Positions 1 through 64,000 of a DNA stretch of 64,000 nucleotides are shown one piece after another. The notes beneath the pieces were generated by a model. That model saw only the letters and a list, made by a program, of their open reading frames with translations, was not told the origin of the DNA and ran no database searches. Source of the stretch: Ianthella basta (taxonomy: Eukaryota; Porifera; Demospongiae; Verongiida; Ianthellidae); assembly GCA_964019415.1 (NCBI GenBank), contig OZ025870.1, positions 3,450,408 to 3,514,407 on the forward strand. The letters run 5' to 3'. Position 1 is the first letter of the stretch. Every line of letters starts with the position of its first letter. The position numbers were made by a program, and so were the translations under genes.

Positions 1-285
1 CCTCCGTCAGCCCTCCTTCCACATCAGTGATACTGCCCTTCAGCGTTGCTGCACTTGGCTTGCTGACACACTGTGAGCTGGTGTGAGCCAAGGAAGACTG
101 AGATCCTTCCTCCTCCTCGATCAGAGCAGACTTGGAGGCAGGCACGGCAGGCTGCTCTGGACGGCTGTGAAGGTGCTCCTTGTGGGGTAGGCATCTGTGA
201 TCTCAAAGGGAAGCTTCCGTCCCGGCTCCAGAGGGGGCAGGATGAGGGTCTTCTGTTTGGTGCAGCTCTTGAGCCAACGCAATAT
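1..285 (-). CDS. HYDIN: HYDIN-like exon, continues past window edge
   Basis: The exon follows an acceptor (CAG at 286-288) and opens in phase 0 with ILRWLKSCTKQKTLILPP. This aligns by recall with the HYDIN segment after the conserved SLEFDKQY...EEEK block, which is encoded by the next exon upstream at 625-867. After about 45 codons this frame hits TGA near 121. A second frame, entered by skipping 2 nt, stays open to the window edge and is acidic and Ser-rich (IEEEEGSQSS), as expected for a HYDIN linker. No GT lies between the recognisable part and the switch, so an intron is unlikely. A 2-nt excess, possibly in an AGAG run near 153-160, would explain it. Identity is firm for the first half and tentative after the frame change. 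Confidence 0.7.
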
Positions 286-369
286 CTGTGGGAGGGCACA
301 AGTGAGATGTGTGCAGGTGCACCAGTGACATATTGTCTTGGCTGGCAAGATATCAAGTTACCTATGTCC

Positions 370-535
370 ATAGGTGGCTGGGACAGGTGGGGGGACAGGG
401 GGACTGGTAGGTGGGACAGGTGGGGGGACAGATGGGGGGACAGGGGGACTGGTAGGTGGGACAGGTGTGGGGACAGGTGTGGGGACAGGTGGGAGGACAT
501 GTACAGGTGGGGGGACAGGTGGGCAGGTGTGCGGG
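370..535. repeat. G-rich minisatellite in HYDIN intron
   Basis: Imperfect tandem copies of GGGACAGGTGG-type units, including two longer near-identical blocks that each contain GGACTGGTAGGTGGGACAGG. They fill about half of the 339-bp intron between the exons at 1-285 and 625-867. The G-rich strand is antisense to the gene, so the pre-mRNA carries the C/T-rich strand. Confidence 0.8.
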
Positions 536-624
536 AGGTTACACACTTGTGTGGGAATTGCACTGGGTATGTACGTACACTGGTAGCACACTGTGCTGTT
601 GTCATCACATGCACAGGCCCTCAC

Positions 625-867
625 CTTCTCCTCCTCCCTGTACTGCTTGTCAAACTCAAGAGAGTAAATCTCCACTGGGTAGGGTGTGGGGTTGTGCACC
701 ACCACACTCCTCTCATCTCCTCGTGTGTACGGCAGGATGGGACCAAACTCTACCGTGGATGAGCTGAACTCAATGTGGGGCTCACAGCCCTGACCTTTGA
801 CCTGCAGGCATCTCCCTGCTGTGGGGTTCTGAGCAATGAGTAGAGGAATCACCTGGGAGTAGGCCAT
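625..867 (-). CDS. HYDIN: HYDIN-like exon with SLEFDKQY motif
   Basis: A clean 81-codon phase 0/0 exon. The acceptor CTCCAG lies just above 867 and the donor GTGAGG just below 625. It reads MAYSQVIPLL, then an EFSSSTVEFGPILPYTRGDE block, then NPTPYPVEIYSLEFDKQY and REEEK. The order VEFGP-LP-GDE, NP-P-EIYSLEFDKQY, EEEK is a hallmark of HYDIN and is the best single identification in this gene. HYDIN is a giant protein of the ciliary central-pair apparatus, made of repeated ASH/MSP-like domains. The exon joins in frame to 1208-1351 upstream (PAEE|MAYS) and to 1-285 downstream (EEEK|ILRW). Confidence 0.93.
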
Positions 868-962
868 CTGGAGAGGGAGGGGGAGGGGGAGGGGTAGGGT
901 GCAGTCAAGGGGAGGGGGAGGGGGAGGGGGAGGGGGAGGGGGGCAGTCAATGGAAGGGTGGG
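868..962. repeat. G5A-type polypurine tract next to acceptor
   Basis: Two runs of GGGGGA repeats, separated by a short spacer with GTGCAGTCAAG, directly abut the acceptor of the 625-867 exon. On the HYDIN-sense strand this is an almost pure C/T tract ending in CTCCAG, so it serves as the polypyrimidine tract. The G-rich strand could form G-quadruplexes, and the mirror-symmetric purine run could form triplex DNA. Confidence 0.85.
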
Positions 963-1133
963 GCAAAGGGAGGGGTCAAAGTGGCGGAATGGGGGAGGAG
1001 CCAAGAGGAGGGGTAGGGTTCAGGTGTGAGGACAGTGTAGTCCACATTAGGGAGCAAACAGTGTGACTAACATTCCATACACCATTAAACATCAGAAGGG
1101 AGCATGTATGTACATACATGTATGTGTATATGT

Positions 1134-1207
1134 GTGGCGTGCTCGCGCGCGCGCGCACGCGTGTGTGTGTGTACATGTGTGTGTGTACATGTGTGTGTGT
1201 TATGTAC
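1134..1207. repeat. TG/GC dinucleotide repeat in HYDIN intron
   Basis: Alternating GCGCGC and TGTGTG runs with ACATG interruptions reach the donor (GTACAT on the minus strand) of the exon at 1208-1351. The rest of this 340-bp intron (963-1133) shows no coding signal. Confidence 0.9.
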
Positions 1208-1351
1208 CTCTTCCGCTGGTGTGAATTTGACTTGAATGTCTGTGAACTGTCCTGGCATGAGCACCCCAGAGGATGGATTGACCTGAAAGTAACTTGGACG
1301 TGGCTTCTCTTTGAACTTCTTCTTCAGGTGGAGGGGCATGTGCTTGGGTGG
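1208..1351 (-). CDS. HYDIN: HYDIN-like exon, NPSSG..PGQ segment
   Basis: A 48-codon phase 0/0 exon between acceptor CCTCCAG and donor GTACAT. It reads a basic stretch HLKKKFKEKPRP, then YFQVNPSSGVLMPGQ, then IQVKFTPAEE. The sequence P-SG-L-PGQ...VKF-P-EE is the typical N-terminal half of a HYDIN/ASH beta domain, and the C-terminal half follows in the exon at 625-867. No frameshift is visible. Confidence 0.9.
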
Positions 1352-1396
1352 CTGGAGGGAAGGAAAAGAGTGAGGAGCATCATTGTTCATGTTTGT

Positions 1397-1429
1397 GCGT
1401 GTGTGTGTGTGTGTGTGTGTATGTGTGTT

Positions 1430-1502
<73 letters not shown>

Positions 1503-1509
1503 GTGTGCA
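1397..1509. repeat. (TG)n microsatellite in HYDIN intron
   Basis: About 110 bp of almost uninterrupted TG repeats, with single breaks near 1421-1432 and 1499. It lies in the intron between the 1208-1351 exon and the possible micro-exon at 1519. Confidence 0.97.
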
Positions 1510-1518
1510 GACTGTCAC

Positions 1519-1541
1519 CTTCTTTGCTGGCTTCTCTGTAA
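1519..1541 (-). CDS. possible HYDIN micro-exon
   Basis: A 23-nt segment bounded on the minus strand by a TCTGCAG acceptor and a GTGACAG donor. In the frame that ends in phase 0, as the next exon requires, it encodes TEKPAKK, which resembles the Lys/Pro-rich linker expected here. Its 5' phase does not match the phase-2 end of the 1857-2008 exon. Either another small exon lies in 1542-1856 or this call is wrong. I see no other coding signal in 1542-1856. Confidence 0.3.
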
Positions 1542-1856
1542 CTGCAGACCACACACATCTAGCAATGAAGATTCAAAATGTACAATGTCAAATTAGTCTC
1601 GCATAGTAACCACTTTTCCTCTATTGCACAACAGCACAATAGAAAATGGAGCATGAGGCTGGAGTGGGGGTCTGGCTCTAGACTATGTCAAAAACAAACA
1701 TGCTGTAAAGTATAGAATGTTTTACATGGACTACAATTTGTATATTGACTTACGTAAGTACATGTACACAAGTATACAACCTGCATGTGACTTGCATGTG
1801 ACTTGCATGTGACTTGTACGTGACTTGTATGTGTCTATTCAGTATACGCCACTCAC

Positions 1857-2008
1857 TGGACATGCTTGTCATTCCTCAACCTCAGAGTGACAATCTTACA
1901 CTGTCCACACAGCACAGTCTCAAAGTCCACCTCTGAGGTGCTTACCTCCACATCGGGCAGGGTGACCACACCCCTCAGCCGCAGGTGATAGCATGGCCCA
2001 CCCACCAC
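1857..2008 (-). CDS. HYDIN: HYDIN-like exon, VVGGP..VDF..CGQC block
   Basis: A 152-nt exon starting in phase 0 and ending in phase 2, with acceptor CTGCAG and a perfect GTGAGT donor. It encodes VVGGPCYHLRLRG, then VEVSTSEVDFETVLCGQC, then a TLRLRN strand. The VVGGP-Y-L-L-G strand followed by VDF--V-CGQC is a characteristic HYDIN sub-pattern: the end of one beta domain and the start of the next. It joins in frame to LPLQ at the end of the exon at 2170-2436. Confidence 0.92.
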
Positions 2009-2054
2009 CTGCAGCAGGACAGTGTCCACCAGGAGCAGCAGGGTCAGCAACACA

Positions 2055-2131
<77 letters not shown>

Positions 2132-2155
2132 TGTGTGCGTGCGTGCGTGTGTGCT
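2055..2155. repeat. (TG)n microsatellite filling a HYDIN intron
   Basis: About 100 bp of TG repeats with a few GCGTGCGTG variants at the right edge. It occupies most of the 161-bp intron 2009-2169. Confidence 0.97.
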
Positions 2156-2169
2156 CTTAGCTCACAGAC

Positions 2170-2436
2170 CTGCAGTGGGAGCACTGCCATGGTCTCCTCT
2201 GCAGGGCAGTGCAATGAAGCAGGGTCAAAGTCACAACACACTCCACCCTCTCCCCTTCTGGCAGCGCTTTTATCTTGTCAGAGAGGTCCACAGAGAACCC
2301 TGTCCTGGCCAGTGCTCTCCTGCCCACAGTCACAGTGCAGGGGAGGTCCCTCACGTTGGTCAAGGACAATGTCTTGCGCAATACATTGCCATACACAACA
2401 TAGCCGAAGTCTAGGTAATAGTCTGGAAGGATAGGC
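2170..2436 (-). CDS. HYDIN: HYDIN-like exon with apparent +2 frameshift
   Basis: Acceptor GTTACAG and donor GTCTGT are clear. The exon reads PILPDYYLDFGYVVYGNVLR, then LTNVRDLPCTVTVGRR, then TGFSVDLSDKI and EGERVE, all in one frame. The continuation CDFDPASLHCPAEE and MAVLPLQ, which is just as HYDIN-like (FDP...LP-Q), lies in another frame. The switch is at a TGTGTTGTG run around 2233-2241. The 267-nt length is 2 nt more than the flanking phases (2 before, 0 after) permit, so an extra dinucleotide in that run explains both facts. Sequencing error and real decay cannot be separated from one sequence. Confidence 0.9.
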
Positions 2437-2759
2437 CTGTAACAGGAAGTGATACACAAAACAGGAAGTGACATCTCACTCCAACTCTAACACACCTCAA
2501 GTCATCCTACTGCACAGGCACATTGGGGAAACAGAGAGTGACACACATGCACAGAGCAGTGTATCTCAGCTAGAATGCTGTGCAAACTTACCGTATAAAC
2601 ACAAAATGGTGCCATACACCCATACTGTATGCCACTGTAATGCAAAGCTTGTATACCATCAATAAACACTACACACATGTACAAATAAGTCACAGTCTTC
2701 GTCTGTCACACACAGCTACTCATACTGCAGTGCCCCAGCCGTGTGGTGTGCCCACCAAC

Positions 2760-2821
2760 CTGCTGCCCTTCCCTGCTGCCACGCTCTCCCTCACAGCAAT
2801 GAGATCCATCTCCCTATCCAG
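2760..2821 (-). CDS. HYDIN: short HYDIN-like linker exon
   Basis: A 62-nt exon (phase 0 to 2) encoding LDREMDLIAVRESVAAGKGS, with a split Arg codon completed by the next exon (AG|G). The donor GTTGGT is clear and the downstream phase fits exactly. The acceptor (TTGTGAG) is weak and was chosen because it restores the phase set by the LLK end of the 2978-3120 exon. It also places the in-frame TAA near 2882 inside an intron. HYDIN has acidic, helical linkers with ExE-hydrophobic patterns at this place, so the identity rests mostly on position. Confidence 0.6.
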
Positions 2822-2977
2822 CTCACAAGTTGGGTTTGAGGCGTGAAGGTCCATGAAGGAATCGGCATGGGGGATCCCTGATTACTCAATGTCATCCATT
2901 AAGAGGAGGGTTTCATTAGTCGCTGGTTGTGGACAGGGCAGGACCTCAGGGGTGGGTGGGGGGAGGGAGCTGTTCAC

Positions 2978-3120
2978 CTTCAGCAGAGCAGAGGCCTTCT
3001 CCTTCAGGGAGTTGTATAAGCCATCTGGGTCACGTACCGTGGGCAGGAGAGAGAGATTTTGGGAAAAAAACCTTCTCCTAGCAAGGTGACCATTTGAGCT
3101 TCCAGGTGTCCTATTTGGAT
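2978..3120 (-). CDS. HYDIN: HYDIN-like exon with apparent +2 frameshift
   Basis: After a TGTGCAG acceptor it encodes IQIGHLEAQMVTLLGEGFFP and KISL, the end of a HYDIN beta domain (Q-AH-E---TL-GEG-FP--SL-LPR by recall). The following VRDPDGLYNSLKEKASALLK, which fits the helix after that domain, lies in a different frame. The switch sits at a CTCTCTC run (about 3050-3058). With donor AAG|GTGAAC the exon is 143 nt, 2 nt over a multiple of three although both flanking phases are 0. An alternative donor (GTACGT at 3032-3037) would end the exon after LSCPR without a frameshift but would lose the helix. Confidence 0.82.
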
Positions 3121-3293
3121 CTGCACATGTGACATGAGTACAGTCAGAGGCAACACACAACTCTTGGCCATGTACCCAACACACAACTCATCTACTGCGA
3201 TACACCATTTGAAGCCCAACCTGAATGAATGTCGTACATTAGCTCTTATGTAGGTAAGTAGGTTACAAGGTTTTGAAGTGGTGTGTACTGTAC

Positions 3294-3377
3294 CTGAGAT
3301 AGTGAACTGAATGGGTCTGGTGTTCCGGGGAGGTAGCTCACTGTCAGGACCTGCTCACTCAGTGGAGCCACCTCACC
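3294..3377 (-). CDS. HYDIN: HYDIN-like exon downstream of the giant intron
   Basis: A 28-codon phase 0/0 exon with acceptor CTCTCCAG and donor CAG|GTACAG. It encodes GEVAPLSEQVLTVSYLPGTP followed by DPFSSLSQ. E-Q-L-V-YLPG-P--F is the mid-strand of the HYDIN beta domain whose first strands are in the exon at 52316-52450 and whose last strand (IQIGH..LLGEGFFP) is in the exon at 2978-3120. This makes it the downstream anchor of the satellite-filled intron. Confidence 0.93.
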
Positions 3378-3433
3378 CTGGAGAGGGATGCACACAAGTA
3401 CAGTAGATACATGTACATAATATTTATATGATA

Positions 3434-6400
3434 AGGTAAGATCTGGCAAGATATGACAAGGTAAGATCTGGCAAGATATGACAAGGTAAGATCTGGCAAG
3501 ATATGACAAGGTAAGATTAGGCAAGATTAGGGAAGATATGACAAGGTAAGATTTGACAAGATTTGGCTAGATATGACAAGGTAAGATTAGGCAAGATTTG
3601 GCAAGATATGACAAGGTAAGATTAGGCATGATTAGGCAAGATATGACAAGGTAAGATTTGGCAAGATTTATGGCAAGATTTGGAAAGATATGGCAAAGTT
3701 AGAATTGGCAAGATTTGGCAAGATATGACAATGTAAGATTTGGCAAGATTTGGCAAGATATGACAAGGTAAGATTTGGCAAGATTTGGCAAGATATGACA
3801 AGGTAAGATTAAGCAAGATTTGGCAAGATATGACAAGGTAAGATTAAGCAAGATTTGGCAAGATATGAGAAGGTAAGATTTGGTAAGATTAGGCAAAATA
3901 TGACGAGGTAAGATTAAGCAAGATTTGGCAAGATATGACAAGGTAAGATTAAGCAAGATTTGGCAAGATATGACACGGTAAGATTTGGCAAGATTTGGCA
4001 AGATATGACAAGGTAAGATTAAGCAAGATTAGGCAAAATATGACAAGGTCTGATTTGGCAAGATTAGGCAAGATATGACAAGGTAAGATCTGGCAAGATA
4101 TGACAAGGTAAGATCTGGCAAGATATGACAAGGTAAGATTAGGCAAGATTAGGGAAGATATGACAAGGTAAGATTTGACAAGATTTGGCTAGATATGACA
4201 AGGTAAGATTAGGCAAGATTTGGCAAGATATGACAAGGTAAGATTAGGCATGATTAGGCAAGATATGACAAGGTAAGATTTGGCAAGATTTATGGCAAGA
4301 TTTGGAAAGATATGGCAAAGTTAGAATTGGCAAGATTTGGCAAGATATGACAATGTAAGATTTGGCAAGATTTGGCAAGATATGACAAGGTAAGATTTGG
4401 CAAGATTTGGCAAGATATGACAAGGTAAGATTAAGCAAGATTTGGCAAGATATGACAAGGTAAGATTAAGCAAGATTTGGCAAGATATGAGAAGGTAAGA
4501 TTTGGTAAGATTAGGCAAAATATGACGAGGTAAGATTTGGCAAGATTTGGCAAGATATGACAAGGTAAGATTTGGCAAGATTTGGCAAGATATGACAAGG
4601 TAAGATTAAGCAAGATTTGGCAAGATATGACAAGGTAAGATTAAGCAAGATTTGGCAAGATATGACACGGTAAGATTTGGCAAGATTTGGCAAGATATGA
4701 CAAGGTAAGATTAAGCAAGATTAGGCAAAATATGACAAGGTCTGATTTGGCAAGATTAGGCAAGATATGACATGGTAAGATTTGGCAAGATTTGGCAAGA
4801 TATGACAAGGTAAGATTTGGCAAGATTTGGCAACATATGACAAGGTAAGATTTGGCAAGATTATGCAAGATATCATGACAAGGTAAGATTTGGCAAGATT
4901 TGGCAAGATATGACAAGGTAAGATTAAGCAAGATTATGCAAGATATGACAAGGTAAGATTAAGCAAGATTTGGCAAGATATGACAAGGGAAGATTTGGCA
5001 AGATTAGGCAAAATATGACAACTTGAAGGTAAGATTTGGCAAGATTTGGCAAGATATGACAAGGTAAGATTTGGCAAGATTTGGCAAGATATGACAAGGT
5101 AAGATTAGGCAAGATTAGACAAGATATGACAAGGTAAGATTAGGCAACATTAGGCAAGATATGACAAGATATGATTTGGCAAGATTTGGCAAGATATGAC
5201 AAGGTAAGATTTGGCAAGATTAGGCAAGATATGACAAGGTAAGATTTGGCAAGATTTGGCAAAATATGACAAGGTAAGATCTGCATGGCAAGATTAGGCA
5301 AGATATGACAAGGTAAGATTAGGCAAGATTAGGCAACATGACAAGGTAAGATGAAGCAAGATTTGGCAAGATATCACAAGGTAGATTTGGCAAGATTTGG
5401 CAAGATATGGCAAGGTAAGATTTGGCAAGATTTGGGAACATATGACGAGGTAAGATTAGGCAAGATACGGCAAGATATGACAAGGTAAGATTTGACAAGA
5501 TTAGGCAAGATAAGACAAGGCAAGGTCTGGCAAGATTAGGCAAGATATGACAAAGTAAGATCTGGCAAGATATGACAAGGTAAGATTCTGGCAAGATTAG
5601 GCAAGATATGACAAGGTAAGATCTGGCATGATATGACAAGGTAAGATTTGGCAAGATTTGGCAAGATATGACAAGGTAAGATTTGGCAAGATTTGGCAAG
5701 ATATGACAAGGTAAGATTTGGCAAGATTAGGCAAGATATGACAAGGTAAGATTTGGCAAGATTAGGCAAAAAATGACAAGGTAAGATTTGGCAAGATTAG
5801 GAAAGATATGACAAGATAAGTTTTGGCAAGATTTGGTAAGATATGACAAGGTAAGATATGCATGGCAAGATTAGGCAAGATATGACAAGGTAAGATTAGG
5901 CAAGATTAGGCAACATGACAAGGTAAGATTTGGCAAGATTTAGCAAGATATGACAAGGTAAGATTAGGCAAGATTTGGCAAGATATGAGAAGGTAAGATT
6001 TGGCAAGATTAGGCAAGTTATGACAAGGTAAGATTAAGCAAGATTTGGCAAGATATGACAAGGTAAGATTTGGCAAGATAAGGCAAAATATGACAAGGTA
6101 AGATTTGGCAAGATTTGGCAAGATATGACAAGGTAAGATTTGGCAAGATTAGGCAAGATATGACAAGGTAAGATCTGGCAAGATATGACAAGGTAAGATT
6201 TGGCAAGATTAGGCAAGATATGACAAGGTAAGATCTGGCAAGATATGACAAGGTAAGATTCTGGCAAGATTAGGCAAGATATGACAAGGTAAGATCTGGC
6301 AAGATATGACAAGGTAAGATTTGGCAAGATTTGGCAAGATATGACAAGGTAAGATATGCATGGCAAGATTAGGCAAGATATGACAAGGTAAGATTAGGCA

Positions 6401-8549
6401 AGATTAGGCAACATGACAAGGTAAGATTTGGCAAGATTTAGCAAGATATGACAAGGTAAGATTAGGCAAGATTTGGCAAGATATGAGAAGGTAAGATTTG
6501 GCAAGATTAGGCAAGTTATGACAAGGTAAGATTAAGCAAGATTTGGCAAGATATGACAAGGTAAGATTTGGCAAGATTAGGCAAAATATGACAAGGTAAG
6601 ATTTGGCAAGATTTGGCAAGATATGATAAGGTAAGATTTGGCAAGATTAGGCAAGATATGACAAGGTAAGATCTGGCAAGATATGACAAGGTAAGATTTG
6701 GCAAGATTAGGCAAGATATGACAAGGTAAGATCTGGCAAGATATGACAAGGTAAGATTCTGGCAAGATTTGGCAAGATATGACAAGGTAAGATTTGGCAA
6801 GAATAGGCAAGATATGACAAGGTAAGATTTGGCAAGATTTGGCAAGATATGACAAGGTAAGATTTGGCAAGATTAGGCAAAATATGACAAGGTAAGATTT
6901 GGCAAGATTAGGCACGATATGACAAGTTAAGATTAGGCAAGATTTGGCAAGATATGACAAGGTACGATTTGGCAAGATTAGGCAAGATATGACAAGTTAA
7001 GATTTGGCAAGATATGACAAGGTAAGATTAGGCAAGATTTAGACAAGATATGACAAGGTAAGATTAGGCAACATTAGGCAAGATATGAAAAGATAAGATT
7101 TTGCAAGATTTGGCAAGATATGACAAGGTAAGATTTGGCAAGATTAGGCAATATATGGCAAGGTAAGATTTGGCAAGATTTGGCAAGATATGACAAGATA
7201 AGATTTGGCAAGATTAGGCAATATATGGCAAGGTAAGATTTGGCAAGATTTGGCAAGATATGACAAGGTAAGATTTGGCAAGATTTAGCAAGATATGACA
7301 AGGTAAGATTAGGCAAGATTTGGTAAGATATGAGAAGGTAAGATTTGGCAAGATTAGGCAAGATATGACAAGGTAAGATTAAGCAAGATTTAGCAAGATA
7401 TGAGAAGGTAAGATTTGGCAAGATTAGGCAAGTTATGACAAGGTAAGATTAAGCAAGATTTGGCAAGATATGACAAGGTAAGATTTGGCAAGATTAGGCA
7501 AAATATGACAAGGTAAGATTTGGCAAGATTTGGCAAGATATGACAAGGTAAGATTTGGCAAGAATTGGCAAGATATGACAAGGTAAGATTTGGCAAGATT
7601 TGGCAAGATATGACAAGGTAAGATTTGGCAAGATTAGGCAAAATATGACAAGGTAAGATTTGGCAAGATTAGGCACGATATGACAAGTTAAGATTAGGCA
7701 AGATTTGGCAAGATATGACAAGGTACGATTAGGCAAGATTTAGACAAGATATGACAAGGTAAGATTAGGCAACATTAGGCAAGATATGAAAAGATAAGAT
7801 TTTGCAAGATTTGGCAAGATATGACAAGGTAAGATTTGGCAAGATTAGGCAATATATGGCAAGGTAAGATTTGGCAAGATTTGGCAAGATATGACAAGAT
7901 AAGATTTGGCAAGATTAGGCAATATATGGCAAGGTAAGATTTGGCAAGATTTGGCAAGATATGACAAGGTAAGATTTGGCAAGATTTAGCAAGATATGAC
8001 AAGGTAAGATTAGGCAAGATTTGGTAAGATATGACAAGGTAAGATTTGGCAAGATTAGGCAAGATATGACAAGGTAAGATTAAGCAAGATTTAGCAAGAT
8101 ATGAGAAGGTAAGATTTGGCAAGATTAGGCAAGTTATGACAAGGTAAGATTAAGCAAGATTTGGCAAGATATGACAAGGTAAGATTTGGCAAGATTAGGC
8201 AAAATATGACAAGGTAAGATTTGGCAAGATTTGGCAAGATATGACAAGGTAAGATTTGGCAAGATTAGACAAGATATGACAAGGTAAGATCTGGCAAGAT
8301 ATGACAAGGTAAGATTTGGCAAGATTAGGCAAGATATGACAAGGTAAGATCTGGCAAGATATGACAAGGTAAGATTCTGGCAAGATTAGGCAAGATATGA
8401 CAAGGTAAGATCTGGCAAGATATGACAAGGTAAGATTTGGCAAGATTTGGCAAGATATGACAAGGTAAGATTTGGCAAGAATTGGCAAGATATGACAAGG
8501 TAAGATTTCGCAAGATTTGGCAAGATATGACAAGGTAAGATTTGGCAAG
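3434..8549. repeat. 35-bp satellite array, segment 1
   Basis: Tandem units of three related decamers, GATTTGGCAA, GATTAGGCAA and GATATGACAA, plus a 5-bp GGTAA spacer (35 bp). Shorter 25-bp units lack the middle decamer and read GATCTGG. Common variants are TTAAGC for TTTGGC, AAAATATG, and GACGAGG. Longer blocks are duplicated: 622 bp apart (3515 and 4137 onward), 498 bp apart (5851 and 6349) and 701 bp apart (7074 and 7775). The plus strand is purine-rich with strong G-over-C skew. No protein gene is seen. Long minus-strand open frames are a by-product of the repeat. Confidence 0.98.
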
Positions 8550-9755
8550 AAAGGAAGCAGACTAGAGTGTGCAAACTACAGAGGAATTAGTCTAATGAGT
8601 ATTGTTGGTAAGGTGTTTGCGAGGGTATTGAATGAGCGGGTGAAGATGGCAACAGTTGACACAGTGATGGACGAGCAAGGAGGTTTCAGAACTGGCAGGG
8701 GGTGCAATGACCAAATTTTTGCAGTCAAGCAAATTGTGGAGAAAACCATTGAGAAAGATAAGAAAACATACATGGCTTTTGTGGATCTGGAAAAGGCATA
8801 CGACAATGTAAGCAGGGAAAAGTTGTGGAAAGTGCTATATGCTTATGGGGTGAAAGGAAGGCTGTTAAGGGCAATTCAGGCACTGTATGTCAACGGAAGG
8901 GCCAAGGTGAAAGTTGGGGAAATGGAATCAGAGTTGTTTGAGGTGCATAGAGGTGTGAGGCAGGGTTGCACTCTCTCACCATGGCTCTTTAATGTGTTTA
9001 TCGACAGTGTGACGAGGGAGGCAAGAAGGCAGTTTCTGAGGGAGGTGAAGTTGTCAACTGGTGATGTAGGGCTACTCCTTTTTGCGGATGACATGGTGGT
9101 AATGGCAGAATCAGTGGAAGGGCTACAGCACAATTTACAGGTGATGAGTGATGTGCTGAGCAGGTGGGAGCTGAGGGTGAATTGGAGAAAGACTAAAGTG
9201 ATGAGGATTGCAAGGAAGAGAGAGGAATGTGAAGTCAAAATTGATGAAGAGGTAATAGAACAGGTAGATGCAATGAAGTACTTGGGTGTGATGATTAGTA
9301 GTGATGGGAGAATGGAGAAGGAAGTAGAGGCAAGGATTGGGGGTGCAACACGGGTGATCGGAGGGTTGAATGATGTAGTACTGAGAAGGAAGGAATTGAG
9401 CAGGAGCACTAAGCTGAAAGTAGTGAATGCCACAGTGATGCCAACATTATTGTACGGTTGTGAGACGTGGACTCTATCTAAGCAGCAGCAATTGAAAGTG
9501 CAGGCCACCCAGATGAAGGTGTTGAGGCAGATCGAAGGTGTGACTAGGTTGGATCGGATGAGAAATGTAGACATTAGGGAGAAGTTGAGACAAGAAAGTG
9601 TTTTGGATGCAGTGAAGAGAAGGCAGGAGAAGTGGAGGGTTAGACTGGAAGAAATGAGCAATGAGAGGTTAACAAAGAAAGTTTTTGTTGGAGAGATGGA
9701 GGGGAAGAGACCAAGAGGAAGACCACGCTCAAGATGGACAGATAATTTTAAATAG
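8550..9755 (+). CDS. LINE reverse transcriptase, N-terminally truncated
   Basis: About 400 uninterrupted codons. Visible RT motifs are CANYRGISLMS (motif 2a region), FVDLEKAYD with catalytic Asp, GVRQGCTLSPWLFN, and FADD, the YxDD box, about 190 residues in. After these come KYLGVMISSDGR, an LLYGCETW block and a basic C-terminus GKRPRGRPRSRW, a combination common in endonuclease/RT elements of invertebrates. The endonuclease and RT N-terminus are missing, so it cannot be autonomous. The frame stays open upstream into the satellite (a TTG at 8517), but nothing indicates that this start is used. The clade cannot be settled by eye. Confidence 0.92.
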   Translation, partial: KGSRLECANYRGISLMSIVGKVFARVLNERVKMATVDTVMDEQGGFRTGRGCNDQIFAVKQIVEKTIEKDKKTYMAFVDLEKAYDNVSREKLWKVLYAYGVKGRLLRAIQALYVNGRAKVKVGEMESELFEVHRGVRQGCTLSPWLFNVFIDSVTREARRQFLREVKLSTGDVGLLLFADDMVVMAESVEGLQHNLQVMSDVLSRWELRVNWRKTKVMRIARKREECEVKIDEEVIEQVDAMKYLGVMISSDGRMEKEVEARIGGATRVIGGLNDVVLRRKELSRSTKLKVVNATVMPTLLYGCETWTLSKQQQLKVQATQMKVLRQIEGVTRLDRMRNVDIREKLRQESVLDAVKRRQEKWRVRLEEMSNERLTKKVFVGEMEGKRPRGRPRSRWTDNFK

Positions 9756-9870
9756 CTTCTATATCGTATAACTAACTACTTGCCATGCTAACATATCAGT
9801 GTATAAGTATAGGGATGACCTCCAGTATTGGAGATGTATCCATTTTGGTTATTGAATTGAATTGAATTGA
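8550..9870 (+). mobile_element. 5'-truncated LINE (copy 1)
   Basis: A non-LTR retrotransposon fragment inserted in the satellite. It starts abruptly inside the reverse transcriptase domain (endonuclease lost), has a short 3' UTR (9756-9850) and ends in an ATTGA/ATTGAATTGA tail at 9851-9870. The satellite string GATTTGGCAAG flanks both ends, which could be a target duplication, but the satellite period makes that undecidable. The 5' truncation is typical of target-primed reverse transcription. Confidence 0.93.
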
Positions 9871-12800
9871 GATTTGGCAAGATTAGGCAAAATATGACAA
9901 GGTAAGATTTGGCAAGATTAGGCAAGATATGACAAGTTAAGATTTGGCAAGATATGACAAGGTAAGATTAGGCAAGATTTAGACAAGATATGACAAGGTA
10001 AGATTAGGCAACATTAGGCAAGATATGAAAAGATAAGATTTTGCAAGATTTGGCAAGATATGACAAGGTAAGATTTGGCAAGATTAGGCAATATATGGCA
10101 AGGTAAGATTTGGCAGTATTTGGCAAGATATGACAAGGTAAGATTTGGCAAGATTTAGCAAGATATGAAAAGGTAAGATTAGGCAAGATTTGGTAAGATA
10201 TGAGAAGGTAAGATTTGGCAAGATTAGGCAAGATATGACAAGGTAAGATTAAGCAAGATTTGGCAAGATATGATAAGGTAAGATTTGGCAAGATTAGGCA
10301 AAATAGGACAAGGTAAGATTTGGCAAGATTAGGCAAGATATGACAAGGTAAGATTTAGCAAGATTTGGCAAGATATGACAAGGTAAGATTTGGCAAGATT
10401 AGACAAGATATGACAAGGTAAGATTTGGCAAGATTTGGCAAGATATGACAAGGTAAGATCAGCATGGCAAGATTAGGCAAGATATGACAAGGTAAGATTA
10501 GGCAAGATTAGGCAACATGACAAGGTAAGATTAAGCAAGATTTGGCAAGATATGACAAAGTAAGATTTGGCAAGATTTGGCAAGATATGACAAGGTAAGA
10601 TTTGGCAAGATTTGGCAACATATGACGAGGTAAGATTAGGCAAGATAAGGCAAGATATGACAAGGTAAGATTTGACAAGATTAGGCAAGATATGACAAGA
10701 TAAGATCTGGCAAGATATGACAAGGTAAGATTTGGCAAGATTAGGCAAGATATGACAAGGTAAGATCTGGCAAGATTAGGCAAGATATGACAAGGTAAGA
10801 TTCTGGTAAGATTAGGCAAGATATGACAAGGTAAGATTTGGCAAGATATGACAAGGTAAGATTTAGCAAGATTAAGTAAGATATGACAAGGTAAGATCTG
10901 GCAAGATATGACAAGGTAAGATTTGGCAAGATTAGGCAAGATATGACAAGGTAAGATTCTAGTAAGATTAGGCAAGATATCACAAGGTAAGATTTGGCAA
11001 GATATGACAAGGTAAGATTTGACAAGATTTGGCAAGATATGACAAGGTAAGATCTGGCAAGATTAGGCAAGATATGAAAAGGTAAAATTAGGCAACATTA
11101 GGCAAGATATGAAAAGATAAGATTTTGCAAGATTTGGCAAGATATGACAAGGTAAGATATGGCAAAATTTGGCAAGATATTGCAAGGTAAAATTTGGCAA
11201 GATTTGGCAAGATATGACAAGGTAAGATTAAGCAAGATTAGGCAAGATATGACAAGGTAAGATTCGGCAAGATTTGGCAAGATATGACAAGGTAAGATCT
11301 GGCAAGATTAGGCAAGATATGACAAGGTAAGATCTGGTAAGATATGACGAGGTATGATCTGGCAAGATATGACAAGGTAAGATCTGGCAAGATTAGGCAA
11401 GATATGACTAGGTAAGATCTTGCAAGATTTGGCTAGATCTGACGAGGTATGATCTGGCAAGATATGATGAGGTAAGATTTGGCAAGATTAGGCAAGATTA
11501 GGCAAGATATGACAAGGTAGGATTAGGCAAGATTTGGCAAGATATGACAAGGCAAGATCTGGCAAGATATGACAAAGTAAGATTAAGAAATATTTGGCAA
11601 GATATGAAAAGGTAAGATTTGGCTAGATATGACCAGGTAAGATTAAGCAAGATTTGGCAAGATATGACGAGGTAAGATTTGGCAAGATTTGGCAAGATAT
11701 GACAAGGTAAGATCTGGCAAGATTAGGCAAGATATGACAAGGTAAGATCTGGCAAGATATGACGAGGTATGATCTGGCAAGATATGACAGGGTAAGATCT
11801 GGCAAGATTAGGCAAGATATGACTAGGTAAGATCTTGCAAGATTTGGCAAGATATGACAAGGTATGATCTGGCAAGATATGATGAGGTAAGATTTGGCAA
11901 GATTAGGCAAGATATGACAAGGTAAGATTAAGCAAGATTAGGCAAAATATGACAAGGTAAGATTTGGCAAGATTAGGCAAGATATAACAAGGTAAGATTA
12001 AGCAAGATTTGGCAAGATATGACCAAGTTAGATTAGGCAAGATTAGACAAGATATGACAAGGTAAGATTAGGCAACATTAAGCAAGATATGACAATATAA
12101 GATTTTGGCAAGTTTTGGCAATATATGACAAGGTAAGATTTCGCAAGATTTGGCAAGATATGACAAGGTAAGATTTGGCAAGATTTGGCAAGATGTGACA
12201 AGGTTAGATTATGCAAGATTAGACAAGATATGACAAGGTAAGATTTGGCAAGATATGAAAAGGTAAGATTTGGCAAGATTTGGCAAGATAAGACAAGGTA
12301 AGATTTGGCAAGATTTGGCAAGATATGACAAGGTAAGATTAGGCAAGATTAGACAAGATATGACAAGGTAAGATTAGGCAACCATATGCAAGATATGACA
12401 AGATAAGATTTGGCAAAATTTGGCAAGATATCACAAGGTAAGATTTGGCAAGATTAGGCAAAATATGACAAGGTAAGATTAGGCAAGATTAGACAAGATA
12501 TGACAAGGTAAGATTAGGCAACATCAGGCAAGATATGACAAGATAAGATTTGACAAGATTTGGCAAGAAAATTTATGACAAGGTAAGATTTGGCAAGATT
12601 AGGCAAGATATGACAAGGTAAGATTTGGCAAGATTTGGCAAGATATGACAAGGTAAGATTTGGCAAGATTTAGCAAGATATGACAAGGTAAGATTTGGCA
12701 AGATTAGGCAAAATATGACAAGGTAAGATTTGGCAAGATTAGGCAAGATATGACAAGATAAGATTCGGCAAGATATGACAAGGTAAGATTAGGCAAGATT

Positions 12801-15800
12801 AGACAAGATATGACAAGGTATGATTAGGCAACTTTAGGCAAGATATGACAATATAAGATTTGGCAAGATTTGGCAAGATATGACTATGTAAGATTTGGTA
12901 AGATTTAACAAGATATGACACGGTAAGATTTGGCAAGATTTAGCAAGATATGACAAGGTAAGAATTGGCAAGATTAGGCAAAATATGACAACGTAAGATT
13001 TGGCAAGATTGGGCAAGTTATGACAAGGTAAGATTTGGCAAGATTTGGCAAGATATGACAAGGTAAGATTAGGCAAGATTAGACAAGATATGACAAGGTA
13101 AGATTAGGCAACATTAGGCAAGATATGACAAGATAAGATTTGGCAAGATTTGGCAAGATATGACAAGGTAAGATTTGACAAGATTAGGCAAGATATGACA
13201 AGGTAAGATTTGGCAAGATTTAGCAAGATATGACAAGGTAAGAATTGGCAAGATTAGGCAAAATATGACAAGGTAAGATTTGGCAAGATTAGGCAAGATA
13301 TGACAATATAAGATTTGGCAAGATTTGGCAAGATATGACAATATAAGATTTGGCAAGATTTGGCAAGATATGACTAGGTAAGATTTGGCAAGGTTAGGCA
13401 AGATTTGACAAGGTAAGATTTGGTAAGATTTGGTAAGATATGACAAGGTAAGATTTGGCAAGATTTAGCAAGATATGACAATGTAAGATTAAGCAAGATT
13501 TGGCAATATATGAGAAGGTAAGATTTGGCAAGATTAGGCAAGATATGACAAGGTAAGATTTGGCAAGATTAGGCAAGATGTGACAAGGTAAGATTTGGCA
13601 AGATTTGGCAAGATATGACAAGGTAAGATTAAGCAAGATTATGCAAGATATGACAAGGTAAGATTAAGCAAGATTTGGCAAGATATGACAAGGTAAGATT
13701 TGGCAAGATTAGGCAAAATATGACAAGATAAGATTTGGCAAGATTTGGCAAGATATGACAAGGTAAGATTTGGCAAGACTTGGCAACATATGACGAGGTA
13801 AGATTAGGCAAGTTAAGGCAAGATATGGCAAGGTAAGATATGGCAAGATATGACAAGGTAAGGTTTGGCAAGATAAGGCAAGATATGAAAAGGCAAGATC
13901 AGGCAAGATATGACAAGGTAAGATTTGGCAAGATTAGGCAAAATATGACAAGGTAAGATTTGGCAAGATTAGGCAAAATATGACAAGGTAAGATTTGGCA
14001 AGATTAAACAAGATATGACAAGGTAAGATTTGGCAAGATTTGGCATGATATGACAAGGTAAGATTAGGCAAGATTAGACAAGATATGACAAGGTATGATT
14101 AGGCAACTTTAGTCAAGATATGACAATATAAGATGTGGCAAGATTTGGCAAGATATGACTAGGTAAGATTTGGCAAGGTTAGGCAAGATTTGACAAGGTA
14201 AGATTTGGTAAGATTTGGTAAGATATGACAAGGTAAGATTTGGCAAGATTTAGCAAGATATGACAATGTAAGATTAAGCAAGATTTGGCAATATATGAGA
14301 AGGTAAGATTTGGCAAGATTAGGCAAGATATGACAAGGTAAGATTTGGCAAGATTAGGCAAGATGTGACAAGGTAAGATTTGGCAAGATTTGGCAAGATA
14401 TGACAAGGTAAGATTAAGCAAGATTATGCAAGATATGACAAGGTAAGATTAAGCAAGATTTGGCAAGATATGACAAGGTAAGATTTGGCAAGATTAGGCA
14501 AAATATGACAAGGTAAGATTTGGCAAGATTAAACAAGATATGACAAGGTAAGATTTGGCAAGATTTGGTAACATATGACGAGGTAAGATTAGGCAAGATT
14601 TGGCAAGATATGACAAGGTAAGATTAAGCAAGATTTGGCAAGATATGACAAGGTAAGATTTGGCAAGATTAGGCAAAATATGACAAGGTAAGATTTGGCA
14701 AGATTTGGCAAGATATGACAAAATAAGATTAAGCAAGATTATGCAAGATATGACAAGGTAAGATTAAGCAAGATTTGGCAAGATATGACAAGGTAAGATT
14801 TGGCAAGGTAATATTTGGCAAGATTAGGCAAGATATGACAAGGTAAGATATGGCAAGATATGACAAGGTAAGGTTTGGCAAGATAAGGCAAGATATGAAA
14901 AGGCAAGATCAGGCAAGATATGACAAGGTAAGATTTGGCAAGATTAGGCAAGATATGACAAGGTAAGATTTGGCAAGATTAGACAAGATATGACAAGGTA
15001 AGATTTGGCAAGAATTGGCAAGATATGACAAGGTAAGAATTGGCAAGATTTAGCAAAATATGACAAGGTAAGAATTGGCAAGATTAGGCAAAATATGACC
15101 AGGTAAGATTTGGCAAGATTAGGCAAGATATGACAAGATAAGATTCGGCAAGATAAGACAAGGTAAGATTAGGCAAGATTAGACAAGATATGACAAGGTA
15201 TGATTAGGAAACTTTAGGCAAGGTATGACAATATAAGATTTGGCAAGATTTGGCAAGATATGACTAGGTAAGATTTGGCAAGGTTAGGCAAGATTTGACA
15301 AGGTAAGATTTGGCAAGATTAGGCAAGATATGACAAGGTAAGATTTGGCAAGATTTGGCAAGATATGACAAGGTAAGATTTGGCAAGATTAGGCAAGATA
15401 TGACAAGGTAAGATTTGGCAAGATTAGGCAAGATATGACAAAATAAGATTAAGCAAGATTATGCAAGATATGACAAGGTAAGATTAAGCAAGATTTGGCA
15501 AGATATGACAAGGTAAGATTTGGCAAGATTAGGCAAAATATGACAAGGTAAGATTTGGCAAGATTGAACAAGATATGACAAGGTAAGATTTGGCAAGATT
15601 TGGCATGATATGACAAGGTAAGATTAGGCAAGATTAGACAAGATATGACAAGGTATGATTAGGCAACTTTAGTCAAGATATGACAATATAAGATTTGGCA
15701 AGATTTGGCAAGATATGACTAGGTAAGATTTGGCAAGGTTAGGCAAGATTTGACAAGGTAAGATTTGGTAAGATTTGGTAAGATATGACAAGGTAAGATT

Positions 15801-18800
15801 TGGCAAGATTTAGCAAGATATGACAATGTAAGATTAAGCAAGATTTGGCAATATATGAGAAGGTAAGATTTGGCAAGATTAGGCAAGATATGACAAGGTA
15901 AGATTTGGCAAGATTAGGCAAGATGTGACAAGGTAAGATTTGGCAAGATTTGGCAAGATATGACAAGGTAAGATTAAGCAAGATTATGCAAGATATGACA
16001 AGGTAAGATTAAGCAAGATTTGGCAAGATATGACAAGGTAAGATTTGGCAAGATTAGGCAAAATATGACAAGGTAAGATTTGGCAAGATTAAACAAGATA
16101 TGACAAGGTAAGATTTGGCAAGATTTGGCAACATATGACGAGGTAAGATTAGGCAAGTTAAGGCAAGATATGGCAAGGTAATATTTGGCAAGATTAGGCA
16201 AGATATGACAAGGTAAGATATGGCAAGATATGACAAGGTAAGGTTTGGCAAGATAAGGCAAGATATGAAAAGGCAAGATCAGGCAAGATATGACAAGGTA
16301 ATATTTGGCAAGATTAGGCAAGATATGACAAGGTAAGATTTGGCAAGATTTGGCAAAATATGACAAGGTAAGATTTGGCAAGATTTGACAAGATATGACA
16401 AGGTAACAATAAGCAAGATTTGGCAAGATATGACAAGGTAAGATTTGGCAAGATTAGGGAAGATATGACAAGGTAAGATTTGGCAAGATTTGGCAAGATA
16501 TGCCAAGGTAAGATTAGGCAAGATTTAGACAAGATATGACAAGATAAGATTAGGCAACATTAGGCAAGATATGACAAGGTAAGATTTTGCAAGATTTGGC
16601 AAGATATGACAAGGTAAGATTTGGCAAGATTAGGCACTATATGGCAAGGTAAGATTTGGCAAGATTTAGCAAGATATGACAAGGTAAGATTAGGCAAGAT
16701 TTGGCAGGATATGACAAGGTAAGATTTGGCAAGATTAAACAAGATATGACAAGGTAAGATTTGGCAAGATTTGGCAAGATATGACAAGGTAAGATTAGGC
16801 AAGATTAGACAAGATATAACAAGGTATGATTAGGCAACTTTAGGCAAGATACGACAATATAAGATTTGGCAAGATTTGGCAAGATATGACTAGGTAAGAT
16901 TTGGCAAGGTTAGGCAAGATTTGACAAGGTAAGATTTGGAAAGATTAGACAAGACATGACAAGGTAAGATTTGGCAAGATTTAGCAAGCTAGGACAAGGT
17001 AAGATTTCGCAAGATTTGGCAAGATATGACAAGGTAAGATTTGGCAAGATTAGGCAAGATATGACAAGGTAAGATTTGGCAAGATTAGGCAAGATGTGAC
17101 AAGGTAAGATTAGGCAAGATTAGACAAGATATGACAAGGTATGATTAGGCAACTTTAGGCAAGATATGACAATATAAGATTTGGCAAGATTTGGCAAGAT
17201 ATGACTAGGTAAGATTTGGTAAGATTTGGTAAGATATGACAAGGTAAGATTTGGCAAGATTTCGCAAGATATGACAATGTAAGATTAAGCAAGATTTGGC
17301 AATATATGAGCAGGTAAGATTTGGTAAGATTAGGCAAGATATGACAAAGTAAGATTAAGCAAGAGTTTGGCAAGATATGACAAGGTAAGATTTGGCAAGA
17401 TTAGGCAAAATATGCAAGGTAAGATTTGGCAAGATTAGGCAAAATATGACAAGGTAAGATTTGGCAAGATTTAACAAGATATGACAAGGTAAGATTTGGT
17501 AAGATTTGGTAAGATATGACAAGGTAAGATTAGGCAAGATTAGACAAGATATGACAAGGTAAGATTAGGCAACATTAGGCAAGATATGACAAGATAAGAT
17601 CTGGTAAGATTTGGCAAGTTATGACAAGGTAAGATGTGGCAAGATTGGGCAAGATGTGACAAGGTAAGATTTGGCAATTTGGCAAGATATGACAAGGTAA
17701 GATTAAGCAAGATTATGCAAGATATGACAAGGTAAGATTAAGCAAGATTTGGCAAGATATGACAAGGTAAGATTTGGCAAGATTAGGCAAAATATGACAA
17801 GGTAAGATTTGGCAAGATTTGGTAAGATATGACAAGGTAAGATTTGGCAAGATTTGGTAAGATATGACAAGGTAAGATTAGGCAAGATTAGACAAGATAT
17901 GACAACTGAAGGTAAGATTAGGCAACATTAGGCAAGATATGACAAGATAAGATTTGGTAAGATTTAGCAAGTTATGACAAGGTAAGATTTGGCAAGAATA
18001 GGCAAGATATGACAAGGTAAGATTTGGCTAGAATTAGCAAGATATGACAAGGTAAGATTTGGCAAGATTTGGCAAGATATGACAAGGTAAGATTTGGCAA
18101 GATTTGGCAAGATATGACAAGGTAAGATTAAGCAAGATTTGGCAAGATATGATGAGGTAAGATTTGGCAACATTTGGCAAGATATGACAAGGTAAGATTT
18201 GGCAAGATATGACAAGGTAAGATTTGGCAAGATTTAATTGGCAAGATATGACAAGGTAAGATTAAGCAAGATTTGGCAAGATATGACGAGGTAAGATTTG
18301 GCAACATTTGGCAAGATATGACAAGGTAAGATCTGGCAAGATATGACAAAGTAAGATTTGGCAAGATAAGGCAAGATATGAAAAGGTAAGATTTGACTAG
18401 ATTTGGCAAGATATGTCAAGGTAAGATCTGCATGGCAAGATTAGTCAAGATATGACAAGGTAAGATTAGGCAAGATTAGGCAACATGACAAGGTAAGATC
18501 AAGCAAGATTTGGCAACATATGACGAGGTAAGATTAGGCAAGTTAAGGCAAGATATGGCAAGGTAAAATTTGACAAGATTAGGCAAGATATGACAAGGTA
18601 AGATCTGGCAAGATATGACAAGGTAAGATTCTGGCAAGATTAGGCAAGATATGACAAGGTAAGATCTGGCAAGATATGACAAGGTAAGATTCTGGCAAGA
18701 TTAGGCAAGATATGACAAGGTAAGATTTGGCAAGATTTGGCAAAATATGACAAGGTAAGATTTGGCAAGATTTGGCAATATATGACAAGGTAACATTAAG

Positions 18801-21800
18801 CAAGATTTGGCAAGATATGACACGGTAAGATTTGGCAAGATTAGGGAAGATATGACAAGGTAAGATTTGGCAAGATTTGGCAAGATATGCCAAGGTAAGA
18901 TTTGGCAAGATTTAGACAAGATATGACAAGGTAAGATTAGGCAACATTAGGCAAGATATGACAAGGTAAGATTTTGCAAGATTTGGCAAGATATGACAAG
19001 GTAAGATTTGGCAAGATTAGGCACTATATGGCAAGGTAAGATTTGGCAAGATTTAGCAAGATATGACAAGGTAAGATTAGGCAAGATTTGGCAGGATATC
19101 TGAAGGTTAGATTTGGCAAGAATAGGCAAGATATGACAAGGTAAGATTTGGCTAGAATTAGCAAGATATGACAAGGTAAGATTTGGCAAGATTTGGCAAG
19201 ATATGACAAGGTAAGATTTGGCAAGATTTGGCAAGATATGACAAGGTAAGATTAAGCAAGATTTGGCAAGATATGATGAGGTAAGATTTGGCAACATTTG
19301 GCAAGATATGACAAGGTAAGATTTGGCAAGATATGACAAGGTAAGATTTGGCAAGATTTAATTGGCAAGATATGACAAGGTAAGATTAAGCAAGATTTGG
19401 CAAGATATGACGAGGTAAGATTTGGCAACATTTGGCAAGATATGACAAGGTAAGATCTGGCAAGATATGACAAAGTAAGATTTGGCAAGATAAGGCAAGA
19501 TATGAAAAGGTAAGATTTGACTAGATTTGGCAAGATATGTCAAGGTAAGATCTGCATGGCAAGATTAGTCAAGATATGACAAGGTAAGATTAGGCAAGAT
19601 TAGGCAACATGACAAGGTAAGATCAAGCAAGATTTGGCAACATATGACGAGGTAAGATTAGGCAAGTTAAGGCAAGATATGGCAAGGTAAAATTTGACAA
19701 GATTAGGCAAGATATGACAAGGTAAGATCTGGCAAGATATGACAAGGTAAGATTCTGGCAAGATTAGGCAAGATATGACAAGGTAAGATCTGGCAAGATA
19801 TGACAAGGTAAGATTCTGGCAAGATTAGGCAAGATATGACAAGGTAAGATTTGGCAAGATTTGGCAAAATATGACAAGGTAAGATTTGGCAAGATTTGGC
19901 AATATATGACAAGGTAACATTAAGCAAGATTTGGCAAGATATGACACGGTAAGATTTGGCAAGATTAGGGAAGATATGACAAGGTAAGATTTGGCAAGAT
20001 TTGGCAAGATATGCCAAGGTAAGATTTGGCAAGATTTAGACAAGATATGACAAGGTAAGATTAGGCAACATTAGGCAAGATATGACAAGGTAAGATTTTG
20101 CAAGATTTGGCAAGATATGACAAGGTAAGATTTGGCAAGATTAGGCACTATATGGCAAGGTAAGATTTGGCAAGATTTAGCAAGATATGACAAGGTAAGA
20201 TTAGGCAAGATTTGGCAGGATATCTGAAGGTTAGATTTGGCAAGATTAGGCAAGATATGACAAGGTAAGATTAAGCAAGATGTGGGAAGAGATTAGGCAA
20301 GATATGACAAGGTAAGATTTGGCAAAATTTGGCAAAATATGACAAGGTAAGATTTGACAAGATTAGGCAAGATATGACAAGGTAAGATTTGGCAAGATTT
20401 GGCAAGATATGACTAGGTAAGATTAGGCAACATTAGGCAAGATATGACAAGGTAAGATTTTGCAAGATTTGGCAAGATATGACAAGGTAAGATTTGGCAA
20501 GATTAGGCACTATATGGCAAGGTAAGATTTGGCAAGATTTAGCAAGATATGACAAGGTAAGATTAGGCAAGATTTGGCAGGATATGAGAAGGTTAGATTT
20601 GGCAAGATTAGGCAAGATATGACAAGGTAAGATTAAGCAAGATGTGGGAAGAGATTAGGCAAGATATGACAAGGTAAGATTTGGCAAAATTTGGCAAAAT
20701 ATGACAAGGTAAGATTTGACAAGATTGGGCAAGATATGACAAGGTAAGATTTGGCAAGATTTGGCAAGATATGACTAGGTAAGATTAGGCAAGATTAGAC
20801 AAGATATGACAATGTAAGATTCTGGCAAGATTAGGCAAGATATGACAAGGTAAGATCTGGCAAGATATGACAAGGTAAGATTTGGCAAGATTTGGCAAGA
20901 TATGACGAGGTAAGATTTTTCAAGATTTGGCAACATATGACAAGGTAAGATTAAGCAATATTTGGCAAGATATGACAAGGTAAGATTTGGCAAGATTAGG
21001 CAAAATATGACAAGGTAAGATTTGGCAAGATTAGGCAATATATGGCAAGGTAAGATTTGGCAAGATTTGGCAAGACATGACAAGGTAAGATTTGGCAAGA
21101 TTTAGCAAGATATGACAAGGTAAGATCTGGCAAGATTTGGCAAGATATGAGAAGGCAAGATTTAGCAAGATTAGGCAAGATATGACAAGGTAAGATTAAG
21201 CAAGATTTGGCAAGATATGACGAGGTAAGATTAAGCAAGATTTGGCAAGATATGACAAGGTAAGATTTGGCAAGATTAGGCAAAATATGACAAGATAAGA
21301 TTTGGCAAGATTAGGCAAGATATGACTAGGTAAGATTTGGCAAGATTTGGCAAGATATGACATGGTAAGATTTGGCAAGATTTGGCAAGATATGACAAGG
21401 TAAGATTAAGCAAGATTTGGCTAGATATGACGAGGTAAGATTTGGCAAGATTTGGCAAAATATGACAAGGTAAGATTTGGCAAGATTAGGCAAGATATGA
21501 CAAGGTAAGATTTGGCAAGATTTGGCAAAATATGACAAGGCAAGATTTGGCAAGATTAGGCAAGATATGACTAGGTAAGATTAGGCAAGATTAGACAAGA
21601 TATGACAATGTAAGATTCTGGCAAGATTAGGCAAGATATGACAAGGTAAGATCTGGCAAGATATGACAAGGTAAGATTTCGCAAGATTTGGCAAGATATG
21701 ACGAGGTAAGATCTTTCAAGATTTGGCAAGATATGACAAGGTAAGATTAAGCAATATTTGGCAAGATATGACAAGGTAAGATTTGGCAAGATTAGGCAAA

Positions 21801-23723
21801 ATATGACAAGGTAAGATTTGGCAAGATTAGGCAATATATGGTAAGGTAAGATTTGGCAAGATATGGCAAGACATGACAAGGTAAGATTTGGCAAGATTTA
21901 GCAAGATATGACAAGGTAAGATCTGGCAAGATTTGGCAAGATATGAGAAGGCAAGATTTAGCAAGATTAGGCAAGATATGACATGGTAAGATTAAGCAAG
22001 ATTTGGCAAGATATAACGAGGTAAGATTAAGCAAGATTTGGCAAGATATGACAAGGTAAGATTTGGCAAGATTAGGCAAAATATGACAAGATAAGATTTG
22101 GCAAGGTTAGGCAAGATATGACAAGGTAAGATTTGGCAAGATTTGGCAAGATATGACAAGGTAAGATTTGGCAAGATTAGGCAACATGACAAGGTAAGAT
22201 TTGGCAAGATTTGGCAAGATATGACAAGGTAAGATTTGGCAAGATTTGGCAAGATATGACAAGGTAAGATTTGGCAAGATTTGGCAACATATGACGAGGT
22301 AAGATTAGGCAAGATAAGGCAAGATATGACAAGGTAAGATTTGACAAGATTGGGCAAGATATGACAAGGTAAGATCTGGCAAGATATGACAAGGTACGAT
22401 TTGGCAAGATTATACAAGATATGACAATGTAAGATCTGGCGAGATATGACAAGGTAAGATTCTGGTAAAATTAAGCAAGATATGACAAGGTAAGATCTGG
22501 CAAGATATGATATGGTAAGATTTGGCAAGATTTGGCAAGATATGACAAGGTAAGATCTGGCAAGATTAGGCAAGATATGACAAGGTAGAATTAAGCAAGA
22601 TTTGGCAAGGTATTGAAGGTACGATTTGGCAAGATTTTGCAAGATATGACAAGGTAAGATTTGGCAAAATTGGGCAAGATAATGCAAGGTATAATTTGGC
22701 AAGATTTGGCAAGATGTGACAAGGTAAGATTAAGCAAGATTAGGCAAGATATGACAAGGTAAGATCTGGCAAGATTAGGCAAGATATGACAAGGTAAGAT
22801 CTGGCAAGATTAGGTAAGATATGACAAGGTAAGATCTGGTAAGATATGACGAGGTATGATCTGGCAAGATATGACAAGGTAAGATCTGGCAAGATTAGGC
22901 AAGATATGACTAGGTAAGATCTTGCAAGATTTGGCAAGATCTGACGAGGTATGATCTGGCAAGATATGATGAGGTAAGATTTGGCAAGATTAGGCAAGAT
23001 ATGACAAGGTAGGATTAGGCAAGATTAGGCAAGATATGACAAGGTAGGATTAGGCAAGATTTGGCAAGATATGACAAGGCAAGATCTGGCAAGATATGAC
23101 AAAGTAAGATTAAGAAATATTTGGCAAGATATGAGAAGGTAAGATTTGGCAAGATTTGGCAAGATATGACAACGTAAGATTAAGCAAGATTTGGCAAGAT
23201 ATGATGAGGTAAGATTTGGCAAGATTTGGCAAGATATGACAAGGTAAGATCTGGCAAGATTAGGCAAGATATGACAAGGTAAGATCTGGCAAAATATGAC
23301 GAGATATGATCTGGCAAGATATGACAGGGTAAGATCTGGCAAGATTAGGCAAGATATGGCTAGGTAAGATCTTGCAAGATTTGGCAAGATATGACGAGGT
23401 ATGATCTGGCAAGATATGATGAGGTAAGATTTGGCAAGATTAGGCAAGATATGACAAGGTAAGATTAACTTAAGCAAGATTTGGCAAGATATGACAAGGT
23501 AAGATTAAGCAAGATTTGGTAAGATATGACACGGTAAGATTTGGCAAGATTTGGCAAGATATGACCAGGTAAGATTAAGCAAGATTAGGCAAAATATGAC
23601 AAGGTAAGATTTGGCAAGATTAGGCAAGATATGACAAGGTAAGATTTGGCAAGATTTGGCAAGATATGACAAGGTAAGATTAGGCAAGATTAGACAAGAT
23701 ATGACAAGGTAAGATTAGGCAAC
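9871..23723. repeat. 35-bp satellite array, segment 2
   Basis: Same decamer-plus-GGTAA satellite. Higher-order duplications are prominent. Blocks beginning near 13394, 14179 and 15739 share the same succession of variants. An 1124-bp block (about 17988-19111) is followed directly by an almost identical copy (19112-20235). A 362-bp duplication links 20147 to 20509 (CACTATATGG) and 20279 to 20641 (GATGTGGGAAGAG). A 796-bp one links 20775 and 21571. The order of variants just after 9907 repeats that from about 6967 on, so the LINE at 8550 interrupts one copy of a larger block. Confidence 0.98.
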
Positions 23724-24956
23724 AATCAATCAATCAATCAATCACCACAGCTTATCTCCTATGCAGGAGGTCGCCGTTATCTTTACAATCAATCAATCAA
23801 TCAATCACCACAGCTTATCTTCTATGCAGGAGGTCGCCGCTATCTTTACAGTATTTAAAAATTTATGACATTGTCATAGTTCAGTGTAACATCTACATAT
23901 GCATAGTCTATAGTCAATATGTAGTATTATTCAAATCTGTAGCTAGAAACTGTCAATCCATTTCTTTCTAGGTCTTCCTCTTGGCCTTTTCCCTGCAATT
24001 TCCTCAGTGTACACCTTCTTCACTAATCTGTTGTCTTCCATCTGCTCCAGCTTCTCCTTCCATGCTCTTTGTTTCCTTTTTACTTTTTCCATCACCTCCT
24101 CTTGTCCAACTGCCTCTCTCACATCGGCATTTCTTACTCGGTCCATCCTTGTCACTCCTTCGACTCTTCTCAAGTAAGCCATCTCTGTTGCCCCTAGTCT
24201 GCTCTCATGTCTTTTCATCACTGTCCATGTCTCACTGCCATACAGCATGTTTGGTAGCACTATCGCATTGTACACCCTCATCTTCGTAGCTTTCTTCAAC
24301 TCCTTCCTTTCCAACACCTCCTTCCGCATTGCTCCTATCACTCTGGCTGCTGCTCCCACTCTCTGTTCAATTTCCTCTTCACATGTCCCATCTGCACTCG
24401 ATCAGGATAGCTCCTAGGTATTTCATATTCTGCACTTGTTCTATCTCTTCCCCATCCACACACACTTTGCATTCTTCTCCTTTCCTACTAACCATCATCA
24501 CTTTAGTCTTGCCCCAATGTATCTTCATTCCCCAGTTACTCATTGCCTTCTTCAACTCCCTCAAATTTGCCTTCATGTCCTCCTTCCTCTCTGTTAGTAG
24601 CATCACGTCATCTGCAAATAGCACTACACCCACTTCAGTAGTTGACATCTTCACACCTCCAACAAAATTCTTCATTCCTTCCCTCACTATCTTATCCATG
24701 AAGACATTAAACAGCCATGGTGACATGACACAGCCCTGCCTCACTCCTTGTGTTATTGGGAACCAGCTTGACAATTCATCCTTTACTCTGACACACCCTT
24801 TACTCTTCTTGTACAATGATCTAATGGCCCTCAACAGTCTTCCCTTCACACCATATTCCTCTAGCATTTTCCATAACTTATCTCTACCCACCCTGTCATA
24901 CGCCTTTTCCAAATCCACACATGCCACCACCATCTTCTCTATCATCTTTTCACTCA
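23724..24956 (-). mobile_element. 5'-truncated LINE (copy 2) with TSD
   Basis: A minus-strand insertion flanked by an exact 10-bp duplication, ATTAGGCAAC, at 23714-23723 and 24957-24966. The right copy is followed by ATTAGGCAAG, as in intact satellite elsewhere, so this is a real target-site duplication. The 3' end (low coordinates) has a tail of ATTG/ATCA repeats present twice: the roughly 61-bp segment 'AATCAATC..ACCACAGCTTATC..GGAGGTCGCCG..TATCTTTACA' is repeated in tandem at 23724-23850. The 5' end is truncated within the RT domain. Confidence 0.93.
23943..24956 (-). pseudogene. LINE reverse transcriptase, frameshifted
   Basis: The first part (24379-24956) has CVDLEKAYDRV, GVRQGCVMSPWLFN and FADD, ending at YLGAIL. 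The second part (23943-24359) has RVIGAMRKEV, LLYGSETW-like MLYGSETW, and GKRPRGRPRKKW. The expected joining segment ADGTCEEEIEQ is in the second frame. The frame changes near 24396-24406, leaving an early TGA in frame 1. Related to the RT at 8550-9755 but clearly diverged. Endonuclease and RT N-terminus are absent. Confidence 0.9.
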
Positions 24957-27900
24957 ATTAGGCAACATTAGGCAAGATATGAGAAGATAAAATTTGGCAA
25001 GTTTTGGCAAGATATGACAAGGTAAGATTTGGCAAGATTAGGCAAGATATGACAAGGTAAGATTTGGCAAGATTTGGCAAGATATGACAAGGTAAGATTT
25101 GGCAAGATTTGGCAAGATATGACAAGGTAAGATTTGGCAAGATTTAGCAAGATATGACAAGGTAAGATTAAGCAAGATTTGGCAAGATATGACAAGGTAA
25201 GATTTGGCAAGATTAGGCAAGATATGACGAGGTAAGATTAGGCAAGATATGACAAGGTAAGATTTGGCAAGATTTGGCAAGATATGACAAGGTAAGATTA
25301 AGCAAGATTTGGCAAGATATGACGAGGTAAGATTAAGCAAGATTTGGCAAGATATGACAAGGTAAGATTAGGCAAGATTTGGCAAAATATGACAAGGTAA
25401 GATTTGGCAAGATTAGGCAAGATATGACAAGGTAAGATTTGGCAAGATTTGGCAAGATATGACAAGGTAAGATTTGGTAAGATAGGCAAGATATGACAAG
25501 GTAAGATTTGGCAAGATATGACAAGGTAAGATCTGCATGGCAACATTAGGCAAGATATGACAAGGTAAGATTAGGCAAGATTAGGCAACATGACAAGGTA
25601 AGATTAAGCAAGATTTGGCAAGATATGAAAAGGTAAGATTTGGCAAGATTTGGCAAGATATGACAAGGTAAGATTTGGCAAGATGAGGCAAAATATGACA
25701 AGGTAAGATTTGGCAAGATTAGGCAAGATATGACAAGGTAAGATTTGGCAAGATTTGGCAAGATATGACAAGGTAAGATTAAGCAAGATTATGCAAGATA
25801 TGACAAGGTAAGATTAAGCAAGATTTGGCAAGATATGACAAGGTAAGATTTGGCAAGATTAGGCAAAATATGACAAGGTAAGATTTGGCAAGATTAGGCA
25901 AGATATGACAAGGTAAGATTTGGCAAGATTTGGCAAGATATGACAAGGTAAGATTAGGCAAGATTAGACAAGATATGACAAGGTAAGATTAGGCAACATT
26001 AGACAAGATATGACAAGATAAGATTTGGCAAGATTTGGCAAGATATGACAAGTTAAGATTTGGCAAGATTAGGCAAGATATGAAACGGTAAGATTTGGCT
26101 AGATATGACAAGGTAAGATTTGGCAAGATTAGGCAAGATATGGCAAGATATGACAAGGTAAGATCTGCATGGCAAGATTAGGCAAGATATGACAAGGTAA
26201 GATTAGGCAAGATTAGGCAACATGACAAAATAAGATTAAGCAAGATTTGGCAAGATATCACAAGGTAGATTTGCCAAGATTTGGCTAGATATGACAAGGT
26301 AAGATTAGGCAAGATTAGACAAGATATGACAAGGTAAGATTAGGCAACATTAGGCAAGATATGACAAGATAAGATTTGGCAAGATATGACAAGGTAAGAT
26401 TTGGCAAGATTAGGCAAGATATGACAAGATAAGATTTGGCAAGATTAGGCAAGATATGACAAGGTAAGATTTGGCAAGATTTGGCAAGATATGACAAGGT
26501 AAGATTTGGCAAGATTTGGCAAGATATGACAAGGTAAGATTTGGCAAGATAAGGCAAGATATGACAAGGTAAGATCTGGCAAGATATGACAAGGTAAGAT
26601 TTGGCAAGATTAGGCAAGATATGACAAGGTAAGATCTGGCAAGATATGACAAGGTAAGATTTGGCAAGATGAAGCAAGATATGACAAGGTAAGATCTGGC
26701 AAGATATGACAAGGTAAGATTTGGCAAGATTAGGCAAGATATGACAAGGTAAGATCTGGCAAGATATGACAAGGTAAGATTTTGGCAAGATTAGGCAAGA
26801 TATGACAAGGTAAGATTAGGCAAGATTAGGCAACATGACAAGGTAAGATTAAGCAAGATTTGGCAAGATATCACAAGGTAGATTTGGCAAGATTTGGCAA
26901 GACATGGCAAGGTAAGATTTGGCAAGATTTGGCAACATTTGACGAGGTAAGATTAGGCAAGATAAGGCAAGATATGACAAGGTAAGATTTGACAAGATTA
27001 GGCAAGATATGACAAGGTAAGATCTGGCAAGATATGACAAGGTAAGATTTGGCAAGATTAGACAAGATATGACAAGGTAAGATCTGGCAAGATATGACAA
27101 GGTAAGATTCTGGCAAGATTAGGCAAGATATGACAAGGTAAGATCTGGCAAAATATGAAAAGGTAAGATTTGGCAAGATTAGGCAAGATATGACAAGGTA
27201 AGATTTGGCAAGATTTGACAAGATATGACAAGGTAAGATTAAGCAAGATTTGGCAATATATGACAAGGTAAGATTTGGCAAGATTAGGCAAAATATGACA
27301 AGGTAAGATTTGGCAAGATTTGGCAAGATATGACAAGGTTAGATTAAGCAAGATTATGCAAGATATGACAAGGTAAGATTAAGCAAGATTTGGCAAGATA
27401 TGACAAGGTAAGATTTGGCAAGATTAGGCAAAATATGACAAGGTAAGATTTGGCAAGATTAGGCAAGATATGACAAGGTAAGATTTGGCAAGATCTGGCA
27501 AGATATGACAAGGTAAGATTAGGCAAGATTAGACAAGATATGACAAGGTAAGATTAGGCAACATTAGACAAGATATGACAAGATAAGATTTGGCAAGATT
27601 TGGCAAGATATGACAAGTTAAGATTTGGCAAGATTAGGCAAGATATGAAAAAGTAAGATTTGGCTAGATATGACAAGGTAAGATTTGGCAAGATTAGGCA
27701 AGATATGGCAAGATATGACAAGGTAAGATCTGCATGGCAAGATTAGGCAAGATATGACAAGGTAAGATTAGGCAAGATTAGGCAACATGACAAAATAAGA
27801 TTAAGCAAGATTTGGCAAGATATCACAAGGTAGATTTGGCAAGATTTGGCAAGATATGGCAAGGTAAGATTTGGCAAGATTTGGCAACATATGACGAGGT

Positions 27901-30592
27901 AAGATTAGGCAAGATTAGGCAAGATATGACAAGGTAAGATCTGGCAAGATATGACAAGGTAAGATTCTGGCAAGATTAGGCAAGATATGACAAGGTAAGA
28001 TTGGGCAAGATTAGGCAACATGACAAGGTAAGATTAAGCAAGATTTGGCAAGATATCACAAGGTAGATTTGGCAAGATTTGGCAAGACATGGCAAGGTAA
28101 GATTTGGCAAGATTTGGCAACATTTGACGAGGTAAGATTAGGCAAGATAAGGCAAGATATGACAAGGTAAGATTTGACAAGATTAGGCAAGATATGACAA
28201 GGTAAGATCTGGCAAGATATGACAAGGTAAGATTTGGCAAGATTAGACAAGATATGACAAGGTAAGATCTGGCAAGATATGACAAGGTAAGATTCTGGCA
28301 AGATTAGGCAAGATATGACAAGGTAAGATCTGGCAAAATATGACAAGGTAAGATTTGGCAAGATTATAGGCAAGATATGACAAGGTAAGATTTGGCAAGA
28401 TTTGGCAAGATATGACAAGGTAAGATTAAGCAAGATTTGGCAATATATGACAAGGTAAGATTTGGCAAGATTAGGCAAAATATGACAAGGTAAGATTTGG
28501 CAAGATTTGGCAAGATATGACAAGGTAAGATTAAGCAAGATTATGCAAGATATGACAAGGTAAGATTAAGCAAGATTTGGCAAGATATGACAAGGTAAGA
28601 TTTGGCAAGATTAGGCAAAATATGACAAGGTAAGATTTGGCAAGATTAGGCAAGATATGACAAGGTAAGATTTGGCAAGATTTGGCAAGATATGACAAGG
28701 TAAGATTAGGCAAGATTAGACAAGATATGACAAGGTAAGATTAGGCAACATTAGACAAGATATGACAAGATAAGATTTGGCAAGATTTGGCAAGATATGA
28801 CAAGTTAAGATTTGGCAAGATTAGGCAAGATATGAAAAGGTAAGATTTGGCTAGATATGACAAGGTAAGATTTGGCAAGATTAGGCAAGATATGGCAAGA
28901 TATGACAAGGTAAGATCTGCATGGCAAGATTAGGCAAGATATGACAAGGTAAGATTAGGCAAGATTAGGCAACATGACAAAATAAGATTAAGCAAGATTT
29001 GGCAAGATATCACAAGGTGGATTTGGCAAGATTTGGCAAGATATGGCAAGGTAAGATTTGGCAAGATTTGGCAACATATGACAAGGTAAGATTAGGCAGG
29101 ATAAGGCCAGATATGACAAGGTAAGATTTGACAAGATTAGGCAAGATATGACAAGGTAAGATCTGGCAAGATATGACAAGGTAAGATTTGGCAAGATTAG
29201 GCAAGATATGACAAGGTAAGATCTGGCAAGATATGACAAGGTAAGATTCTGGCAAGATTAGGCAAGATATGACAAGGTAAGATCTGGCAAAATATGACAA
29301 GGTAAGATTTGGCAAGATTAGGCAAGATATGACAAGGTAAGATTTGGCAAGATATGACAAGGTAAGATTAAGTAAGATTTGGCAATATATGACAAGGTAA
29401 GATTTGGCGAGATTTGGCAAAATATGAAAAGGTAAGATTTGGCAAGATTAGGCAAGATATGACAAGGTAAGATTTGGCAAGATTTGGCTAGATATGACAA
29501 GGTAAGATTAGGCAAGATTAGACAAGATATGACAAGGTAAGATTAGGCAACATTAGGCAAGATATGACAAGATAAGATTTGGCAAGATATGACAAGGTAA
29601 GATTTGGCAAGATTAGGCAAGATATGACAAGGTAAGATTTGGCAAGATTTGGCAAGATATGACAAGGTAAGATTTGGCAAGATTTGGCAAGATATGACAA
29701 GGTAAGATTTGGCAAGATAAGGCAAGATATGACAAGGTAAGATCTGGCAAGATATGACAAGGTAAGATTTGGCAAGATTAGGCAAGATATGACAAGGTAA
29801 GCTCTGGCAAGATATGACAAGGTAAGATTTGGCAAGATGAAGCAAGATATGACAAGGTAAGATCTGGCAAGATATGACAAGGTAAGATTTGGCAAGATTA
29901 GGCAAGATATGACAAGGTAAGATCTGGCAAGATATGACAAGGTAAGATTCTGGCAAGATTAGGCAAGATATGACAAGGTAAGATTATGCAAGATTAGGCA
30001 ACATGACAAGATAAGATTAAGCAAGATTTGGCAAGATATCACAAGGTAGATTTGGCAAGATTTGGCAAGACATGGCAAGGTAAGATTTGGCAAGATTTGG
30101 CAACATTTGACGAGGTAAGATTAGGCAAGATAAGGCAAGATATGACAAGGTAAGATTTGACAAGATTAGGCAAGATATGACAAGGTAAGATCTGGCAAGA
30201 TATGACAAGGTAAGATTTGGCAAGATTAGACAAGATATGACAAGGTAAGATTTGGCAAGATATGACAAGGTAAGATTATGGCAAGATTAGGCAAGATATG
30301 ACAAGGTAAGATCTGGCAAAATATGACAAGGTAAGATTTGGCAAGATTTGGCAAGATATGACAAGGTAAGATTAAGCAAGATTTGGCAATATATGACAAG
30401 GTAAGATTTGGCAAGATTAGGCAAAATATGGCAAGGTAAGATTTGGCAAGATTAGGCAAGATATCACAAGGTAAGATTTGGCAAGATTTGGCTAGATATG
30501 ACAAGGTAAGAATAGGCAAGATTATGCAAGATATGACAAGGTAAGATTAGGCAACATTAGGCAAGATATGACAAGATAAGATTTGGCAAGAT
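24957..30592. repeat. 35-bp satellite array, segment 3
   Basis: Same satellite. A block with the markers GATATCACAAGGTAG and ACATTTGACGAGG recurs near 26870, 28055 and 30040, with a related block at 29010. Spacings are about 1185, 954 and 1029 bp. Units with TCTGCATGGC recur near 25529, 26165, 27728 and 28916. Confidence 0.98.
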
Positions 30593-33033
30593 AGTATTAT
30601 TATTATTATTGAAAAACACACCAGTGAAGGTGCAAAAGAGCAGACACAGCACAAGTTAAGTTACATGGTGGAGGCTGAGGATACAATAAAGTCTAATTCT
30701 GACTGAGCAAAATGGGGAATTACAGAGTGAGTATCTCGGATCTCTCTAATTAGATGACCCACAGCAACATGATCGGTGGAATAAGATTTACAATGAGAAG
30801 GACCAAACATACAGTTGTACCCTATAAAACCTGAATTACATACTAAAGAACTTTCATGAAAAACAGAACGAATCAAACTAGATGAGTGAGATAATGCAGT
30901 GGAAAGTAGTCTGATAAATCTGGAATAAATGATGTTGTAAATGCTTTTAGTAAATCCAACAGCATGGGCAATAGACGTATGGCAATTGTGTGGAAGATTC
31001 CAAATTCGTCTGATAACATTGTTAAACGACACATGAAGAGATCGGATGTCTGGGGCATCGAGCCTCCACAATGCGCACCCATACAGTGAAAGACAGTATG
31101 CATTGAATAGTTTCATCTTTGTCTCCGGATTACACCCCTTAAATCGAAACAGGACAGAGTTAGCCTGGCGGATAAATGCCATTGATTTTAAATGAATATC
31201 CAGCTTATCAGACAAGTCATACTGCAAAGTATTCCCAAGGTGAACGACTGAATCAACCATAGGCAGGCAGTGGCCACAGAGTGAGAAGCGGGTATGATCA
31301 GAACCTGCAGTACATCTAAAACATATAAGTTGAGTCTTATCAGCATTGAATTGAATCCCATGAGCCTGAGCATATTGTTCACATAGGGCAAGCATCTTTC
31401 TAAGGGCATCTGGGGATGGAGCAAGAATGGTTAGATCATCGGCATAGCAAAAAGCCCCGGAGAAATGATCCTCCCAGTAACAGCCACGACCACTAGTACG
31501 AAGTGAATCTAGCAGGCCATCAAGATAAATTGTGAACAATATTGGGCTAAGGACACCGCCTTGGCGAACCCCATTGGAGACCTCAAAGTGGTCAGAGGAT
31601 TTACCCAACCATCGAACACACAATTTCTGAGACTTGTACCACTGCAATAACAGACGTACAATAGGCTTGGGCATTCTTCTTTCAAGCAATTTCGAAAACA
31701 GGATGCCGTGGTCAACTGTGTCAAAGGCTTTTGAGGCATCAATCAAGCAAGCATACACTTTAGAACCTTTATTCAAGTAGCGATTGATAACAGATTTCAT
31801 GACACCATTACAAAGGGTAGTAGAAAAGCCAGATTTGAAGCCAAATTGTAAATCACTCGTGATAAAGAATTCATTCCAGGTAATCAGAATGGACCACTCT
31901 AGGACTTTGCTTAGGGAGGAAGCAAGGGCTATTCCACGATAGTTTGCAGAGTGGGAAGGATCTTTAGAGCCCTTTGGAATAGGCTGAATGGTGGCATCTC
32001 GCAGTGCAGTTGGCATGAAGCCATGTCTCAGTAGTGTTGTAAACAGACGAGCCAGAAACTGATGTAATGAGGCAGGTGCGTTCAGAATATGGTCTGAAGC
32101 CAATGTGTCACCACCAATCTTACCATGCCTAAGCTTCCCAATGGCCTCATGGATTGTATCAGGTGATATAGAAATGTGCTCAATCTCTGCTGAAGTTAGA
32201 GCTGAATTAAGATTATCCAGCAGTTCCTCAGCGGCGGAAGAGTCTGTGGAGTTGTACAGTTGTTTAAAACTATTGGCAAACAGATTGGCAATATTGTCAG
32301 ACCCAGTAACACTATCAACAACTGGAGATGGAGTAGCTTTGCTGTTACCAAAGTGTCGATGCACTTCAGACCAGAAACCACGATTGGGATCTTTGAGCAA
32401 CGACTCAGCCAATTTTGTACGTTTGATCTGATCTTGTCTTCTCCTGACACGTCGTACAGCGTATTTGTATCTGCGGTGGTGATGCTTTTTAAGCTGAAAC
32501 AGAACACCAGCAGAAGGGGAACCGGCCTCAAGCCACAGCTTATGCCACCACTGGCTAGCCTGTAGTTCAGGTTTGACAAACTGTGACCACCCAGCAATGC
32601 GAGGTCGTTTGCCAGGGCCTTTGCCTGGGATTGAGCAGTTCCCAGCAACTTTAAGGCACTTAACAAGCTGATCACACACCTGCTCAAGCTGTTGTTGATG
32701 AGCTGTGCAGGCTGGGTCACAACAGGTGATAATGGCATCATCCAACATCATGTTCAGAGACTCAAGCATGTGCTCAACTGTAGTCTGGTACTTGTCAATG
32801 TGATCAATAGTGGCTCTGTACCAGGCCCTCGTGGTTGGTTCAGGGACTGTAGAAGATGTATGGTCAGCTACAGTGCATGGCAAGTCCAGATAGAAGACTA
32901 AAGGATTATGATCAGATAAATTCCTGCCATCCTTGATTGCATGAACATTGCTGACTAATGGGAGAAAACAGCTAGAGACAGCTACATGATATATCCATGA
33001 TTTGGACCCATTATGACCCATATATGTAAAACA
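30593..33033 (-). mobile_element. LINE insertion with long intact ORF (copy 3)
   Basis: A minus-strand insertion of a different LINE family from copies 1 and 2. Its 3' tail is an (AAT)n run at 30594-30611. The 5' junction is near 33030, where satellite resumes with ACAAGGTAAG. The element is truncated within the endonuclease domain but is otherwise unbroken. No convincing target duplication is visible. Confidence 0.92.
30661..33021 (-). CDS. LINE endonuclease remnant + reverse transcriptase (786 aa)
   Basis: One open frame of 786 codons ending in TAA. Residues 36-40 are SDHNP, the last catalytic motif of an APE-type endonuclease, so about 200 N-terminal endonuclease residues are missing. Residues 130-205 are very basic. 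The RT spans about 340-620: IPKGSKDPSHSANYRGIAL, LIDASKAFD (catalytic D428), GVRQGGVLSPILF (484 on) and YADD at 526-529. The C-terminal part has the LYGCALWRLD-type thumb motif. The style is that of the jockey/CR1/L2 assemblage, exact clade not determined. The start used here is only the first Met after truncation. The absence of stops suggests a recent insertion. Confidence 0.93.
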   Translation of the reverse strand: MGHNGSKSWIYHVAVSSCFLPLVSNVHAIKDGRNLSDHNPLVFYLDLPCTVADHTSSTVPEPTTRAWYRATIDHIDKYQTTVEHMLESLNMMLDDAIITCCDPACTAHQQQLEQVCDQLVKCLKVAGNCSIPGKGPGKRPRIAGWSQFVKPELQASQWWHKLWLEAGSPSAGVLFQLKKHHHRRYKYAVRRVRRRQDQIKRTKLAESLLKDPNRGFWSEVHRHFGNSKATPSPVVDSVTGSDNIANLFANSFKQLYNSTDSSAAEELLDNLNSALTSAEIEHISISPDTIHEAIGKLRHGKIGGDTLASDHILNAPASLHQFLARLFTTLLRHGFMPTALRDATIQPIPKGSKDPSHSANYRGIALASSLSKVLEWSILITWNEFFITSDLQFGFKSGFSTTLCNGVMKSVINRYLNKGSKVYACLIDASKAFDTVDHGILFSKLLERRMPKPIVRLLLQWYKSQKLCVRWLGKSSDHFEVSNGVRQGGVLSPILFTIYLDGLLDSLRTSGRGCYWEDHFSGAFCYADDLTILAPSPDALRKMLALCEQYAQAHGIQFNADKTQLICFRCTAGSDHTRFSLCGHCLPMVDSVVHLGNTLQYDLSDKLDIHLKSMAFIRQANSVLFRFKGCNPETKMKLFNAYCLSLYGCALWRLDAPDIRSLHVSFNNVIRRIWNLPHNCHTSIAHAVGFTKSIYNIIYSRFIRLLSTALSHSSSLIRSVFHESSLVCNSGFIGYNCMFGPSHCKSYSTDHVAVGHLIREIRDTHSVIPHFAQSELDFIVSSASTM

Positions 33034-36000
33034 AGGACAAGGTAAGATTTGGCAAGATTAGGCAAGATATGACAAGGTAAAATTTGGCAAGATTAGGCAA
33101 GATATGACAAGGTAAGATTTGGCAAGATTAGGCAAGATATAACGAGGTAAGATTTGGCAAGATATGACAAGGTAAGATTTGGCAAGATTTGGCAAGATAT
33201 GACAAGGTAAAATTTGGCAAGATTTGGCAAGATATGACAAGGTAAGATTTGGCAAGATTTGGCAAGATATGACAAGGTAAGATTTGGCAAGATTTGGCAA
33301 GATATGACAAGATAAGATTTGGCAAGATTTGGCAAGAAATGACAAGGTAAGATTTGGCAAGATTTGGCAAGACATGACGAGGTAAGATTAAGCAAGATTT
33401 GGCAAGATATGACAAGGTAAGATCTGGCAAGATTAGGCAAGATATGACAAGGTAGGATTAAGCAAGATTTGGCAAGGTATTGAAGGTACGATTTGGCAAG
33501 ATTATGCAAGATATGACAAGGTAAGATTTGGCAAAATTTGGCAAGATATTGCAAGGTAAGATTTGGCAAGATTTGGCAAGATATGACAACGTAAGATTAA
33601 GCAAGATTAGGCAAGATATGACAAGGTAAGATTTGGCAAGATTTGGCAAGATATCACAAGGTAAGATCTGGCAAGATTAGGCATGATATGACAAAGTAAG
33701 ATCTGGTAAGATATGACGAGGTATGATCTGGCAAGATATGACAAGGTAAGATCTGGCAAGATTAGGCAAGATATGACTAGGTAAGATCTTGCAAGATTCG
33801 GCTAGATCTGACGAGGTATGATCTGGCAAGATATGATGAGGTAAGATTTGGCAAGATTAGGCAAGATTAGGCAAGATATGACAAGGTAGGATTAGGCAAG
33901 ATTTGGCAAGATATGACAAGGCTAGATCTGGCAAGATATGACAAAGTAAGATTAAGAAATATTTGGCAAGATATGAGAAGGTAAGATTTGGCTAGATTTG
34001 GCAAGATATGACAAGGTAAGATTAAGCAAGATTTGGCAAGATATGACGAGGTAAGATTAAGCAAGATTTGGCAAGATATGACAAGGTAAGATCTGGCAAG
34101 ATTAGGCAAGATATGACAAGGTAAGATCTGGCAAGATATGACGAGGTATGATCTGGCAAGATATGACATGGTAAGATCTGGCAAGATGAGGCAAGATATG
34201 ACTAGGTAAGATCTTGCAAGATTTGGCAAGATATGACGAGGTATGATCTGGCAAGATATTGCAAGGTAAGATTTGGCAAAATTTGGCAAGATATGACAAG
34301 GTAAAATTAAGCAAGATTAGGCAAGATATGACAAGGTAAGATTAAGCAAGATTTGGCAAGATATGACACGGTAAGATTTGGCACGATTTGGCAAAATATG
34401 ACAAGGTAAGATTTGGCAAGATTAGGCAAAATATTACAAGGTAAGATTTGGCAAGATTTGCCAAGATATGACGAGGTAAGATTAGGCAAGATTAAACAAG
34501 ATATGAAAAGGTAAGATTAGGCAACATTAGGTAAGATATGACAAAATAAGATTTGGCAAGATTTGGCAAGATATGACAAGGTAAGATTAAGCAAGATTTG
34601 GCAAGATATGACAAGGTAAGATTTGGCAAGATTTGACAAGATATGACAAGGTAAGATTAAGCAAGATTTGGCAAGATATGACAAGGTAAGATTTGGCAAG
34701 ATTTGACAAGTTATGACAAGGTAAGATTAAGCAAGATTTGGCAAGATATGACACGGTAAGATTTGGCAAGATTTGGCAAGATATGACAAGGTAAGATTAA
34801 GCAAGATTAGGCAAAATATGACAAGGTAAGATTTGGCAAGATTAGGCAAGATATGACAAGGTAAGATTAGGCAAGATTAAACAAGATATGACAAGGTAAG
34901 ATTAGGCAACATTAGGCAAGATATGACAAAATAAAATTTGGCAAGATTTGGCAAGATATGACAAGGTAAGATTAGGCAAGATTTGACAAGATATGACAAG
35001 GTAAGGTTTGGCAAGATTTAGCAAGATATGACAAGGTAAGATTAAGCAAGATTTGGCAAAATATGACAAGGTAAGATTTGGCAAGATTAGGCAAGATATG
35101 ACGAGGTAAGATTTGGCTAGATATGACAAGGTAAGATTAAGCAAGATTTGGCAAGATATGACGAGGTAAGATTAAGCAAGATTTGGCAAGATATGACAAG
35201 GTAAGATTTGGCAAGATTAGGCAAAATATGACAAGGTAAGATTTGGCAAGATATGACAAGGTAACATTTGGCAGGATTTGGCAAGATATGACAAGGTAAG
35301 ATTTGGCAAGATATGACAAGGTAAGATTTGGCAAGATATGACAAGGTAACATTAGGCAAGATTAGACAAGATATGACAAGGTAAGATTTGGCAAGATTAG
35401 GCAAGATATAACGAGGTAAGATTTGGCAAGATATGACAAGGTAAGATTTGGCAAGATTTGGCAAGATATGACAAGGTAAGATTTGGCAAGATTTGGCAAG
35501 ATATGACAAGGTAAGATTTGGCAAGATTTGGCAAGATATGACAAGGTAAGATTTGGCAAGATTTGGCAAGATATGACAAGGTAACATTAGGCAAGATAAG
35601 ACAAGATATGACAAGGTAAGATTTGGCAAGATTAGGCAAGATATGACAACGTAAGATCTGGCAAGATATGACAAGGTAAGATTGGGCAAGATTAGGCAAG
35701 ATATGACAAGGTAGGATTAAGCAAGATTTGGCAAGGTATTGAAAGTACGATTTGGCAAGATTTGGCAAGATATTGCAAGGTAAGATTTGGCAAAATTTGG
35801 CAAGATATGACAAGGTAAAATTAAGCAAGATTAGGCAAGATATGACAAGGTAAGATTCGGCAAGATTTTGCAAGATATGACAAGGTAAGATCTGGCAAGA
35901 TTTTGCATGATATGACAAGGTAAGATTTGGCAAAATTTGGCAACATATTGCAAGGTAAGATTTGGCAAGATTTGGCAAGATATGACAAGGTAAGATTAAG

Positions 36001-39000
36001 CAAGATTAGGCAAGATATGACAAGGTAAGATTCGGCAAGATTTGGCAAGATATCACAAGGTAAGATCTGGCAAGATTAGGCAAGATATGACAAGGTAAGA
36101 TCTGGTAAGATATGACGAGGTGTGATCTGGCAAGATACGACAAGGTAGGATTAGGCAAGATTTGCCAAGATATGACAAGGCTAGATCTAGCAAGATATGA
36201 CAAAGTAAGATTAAGAAATATTTGGCAAGATATGAGAAAGTAAGATTTGACTAGATTTGGCAAGATATGACAAGGTAAGATTAAGCAAGATTTGGCAAGA
36301 TATGACGAGGTAAGATTTGGCAAGATTTGGCAAGATATGACAAGATAAGATCTGGCAAGATTAGGCAAGATTTGACAAGGTAAGATCTGGCAAGATATGA
36401 CGAGGTATGATCTGGCAAGATATGACAGGGTAAGATCTGGCAAGATTTGGCAAGATATGACTAGGTAAGATCTTGCAAGATTTGGCAAGATATGACGAAG
36501 TATGATCTGGCAAGATATGATGAGGTAAGATTTGGCAAGATTAGGCAAGATATTAACAAGGTAAGATTAAGCAAGATTTGGCAAGATATGACACAGTAAG
36601 ATTTGGCAAGATTTGGCAAGATATGACAGGGTAATATTAAGCAAGATTAGGCAAAATATGGCAAGGTAAGATTTGACAAGTTTAGGCAAGATATGACAAG
36701 GTAAGATTTGTCAAGATTTGGCAAGATATGACAAGATAAGATTTGGCAAGATTTGGCAAGATATGACAAGGTAAGATTTGGCAAGATTAGGCAAGATATG
36801 ACAAGGTAAGATTTGGCAAGATTTAGCAAGATATGACAAGGTAAGATTAAGCAAGATTAGGTAAGATATGACAAGGTAAGATTTGGCAAGATTAGGCAAG
36901 ATATCAGGTGGTAAAATTTGGCAAGATATGACAAAATAAGATTTGGCAAGATTTGGCAAGATATGACAAGGTAAGATTAAGCAAGAATTGGCAAGTTATG
37001 ACGAGGTAAGATTAAACAAGATTTGGCAAGATATGACAAGGTAAGATTTGGCAAGATAAGGCAAAATATGACAAGGTAAGATTTGGCAAGATTAGGCAAG
37101 ATATGTCAAGGTAAGATTTGGCAAGATGAGGCAAGATATGACAAGGTAAGATTTGGCAAGATTAGGCAAGATATGACAAGGTAATAGTTGGCAAGATTTG
37201 GCAAGATATGTCATGGTAAGATCTGGATGGCAAGATTAGGCAAGATATGACAAGGTAAGATTAAGCAAGATTTGGCAAGATATGACGAGGTAAGTTTAAG
37301 CAAGATTTGGCAAGATATGACAAGGTATGATTTGGCAAGATTAGGCAAAATATGACAAGGTAAGATTTGTCAAGATTAGGCAAGATATGACAAGGTAAGA
37401 TTTGGCAAGATTTGGCAAGATATGACAAGGTAAGATTAAGCAAGATTTAGCAAGATATGACAAGGTAAGATTTGGCAAGATTAGGCAATATATGACAAGG
37501 TAAAATTTGGTAAGATTTGGCAAGATATGACAAGGTAAGATTTGGCAAGATTTGGCAAGTTATGACAAGGTAAGATTTGGCAACATTAGGCAAGATATGA
37601 CAAGGTAAGATTTGGCAAGATTTGGCATGATATGACAAGGTAAGATTTGGCAAGATTTGACAAGATATGATAAGGTAAGATTTGGCAAGATTTGGCGAGA
37701 TATGACAAGGTAAGATTCTGGCAAGATTAGGCAAGATATGACAAGGTAAGATCTGGCAAGATATGACAAGGTAAGATTTGGCATGATTTGGCAAGATATG
37801 ACAAGGTAAGATTTGGCAAGATTCGGCAAGATATGACAAGGTAAGACTTGGCAAGATTTGGCAAGATATGACAAGGTAAGATTTGGCAAGAATTGGCAAG
37901 ATATGACAAGGTAAGATTTGGCAGTATTTGGCAAGATATGACAAGGTAAGATTTGGCAAGATTAGGCAAGATATGACAAGGTAAGATTTGGCAAGATTTG
38001 GCAAGATATGACAAGGTAACATTAGGCAAGATTAGACAAGATATGACAAGGTAAGATCTGGCAAGATTAGGCAAGATATGACAAGGTAAGATCTGGCAAG
38101 ATATGACAAGGTAAGATTTGGCAAGATTTAGCAAGATATGACAAGGTAAGATTAAACAAGATTTGGCAAGATATGAGAAGGTAAGATTTGGCAAGATTAG
38201 TCAAGATATGACGAGGTAAGATTTGGCAAGATTTGGTAAGATATGACAAGGTAAGATTTGACAAAATTTGGCAAGATATGACAAGGTAAGATTAAGCAAG
38301 ATTTGGTAAGATATGACGAGGTAAGATTAAGCAAGATTTGGCAAGATATGACAAGGTACGATTTGGCAAGATTTGGCAAGTTATGACAAGGTAAGATTTG
38401 GCAAGATTAGGCAAGATATGACAAGATAGGATTTGGCAAGATTTGGCAAGATATGACAAGGTAAGATTTGGCAAGAATAGGCAAGATATGACAAGGTAAG
38501 ATTTGGCAAGATTTGGCAAGATATGACAAGGTAAGATCTGCATGGCTAGATTAGGCAAGATATGACAAGGTAAGATTAGGCAAGATTAGGCAACATGACA
38601 AGGTAAGATTAAGCAAGATTTGGCAAGATATGATAAGGTAGATTTGGCAAGATTTGGCAATATATGACAAGGTAAGATTTGGCAAGATTAGGCAAGATAT
38701 GACAAGGTAAGATTTGGCAAGATTTGGCAAGATATGACAAGGTAAGAGCTGCATGGCAAGATTAGGCAAGATATGACAAGGTAAGATTAGGCAAGATTAG
38801 GCAACATGACAAGGTAAGATTAAGCAAGATTTGGCAAGATATGATAAGGTAGATTTGGCAAGATTTGGCAAGATATGGCAAGGCAAGATTTGGCAAGATT
38901 TGGCAACATATGACGAGGTAAGATTTGGCAAGAAAAGGCAAGATATGACAAGGTAATATTTGACAAGATTAGGCAAGATATGACAAGGTAAGATCTGGCA

Positions 39001-42000
39001 AGATATGACAAGGTAAGATTTGGTAAGATTAGGCAAGATATGACAAGGTAAGATCTGGCAAGATATGACAAGGTAAGATTTGGCAAGATATGACAAGGTA
39101 AGATTTGGCAAGATTTAGCAAGATATGACAAGGTAAGATTAAGCAAGATTAGGCAAGATATGACAAGGTAAGATTTGGCAAGATTAGGCAAGATATGACA
39201 AGGTAAGATTAGGCAACATTAGGCAAGATATGACAAGATAAGATTTGGCAAGATTTAGCAAGATATGACAAGGTAAGATTAGGCAAGATTAAGCAAGATA
39301 TGAGAAGGTAAGATTTGGCAAGATTAGGCAAGATATGACAAGGTAAGATTTGGCAAGATTTGGCAAGATATGACAAGGTAAGATTTGGCAAGAATTGGCA
39401 AGATATGACAAGGTAAGATTAAGCAAGATTTGGCAAGACTTGACAAGGTAAGATTAAGCAAGATTTGGCAAAATATGATGAGGTAAGATTAAGCAAGATT
39501 TGGCAAGATATGACAAGGTAAGATTTGGCAAGATTAGGCAAAATATAAGAAGGTAAGATTTGGCAAGATTAGGCAAGATATGACAAGGCAAGATTTGGCA
39601 AGATTTGGCAAGATATGACAAGGTAAGATTTGGCAAGATTTGGCAAGATATGACAAGGTAAGATTAGGCCAGATAAGGCAAGATATGACAAGGTAAGATT
39701 TGACAAGATTAGGCAAGATATGACAAGGTAAGATCTGGCAAGATATGACAAGGTAAGATTTGGAAAAATTAGGCAAGATATGACTAGGTAAGATCTGGCG
39801 ATATATGACAAGGTAAGATTCTGGTAAGATTAGGTAAGATATGACAAGGTAAGATCTGGCAAGATATGACAAGGTAAGATTTGGCAAGATTTGGCAAGAT
39901 ATGACAAGGTAGGATTAAGCAAGATTTGGCAAGGTATTGCAAGATATGACAAGGTAAGATTTGGCAAAATTTGGCAAGATATTGCAAGGTAAGATTTGGC
40001 AAGATTTGGCAAGATATGACAAGGTAAGATTAAGCAAGATTAAGCAAGATATGACAAGGTAAGAATCGGCAAGATTTGGCAAGATATGACAAGGTAAGAT
40101 TTGGCAAGATTAGGCAAGATATGACAAGGTAAGATCTGGTAAGATATGACGAGGTATGATCTGGCAAGATATGACAAGGTAAGATCTGGCAAGATTAGGC
40201 AAGATATGACAAGGTAAGATTTGGCAAGAATTGGCAAGATATGACAAGGTAAGATTAAGCAAGATTTGGCAAGACTTGACAAGGTAAGATTAAGCAAGAT
40301 TTGGCAAGATATGATGAGGTAAGATTAAGCAAGATTTGGCAAGATATGACAAGGTAAGATTTGGCAAGATTAGGCAAAATATAAGAAGGTAAGATTTGGC
40401 AAGATTAGGGAAGATATGACAAGGTAAGATTTGGTAAGATTTGGCAAGATATGACAAGGTAAGATTTGGCAAGATTAGGCAAGATATGACAAGGTAAGAT
40501 TTGGCAAGATTTGGCAAGATATGACAAGGTAAGATCTGCATGGCAAGATTAGGCAAGATATGACAAGGTAAGATTAGGCAAGATTAGGCAACATGACAAG
40601 GTGAGATTAAGCAAGATTTGGCAAGATATGACAAGGTAAGATTAAGCAAGATTTGGCAAGATATGAAAAGGTAAGATTTGGCAAGATTTGGCAACATATG
40701 ACGAGGTAAGATTAGGCCAGATAAGGCAAGATATGACAAGGTAAGATTTGACAAGATTAGGCAAGATATGACAAGGTAAGATCTGGCAAGATATGACAAG
40801 GTAAGATTTGGAAAGATTAGGCAAGATATGACTAGGTAAGATCTGGCGATATATGACAAGGTAAGATTCTGGTAAGATTAGGTAAGATATGACAAGGTAA
40901 GATCTGGCAAGATATGACAAGGTAAGATCTGGCAAGATATGACAAGGTAAGATTTGGCAAGATTTGGCAAGATATGACAAGGTAGGATTAAGCAAGATTT
41001 GGCAAGATATGACAAGGTAAGATTCGGCAAGATTTGGCAAGATATGACAAGGTAAGATTTGGCAAAATTTGGCAAGATATTGCAAGGTAAGATTTGGCAA
41101 GATTTGGCAAGATATGACAAGGTAAGATTAAGCAAGATTAGGCAAGATATGACAAGGTAAGATTCGGCAAGATTTGGCAAGATATGACAAGGTAAGATTT
41201 GGCAAGATTAGGCAAGATATGACAAGGTAAGATCTGGTAAGATATGACGAGGTATGATCTGGCAAGATATGACAAGGTAAGATCTGGCAAGATTAGGCAA
41301 GATATGACTAGGTAAGATCTTGCAAAATTTGGCAAGATCTGACGAGGTATGATGTGGCAAGATATGATGAGGTAAGATTTGGCAAGATAAGGCAAGATTA
41401 GGCAAGATATGGCAAGGTAGGATTAGGCAAGATTTGGCAAGATATGACAAGGCAAGATCTGGCAAGATATGACAAGGTAAGATCTGGCAAGATTAGGCAA
41501 GATATGACAAGGTATGATCTGGCAAGATATGATGAGGTAAGATCTGGCAAGATAAGACAAGGTAAGATCTGGCAAGATTAGGCAAGATATGACAAGGTAA
41601 GATCTGGCAAGATATGACGAGGTAAGATTAGGCTAGATTAGGCAAGATATGACAAGGTAAGATTAAGCAAGAATTGGTAAGATATGACATGGTAAGATTG
41701 GGCTAGATTTGGCAAGTTATGACAGGGTAAGATTAGGCAAGATTAGGCAAGTTATGACAAGGTAAGATTAAACAAGATTTGGTTAGATATGACTAGGTAA
41801 ACTTAAACAACATTAGGCAAGATATGACAAGGTAAGATTTGGCAAGATATGACAAAGTAAGATTAAGAAAGATTTGGCAAGATATGAGAAGGTAAGATTT
41901 GGCAAGATTTGGCAAGATATGACAAGGTAAGATTAAGCAAGATTTGGCATGATATGACGAGGTAAGGTTTGGCAAGATTTGGCAAGATATGACAAGGTAA

Positions 42001-45000
42001 GATCTGGCAAGATTAGGCAAGATATGACAAGGTAAGATCTGGCAACATATGACGAGGTATTATCTGGCAAGATATGACAGGGTAAGATCTGGCAAGATTA
42101 GGCAAGATATGACTAGGCAAGATCTTGCAAGATTAGGCAAGATATGACAAGGTAAGATCTGGTAAGATATGACGAGGTATGATCTGGCAAGATATCACAA
42201 GGTAAGATCTGGCAAGATTAGGCAAGATATGACTAGGTAAGATCTTGCAAGATTTGGCAAGATCTGACGAGGTATGATCTGGCAAGATATGATGAGGTAA
42301 GATTTAGCAAGATTAGGCAAGATTAGGCAAGATATGACAAGGTAGGATTAGGCAAGATTTGGCAAGATATGACAAGGCAAGATCTGGCAAGATATGACAA
42401 AGTAAGATTAAGAAATATTTGGCAAGATATAAGAAGGTAAGATTTGGCAAGATTTGGCAAGATATGACAAGGTAAGAATACGCAAGATTTGGCAAGATAT
42501 GACGAGGTAAGATTTGGCAAGATTTGGCAAGATATGACAAGGTAAGATCTGGCAAGATTAGGCAAGATATGACAAGGTAAGATCTGGCAAGATATGATGA
42601 GGTATGATCTGGCAAGATATGACAGGGTAAGATCTGGCAAGATTAGGCAAGATATGACTAGGTAAGATCTTGCAAGATTTGGCAAGATATGATGAGGTAA
42701 GATTTGGCAAGATTAGGCAAGATTAGGCAAAATATGACAAGGTCAGATTAGGCAAGATTTGGCAAGATATGACAAGGTTAAATCTTGCAAGATATGACCA
42801 GGTAAGATTTGGCAAGATCTGGCAAGATATGAGGAGGTACGTATGATCTGGCAAGATATGACGAGGTGAGATTAGGCAAGATATGACAAGGTAAGATCTG
42901 GCAAGATTAGGCAAGATATGACAAGGTAAGATCTGGCAAGATATGACAAGGTAAGATTTGGCAACATTTGGCAAGATGTGACGAGGTATATGATCTGGCA
43001 AGATATGACAAGGTAAGATTTGGCAAGATTAGGCAAGATATGACAAGGTAAGATCTGGCAAGATTAGGCAAGATATGACATGGTAAGATCTGGCAAGATA
43101 TGACAAGGTAAGATCTGGCAAGATTTGACAAGGAAAGATTAGGCAAGATATGACAAGGTAAGATCTGGCAAGATATGACAAGGTAAGATTTGGCAACATT
43201 TGGCAAGATGTGACGAGGTATCTGATCTGGCAAGATATGACAAGGTAAGATTTGGCAAGATTTGGCAAGATATGACAAGGTAAGATCTGGCAAGATTAGG
43301 CAAGATATGACATGGTAAGATCTGGCAAGATATGACAAGGTAAGATCTGGCAAGATTTGACAAGGAAAGATTAGGCAAGATATGACAAGGTAAGATCTGG
43401 CAAGATTAGGCAAGATATGACAAGATAGGATTAAGCAAGATTTGGCAAGGTATTGAAGGTACGATTTTGAAAGATTTTGCAAGATATGACAAGGTAAGAT
43501 TTGGCAAATCTTGGCAAGATATTGCAAGGTAAGATTTGGCAAGATTTGGCAAGATAAGACAAGGTAAGATTAAGCAAGATTAGGCAAAATATGACAAGGT
43601 AAGATTCGGCAAGATTTGGCAAGATATGACAAGGTAAGATCTGGCAAGATTAGGCAAGATATGACAAGGTAAGATTTGGCAAAATTTGGCAAGATATTAC
43701 AAGGTAAGATTTGGCAAGATTAGGCAAGTTATGACAAGGTAAGATTTGGCAAGATTAGGCAAGTTATGACAAGGTAAGATTAAGCAAAATTTGGCATGAT
43801 ATGACAAGGTAAGATTTAGCAAGATTTGGCAAGGTAAGATCTGGCAAGATACGACAAGGTAATATTAGGCAAGATATGGCAAGGTAAGATCTAGCAAGAT
43901 TAGGCAAGATATGACAAGGTAAGATTAAGCTAGATTTGGCAAGGTATTGAAGGTAAGATTTGGCAAGATTTTGCAAGATATGACAAGGTACGATTAGGCA
44001 AGATTAGGCAAGATATGACAAGGTAAGATTTGGCAAAATTTTGCAAGATATTGCAAGGTAAGATTTGGCAAGATTAGGCAAGTTATGACAAGGTAAGATT
44101 AAGCAAGATTTGGCATGATATGACAAGGTAAGATTTGGCAAGATTTGGCAAGATATGACAAAGTATGATCTGGCAAGATATGACGAGGTAAGATCTGGCA
44201 AGATATGACAAGGTAAGATTAGGCATGATATGACAAGGTAAGATCTGGCAAGATTAGGCAAGATATGGCAAGATATGACAAGGTAAGATTTGGCAAGATT
44301 AGGCAAGATATGACAAGGTAAGATTAGGCAAGATTAGGCAAGATATGACAAGGTAAGATTTGGCCAGATTTGGCAAGGTAAGATCAGGCAAGATACGACA
44401 AGGTAAGATTAGGCAAGTTATGGCAAGGTAAGATCTAGCAAGATTAGGCAAGATATGACAAGGTAAGATTAAGCTAGATTTGTCAAGGTATTGAAGTTAA
44501 GATTTGGCAAGATTTTGCAAGATATGACAAGGTACGATTAGGCAAGATTAGGCAAGATATGACAAGGTAAGATTTGGCAAAATTTTGCGAGATATTACAA
44601 GTTAAGATTTGGCAAGATTAGGCAAGTTATGACAAAGTAAGATTAAGCAAGATTTGGCATGATATGACAAGGTAAGATTTGGCAAGATTTGGCAAGATAT
44701 GACAAGGTATGATCTGGCAAGATATGACGAGGTAAGATCTGGCAAGATATGACAAGGTAAGATTTGGTAAGATTAGGCAAGATATGACAAGGTAAGATCT
44801 GGCAAGATATGACAAGGTAAGATTTGGCAAGATATGACAAGGTAAGATTTGGCAAGATTTAGCAAGATATGACAAGGTAAGATTAAGCAAGATTAGGCAA
44901 GATATGACAAGGTAAGATTAAGCTAGATTTGGCAAGGTATGAAGGTAAGATTTGGCAAGATTTTGCAAGATATGACACGGTACGATTAGGCAAGAATAGG

Positions 45001-48000
45001 CAGGATATGACAAGGTAAGATTTGGCAAAATTTGGCAAGATATTACAAGGTAAGATTTGGCAAGATTAGGCAAGTTATGACAAGGTAAGATTAAGCAAGA
45101 TTTGGCATGATATGACAAGGTAAGATTTGGCAAGATTTGGCAAGATATGTCAAGGTAAGATCTGGCAAGATACGACAAGGTAAGATTAGGCAAGATATGA
45201 CAAGGTAAGATCTGGCAAGATTAGGCAAGATATGACATGGTAAGATTAAGCTAGATTTGGCAAGGTATTGAAGGTAAGATTTGGCAAGATTTTGCAAGAT
45301 ATGACAAGGTAAGATTTGGCAAAATTTGGCAAGATATTTACAAGGTAAGATTTGGCAAGATTTGGCAAGATATGACAAGTTAAGATTAAGCAAGATTAGG
45401 CAAGATATGACAAGGTAAGATTTGGCAAGATATGACAAGGTGAGATTTGGTAAGATTCGGCAAGATATGACAAGGTAAGATCTGGCAAGATATGATGAAG
45501 TATGATCTGGCAAGATTTGGCAAGATATCACAAGGTAAGATTAAGCAATAGTTGGCAAGATATGACAAGGTAAGATTAGGCAAGGTTAGGCAAGATATGA
45601 CAAGTTAAGATTAGGCAAGATTGGGCAAGATATGACAAGGTAAGATTAAGCAAGATTTGGCAAGATATGACATGGTAAGATTTGGCAAGATTTGGCAAGA
45701 TATGACATGGTAAGATTTGACAAGATTTGGCAAGATATGACAAAGTAAGATTTGGCAAGATTTGGCAAGATATGACAAGGTAAGATTTGGTAAGATTAGG
45801 CAAGATATGACGAGATATAATCTGGCAAGATATGGCGAGGTAAGATCTGGCAAGATATGACAAGGTAAAATCTGGCAAGATATGACAAGGTAAGATCAGG
45901 CAAAATTTTGCAAGATATTTTAAGGTAAGATTTGGCAAGATTAGGCAGGTTATGACAAGGTAAGATTAAGCAAGATTTGGCAAGTTATGACAAGGTAAGA
46001 TTTGGCAAGATTAGGCAAGATATGACGAGGTAAGATCTGGCAAGATATGACGAGGTAATATCTGGCAAGATATGACAAGGTATGATCTAGCAAGATATGA
46101 CAAGGCAAGATGTGGCAAGATTAGGCAAGATATGACAAGGTAAGATCTGGCAAGATATGATGAGGTACGATCTGGCTAGATAGGACGCGATAAGATTTGG
46201 CAATATTAGGCAAGATATGACAAGGTAAGATCTGGCAAGATATGACAAGATAAGATTTGGCAAGATTTGGCAAGATTAGGCAAGATATGCCAAGGTAAGA
46301 TTAGGCAGATATGACAAGGTAAAATTAGGCAAGATTAGGCAAGATATGACAAGGTAAGATTTGGCAAGATCTGGCAAGATACGACGAGGTATGATCTGGC
46401 AAGATATGACGAGGTAAGATCTGGCAAGATATGACGAGCTAAGATTAGGTAAGATATGACAAGGTAAGATCTGGCAAGATTAGGCAAGATATGACTAGGT
46501 AAGATCTGGCAAGATATGACAAGATAAGATTTGGCAAGATTTGGCGAGATTAGGCAAGATGTGACAAGGTAAGATTAGGCAGATATGACAAGGTAAGATT
46601 AGGCAAGATTGGGCAAGATATGACAAGATATATTTGGCAAGATTTGGTAAGATATAACAAGGTAAAATCTGGCAAGATATGACAAAGTATGATCTGGCAA
46701 GATATGACAAGGTAACATCTGGCAAGATATGACAAGGCAAGATTTGGCAAGATATGACAAGATATGACAAGGTAAAATCTGGCAAGATATGACGTGGTAA
46801 GATCTGGCAAGATACGATGAGGTAAGATCTGGCAAGAAATGACAAGGTAAGATCTGGCTAGATTAGGCAAGATATGACAAGGCAAGATTTGGCAAGATTT
46901 GGCAAGATATGACAAGGTAAAATCTGGCAAGATATGACGTGGTAAGATCTGGCAAGATATATATGATGAGGTAAGATCTGGCAAGATATGACAAGGTAAG
47001 ATCTGGCTAGATTAGGCAAGATATGACAAGGTATAATCTGGCAAGATATAACAATTTATGATCTGGCAAGATATGACGAGGTAAGATTTGGTAAGATTAG
47101 GCAAGATTAGGCAAGATATGAGAAGGTAAGATCTGGCAAGAAATGACAAGGTAAGATTAGGCAAGATATGAGAAGGTAAGATCTGGCAAGATATGACGAA
47201 GTTAGATTTGGCAAGATTTGGCAAGATATGACATGGTAAGATCTGGCAAGATATGACAAGGTAAGAACTGGCAAGATTAGGCAAGATATGACAAGGTAGA
47301 ATCTGGCAAGATATGACGAGGTATGATCTGGCAAGATATGATGAGGTAAAATCTGGCAAGATAGGACGAGGTAAGATTTGCCAAATTTAGGCAAGATTAG
47401 GCTAGATATGACAAGGTAAGATTAGGCAAGATTTGGCAAGATATGACAAGGTAAGATCTGGCAAGATATGACAAGGTAAGATTAGGCAAGACTAGGCAAG
47501 ATATGACAAGGTAAAATCTGGCAACATATGACATGGCAAGATTTGGCAAGATTTGGCAAGATATGACGAGGTATGATCTGGCAAGATATGATGAGGTAAG
47601 ATCTGGCAAGATATGACAAGGTAAGATTTGGCAAGATTAGGCAAGATATGAGAAGGTAAGATCTGGCAAGAAATGACAAGGTAAGATTAGGCAAGATATG
47701 AGAAGGTAAGATCTGGCAAGATATGACAAGGTTAGATTTGGCAAGATTTGGCAAGATATGACGAGGTAAGATCTGGCAAGATATGACAAGGTAAGAACTG
47801 GCAAGATTAGGCAAGATATGACAAGGTAGAATCTGGCAAGATATGACGAGGTATGATCTGGCAAGATATGACGAGGTAAAATCTGGCAAGATAGGACGAG
47901 GTAACATTTGGCAAGATTAGGCAAGATTAGGCTAGATATGACAAGGTAAGATTAGGCAAGATTAGGCAAGATATGACAAGGTAAGATCTGGCAAGATATG

Positions 48001-50683
48001 ACAAGGTAAGATTAGGCAAGACTAGGCAATATATGACAAGGTAAAATCTGGCAAGATATGACATGGTAAGAGTTGGCAAGATTTCGCAAGATATGACGAG
48101 GTATGATCTGGCAAGATATGATGAGGTAAGATCTGGCAAGATATGACAAGGTAAGATTTGGCAAGATTAGGCAAGATATGACAAGGTAAGATCTGGCAAG
48201 ATATGACACGGTAAGATCTGGCAAGATATGACAAGGTAAGATTTGACAAGATTTGGCAATATATGATGAGGTAAGATTTGGCAAGATTGGGCAAACTATG
48301 ACGAGGTATGATCTGGCAAGGTACGATGAGGTAAGATATGGCAAGATATGACAAGGTAAGATTTGGTAAGATTAGGCAAGATATGACAAGGTAAGATCTG
48401 GCAAGATATGACAAGGTAAGATCTGGCAAGATATGACAAGGTAAGATTTGACAAGATTTGGCAAGATATGATGAGGTATGATCTGGCAAGATTTGGCAAG
48501 ATATGACGAGGTAAGATTAGGCAAGATTAGGCAAGATATGACAAGGTTAGATCTGGCAAGATATGACGAGGTATGATCTGGCAAGATATGACAAGGTAAG
48601 ATCTGGCAAGATATGACAAGGTAAGATCTGGCAAGATTAGGCAAGATATGACAAGGTAAGATCTGGCAAGATATGACAAGGTAAGATTAGGCAAGATGAG
48701 GTAAGATATGACAAGGTAAGATCTGGCAAGATATGACAAGGTAAGATTTGGCAAGATTTGGCAAGATATAACAAGGCAAGATCTGACAAGATATGACGAG
48801 TTATGATCTGGCAAGATATGACAAGGTAAGATCTGGCAAGATATGACAAGGTAAGATCTGGCAAGATTAGGCAAGATATGACAAGGTAAGATCTGGCATG
48901 ATATGACAAGGTAAGATTAGGTAAGATGAGGCAAGATATGACAAGGTAAGATCTGGCAAGATATGACAAGGTAAGATTTGGCAAGATTTGGCAAGATATG
49001 ACGAGGTAAGATCTGGCAAGATATGACAAGGTAAGATTTGGCAACATTAGGCAAGATATGACAAGGTAAGATCTGGCAAGATTAGGCAAGATATGACAAG
49101 GTAAGATCTGGCAAGATATGACAAGGTAAGATTAGGCAAGATGAGGTAAGATATGACAAGGTAAGATCTGGCAAGATATGACAAGGTAAGATTTGGCAAG
49201 ATTTGGCAAGATATGACAAGGTAAGATCTGGCATGATATGAAGAGGTATGATCTGGCAAGATATGACAAGGTAAGATCTGGCAAGATTAGGCAAGATATG
49301 ACAAGGTAAGATCTGGCAAGATATGACAAGGTAAGATTTGGCAAGATTTGGCAAGATATGACGAGATAAGATCTGGCAAGATATGACAAGGTAAGATTTT
49401 GCAACATTAGGCAAGATATGACAAGGTAAGATCTGGCAAGATATGACAAGGTAAGATCTGGCAAGATATGACAAGGTAACATCTGGCAAGATATGACAAG
49501 GTAAGATTTGGCAAGATTTGGCAAGATATGACGAGGTAAAATCTGGCAAGATATGACAAGGTAAGATTTGGAAAGATATGACGAGGTAAGATCTGGCAAG
49601 ATATTCCGAGGTATGATCTGGCAAGATATGACAAGGTAAGATCTGGCAAGATATGACAAGGTAAGATCTGGCAAGATTAGGCAAGATATGACAAGGTAAG
49701 ATCTGGCAAGATATGACAAGGTAAGATTAGGCAAGATGAGGTAAGATATGACAAGGTAAGATCTGGCAAGATATGACAAGGTAAGATTTGGCAAGATTTG
49801 GCAAGATATGACAAGGTAAGATCTGGCAAGATATGATGAGGTATGATCTGGCAAGATATGACAAGGTAAGATCTGGCAAGATTAGGCAAGATATGACAAG
49901 GTAAGATCTGGCAAGATATGACAAGGTAAGATTTGGCAAGATTTGGCAAGATATGACGAGATAAGATCTGGCAAGATATGACAAGGTAAGATTTTGCAAC
50001 ATTAGGCAAGATATGACAAGGTAAGATCTGGCAAGATATGACAAGGTAAGATCTGGCAAGATATGACAAGGTAACATCTGGCAAGATATGACAAGGTAAC
50101 ATCTGGCAAGATATGACAAGGTAAGATTTGGCAAGATTTGGCAAGATATGACGAGGTAAGATCTGGCAAGATATGACAAGGTAAGATTTGGAAAGATATG
50201 ACGAGGTAAGATCTGGCAAGATATTCCGAGGTATGATCTGGCAAGATATGACAAGGTAAGATCTGGCAAGATTAGGCAAGATATGACAAGGTAAGATCTG
50301 GCAAGATATGACAAGGTAAGATCTGGAAGATACGACAGATAAGATCTGGCAAGATATGACGAGGTAAGATCTGGCAAGATATAACAAGATAAGATCTGGC
50401 AAGATTTAGCAAGATATGACTAGGTAAGATCTGGCAAGATTAGGCAAGATATGACAAGGTAAGATTTGGCAAGATATGACGAGGTATGATCTGGCAAGAT
50501 ATGATGAGGTAAGATCTGGCAAGATATGATGAGGTAAGATTTGGCAAGATTAGGCAAGATTAGGCAAGATATGACGAGGTAAGATCTGGCAAGATAAGAC
50601 GAGGTAAGATTTGGCAAGATTAGGCAAGATTAGACAAGATTAGGCAAGATATGACAAGGTAAGATTTGGCAGGATATAAGGTA
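33034..50683. repeat. 35-bp satellite array, segment 4
   Basis: Same satellite, with a compositional drift. From about 41.4 kb, and strongly in 46-50.6 kb, 25-bp units with GATCTGG dominate, alternating with 35-bp units. 45-bp units with a doubled middle decamer occur (for example near 50539-50583). Duplicated blocks: about 1015 bp (39569 and 40584), 530 bp (47107/47637 and 47397/47927) and 596 bp (ATTTTGCAACATT at 49397 and 49993). A block with GATTAAGCTAG...GGTATTGAAGG recurs near 43923, 44466, 44908 and 45246. No gene is seen. Confidence 0.98.
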
Positions 50684-50693
50684 ATGGGGCAGA

Positions 50694-51650
50694 AGTGAAG
50701 TTCATTGGGGCACCAGATACAAAATGTTTGCAGGGGATGCCGCATTTCCCGGTGAAGTTCACTGGGGCACCAGATGCCCAATGTTTGCAGGGGATGCCGT
50801 ATTCCCCGGTGAAGTTCATTGGGGCACCAGATGCCCAATGTTTGCAGGGGATGCCGTATTCCCCAGTGAAGTTCACTGGGGCACCAGATGCCAAATGTTT
50901 GCAGGGGATGCTGTATTCCTCAGTGAAGTTCACAGGGGAACCAGATGCAAAATGTTTGCAGGGGATGCCGTATTCCTCGGTAAGTTCATTGGGGCACCAG
51001 ATGCCCAATGTTTGCAGGGGATGCCGTATTCCCCAATGAACTTCACTGGGGCACCAGATGCCCAATGTTTGCAGGGGATGCCGTATTACTCAGTGAAGTT
51101 CACAGGGGAACCAGATGCAAAATGTTTGCAGAGGATGCCGTATTCCCCGGTGAAGTTCATTGGGGCACCAGATGCCCACTGTTTGCAGGGGATGCCGTAT
51201 TCCCCGGTGAAGTTCACTGGGGCACCAGATGCCCAATGTTTGCAGGGGATGCTGTATTTCCCGGTGAAGTTCACTGAGGCACCAGATGCAAAATGTTTGC
51301 AGGGAATGCCGTATTCCCCAATGAACTTCACTGTGGCACCAGATGCCCAATGTTTGCAGGGGATGCCGTATTACTCAGTGAAGTTCACAGGGGAACCAGA
51401 TGCAAAATGTTTGCAGAGGACGCCGTATTCCCCGGTGAAGTTCATTGGGGCACCAGATGCCCAATGTTTGCAAGGGATGCTGTATTTCCGGTGAAGTTCA
51501 CTGAGGCACCAGATGCAAAATATTTGCAGGGAATGCAGTATTCCCCGGTGAAGTTCACTGGGGCACAAGATGCAAAATGTTTGCAGGGGATGCCGTATTC
51601 CCCAGTGAAGTTCACTGGAGCACCAGATGCAAAATGTTTGCAGGGGACAT
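50694..51650. repeat. 57-bp minisatellite array A
   Basis: About 17 tandem copies of a 57-bp unit. Because 57 is divisible by 3, each frame repeats every 19 codons, for example MPYSPVKFTGAPDAQCLQG on the plus strand. Several frames on both strands are open, the longest 256 codons at 50724-51494. Variant copies with GGGGAACCAGATGCAAAATG alternate with the standard GCACCAGATGCCCAATG. No promoter, signal peptide or splice context supports translation. It starts right after the satellite ends and still lies inside the HYDIN intron. The same unit recurs at 61494-61981. Confidence 0.95.
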
Positions 51651-52082
51651 GATTCTGCGGCGACGATTCCTAACAGCAATCCCCATTCCATGGCAATGCA
51701 TTTACTGAAGAGAAGAATCGTTCTGTACAGTACTGATTTCTTTAATGATATCTGCAATATCTAGCTACGTTGCACACCTGCCAGTAAGAGAGATTTTGCG
51801 ATTTGTTCTGTTTGGCTAGTTGTACCATGGCTACAAGCGTTACTAAATTGGAGAGACAGTTGTCGTCACACTTACAACAAGCATTGAGTTCAAGTGGTCT
51901 GAGTACTGGCGAAGAGAGGTCAGCTGTGTAGCTAGGCCATTTGGCCAACACCAAGGGGCATGTGATTGAGCATAGATGTACCGTAAATATTCTAAATAAA
52001 TAATCAAAAATCTAAAGTTCGCAAACTTTCAGTGATCTTGCCTTGACCCGCTCTAAAATTCGATTTATTGGCCGTCTCTAAT
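51651..52082. other. unique intronic stretch with one short plus-strand ORF
   Basis: No tandem repeat is visible here. At 51827-51931 (+) there is a 34-codon ATG-to-TAG frame starting MATSVTKLERQLSSHLQQAL and ending GEERSAV. Its Leu/Gln/Ser-rich helical look could be an N-terminal exon or chance, and I do not recognise it. An AT-rich run with TAAATAAATAAT follows at 51985-52005. Confidence 0.35.
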
Positions 52083-52122
52083 GTTTGGCAAATATGACTT
52101 AGGGTGGCAAGATTTGGCAAGG
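52083..52122. repeat. isolated degenerate satellite remnant
   Basis: A roughly 40-bp fragment reads TTTGGCAAATATGACTTAGG, then GTGGCAAGATTTGGCAAGG. This is two or three satellite decamers with lost bases, 1.4 kb beyond the array and about 190 bp from the HYDIN donor at 52315. It shows the satellite once reached, or was seeded, closer to this exon. Confidence 0.75.
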
Positions 52123-52229
52123 CACATACATGTACACACCTCACCTTGTCTGAAGTAGGTTCATACATACGTAGATATTCGTCTCACACTCACCTCCACA
52201 TCACCACATTCCAAGCTATATGCATACAT

Positions 52230-52291
52230 ACACACAGCCCACTCTCCACCAGTAACACCCACACACAGCCCACTCTCCACCAGTAACACCC
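52230..52291. repeat. 31-bp tandem duplication
   Basis: Two exact adjacent copies of a 31-bp CACACAGCCC...CAGTAACACCC unit at 52230-52260 and 52261-52291, in the first 90 bp of the giant intron. Confidence 0.9.
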
Positions 52292-52315
52292 ACTAACCCA
52301 ACACACTTTACTCAC

Positions 52316-52450
52316 GGAGGTAGGATGAACTGTGACTTGTCCCAGTGGGGGTGGTCCTGCCCCTCCCTCTGCTCCAAATACACTGTACTCAAACTCAACA
52401 CGGCCAGTGTTCCTCAGCACCACTGCCTCCAGGAGCACCCTGTCATACAA
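52316..52450 (-). CDS. HYDIN: HYDIN-like exon upstream of the giant intron
   Basis: A 45-codon phase 0/0 exon between acceptor GTGTAG and a perfect donor GTGAGT. It encodes LYDRVLLEAVVLRNTGRVEF, then EYSVFGAEGG, then PPPLGQVTVHPTS. L-NTG-V-FE-SVL followed by a Pro/Gly-rich loop is a well-known repeating signature of HYDIN domains. Its continuation, EQVLTVSYLPGTP, is in the exon at 3294-3377, across the satellite. The acceptor is preceded directly by a (TG)n/(TC)n tract. Confidence 0.93.
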
Positions 52451-52531
<81 letters not shown>

Positions 52532-52534
52532 AAA
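52451..52534. repeat. (CA)n(GA)n microsatellite abutting an acceptor
   Basis: CA repeats followed by AGAGAG fill over half of the roughly 146-bp intron 52451-52596. In HYDIN sense this is (TC)n(TG)nTAG, so the microsatellite itself is the pyrimidine tract of the acceptor at 52451. Confidence 0.95.
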
Positions 52535-52596
52535 GTGGTCACTTCAGGCAGAGTTATACACCACCTAAACACTCCATGATACTGAACACTGTACAC

Positions 52597-52806
52597 ATGT
52601 CCCTCCTCCTCCTCCTCCTTGCCACAGTCGATTGTTGTCCTGTCAAGGTGGTAGGTGACCTGTGCAGACTCCCCTCTGAGATGGACATGGTACGAGGGTC
52701 CTCCTTCCACCCGGCACACTGCCACTGCATGTGCCACCAACCCACAGTGACCGTAGAAAGTCAGCTTGATTTGCTGTGTCTGCCCAGGGGTCAGGATGTC
52801 AAAGAT
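52597..52806 (-). CDS. HYDIN: HYDIN-like exon, TPGQ..VEGGPSYHVHLRGE
   Basis: Acceptor CCCCTAG just above 52806, phase 0. It encodes IFDILTPGQTQQIKLTFYGH, then AVAVCRVEGGPSYHVHLRGE, then YHLDRTTIDCGKE and a short Glu run. PGQ-Q---FTFYGH and VEGGP-Y-V-L-GE---V-Y-L----IDFG are HYDIN signatures. The 3' end is less sure: donor CAT|GTGTAC at 52597 gives a multiple of three and keeps phase 0 for LYDRV in the next exon, but the GAGGAG repeat and several nearby GT sites leave a few codons of doubt. Confidence 0.88.
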
Positions 52807-52959
52807 CTAGGGGAAAGGGAGGAGTTAATTGTATGGGGAAGCAGCATACATACATATGTCATAATTCAGCTATGATCCATAGTATACAATACACAGTTGA
52901 AGATAAGTACATTCAACACTTTTGCACACAATTTATCTTTGTTAGTGTGAAAGAATATA

Positions 52960-53142
52960 CAGTGAACCTGTCTAAGAGGGTCACTATGTAAGGCAGCCCC
53001 CTTTTTAAACAGCCAGCCTTCCTGTCACCAAATAACTCTAACATAGCACTAAGACATTAGAGTTTACTTCTGTAAGGCAGCCACCTCTCTAAGAAGGGCC
53101 TATAACCAGCCCACAGGTGACCATCTTAGACAGGTTCCACTG
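52960..53142. mobile_element. Tc1/mariner-type MITE
   Basis: A 183-bp element between TA dinucleotides (52958-52959 and 53143-53144) with terminal inverted repeats of about 27 bp. The left end is CAGTGAACCTGTCTAAGA, then GGGTCAC. The right end, reverse-complemented, is CAGTGGAACCTGTCTAAGA, then TGGTCAC. TA target sites and CAGTG-AACCT ends are typical of Tc1/mariner/pogo non-autonomous elements. It has no coding capacity and lies in the HYDIN intron between 52806 and 53279. A related pogo-like DNA-binding-domain fragment occurs at 57248. Confidence 0.85.
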
Positions 53143-53278
53143 TACCAACATTCATGTATACACATGTACATGCAGGTAGCTAGGGCTTGGTGTGTTCCCT
53201 TTGAAGGTGCACACTCTTAACTGGAAAGGGCCAGTGTCCTCGAGTCCCCACTATAGTGCGTTACACCACCATGATTAC

Positions 53279-53410
53279 CTGCTGGATACTGATAGGGACA
53301 AAGGGGTCTTCTTTAAAGACATCGCAAGATCGTAGTTGATATGGGCACATGCTTTTCAGCCTTATCCTTAACTGCAGGAATGTGCCCGTAACATTGGAAA
53401 TACAGGTAAA
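53279..53410 (-). CDS. HYDIN: HYDIN-like exon (most upstream seen)
   Basis: A 44-codon phase 0/0 exon with donor CAG|GTAATC and acceptor ATTAG. It reads FTCISNVTGTFLQLRIRLKS, then CDVFKEDPFVPISIQQ, and joins in frame to IFDILTPGQ of the next exon. An N-S/T-G-FL-LR-RLK strand followed by P--SI--IFD-L-PGQ fits the HYDIN domain sequence. I find no convincing further upstream HYDIN exon between here and 64 kb, although a protein of several thousand residues requires one. Confidence 0.75.
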
Positions 53411-53684
53411 CTAATGTATAATTAATGCAGATAGTGAAGAAGATGATGCAGAAACACAGAGCACATGTACAGTGATGCCACTCTAGATGAGCTGGCTGCT
53501 GTGTTTCAGTAGCAGGATATCATGTGATCATGTATTTACGGATGTGAACGCAACAAAATGGCTGAAATGTCATGAATTATCAATGCATGTTGTCCCACTA
53601 ACTGCACCCTCGAGCGTGGGTGACCCCAGATCGTATAATAGGATGGGGATTGTCCTGGTATAGATGTACATATATATATAGCCC

Positions 53685-53800
53685 CAGGGGTCAGGCATTG
53701 GTTAGACTGGTTAGAAATCCTGATCTGCGTGTTAGAATGGTGTTCGAAACCCCACCTATTGGGGCGGGAATTTGCAGCAAAGTTGCGCCCAAGGGGTGGG
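53685..53800 (+). repeat. tRNA-derived SINE-like repeat
   Basis: An A-box-like TTGGTTAGACTGG (53698-53710) and a B-box-like GGTGTTCGAAACCCC (53739-53753) are 41 bp apart, as in a tRNA-type pol III promoter. GGTTAGAAATCCTGATCTGC between them resembles a tRNA head. A full cloverleaf is not evident, which suits a SINE or decayed tRNA pseudogene better than a functional tRNA. Confidence 0.5.
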
Positions 53801-54029
53801 GGAAAGAGCAGCAGCAAAGTTACAATTAATCTCCACCTCTTACCTGGGGCACCCTGAGGTGGGATAGGTGGGGACATCGATTGATAGGTGCATAAAAATA
53901 GATAGAAAAAACAAACATGCTTCAAACTCGCTCCAAGGCTATACTTGTTGGACTGTCACCAGTGCTCAGATCCTCACCTTCGTGTCTGTATGTGAGTCCT
54001 CCTACACAACTTGGGTCCATAGGTGCTCT

Positions 54030-55225
54030 GTGTTGTGCCCCATGAGCATGCAAATTTGCTGTGAAAATCAAAATATAATAATTATGCTACCCATGGCTAT
54101 CTACTGCTCTTAGCTATGCACCGTCAATTGGCTAGTTTTATCGTTATGTGCTAATACAATAAAAGATAAGAGTAGCCATATTTATTGTATATGGGCTCAT
54201 TCCTTTGCTTGACTTTACAAGTATGACATCTGATACACACATTAGGCTAATGCATGGTAACCTAAGCTCCACATCTTTGATCGGTGCAAAGATTTTCAGT
54301 ATAATTATATGATGTCCCTTTTACTGCCATGTGGCATGAATTTACAAATTAGCAGCACAACATGCAATATCAAGTGCAGCAGATTTTCAAATAAGCTCTG
54401 GATTCAAATGCACATGCCAGGCCAGCATGACTGATTGTTTTCTGTGCACCATTCCTGCACCATTTTGTATAGTATACATACGAAATAAGACACCTGTAGC
54501 TAATACACCACCATTGGTACTCCATTCACTGTGTACCTTTGCACCTGCATCATTATTGTAGGTGAAGAAACGTCATGACAAATGTCTGGCAAGTACATGT
54601 TGAACCACAGCATTCATTGTCCACATCTTAAATTAGCACAATGTCATATTAAAGTTGGAATTAATTAATGCTTGAATATGTATAAATGGACATTTCAGCA
54701 GCAATTAATGTGCAGTATTATACTCATCAGTGTCACACATGTAGTCGACTCTGTGCACCACGACATCTCCATGGAGCGATACACTAACCTTTCCAAATTT
54801 ATGCAATGACACATGCACATCACTGAGTAATTGTGAAATGAAACACATGGTTTTTAGCTGGAAAGATGGATTAAACACTAAGTTAAACCTGCATATTTAG
54901 TAAATGTATACACTTGCCTGCATGCATGGGCTAATTATAATTGACAATGCATTGTGACTTGCTATTTTGTGTATGCATGCTTCATGCTATAGCATAATTG
55001 CTCCAATCCATTGATAAGTTGTTTTTAAATGTTTAGCAATATTTTGAATAAACATAATAATAATTACTATTATCTATTATTATGTATAAGTATAACTTGT
55101 AATATTACATAGCATTTTCACATTGTAGCCATAATGGGCTTAATCCAGGTAATACACCATGTTTCTATTTTCTATACCTATAGCAAAACAGCAAATGTAT
55201 GCATCAATTGTAAGAAATTTTACAC
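54030..55225. other. no gene or repeat recognised
   Basis: AT-rich sequence with many stops in all frames. I see no splice-flanked open exon, tandem repeat or RNA gene. Confidence 0.6.
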
Positions 55226-55228
55226 AGT

Positions 55229-56212
55229 TCAATACAAAGCCACAACTTCAACAGAGGCTGACCTTGTTACGCACGAATCATACTCATGCCACACATAGCC
55301 ACCAGCAACGAACAATGTATGACTCCCAAGTGGCACAACAGCATGGCGGAACTTCCCAATGTTCATGTTCCCCACTTTGATCCAATGGTTGCCATCTTGT
55401 TCTCTGACTAACCTGTAGATGACGTCCTGGGGCTTGCCATCTTTCACACCACCAACGGAAAAGATGGAATTTTCACAAGATACTACCGTGGACCGTAAGA
55501 CAGGAAGGTCAGTTGTTGGTTTCCACAAACATTTCTCTGACATTGCTGCTGGGAATTGGACAGCTTTCTCTAGATCAGTGCATTTCACTCTCCAAGTATT
55601 GCAGGAAAAGTCACTATCCTCATGAAAGCTTGATGACCCACCTGTAGCGTAGATGTACCCTTCAAAGCAAACTAAGAAATGTGATCGTCGAGCTTCTGGC
55701 AGTTGCAGTTCTGGAGGAGTATTCCATTGCTGAGATGTAAAATTGTATACATCTACCCTGTTTACAGCTGTGCGATCTGTACCATTTTCAACTCCACCAG
55801 CAACAATAAGAATGCTACCATAGTGGCAAACTGCAATTGCCATTCGTGCTCTAGGCATTGGTGAGAGCATACTAGGCCTCCATCGACCCTCTTTCTCAAT
55901 CCAGGACCACACAATATCAGTGGGCTCATCAGTCTTCACATCACACCCTCCTAGCAATGTAATTTGGTCATTCACAAACACAATATCTGCATTGTAAATT
56001 GGAGCTTTGGGCAGCGTAGACCATGCTAGATCTTTTAGTGAGTACACGTGAATTTGGCAACTTTTTGGCATGTCGTCTTCTCTAGTTCCTGAGATGCAAA
56101 TTTTATTTTCAAAAATGACTGAGGAAATCACATTCATTGCAACAGGCAAGCGTGGTAATTTAAGGAAATTGCTGCCAGCTCCACTATTCTCTTTTGATTG
56201 AAAGAAGAATTC
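55229..56212 (-). CDS. Kelch-repeat protein, exon 2 (C-terminal)
   Basis: 327 codons plus TGA. It encodes most of a Kelch beta-propeller. Double-Gly strands recur at LLGGCD, IVAGGVEN, YATGGSSS, FSVGGVKD and FVAGGYVW, with conserved Trp such as DLAWSTLPKAP, GRWRPSMLSPMP, QQWNTPPELQLP and NHWIKVGNM. This suggests five or six blades. No BTB or BACK domain is visible in the window. The last lines, HAVVPLGSHTLFVAGGY..SVEVVALY, close the propeller. The acceptor TTAATGCAG above 56212 joins EFFFQSKE in phase 0 to exon 1. The protein is probably an intracellular scaffold; the substrate is unknown. Confidence 0.88.
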   Translation of the reverse strand, partial: EFFFQSKENSGAGSNFLKLPRLPVAMNVISSVIFENKICISGTREDDMPKSCQIHVYSLKDLAWSTLPKAPIYNADIVFVNDQITLLGGCDVKTDEPTDIVWSWIEKEGRWRPSMLSPMPRARMAIAVCHYGSILIVAGGVENGTDRTAVNRVDVYNFTSQQWNTPPELQLPEARRSHFLVCFEGYIYATGGSSSFHEDSDFSCNTWRVKCTDLEKAVQFPAAMSEKCLWKPTTDLPVLRSTVVSCENSIFSVGGVKDGKPQDVIYRLVREQDGNHWIKVGNMNIGKFRHAVVPLGSHTLFVAGGYVWHEYDSCVTRSASVEVVALY

Positions 56213-56282
56213 CTGCATTAAGGTATATATGTAACGATTACATGAAGAATATATATACATACAGTGTAGGCTGTATACTTAC

Positions 56283-56456
56283 TAACCATGCATTTAAACA
56301 TGCAGAGTTAACAGTTAGCTCTGGTCCATAAAGTGCCACTGACATGCATTTTTTCAGCAAACGATAGTCTACTGATAATGAACAACTGCCGTGGTGGTTA
56401 TAAGCGACTCTGATGCCTGCAATAGGGGGAATGATGAAGTTGCCAAAAGGTGTCAT
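56283..56456 (-). CDS. Kelch-repeat protein, exon 1 (N-terminal)
   Basis: A 58-codon exon from ATG at 56456 to a perfect donor GTAAGT, phase 0. It encodes MTPFGNFIIPPIAGIRVAYN, then a CSLSVDYRLLKKCMSVALYG segment, and joins exon 2 across a 70-bp intron for a 385-aa product. The region is Cys-containing and I recognise no domain. The ATG is the first in the frame, but a further upstream exon cannot be excluded. Confidence 0.7.
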
Positions 56457-57110
56457 TTTTCTATTAATGATGTAACAAATATACTGCTTCCAGAAATTCT
56501 TGTGATGTCACAAGAGGAACGGATATTTTCCAGGGTCGAGAACACATGAACTTAGTGTGTCCTGTATGCAGTGATTCACCATGAGGCTAACATGAATTGC
56601 TCAGTGTTTAAGGAGAGTACGACATGTATAGTGAGGATAACAGTGAGTACGGCGACGACAGGAACTTGGACTACTAGCAATGGAGCCGTATTTCAGTACA
56701 AACGGTCGTAGGCCTTGACGTGTCGGCGAAGATTTTGGCCACTCAGCTGAGGACAAGGACAAGGCAGACTGGGCAAGACAGTCAATTATCGCTGTACAAT
56801 TGAACTTCAGTTAAGGAGGTTGAAACCAACCTGTCCAACTGAAGAATAATGGAGGCCCTACACATCCACTGAATGCCCTACACCACTAACCTGGATTGTG
56901 GGCTAAACATTGACCCTGTCTGGTTTCTCCTCTTGACCTGACCCTATTACACCACCCCCCCCTCTACATACCCCGTTAAAACCCTTTTAATTTACTGTAC
57001 ATGATGTAACTCCCTTCACATATAGCATCTATGATGTCACTGAACTTAATGTCACCCCCCCCCCCTTTCCCACCATATTACCTTATAAATAGTCATACCT
57101 CACCCATGTT
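56457..57110. other. intergenic, simple-sequence C runs
   Basis: Immediately upstream of the Kelch ATG. It contains poly-C runs near 56955-56965 and 57055-57065 and no recognisable gene. The part from about 56.9 kb on may belong to the retroelement that carries the hammerhead-like motif at 57117. Confidence 0.45.
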
Positions 57111-57116
57111 TTGTAT

Positions 57117-57152
57117 ACAACTGATGAAGATCTTCGGATCAAAACGTCTTGT
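57117..57152 (+). ncRNA. decayed hammerhead ribozyme-like motif
   Basis: The order matches a minimal hammerhead: stem I strand ACAA (57117-57120), core CTGATGA (57121-57127), stem II GATC-TTCG-GATC (57129-57140, a perfect 4-bp stem with a stable tetraloop), AAAA where the core needs GAAA (57141-57144), then ACGTC, with cleavage expected after C57148, and TTGT (57149-57152) pairing back to ACAA. Stem III (ACGT) is self-complementary with no loop, as in hammerheads thought to act as dimers in Penelope-like elements and related repeats. The G12-to-A change should abolish cleavage. This was judged by eye; no covariance search was run. Confidence 0.5.
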
Positions 57153-57247
57153 TCTATTGAATTAATGTTTCCTGCTGTGATCTGCTCCAGTAATTCTCCC
57201 CCTTCTAACAACAATACACCACGCAGCAATGAACCTCTACAGCATCA

Positions 57248-57483
57248 TTTAAGCTGAAGTTTATTGACTATGCCTCGCAGTATAGTAACAGAGCAGCTGC
57301 CTGGATGCATGGAATTGATGAGAAGAGAGTTCGCGAGTGGAAGAAACAAAAGGAAGACTTGGAGAATCTCCTGGCAAAGAGGAAGTGGCTGGATGGGGCA
57401 GGTCACAAGCAGCACTACCAGACGTCAAAACATTGCTGACTCTGTGGATCGATGATGTGAGAGCAGAAAATTATCTCGAATAG
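57248..57483 (+). pseudogene. pogo/Tigger-like transposase DNA-binding domain fragment
   Basis: One frame reads FKLKFIDYASQYSNRAAAWM, then HGIDEKRVREWKKQKEDLEN and LLAKRKWLDGAG, ending at TGA (57437). This is the Brinker/CENP-B-like helix-turn-helix pattern (K-EA--YA---SNRAAA--FG-DEKR-REW-KQKE-L) found at the N-terminus of many domesticated and active pogo-like transposases. After a frame change, LWIDDVRAENYLE continues the expected segment before another stop at 57481. No DDE domain is visible downstream, so it is a degraded fragment. Confidence 0.75.
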
Positions 57484-58503
57484 TAGCTGCCATCAAATAG
57501 ACGCCACATTCTTCCAGACCTGAAAACAATTGTAACCACAATGTTCCATCATCAGGAGCAGTTCTTCAGTGTGAACGGAAAGCTGAAACAGCCAAGTCCA
57601 TACGCGGTGGCATTCATGAAAGACGGCCTGTCTGCACGTGGACACATTCTACACCATATCCTGCCTTGCTCCATGTTTGTTTGCCGCAGTGGCTTCACAA
57701 TATGAACGATTACTGGAGCGAGTAAGTGCTCCACTGATTTGCCACAGGGAGGTCTGTAATTGCTTTACACTTGCACCTTCAATGGTCCTGAAGATACCGT
57801 CAAGGAGGAGAAGCATTGCTTATGTGCATATTGGCATGCAAATTTGCAATTTTAATTTCATGAACCTCCACGGATTCGCAAAATTTGTGAAAATATCATC
57901 CTGCGAAAATTTGTATGTATACGGTAATAGCCTTTATAATTAATTATTATTTCTTGTTTCTGTACTTTTTATAGTGTGTAGCTAGCTAAGCTGTAGCTAC
58001 ATGCTAACCCATGACCATAGGATGTTGATGCTGCTACTGGACTTATTTTCTGTAACCTTAGGGCTCGAGGTTTCAGCTAGCTAAGTACGTAGGTTCTGTG
58101 CTAATTATAACCCATCAAAAACAATGCAGAAACGGCTGCTGGAAGCCAATTAACAGTAATTAAAATGGTAGGGATATGCACGAACAAGAATGTACTTCAA
58201 ACGGTGCAACTTTGGCGGAGGATAGCAACGTACGTACCTCCAAAATGGACATATGACAACATTGCTAAACTATTGAACTGAATTTGAAGGATGGAGGAGT
58301 AGGTAACCAAATAAAGCGTTTGATAACATCATCATAAAATGGCGTCTCTCGTGCAGCAACATCACTCAGAGTACTGGAAACCTACACACTGAGTGAGCTG
58401 TAGCGCTTTCGTTGCCTATACTATGAATGAATACAGTTAACCTAATTTGCAGTAGTTTCGTCTTGGTATAATTTTGATAGCTAAGTTTGTTCATCAGTTA
58501 CAG
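57484..58503. other. no firm gene; dispersed-repeat remnant and YY1-like site
   Basis: At about 57870-57930 there is a GCAAAATTTGTGAAAATATC-type stretch ending in TATACGGTAA, which resembles a dispersed repeat end but has no partner here. At 58336-58346, AAAATGGCGTC matches a YY1-type site and overlaps a 17-codon ATG frame (58339). No clear exon is seen. Confidence 0.35.
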
Positions 58504-58595
58504 CTGACAAAGAAGAATATGAAGAATATGAAGACAAAAAGCATGTTCTTGAGTGTCATTTTCTTGCTGACAGACCATGTTCACGTGCCTTCCAG
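58504..58595 (+). CDS. possible exon of an unknown gene
   Basis: A 92-nt open segment lies between a CAGTTACAG acceptor and a strong CAG|GTAAGT donor. One frame gives DKEEYEEYEDKKHVLECHF, then LADRPCSRAFQ. A second frame is also open and hydrophobic. I recognise neither, and support is only the splice sites. Confidence 0.3.
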
Positions 58596-59271
58596 GTAAG
58601 TTTAGTGTAAGAATAGTTTGTATTTAACTCTACTGAGCCTTGTTTCGGCAGTTTTCGGCACTTTTTGTGATTTCATCCCTATACCAATGATATTGTGAAT
58701 TCAAAACACCTTGTACCATCCCAACATATGGAGAGTACTATCGTACTCTCAGATAAGAAGATGAAACATGAAAAAGTCAAGTTCCTTTTCAGTGGGAGCA
58801 CGCAGTTTCACTCAGAAGTAAGGTTAAGCTGAGTGGTATACAACTGACACTTCATCATGGGTAGCCTCTTTCGTCATTTTTTTTAGCCCTACATGGTAAT
58901 AGCACTACTATTCATTTGTATTACAGCATACAAACGACCACTGCCATCCCTACATAGACAGCACTACCATGCTGTCTGATATGGGACACAATTATAGTTA
59001 ATATTATTGCATTGTATATGTGTAAGGGAACCAAATGAAGTAAAGATGCTGTCACTTTTGGACTGCTGTTGAGTTTTTATTTTTTATTACGCTGTTTAGT
59101 TTTGACACAGTTTAGTTTGTAATTGAGGTATTATTCATTATTGATGAAGTTAGGGTGTTACTGCGTCCTTGCTTGTGCTTTTATTTCCCAGAATCTGTTT
59201 GAACCCATGGGTGTGGGGATGCATCATTCCTATTGATAAATATATCTACGTAAGTAACTAATCTTCCTCAC

Positions 59272-59513
59272 TTGTTTCCTCTGCCTTGACAGCAGTCTCT
59301 CCTTAAGGCTAGTGATTTCTTGTTTACTGGCATCTAGCTCGCTCTGTAAGGCTGTGTTGCCATCAGTCAGTTCAATCCTCTCTTGCTCAGATCTCTTCAA
59401 TTCATCCTGTAACTCCTGGACATGGGACAGCAGCTCATTGCCACCAACCTCTTTCTCCTTCACCCCAACTTTGTTTTGCTCCTCCTCAACTTTGGGAGGC
59501 AACTTCTCTTCAA
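59272..59513 (-). CDS. coiled-coil exon of an unknown gene
   Basis: About 80 codons ending at donor CAA|GTGAGG. It reads EKLPPKVEEEQNKVGVKEKE, then ELLSHVQELQDELKRSEQER, then ALQSELDASKQEITSLKERL. Heptad spacing of Leu/Ile/Val with charged flanks predicts a long coiled coil. The upstream boundary is unsure: an AAG acceptor near 59514 is possible, and the frame stays open to an ATG at 59562. No family is recognisable. Its neighbours are non-coding, so whether it belongs to a multi-exon gene or to the HYDIN 5' part cannot be told. Confidence 0.45.
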
Positions 59514-59562
59514 ATGGATGAATGCAATGGACATTATTCATAACATTGCACATGTGTATCAA

Positions 59563-60149
59563 TAAATGCTTTTATGATTAGTACAATACCGTATTCTCTC
59601 TAAACTTCCCTTCCTAATATGCCAACCAGAATTATAACAGTGCAAACTTACTCTAAACAATGACAAATACCAACTTCTTTAATATTGGTCACATTATTGA
59701 AAAATCAAGAGGCACGAAGCATATTCAACATTTAGTCACATTAGATACGTACATAGATAGCCTCTAGCTGCACCATGTGCAAAAACAACCACTGGAAGTT
59801 GCACATGTACATTATCTCTGCACACAGCCACAGCATGCCTATACTTTGTTCTTGGACATTCTTGGAACAGACAACGCTTGTAGGTTATGGCAGTTCTGTT
59901 TACATAAGGCAAATCATAACACAGAGGTGTGAATTCCTGAATTCCTCTGTTTCCGTGGCTACGTGCGCAATGTCATGTGATGTGCACATGATCTGCAATT
60001 ATCTTAGGAAAGAAAATGTCTTAGAAAATTGTATCTGGCGGCTAGGTATGTACCTAAGGACGAAAACAAGCCTTTCTGAGCAGACTTGATCTAATCGTTT
60101 GAGCGAAAATGCCAAAGAGCATGTGCTATAATGTCGTCAGCCACTTTTT
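59563..60149. other. no gene recognised
   Basis: Scattered short open frames without splice or family support. No tandem repeat. Confidence 0.5.
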
Positions 60150-60977
60150 GGGGCGCCAAAGGCGCCCCTATATTGTTTTCAGATTTAGGTATTCGTATGG
60201 CTTCATGTTCGTATATATATATATATATATATTTCTGTCATTGCAAATGGCGGCGCTCACGTCAATCTTTACAAAGCTTTAAATGCTCTCTAATGACATT
60301 TCGCCGTGTTTGAATCGAACGAAATGTGGTCATAAACATGTGTTAATAGAGTGATACTAATAAAAAGCCTAAGGAACGTCTCTTCTGCGAGATACGGCTC
60401 CAATTATCACTGACGGACATTGTAAAATGGCCGCGCGCTCGACGCTTTCTGTTTGCTAGGCTCAAAACCATCTTTCTTTAGATTTCGCCGTGTATCCAAA
60501 GAACGCAAAGTGTTTCTAGAACATGTTTAAGTAATAGTATTGTGGTAGGAAGCTTACTTAACTGTTTTTCTACGAGGTACAGCCCTAAATACAACAGAAG
60601 TCTAGTGACCCGTAGGCCAATAATGGGAGACCAGCGAGTCATGACACATAATTATAGCCATGATTCGCTTCGCTTTTAGCCAGCACACTCCTCCAGGCAC
60701 AAAGTAACAATTGCTCATTCAGAATGTCATATAGATCAAAAAGCAGTAAGCAAACATTTGACAGTTTGGTAGGGATGCTTTCACTGGATATGACTGGCTG
60801 CTCTGGAGACTTGAAACTCTTGCAAACCCAACGGTCTAGTGTGTCTTGATGTATCTTTGAGGCCAACAACAATACTGTACCCCCAACTATCTGATTTACT
60901 GAACATACATGGGAAAATTGCTAGCAAGTAGTTCGAGGTTCAGGGGCGCCCTGGCGCCCCACGAGTTTTTTAACTCG
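60150..60977. repeat. segment bracketed by GC-rich perfect hairpins
   Basis: The left hairpin at 60150-60168 is GGGGCGCC-AAA-GGCGCCCC. The right hairpin at 60943-60960 is GGGGCGCC-CT-GGCGCCCC, followed at once by CGAGTT-TTTT-AACTCG (60962-60977). Between them lie two diverged copies of a roughly 180-bp unit (about 60245-60425 and 60424-60605), each starting with an ATGGCSGCGC YY1-like site and containing TTTCGCCGTGT and a CGAGATACGGCTC/CGAGGTACAGCCC stretch. It could be a foldback-type element or a decayed regulatory duplication. No coding capacity is evident. Confidence 0.55.
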
Positions 60978-61188
60978 AAATACTTGTTTTAGAAATATCA
61001 CAAGGATGTCACGAGTCATTGCCCCTGAAGGTGGGCTGTTACAATTGTTCGTAAAAAGAACTTTCTGGCTATCGGTATCGCCAGGTATAGGGCAGGTTGA
61101 TGGCTCGTTTCACATGCTAAGGAAATTATCTAGCTTTTCATTAGCATGCATTCACTGTTGAAAATGTGGTGTGACCATCATACCAAGG

Positions 61189-61230
61189 GTGTGATCAGTC
61201 ACACTATTACTTTAGTGTGATGTTCACACT
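61189..61230. promoter_or_regulatory. paired GTGTGA inverted repeats
   Basis: GTGTGA-TCAG-TCACAC (61189-61204) and AGTGTGA-TGT-TCACACT (61214-61230) are two perfect inverted repeats 10 bp apart. Further GTGTGA/CACACT half-sites lie at about 61170 and 61242. GTGTGA is the core of T-box protein half-sites, so a T-box cluster is one reading. A simple hairpin-forming repeat is another. Confidence 0.35.
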
Positions 61231-61493
61231 GACACCAGTATCCACACTGTCAGGATATTTCTGATAGATTAGAGACTTTGAAGTAATCCATAACCAAATT
61301 AAAGATGACAAGAGTATATTTGGAATCCTATTATATACAAGTGGAAGTCCTATGCAAGCTGTCTAAGTACATATATATAGCTACCCAGGACACAGTAGCC
61401 TGTGGGTATGTTGAGTACAGTGGGAGGACCTCCTTAAACTAAGTATGCTAAATGTGCATTTTAATTGTACCATTAGGTACTTTGCGCTGTTAG

Positions 61494-61981
61494 GGATGCC
61501 GTATTCCCCGGTGAAGTTCACTGGGGCACCAGATGCCCAATGTTTGCAGGGGATGCCGTATTCCCCGGTGAACTTCACTGGGGCACAGATGCCCAATGTT
61601 TGCAGGGGATGCCGTTTTCCCTGGTCAAGTTCACTGGGGCACCAGATACACAATGTTTGCAGGGGATGTCGTATTCCCGGTGAAGTTCACTGGGGCACCA
61701 GATGCCCAATGTTTGCAGGGGATGCCGTATTGCCGGTGAAGTTCACTGGGGCACCAGATGCCCAATGTTTGCAGGGGATGCCGTTTTCCCCGGTGAAGTT
61801 CACTGGAGCACCAGATGCCCAATGTTTGCAGGGGATGCCGTATTCCCTGGTCAAGTTCACTGGGACACCAGATGCCCAATGTTTGCGGGGGATGCCGTAT
61901 TCCCCGGTGGACTTCACTGGGGCACCAGATGCCCAATGTTTGCAGGGGATGCCGTATTCCCCAGTGAACTTCACTGGGGCA
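61494..61981. repeat. 57-bp minisatellite array B
   Basis: About 8.5 copies of the same 57-bp, 19-codon unit as at 50694-51650, in the same orientation. Single-base deletions in some copies break the frames, so no frame is open throughout. The GAACCAGATGCAAAATG variant of array A is absent here. Confidence 0.95.
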
Positions 61982-63200
61982 TCTGCATTGGGTGTGATCA
62001 TCACTTCCTATTTTTAACAGTGATTGTTCGTTCTCACTTCCTGTGAGGAGTTACAAGGCGCAGAAGTTGGTCAGAGAGTAACAAAAGTTGGCTTTCTTGC
62101 TGTAACTTTGGATAGGATTAGTTTAACAACAATGTATGCATGCAAAAGTTAGTATGAACAGATTAATGTTCTTTTTGTTCCGATTAGACGTTCATCCGAT
62201 AGCCAGAAAGATATTTCCCACTAATTTGATGGCTTCGTTAGTGGCGTCATTGCGCAGTGTAGCAAGGCGCCATCAGCAGATATTATACGTAGACATAGAG
62301 AGCTGAGTCTGTTCTTTCTTCTGGTTCTCATCTGACTTCAATCGAACAAAGCTTGCAGGAGATATAAGCAATTACACAGAGGTAGAAAATTGGCCACGTG
62401 CAGCACTCGCATTGTTTACATTGTCATAACCCACATGCGGAATTCCTCAATGTTGTTGGCATCAGAAGATATTGTAAATGTGTCTGCCTGAAACTACTGC
62501 CTGAACTGTGAGTACACAATTCCAAAGTTTTGTCATCCACCCAAATCGTCCACAGAGACTCTAACAGTCCAACCATTTGTCCGTTCAGCCATCCTGTCTA
62601 TTTCAATTGCATTGGACACCAATTGATCAATTTTCATGGCAAAATGGGTGATAAATATTTAAGCTTTTAAGGTTGAACATTAAACTTTTGCCATGTTATG
62701 CAGCATACATGGTAAAAATGGCAGCGCACACTGGAAATCACTTAAGCCACATGTTTGTGTTTTCCCTGCTGGAAATGGCGTAGATGGGGAGAGGATAGTT
62801 TGACTCTGTCTCCAAGGAAGACTGAGGGCAACTCTTTTACCAGTTCAAGAATGTACGCAAGTGGGTATGGACGAAGACATTGAAAGTCAAGAAACACAAT
62901 AAGAATGGTGAGTGTCCGCATGTGGTAAAGCTTAGAGATTGCTCATTTTGCCCCTACTGTGGGGGCAATTCTGTACCATAGACTAGAATAGATTAGTATT
63001 AAGGAGAAGGTGCACAAACATGCACAAACTTTAATGGTAGACTGCGGGCTTCAGGCATGACAGTGACAGGATAAGCAAGCTAAGTATGGTCCAACCACTG
63101 CTGTAGGTCTTCTGAGAAAGGCAGTTTACTCGAAGGTTGGTAGTATAAGAAAACCATGCCAACTTCTATGATGTGCAAACTAGTCACTCGGGCTTACATG
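61982..63200. other. no gene recognised
   Basis: No splice-supported open frame, RNA gene or tandem repeat is visible. The right part may include the 5' LTR of the element whose gag starts at 63493, but I cannot place its start. Confidence 0.45.
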
Positions 63201-63492
63201 CCTTCATAATTTATGACGCGTTTGTAGTGACTGTATGTTTGTTGTGTTGTGTTACCTGTAGTGCTGTGTGGTTTCCTGGAGTCTTGTATTATTATTTGGT
63301 TTTGCCTGTTTCTGCATGGATGTAGCTTTTGATTGGTTTTGTATCATGTGACTTGCATGGAGCATGTGTGCCTTGCCCGGGTGTAATTGGTGTGGAACCA
63401 CGTGCGAGTGACCATTAGCGTCCGCAGTTGTTCGTGCATGGATTGTGCCAGCGACCTCGATATTGGCGACGAAGGTAAAGCAGGAACGGACA
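63201..63492 (+). mobile_element. probable LTR end and leader of a Ty3/gypsy-like element
   Basis: A GT/TG-rich stretch precedes TTGGCGACGAAGG (63461-63473), which looks like the primer-binding site/leader junction of many invertebrate Ty3/gypsy elements and sits 20 bp before the gag ATG. LTR borders cannot be fixed because the second LTR is outside the window. Confidence 0.45.
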
Positions 63493-64000
63493 ATGGCCAC
63501 TCGCGGAAGCACTGGTGAGTTCCAGGGCCACCCAGAGGGGTGGACGGAGTACATCGAGAGGCTGGAGTGTTATTTCACCGCCAACGACGTCGCCACCGAC
63601 GAGAAACAGAGAGCAATTCTCCTCGCTTATTGTGGCGACGTCACTTACAGCACAATACGTAGTCTGGTGGCACCAAGGAAGCCGACGGAGGTTTCATACG
63701 ATGACTTAGTGAAATTAGCTCAGGCTCACTACAACCCCAGACCATCTCAGATCGTCCAGCGGTTCAAGTTCAACTCGAGGACACAGCAAGCAGGTGAGAG
63801 CATTGCTAGCTATGTTGCTGAACTCCGCCGACTCTCTGAACGTTGTGGGTTTGGACACAGTCTAGATGACATGCTGGCCCAGGCGAGAATCCAACAGTGT
63901 CTCCTGGCTGAGGTGGACTTGACCTTGGACTAGGCTATGAAAATAGCACAGGCCATGGAGGTGGCTGAGCGGGATGCCAAGGAGCTGCGACAGGTGGAGA
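63493..64000 (+). pseudogene. Ty3/gypsy-like gag with in-frame TAG
   Basis: From ATG at 63493 the frame reads MATRGSTGEFQGHPEGWTEY, then IERLECYFTANDV, then DEKQRAILLAYCG and a SYDDLVKLAQAHYNPRPSQI block. These match the retrotransposon gag capsid pattern (W--Y--RLE-YF-AN-I...K-A-LL---G---Y--L--L--P..). RFKFNSRTQQAGESIASYVA with ELRRLSERCGFG follows. A TAG stands at 63931-63933 in ..DLTLD*AMKIAQAMEVAE.., after which the frame stays open and gag-like to the window end, so the stop is probably a single substitution. The zinc knuckle and pol lie beyond the window. Confidence 0.85.

What the first reader, a model, noticed from the sequence alone, without database searches (positions are those of the whole stretch)
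3378..52315. A 47-kb satellite array sits inside one intron of HYDIN
Exons at 52316-52450 (..NTGRVEFEYSVF..HPTS) and 3294-3377 (GEVAPLSEQVLTVSYLPG..) are consecutive parts of one HYDIN beta domain, both phase 0, with good donor and acceptor. All other introns seen in the gene are under about 350 bp. A megasatellite-scale block inside a conserved ciliary gene is unusual, because such arrays usually mark heterochromatin. The gene may be silenced, or the array may be tolerated and transcribed through.
Basis: partly seen in the sequence, partly recalled or inferred. Interest (0 to 1): 0.85.

Follow-up and report, generated by a model that had tools for sequence, protein, structure and literature searches.

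The report
Satellite-filled intron in duplicated HYDIN fragment
The 47-kb repeat block does sit in an intron, but of a broken partial copy of the cilia gene HYDIN; the apparently working HYDIN elsewhere in the same genome carries a shorter block of the same repeat in the same intron.

Summary
A satellite array (window 3448-50650, with three reverse-transcriptase inserts) lies between two HYDIN exons that join without a break against solved HYDIN structures. The reading "47-kb array inside the HYDIN gene" does not hold. The window is one of 8 loci in this 209-Mb genome that match this stretch of HYDIN. HYDIN homology stops at window 53321, and the copy has a stop codon and two frameshifts. Two HYDIN exons outside the duplicated block were found only on contig C14. 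The same intron there holds about 12.2 kb of the same satellite with the same edges. Codon changes indicate constraint toward C14 (dN/dS about 0.08, my three-point estimate), against 0.54-1.05 among the other copies. The array therefore probably entered the intron before the duplication and later changed length. The satellite is common genome-wide (6404 exact hits of a 33-mer). Satellite-bearing introns of cilia genes and partial HYDIN duplication both have precedents. The apparent tolerance of the block in C14 HYDIN is the part worth testing. The organism was not identified, and no RNA data were available.

The parts
2..285 (-). remnant of the exon leading into the HYDIN adenylate-kinase-like domain, frameshifted against the C14 copy; the block continues left of the window
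   Evidence: two frames; 2-bp insertion
628..867 (-). HYDIN exon copy (MAYSQV...)
   Evidence: 100% protein identity to C14 over 80 of 80 residues
1205..1351 (-). HYDIN exon copy (KHMPLH...)
1856..2008 (-). HYDIN exon copy (VVGGPC...)
   Evidence: 100% protein identity to C14 over 51 of 51 residues
2167..2435 (-). HYDIN exon copy (PILPDY...) with a 1-bp deletion (frameshift)
2753..3034 (-). HYDIN exon copy (RDPDGL...) with an in-frame stop, read off the sequence at about 2882-2884
3294..3377 (-). HYDIN exon just downstream of the satellite intron (GEVAPLSEQ...), phase 0
3448..50650 (.). satellite array, period 35/25 bp from 10- and 15-bp words; reads AAGATTTGGC/AAGATATGACAAGGT on the + strand, so the HYDIN sense strand is its pyrimidine-rich complement
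8551..9870 (+). reverse-transcriptase-bearing retroelement piece inside the array, ending in TTGAA repeats; present with its surroundings in the C3:3.69 Mb copy and, as far as the fetched stretch reaches, in the C3:4.09 Mb copy
23722..24960 (-). second retroelement piece inside the array (reverse-transcriptase-like, in two frames)
30592..33036 (-). third retroelement piece inside the array (791-aa open frame, reverse-transcriptase-like by eye)
50695..51647 (+). 57-bp minisatellite, about 17 copies; a single partial unit at this place in the C14 intron; same repeat at many other genomic sites
51648..52315 (.). rest of the intron up to the donor, with a short stretch resembling diverged satellite at about 52093-52125 (by eye)
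52316..52450 (-). HYDIN exon just upstream of the satellite intron (LYDRVL...HPTS), phase 0
52627..52807 (-). next upstream HYDIN exon (LTPGQTQQIKL...)
53282..53320 (-). end piece of the next upstream HYDIN exon (KEDPFVPISIQ); homology to C14 ends at 53321 = duplication breakpoint
53346..61981 (.). non-HYDIN spacer duplicated along with the fragment: three pieces at 93-96% with C3:3614920-3623744; about 60150-60983 is not covered there

Best explanation
A dispersed satellite of this genome lies in one intron of HYDIN. A block of HYDIN with about 7 kb of exons downstream of that intron, the satellite, and two exons plus a piece of a third upstream was copied from contig C14 to other contigs, mainly a 0.7-Mb stretch of C3 that contains the window. 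The copies lack the start of the gene and picked up stops and frameshifts; among themselves they look near-neutral. The array length differs between them (about 7 kb in one copy, 47 kb in the window), and array stretches with their retroelement insert were copied again. The HYDIN on C14 shows constraint and carries about 12.2 kb of satellite in the same intron. The most likely reason that this is tolerated is that the array is removed with the rest of the intron, and that its orientation leaves the pre-mRNA strand almost free of splice-donor-like sequence, so that internal cryptic exons are unlikely. Shown here by sequence: placement, copies, breakpoint, lesions, contrast in dN/dS, strand asymmetry. 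Inferred: the direction C14 to C3, transcription through the array, the splicing reason for tolerance, and exchange between repeats as the copying mechanism.
For: HYDIN identity and junction. The downstream flank (window 2150-3430) has 9 matches at 8 loci: 6 on C3, 1 on C54, 1 on C14; the upstream flank also has several. C14 continues as HYDIN on both sides: C14:290420-290938 matches residues 3479-3655 of 9ijj, C14:324836-325132 residues 634-737; each of these two exons gave 1 match in the genome, on C14. Six PF22544 hits on the minus strand span C14:283787-327757, 4 of them over the cut-off. Homology of window and C14 ends at window 53321. Lesions relative to C14: a stop, a 1-bp deletion and a 2-bp insertion in 3 of 7 downstream exons of the window; each of the other 4 copies compared carries at least one frameshift or stop. 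dN/dS is 0.22-0.29 for C14 against 5 of 5 copies and 0.54-1.05 for 9 of 10 copy pairs (the tenth, window vs C3:4.083 Mb, has one difference only). My three-point arithmetic on those rounded values gives dS about 0.05 and dN about 0.004 for the C14 side. Same array edges. Array about 12.2 kb in C14 and 7.2 kb in the C3:3.606 Mb copy. Window 8500-11900 is 99.5% identical over 3401 bp, retroelement included, to C3:3685884-3689284. A junction in C3 joins two (CA)n tracts that lie at opposite ends of the block in C14. Gene-sense strand of the window array: 0 donor-like sites (7 or more of 9 positions) in 42.2 kb against 0.37/kb in 5 mononucleotide shuffles; other strand 27/kb.
Against: No RNA data, so neither silence of the window copy nor splicing of the C14 intron is shown. 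Two window exons equal C14 exactly in protein, so the loss may be young or the copy was once constrained; the stem before the copies split cannot be separated from the C14 branch. Copy-to-copy dN/dS goes down to 0.54 and was not tested statistically against 1. The pre-mRNA strand still has acceptor-like sites (4.1/kb, only somewhat below shuffles at 5.6-6.1/kb). A ~0.3-kb inverted piece in the C14 array does carry donor-like sites (0.41/kb over the whole C14 array, 0 without the piece). All HYDIN arrays seem to descend from one insertion, so the orientation argument rests on a single event. The C14 gene left of 290001 was seen only as profile hits, and PF22544 also rings in 4 of 14 control genomes. 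Two C14 upstream pieces gave no PDB hit.
Confidence: 0.82

Rival explanations
1. The window holds the working (or silenced) HYDIN gene itself, with a 47-kb satellite intron.
For: Exons, phases and splice sites at the array edges are good.
Against: 5' truncation at 53321, a stop and two frameshifts; two HYDIN exons outside the block were found only on C14.
Confidence: 0.03
2. One or more C3 copies have become a new HYDIN-derived transcript or gene with a new promoter, as reported for human HYDIN2.
For: Some exons are open and near-identical to C14; the Hydin_ADK match is open in 4 of 4 C3 copies that match it (72-79 positions each).
Against: Each of the 5 copies compared has at least one frameshift or stop; copy-to-copy dN/dS is 0.54-1.05.
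Confidence: 0.07
3. The C3 cluster is partly an assembly artefact: haplotype copies or misjoined satellite reads placed as extra loci.
For: Window and C3:4.088 Mb are 99% identical over the 1281-bp flank, and arrays of this size are hard to assemble; C54 is a small 110-kb contig.
Against: Noncoding differences between copies are 2.8-5.9% in 10 of 10 pairs (simple repeats may inflate this), several copies carry different lesions, and the same edges recur at several loci.
Confidence: 0.08

Closest known systems
Satellite-filled gigantic introns of Drosophila Y genes kl-3 and kl-5 (PMC6508621; outline, abstract and nine passages seen)
   Same: [quoted passage not shown] there the satellite introns are transcribed.
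   Different: Those introns reach megabases and lie on the Y chromosome; here about 12 kb on C14 and 47 kb in a broken copy, and transcription is untested.
Human HYDIN2, an incomplete duplication of 79 internal HYDIN exons (PMC5345166; outline and abstract seen)
   Same: Internal exons of HYDIN copied to another chromosome without the gene's start; relaxed selection.
   Different: Here several small copies, mostly in one cluster, each with stops or frameshifts where compared, built around a satellite intron; no evidence of transcription.
Dispersed satellite-like arrays in euchromatin, e.g. Tribolium TCAST and oyster repeats carried by Helentrons (PMC3411249, PMC7492417; search listings only)
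   Same: Satellite found at many sites, near genes or with mobile elements.
   Different: Arrays here reach tens of kilobases; no carrier element for the 35-bp satellite was found or searched for systematically.

Membership tests
Satellite DNA family | head-to-tail tandem arrays of one monomer at high copy number | tested here: met
   about 1365 units; 6404 exact 33-mer hits in the genome; control with the pattern read backwards 0
Satellite DNA family | several genomic locations | tested here: met
   (C1, C3, C10, C14 among others)
Satellite DNA family | heterochromatic packaging | not testable with these tools
   no chromatin data
Gene with satellite-bearing large intron (kl-3/kl-5 type) | satellite array lies inside an intron of a protein-coding gene | tested here: met
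   C14: HYDIN exons on both sides of the array, donor and acceptor present
Gene with satellite-bearing large intron (kl-3/kl-5 type) | the host gene in the window is functional | tested here: not met
   truncation, a stop and two frameshifts
Gene with satellite-bearing large intron (kl-3/kl-5 type) | the host gene on C14 is functional | tested here: inconclusive
   exons compared are intact and constrained, but the gene was not read end to end and expression is unknown
Gene with satellite-bearing large intron (kl-3/kl-5 type) | array transcribed as part of the pre-mRNA and spliced out | not testable with these tools
   no RNA data
Partial segmental duplication of HYDIN (HYDIN2-like) | internal exons copied elsewhere without the terminal exons | tested here: met
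   (tested with one exon on either side of the block)
Partial segmental duplication of HYDIN (HYDIN2-like) | relaxed selection on the copies | tested here: met
   (no significance test)
Partial segmental duplication of HYDIN (HYDIN2-like) | new promoter and fusion transcripts | not testable with these tools
   no RNA data

The most novel reading that the evidence does not exclude
A strongly strand-asymmetric satellite (about 27 splice-donor-like sites per kb on one strand, none on the other) survives and grows inside live introns only in the donor-free orientation, and the intronic array in turn promoted repeated copying of the surrounding HYDIN piece, so that a conserved cilia gene sheds dead fragments around a growing satellite.
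Probability: 0.2. Interest if true: 0.6.

Novelty: new member of a known kind. Interest (0 to 1): 0.4.

Why it matters
If the C14 gene is expressed, this is a conserved cilia gene that keeps a 12-kb satellite in an intron, with broken sister copies that show how the same array behaves without constraint on its host. That gives a natural comparison for array growth, and a clear test of whether splice-site content decides which satellites an intron can hold. It also warns that annotation could take the window copies for real HYDIN genes.

Tried and rejected
Rejected: assembly misjoin at the array edges (same edges at several loci); the window as the full gene; a satellite restricted to HYDIN. 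Led nowhere: PDB searches with a 39-aa C14 upstream exon and a 298-aa C14 open frame gave 0 hits; Pfam gave Ig_CFAP65_4th (and Cep192_D3 below its cut-off) for the window exons, Hydin_ADK for one C14 exon, and nothing for the 173-aa C14 exon. PF22544 also rings in 4 of 14 control genomes, and one of its 7 hits here (C14:191651, other strand) lies outside HYDIN. No relatives of this genome are held, so the intron in other species could not be checked. The organism was not identified; I did not run the search for homologous proteins. A circular-DNA origin was considered for the (CA)n junction, but the copies extend beyond that tract, so a tandem exchange fits better; not proven. Papers holding HYDIN, satellite DNA and intron together: 0 in the library searched; of 1,411 papers with at least 2 of the terms sponge genome, satellite DNA, tandem repeats, HYDIN, the 12 listed do not hold HYDIN.

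Limits of the numbers: the interiors of the arrays at C3:3.68, 3.88 and 4.09 Mb were not read beyond short fetched stretches, so I give lengths only for the window, C14 and C3:3.606 Mb. On C1 one array was seen at both edges (8.266 and 8.291 Mb) and another only at its left edge (13.946 Mb); their continuity between is inferred from 33-mer hits. Genome searches score only the best candidates, so copy counts are lower bounds. The splice-donor consensus used is recalled.
Full report
What is there. The window lies at C3:3450408-3514407 of a 209-Mb, 96-contig genome. Between two exons on the minus strand, 52316-52450 and 3294-3377, lies an intron of 48,938 bp. Most of it is a satellite with period 35 built from 10- and 15-bp words, running from about 3448 to 50650. 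Three retroelement pieces with reverse-transcriptase-like sequence interrupt it. At its right end sits a 57-bp minisatellite (50695-51647), itself common elsewhere in the genome.

The exons are HYDIN. The translation of 52627-52807, 52316-52450 and 3294-3377 matches residues 1377-1509 of HYDIN in PDB 9ijj with no break at the satellite intron (E 3.9e-26), and Hydin in 7sqc and 7n6g at residues 1213-1338.

It is not the gene. The flank downstream of the array matches 8 loci: six on C3 between 3.447 and 4.089 Mb (the window included), one on C54 and one on C14 (9 matches). The upstream flank also matches several loci on C3, C10, C14 and C54. On C14, HYDIN exons continue on both sides of the intron: residues 634-737 at C14:324836-325132 and 3479-3655 at C14:290420-290938. 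Each of these exons gave one match in the genome. Six PF22544 hits on the same strand span C14:283787-327757, 4 over the cut-off; a seventh lies elsewhere on C14, and this profile also rings in 4 of 14 control genomes, so it is supporting evidence only. In the window, homology to C14 stops at 53321 inside an upstream exon. Beyond that point comes non-HYDIN sequence, of which 53346-61981 is itself duplicated at C3:3614920-3623744 in three pieces of 93-96% identity.

Lesions. Against C14, 3 of the 7 downstream exons compared in the window are damaged: an in-frame stop (about 2882-2884), a 1-bp deletion and a 2-bp insertion. The C3:4.083 Mb copy shares these. The C54, C3:3.602 Mb and C3:3.445 Mb copies carry others. 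The window's other four exons in that set are undamaged, two of them with 100% protein identity to C14 over their full length, which points to a young loss or earlier constraint.

Selection. By the Nei-Gojobori method on a MAFFT alignment, dN/dS between C14 and each of 5 copies is 0.22-0.29; between copies it is 0.54-1.05 in 9 of 10 pairs, the tenth pair being nearly identical. Three-point arithmetic on those rounded numbers puts dS about 0.05 and dN about 0.004 on the side leading to C14, a ratio near 0.08. That side includes any stem the copies share. Site counts are small (270-435 synonymous sites) and no significance test was run.

The same intron in C14. Its array is about 12.2 kb (TRF spans 12,198 bp in one row), with the same edges and orientation, and with a short inverted piece near C14:311.1-311.4 kb. 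The 57-bp repeat is a single partial unit there. The C3:3.606 Mb copy has about 7.2 kb. The simplest reading is that satellite and flanking element predate the duplication and that lengths changed afterwards. Two more minisatellites, 28 bp x 43 and 41 bp x 48, lie in the HYDIN region of C14, apparently in introns.

How the copies arose. In C3 a piece of the upstream exon ends in a (CA)n tract that joins directly to sequence matching the far downstream end of the block, C14:298941, which also begins in a (CA)n tract. This fits exchange between dinucleotide tracts. Later, array stretches were copied with their insert: window 8500-11900, retroelement included, is 99.5% identical over 3401 bp to C3:3685884-3689284, and window 8001-9731 is 99.88% identical to C3:4093521-4095251. 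Which contig was the donor is inferred from completeness and constraint, not shown.

The satellite at large. An exact 33-mer of it occurs 6404 times, 3142 forward and 3262 reverse, with 0 for the pattern read backwards; the window has 184 and C14:290001-330000 has 39. One array on C1 was seen at both edges and another at one edge; neither edge sequence shows HYDIN by eye, and the HYDIN flank searches gave no match on C1. The HYDIN arrays are therefore members of a widespread satellite.

Why it may be tolerated. On the HYDIN sense strand the window array has 0 donor-like sites (at least 7 of 9 consensus positions) in 42.2 kb, against 0.37/kb in 5 mononucleotide shuffles; the opposite strand has 27/kb. 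The C14 array has 0.41/kb, all of it from the inverted piece. Acceptor-like sites are only somewhat reduced (4.1 against 5.6-6.1/kb). Without donors, internal exons are unlikely, so the array should be removed as one intron. This is an inference from sequence, based on what seems to be one ancestral insertion.

What is known. Satellite-filled, transcribed introns of axonemal genes are described in Drosophila (PMC6508621, abstract and passages). A partial HYDIN duplication is described in humans (PMC5345166, outline and abstract). A search for HYDIN with satellite DNA and intron found no paper in the library. I rate the finding a new member of known kinds, of moderate interest because of the C14 gene.

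Noticed in passing
window 50695-51647 and 61493-61981: A 57-bp minisatellite occurs twice in the window and gave 117 scored matches across many contigs (the window's own included), often as longer tandem blocks; it may be part of a dispersed element.
   Followed up: partly
window 55260-56200: Minus-strand open stretches with kelch-like repeats in the duplicated spacer; a resemblance read by eye, not searched.
   Followed up: no
L033 3503-4713 and 5385-7395 (C14:293503-294713 and 295385-297395): Two further minisatellites (28 bp x 43; 41 bp x 48) in the HYDIN region of C14, apparently intronic.
   Followed up: partly
window 3448-50650: The array has far fewer CpG than expected from its C and G counts (171 against 1086); by eye, many units carry GACAAGG where others carry GACGAGG.
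   Followed up: no
C14:318700-319384: A block with hairpin-like repeats (AAATTTTCGTGG...) sits in the C14 intron near the donor; the window lacks it at this place.
   Followed up: no
window 63480-64000: Start of what looks by eye like a retroelement gag-type open frame at the right edge of the window; not searched.
   Followed up: no
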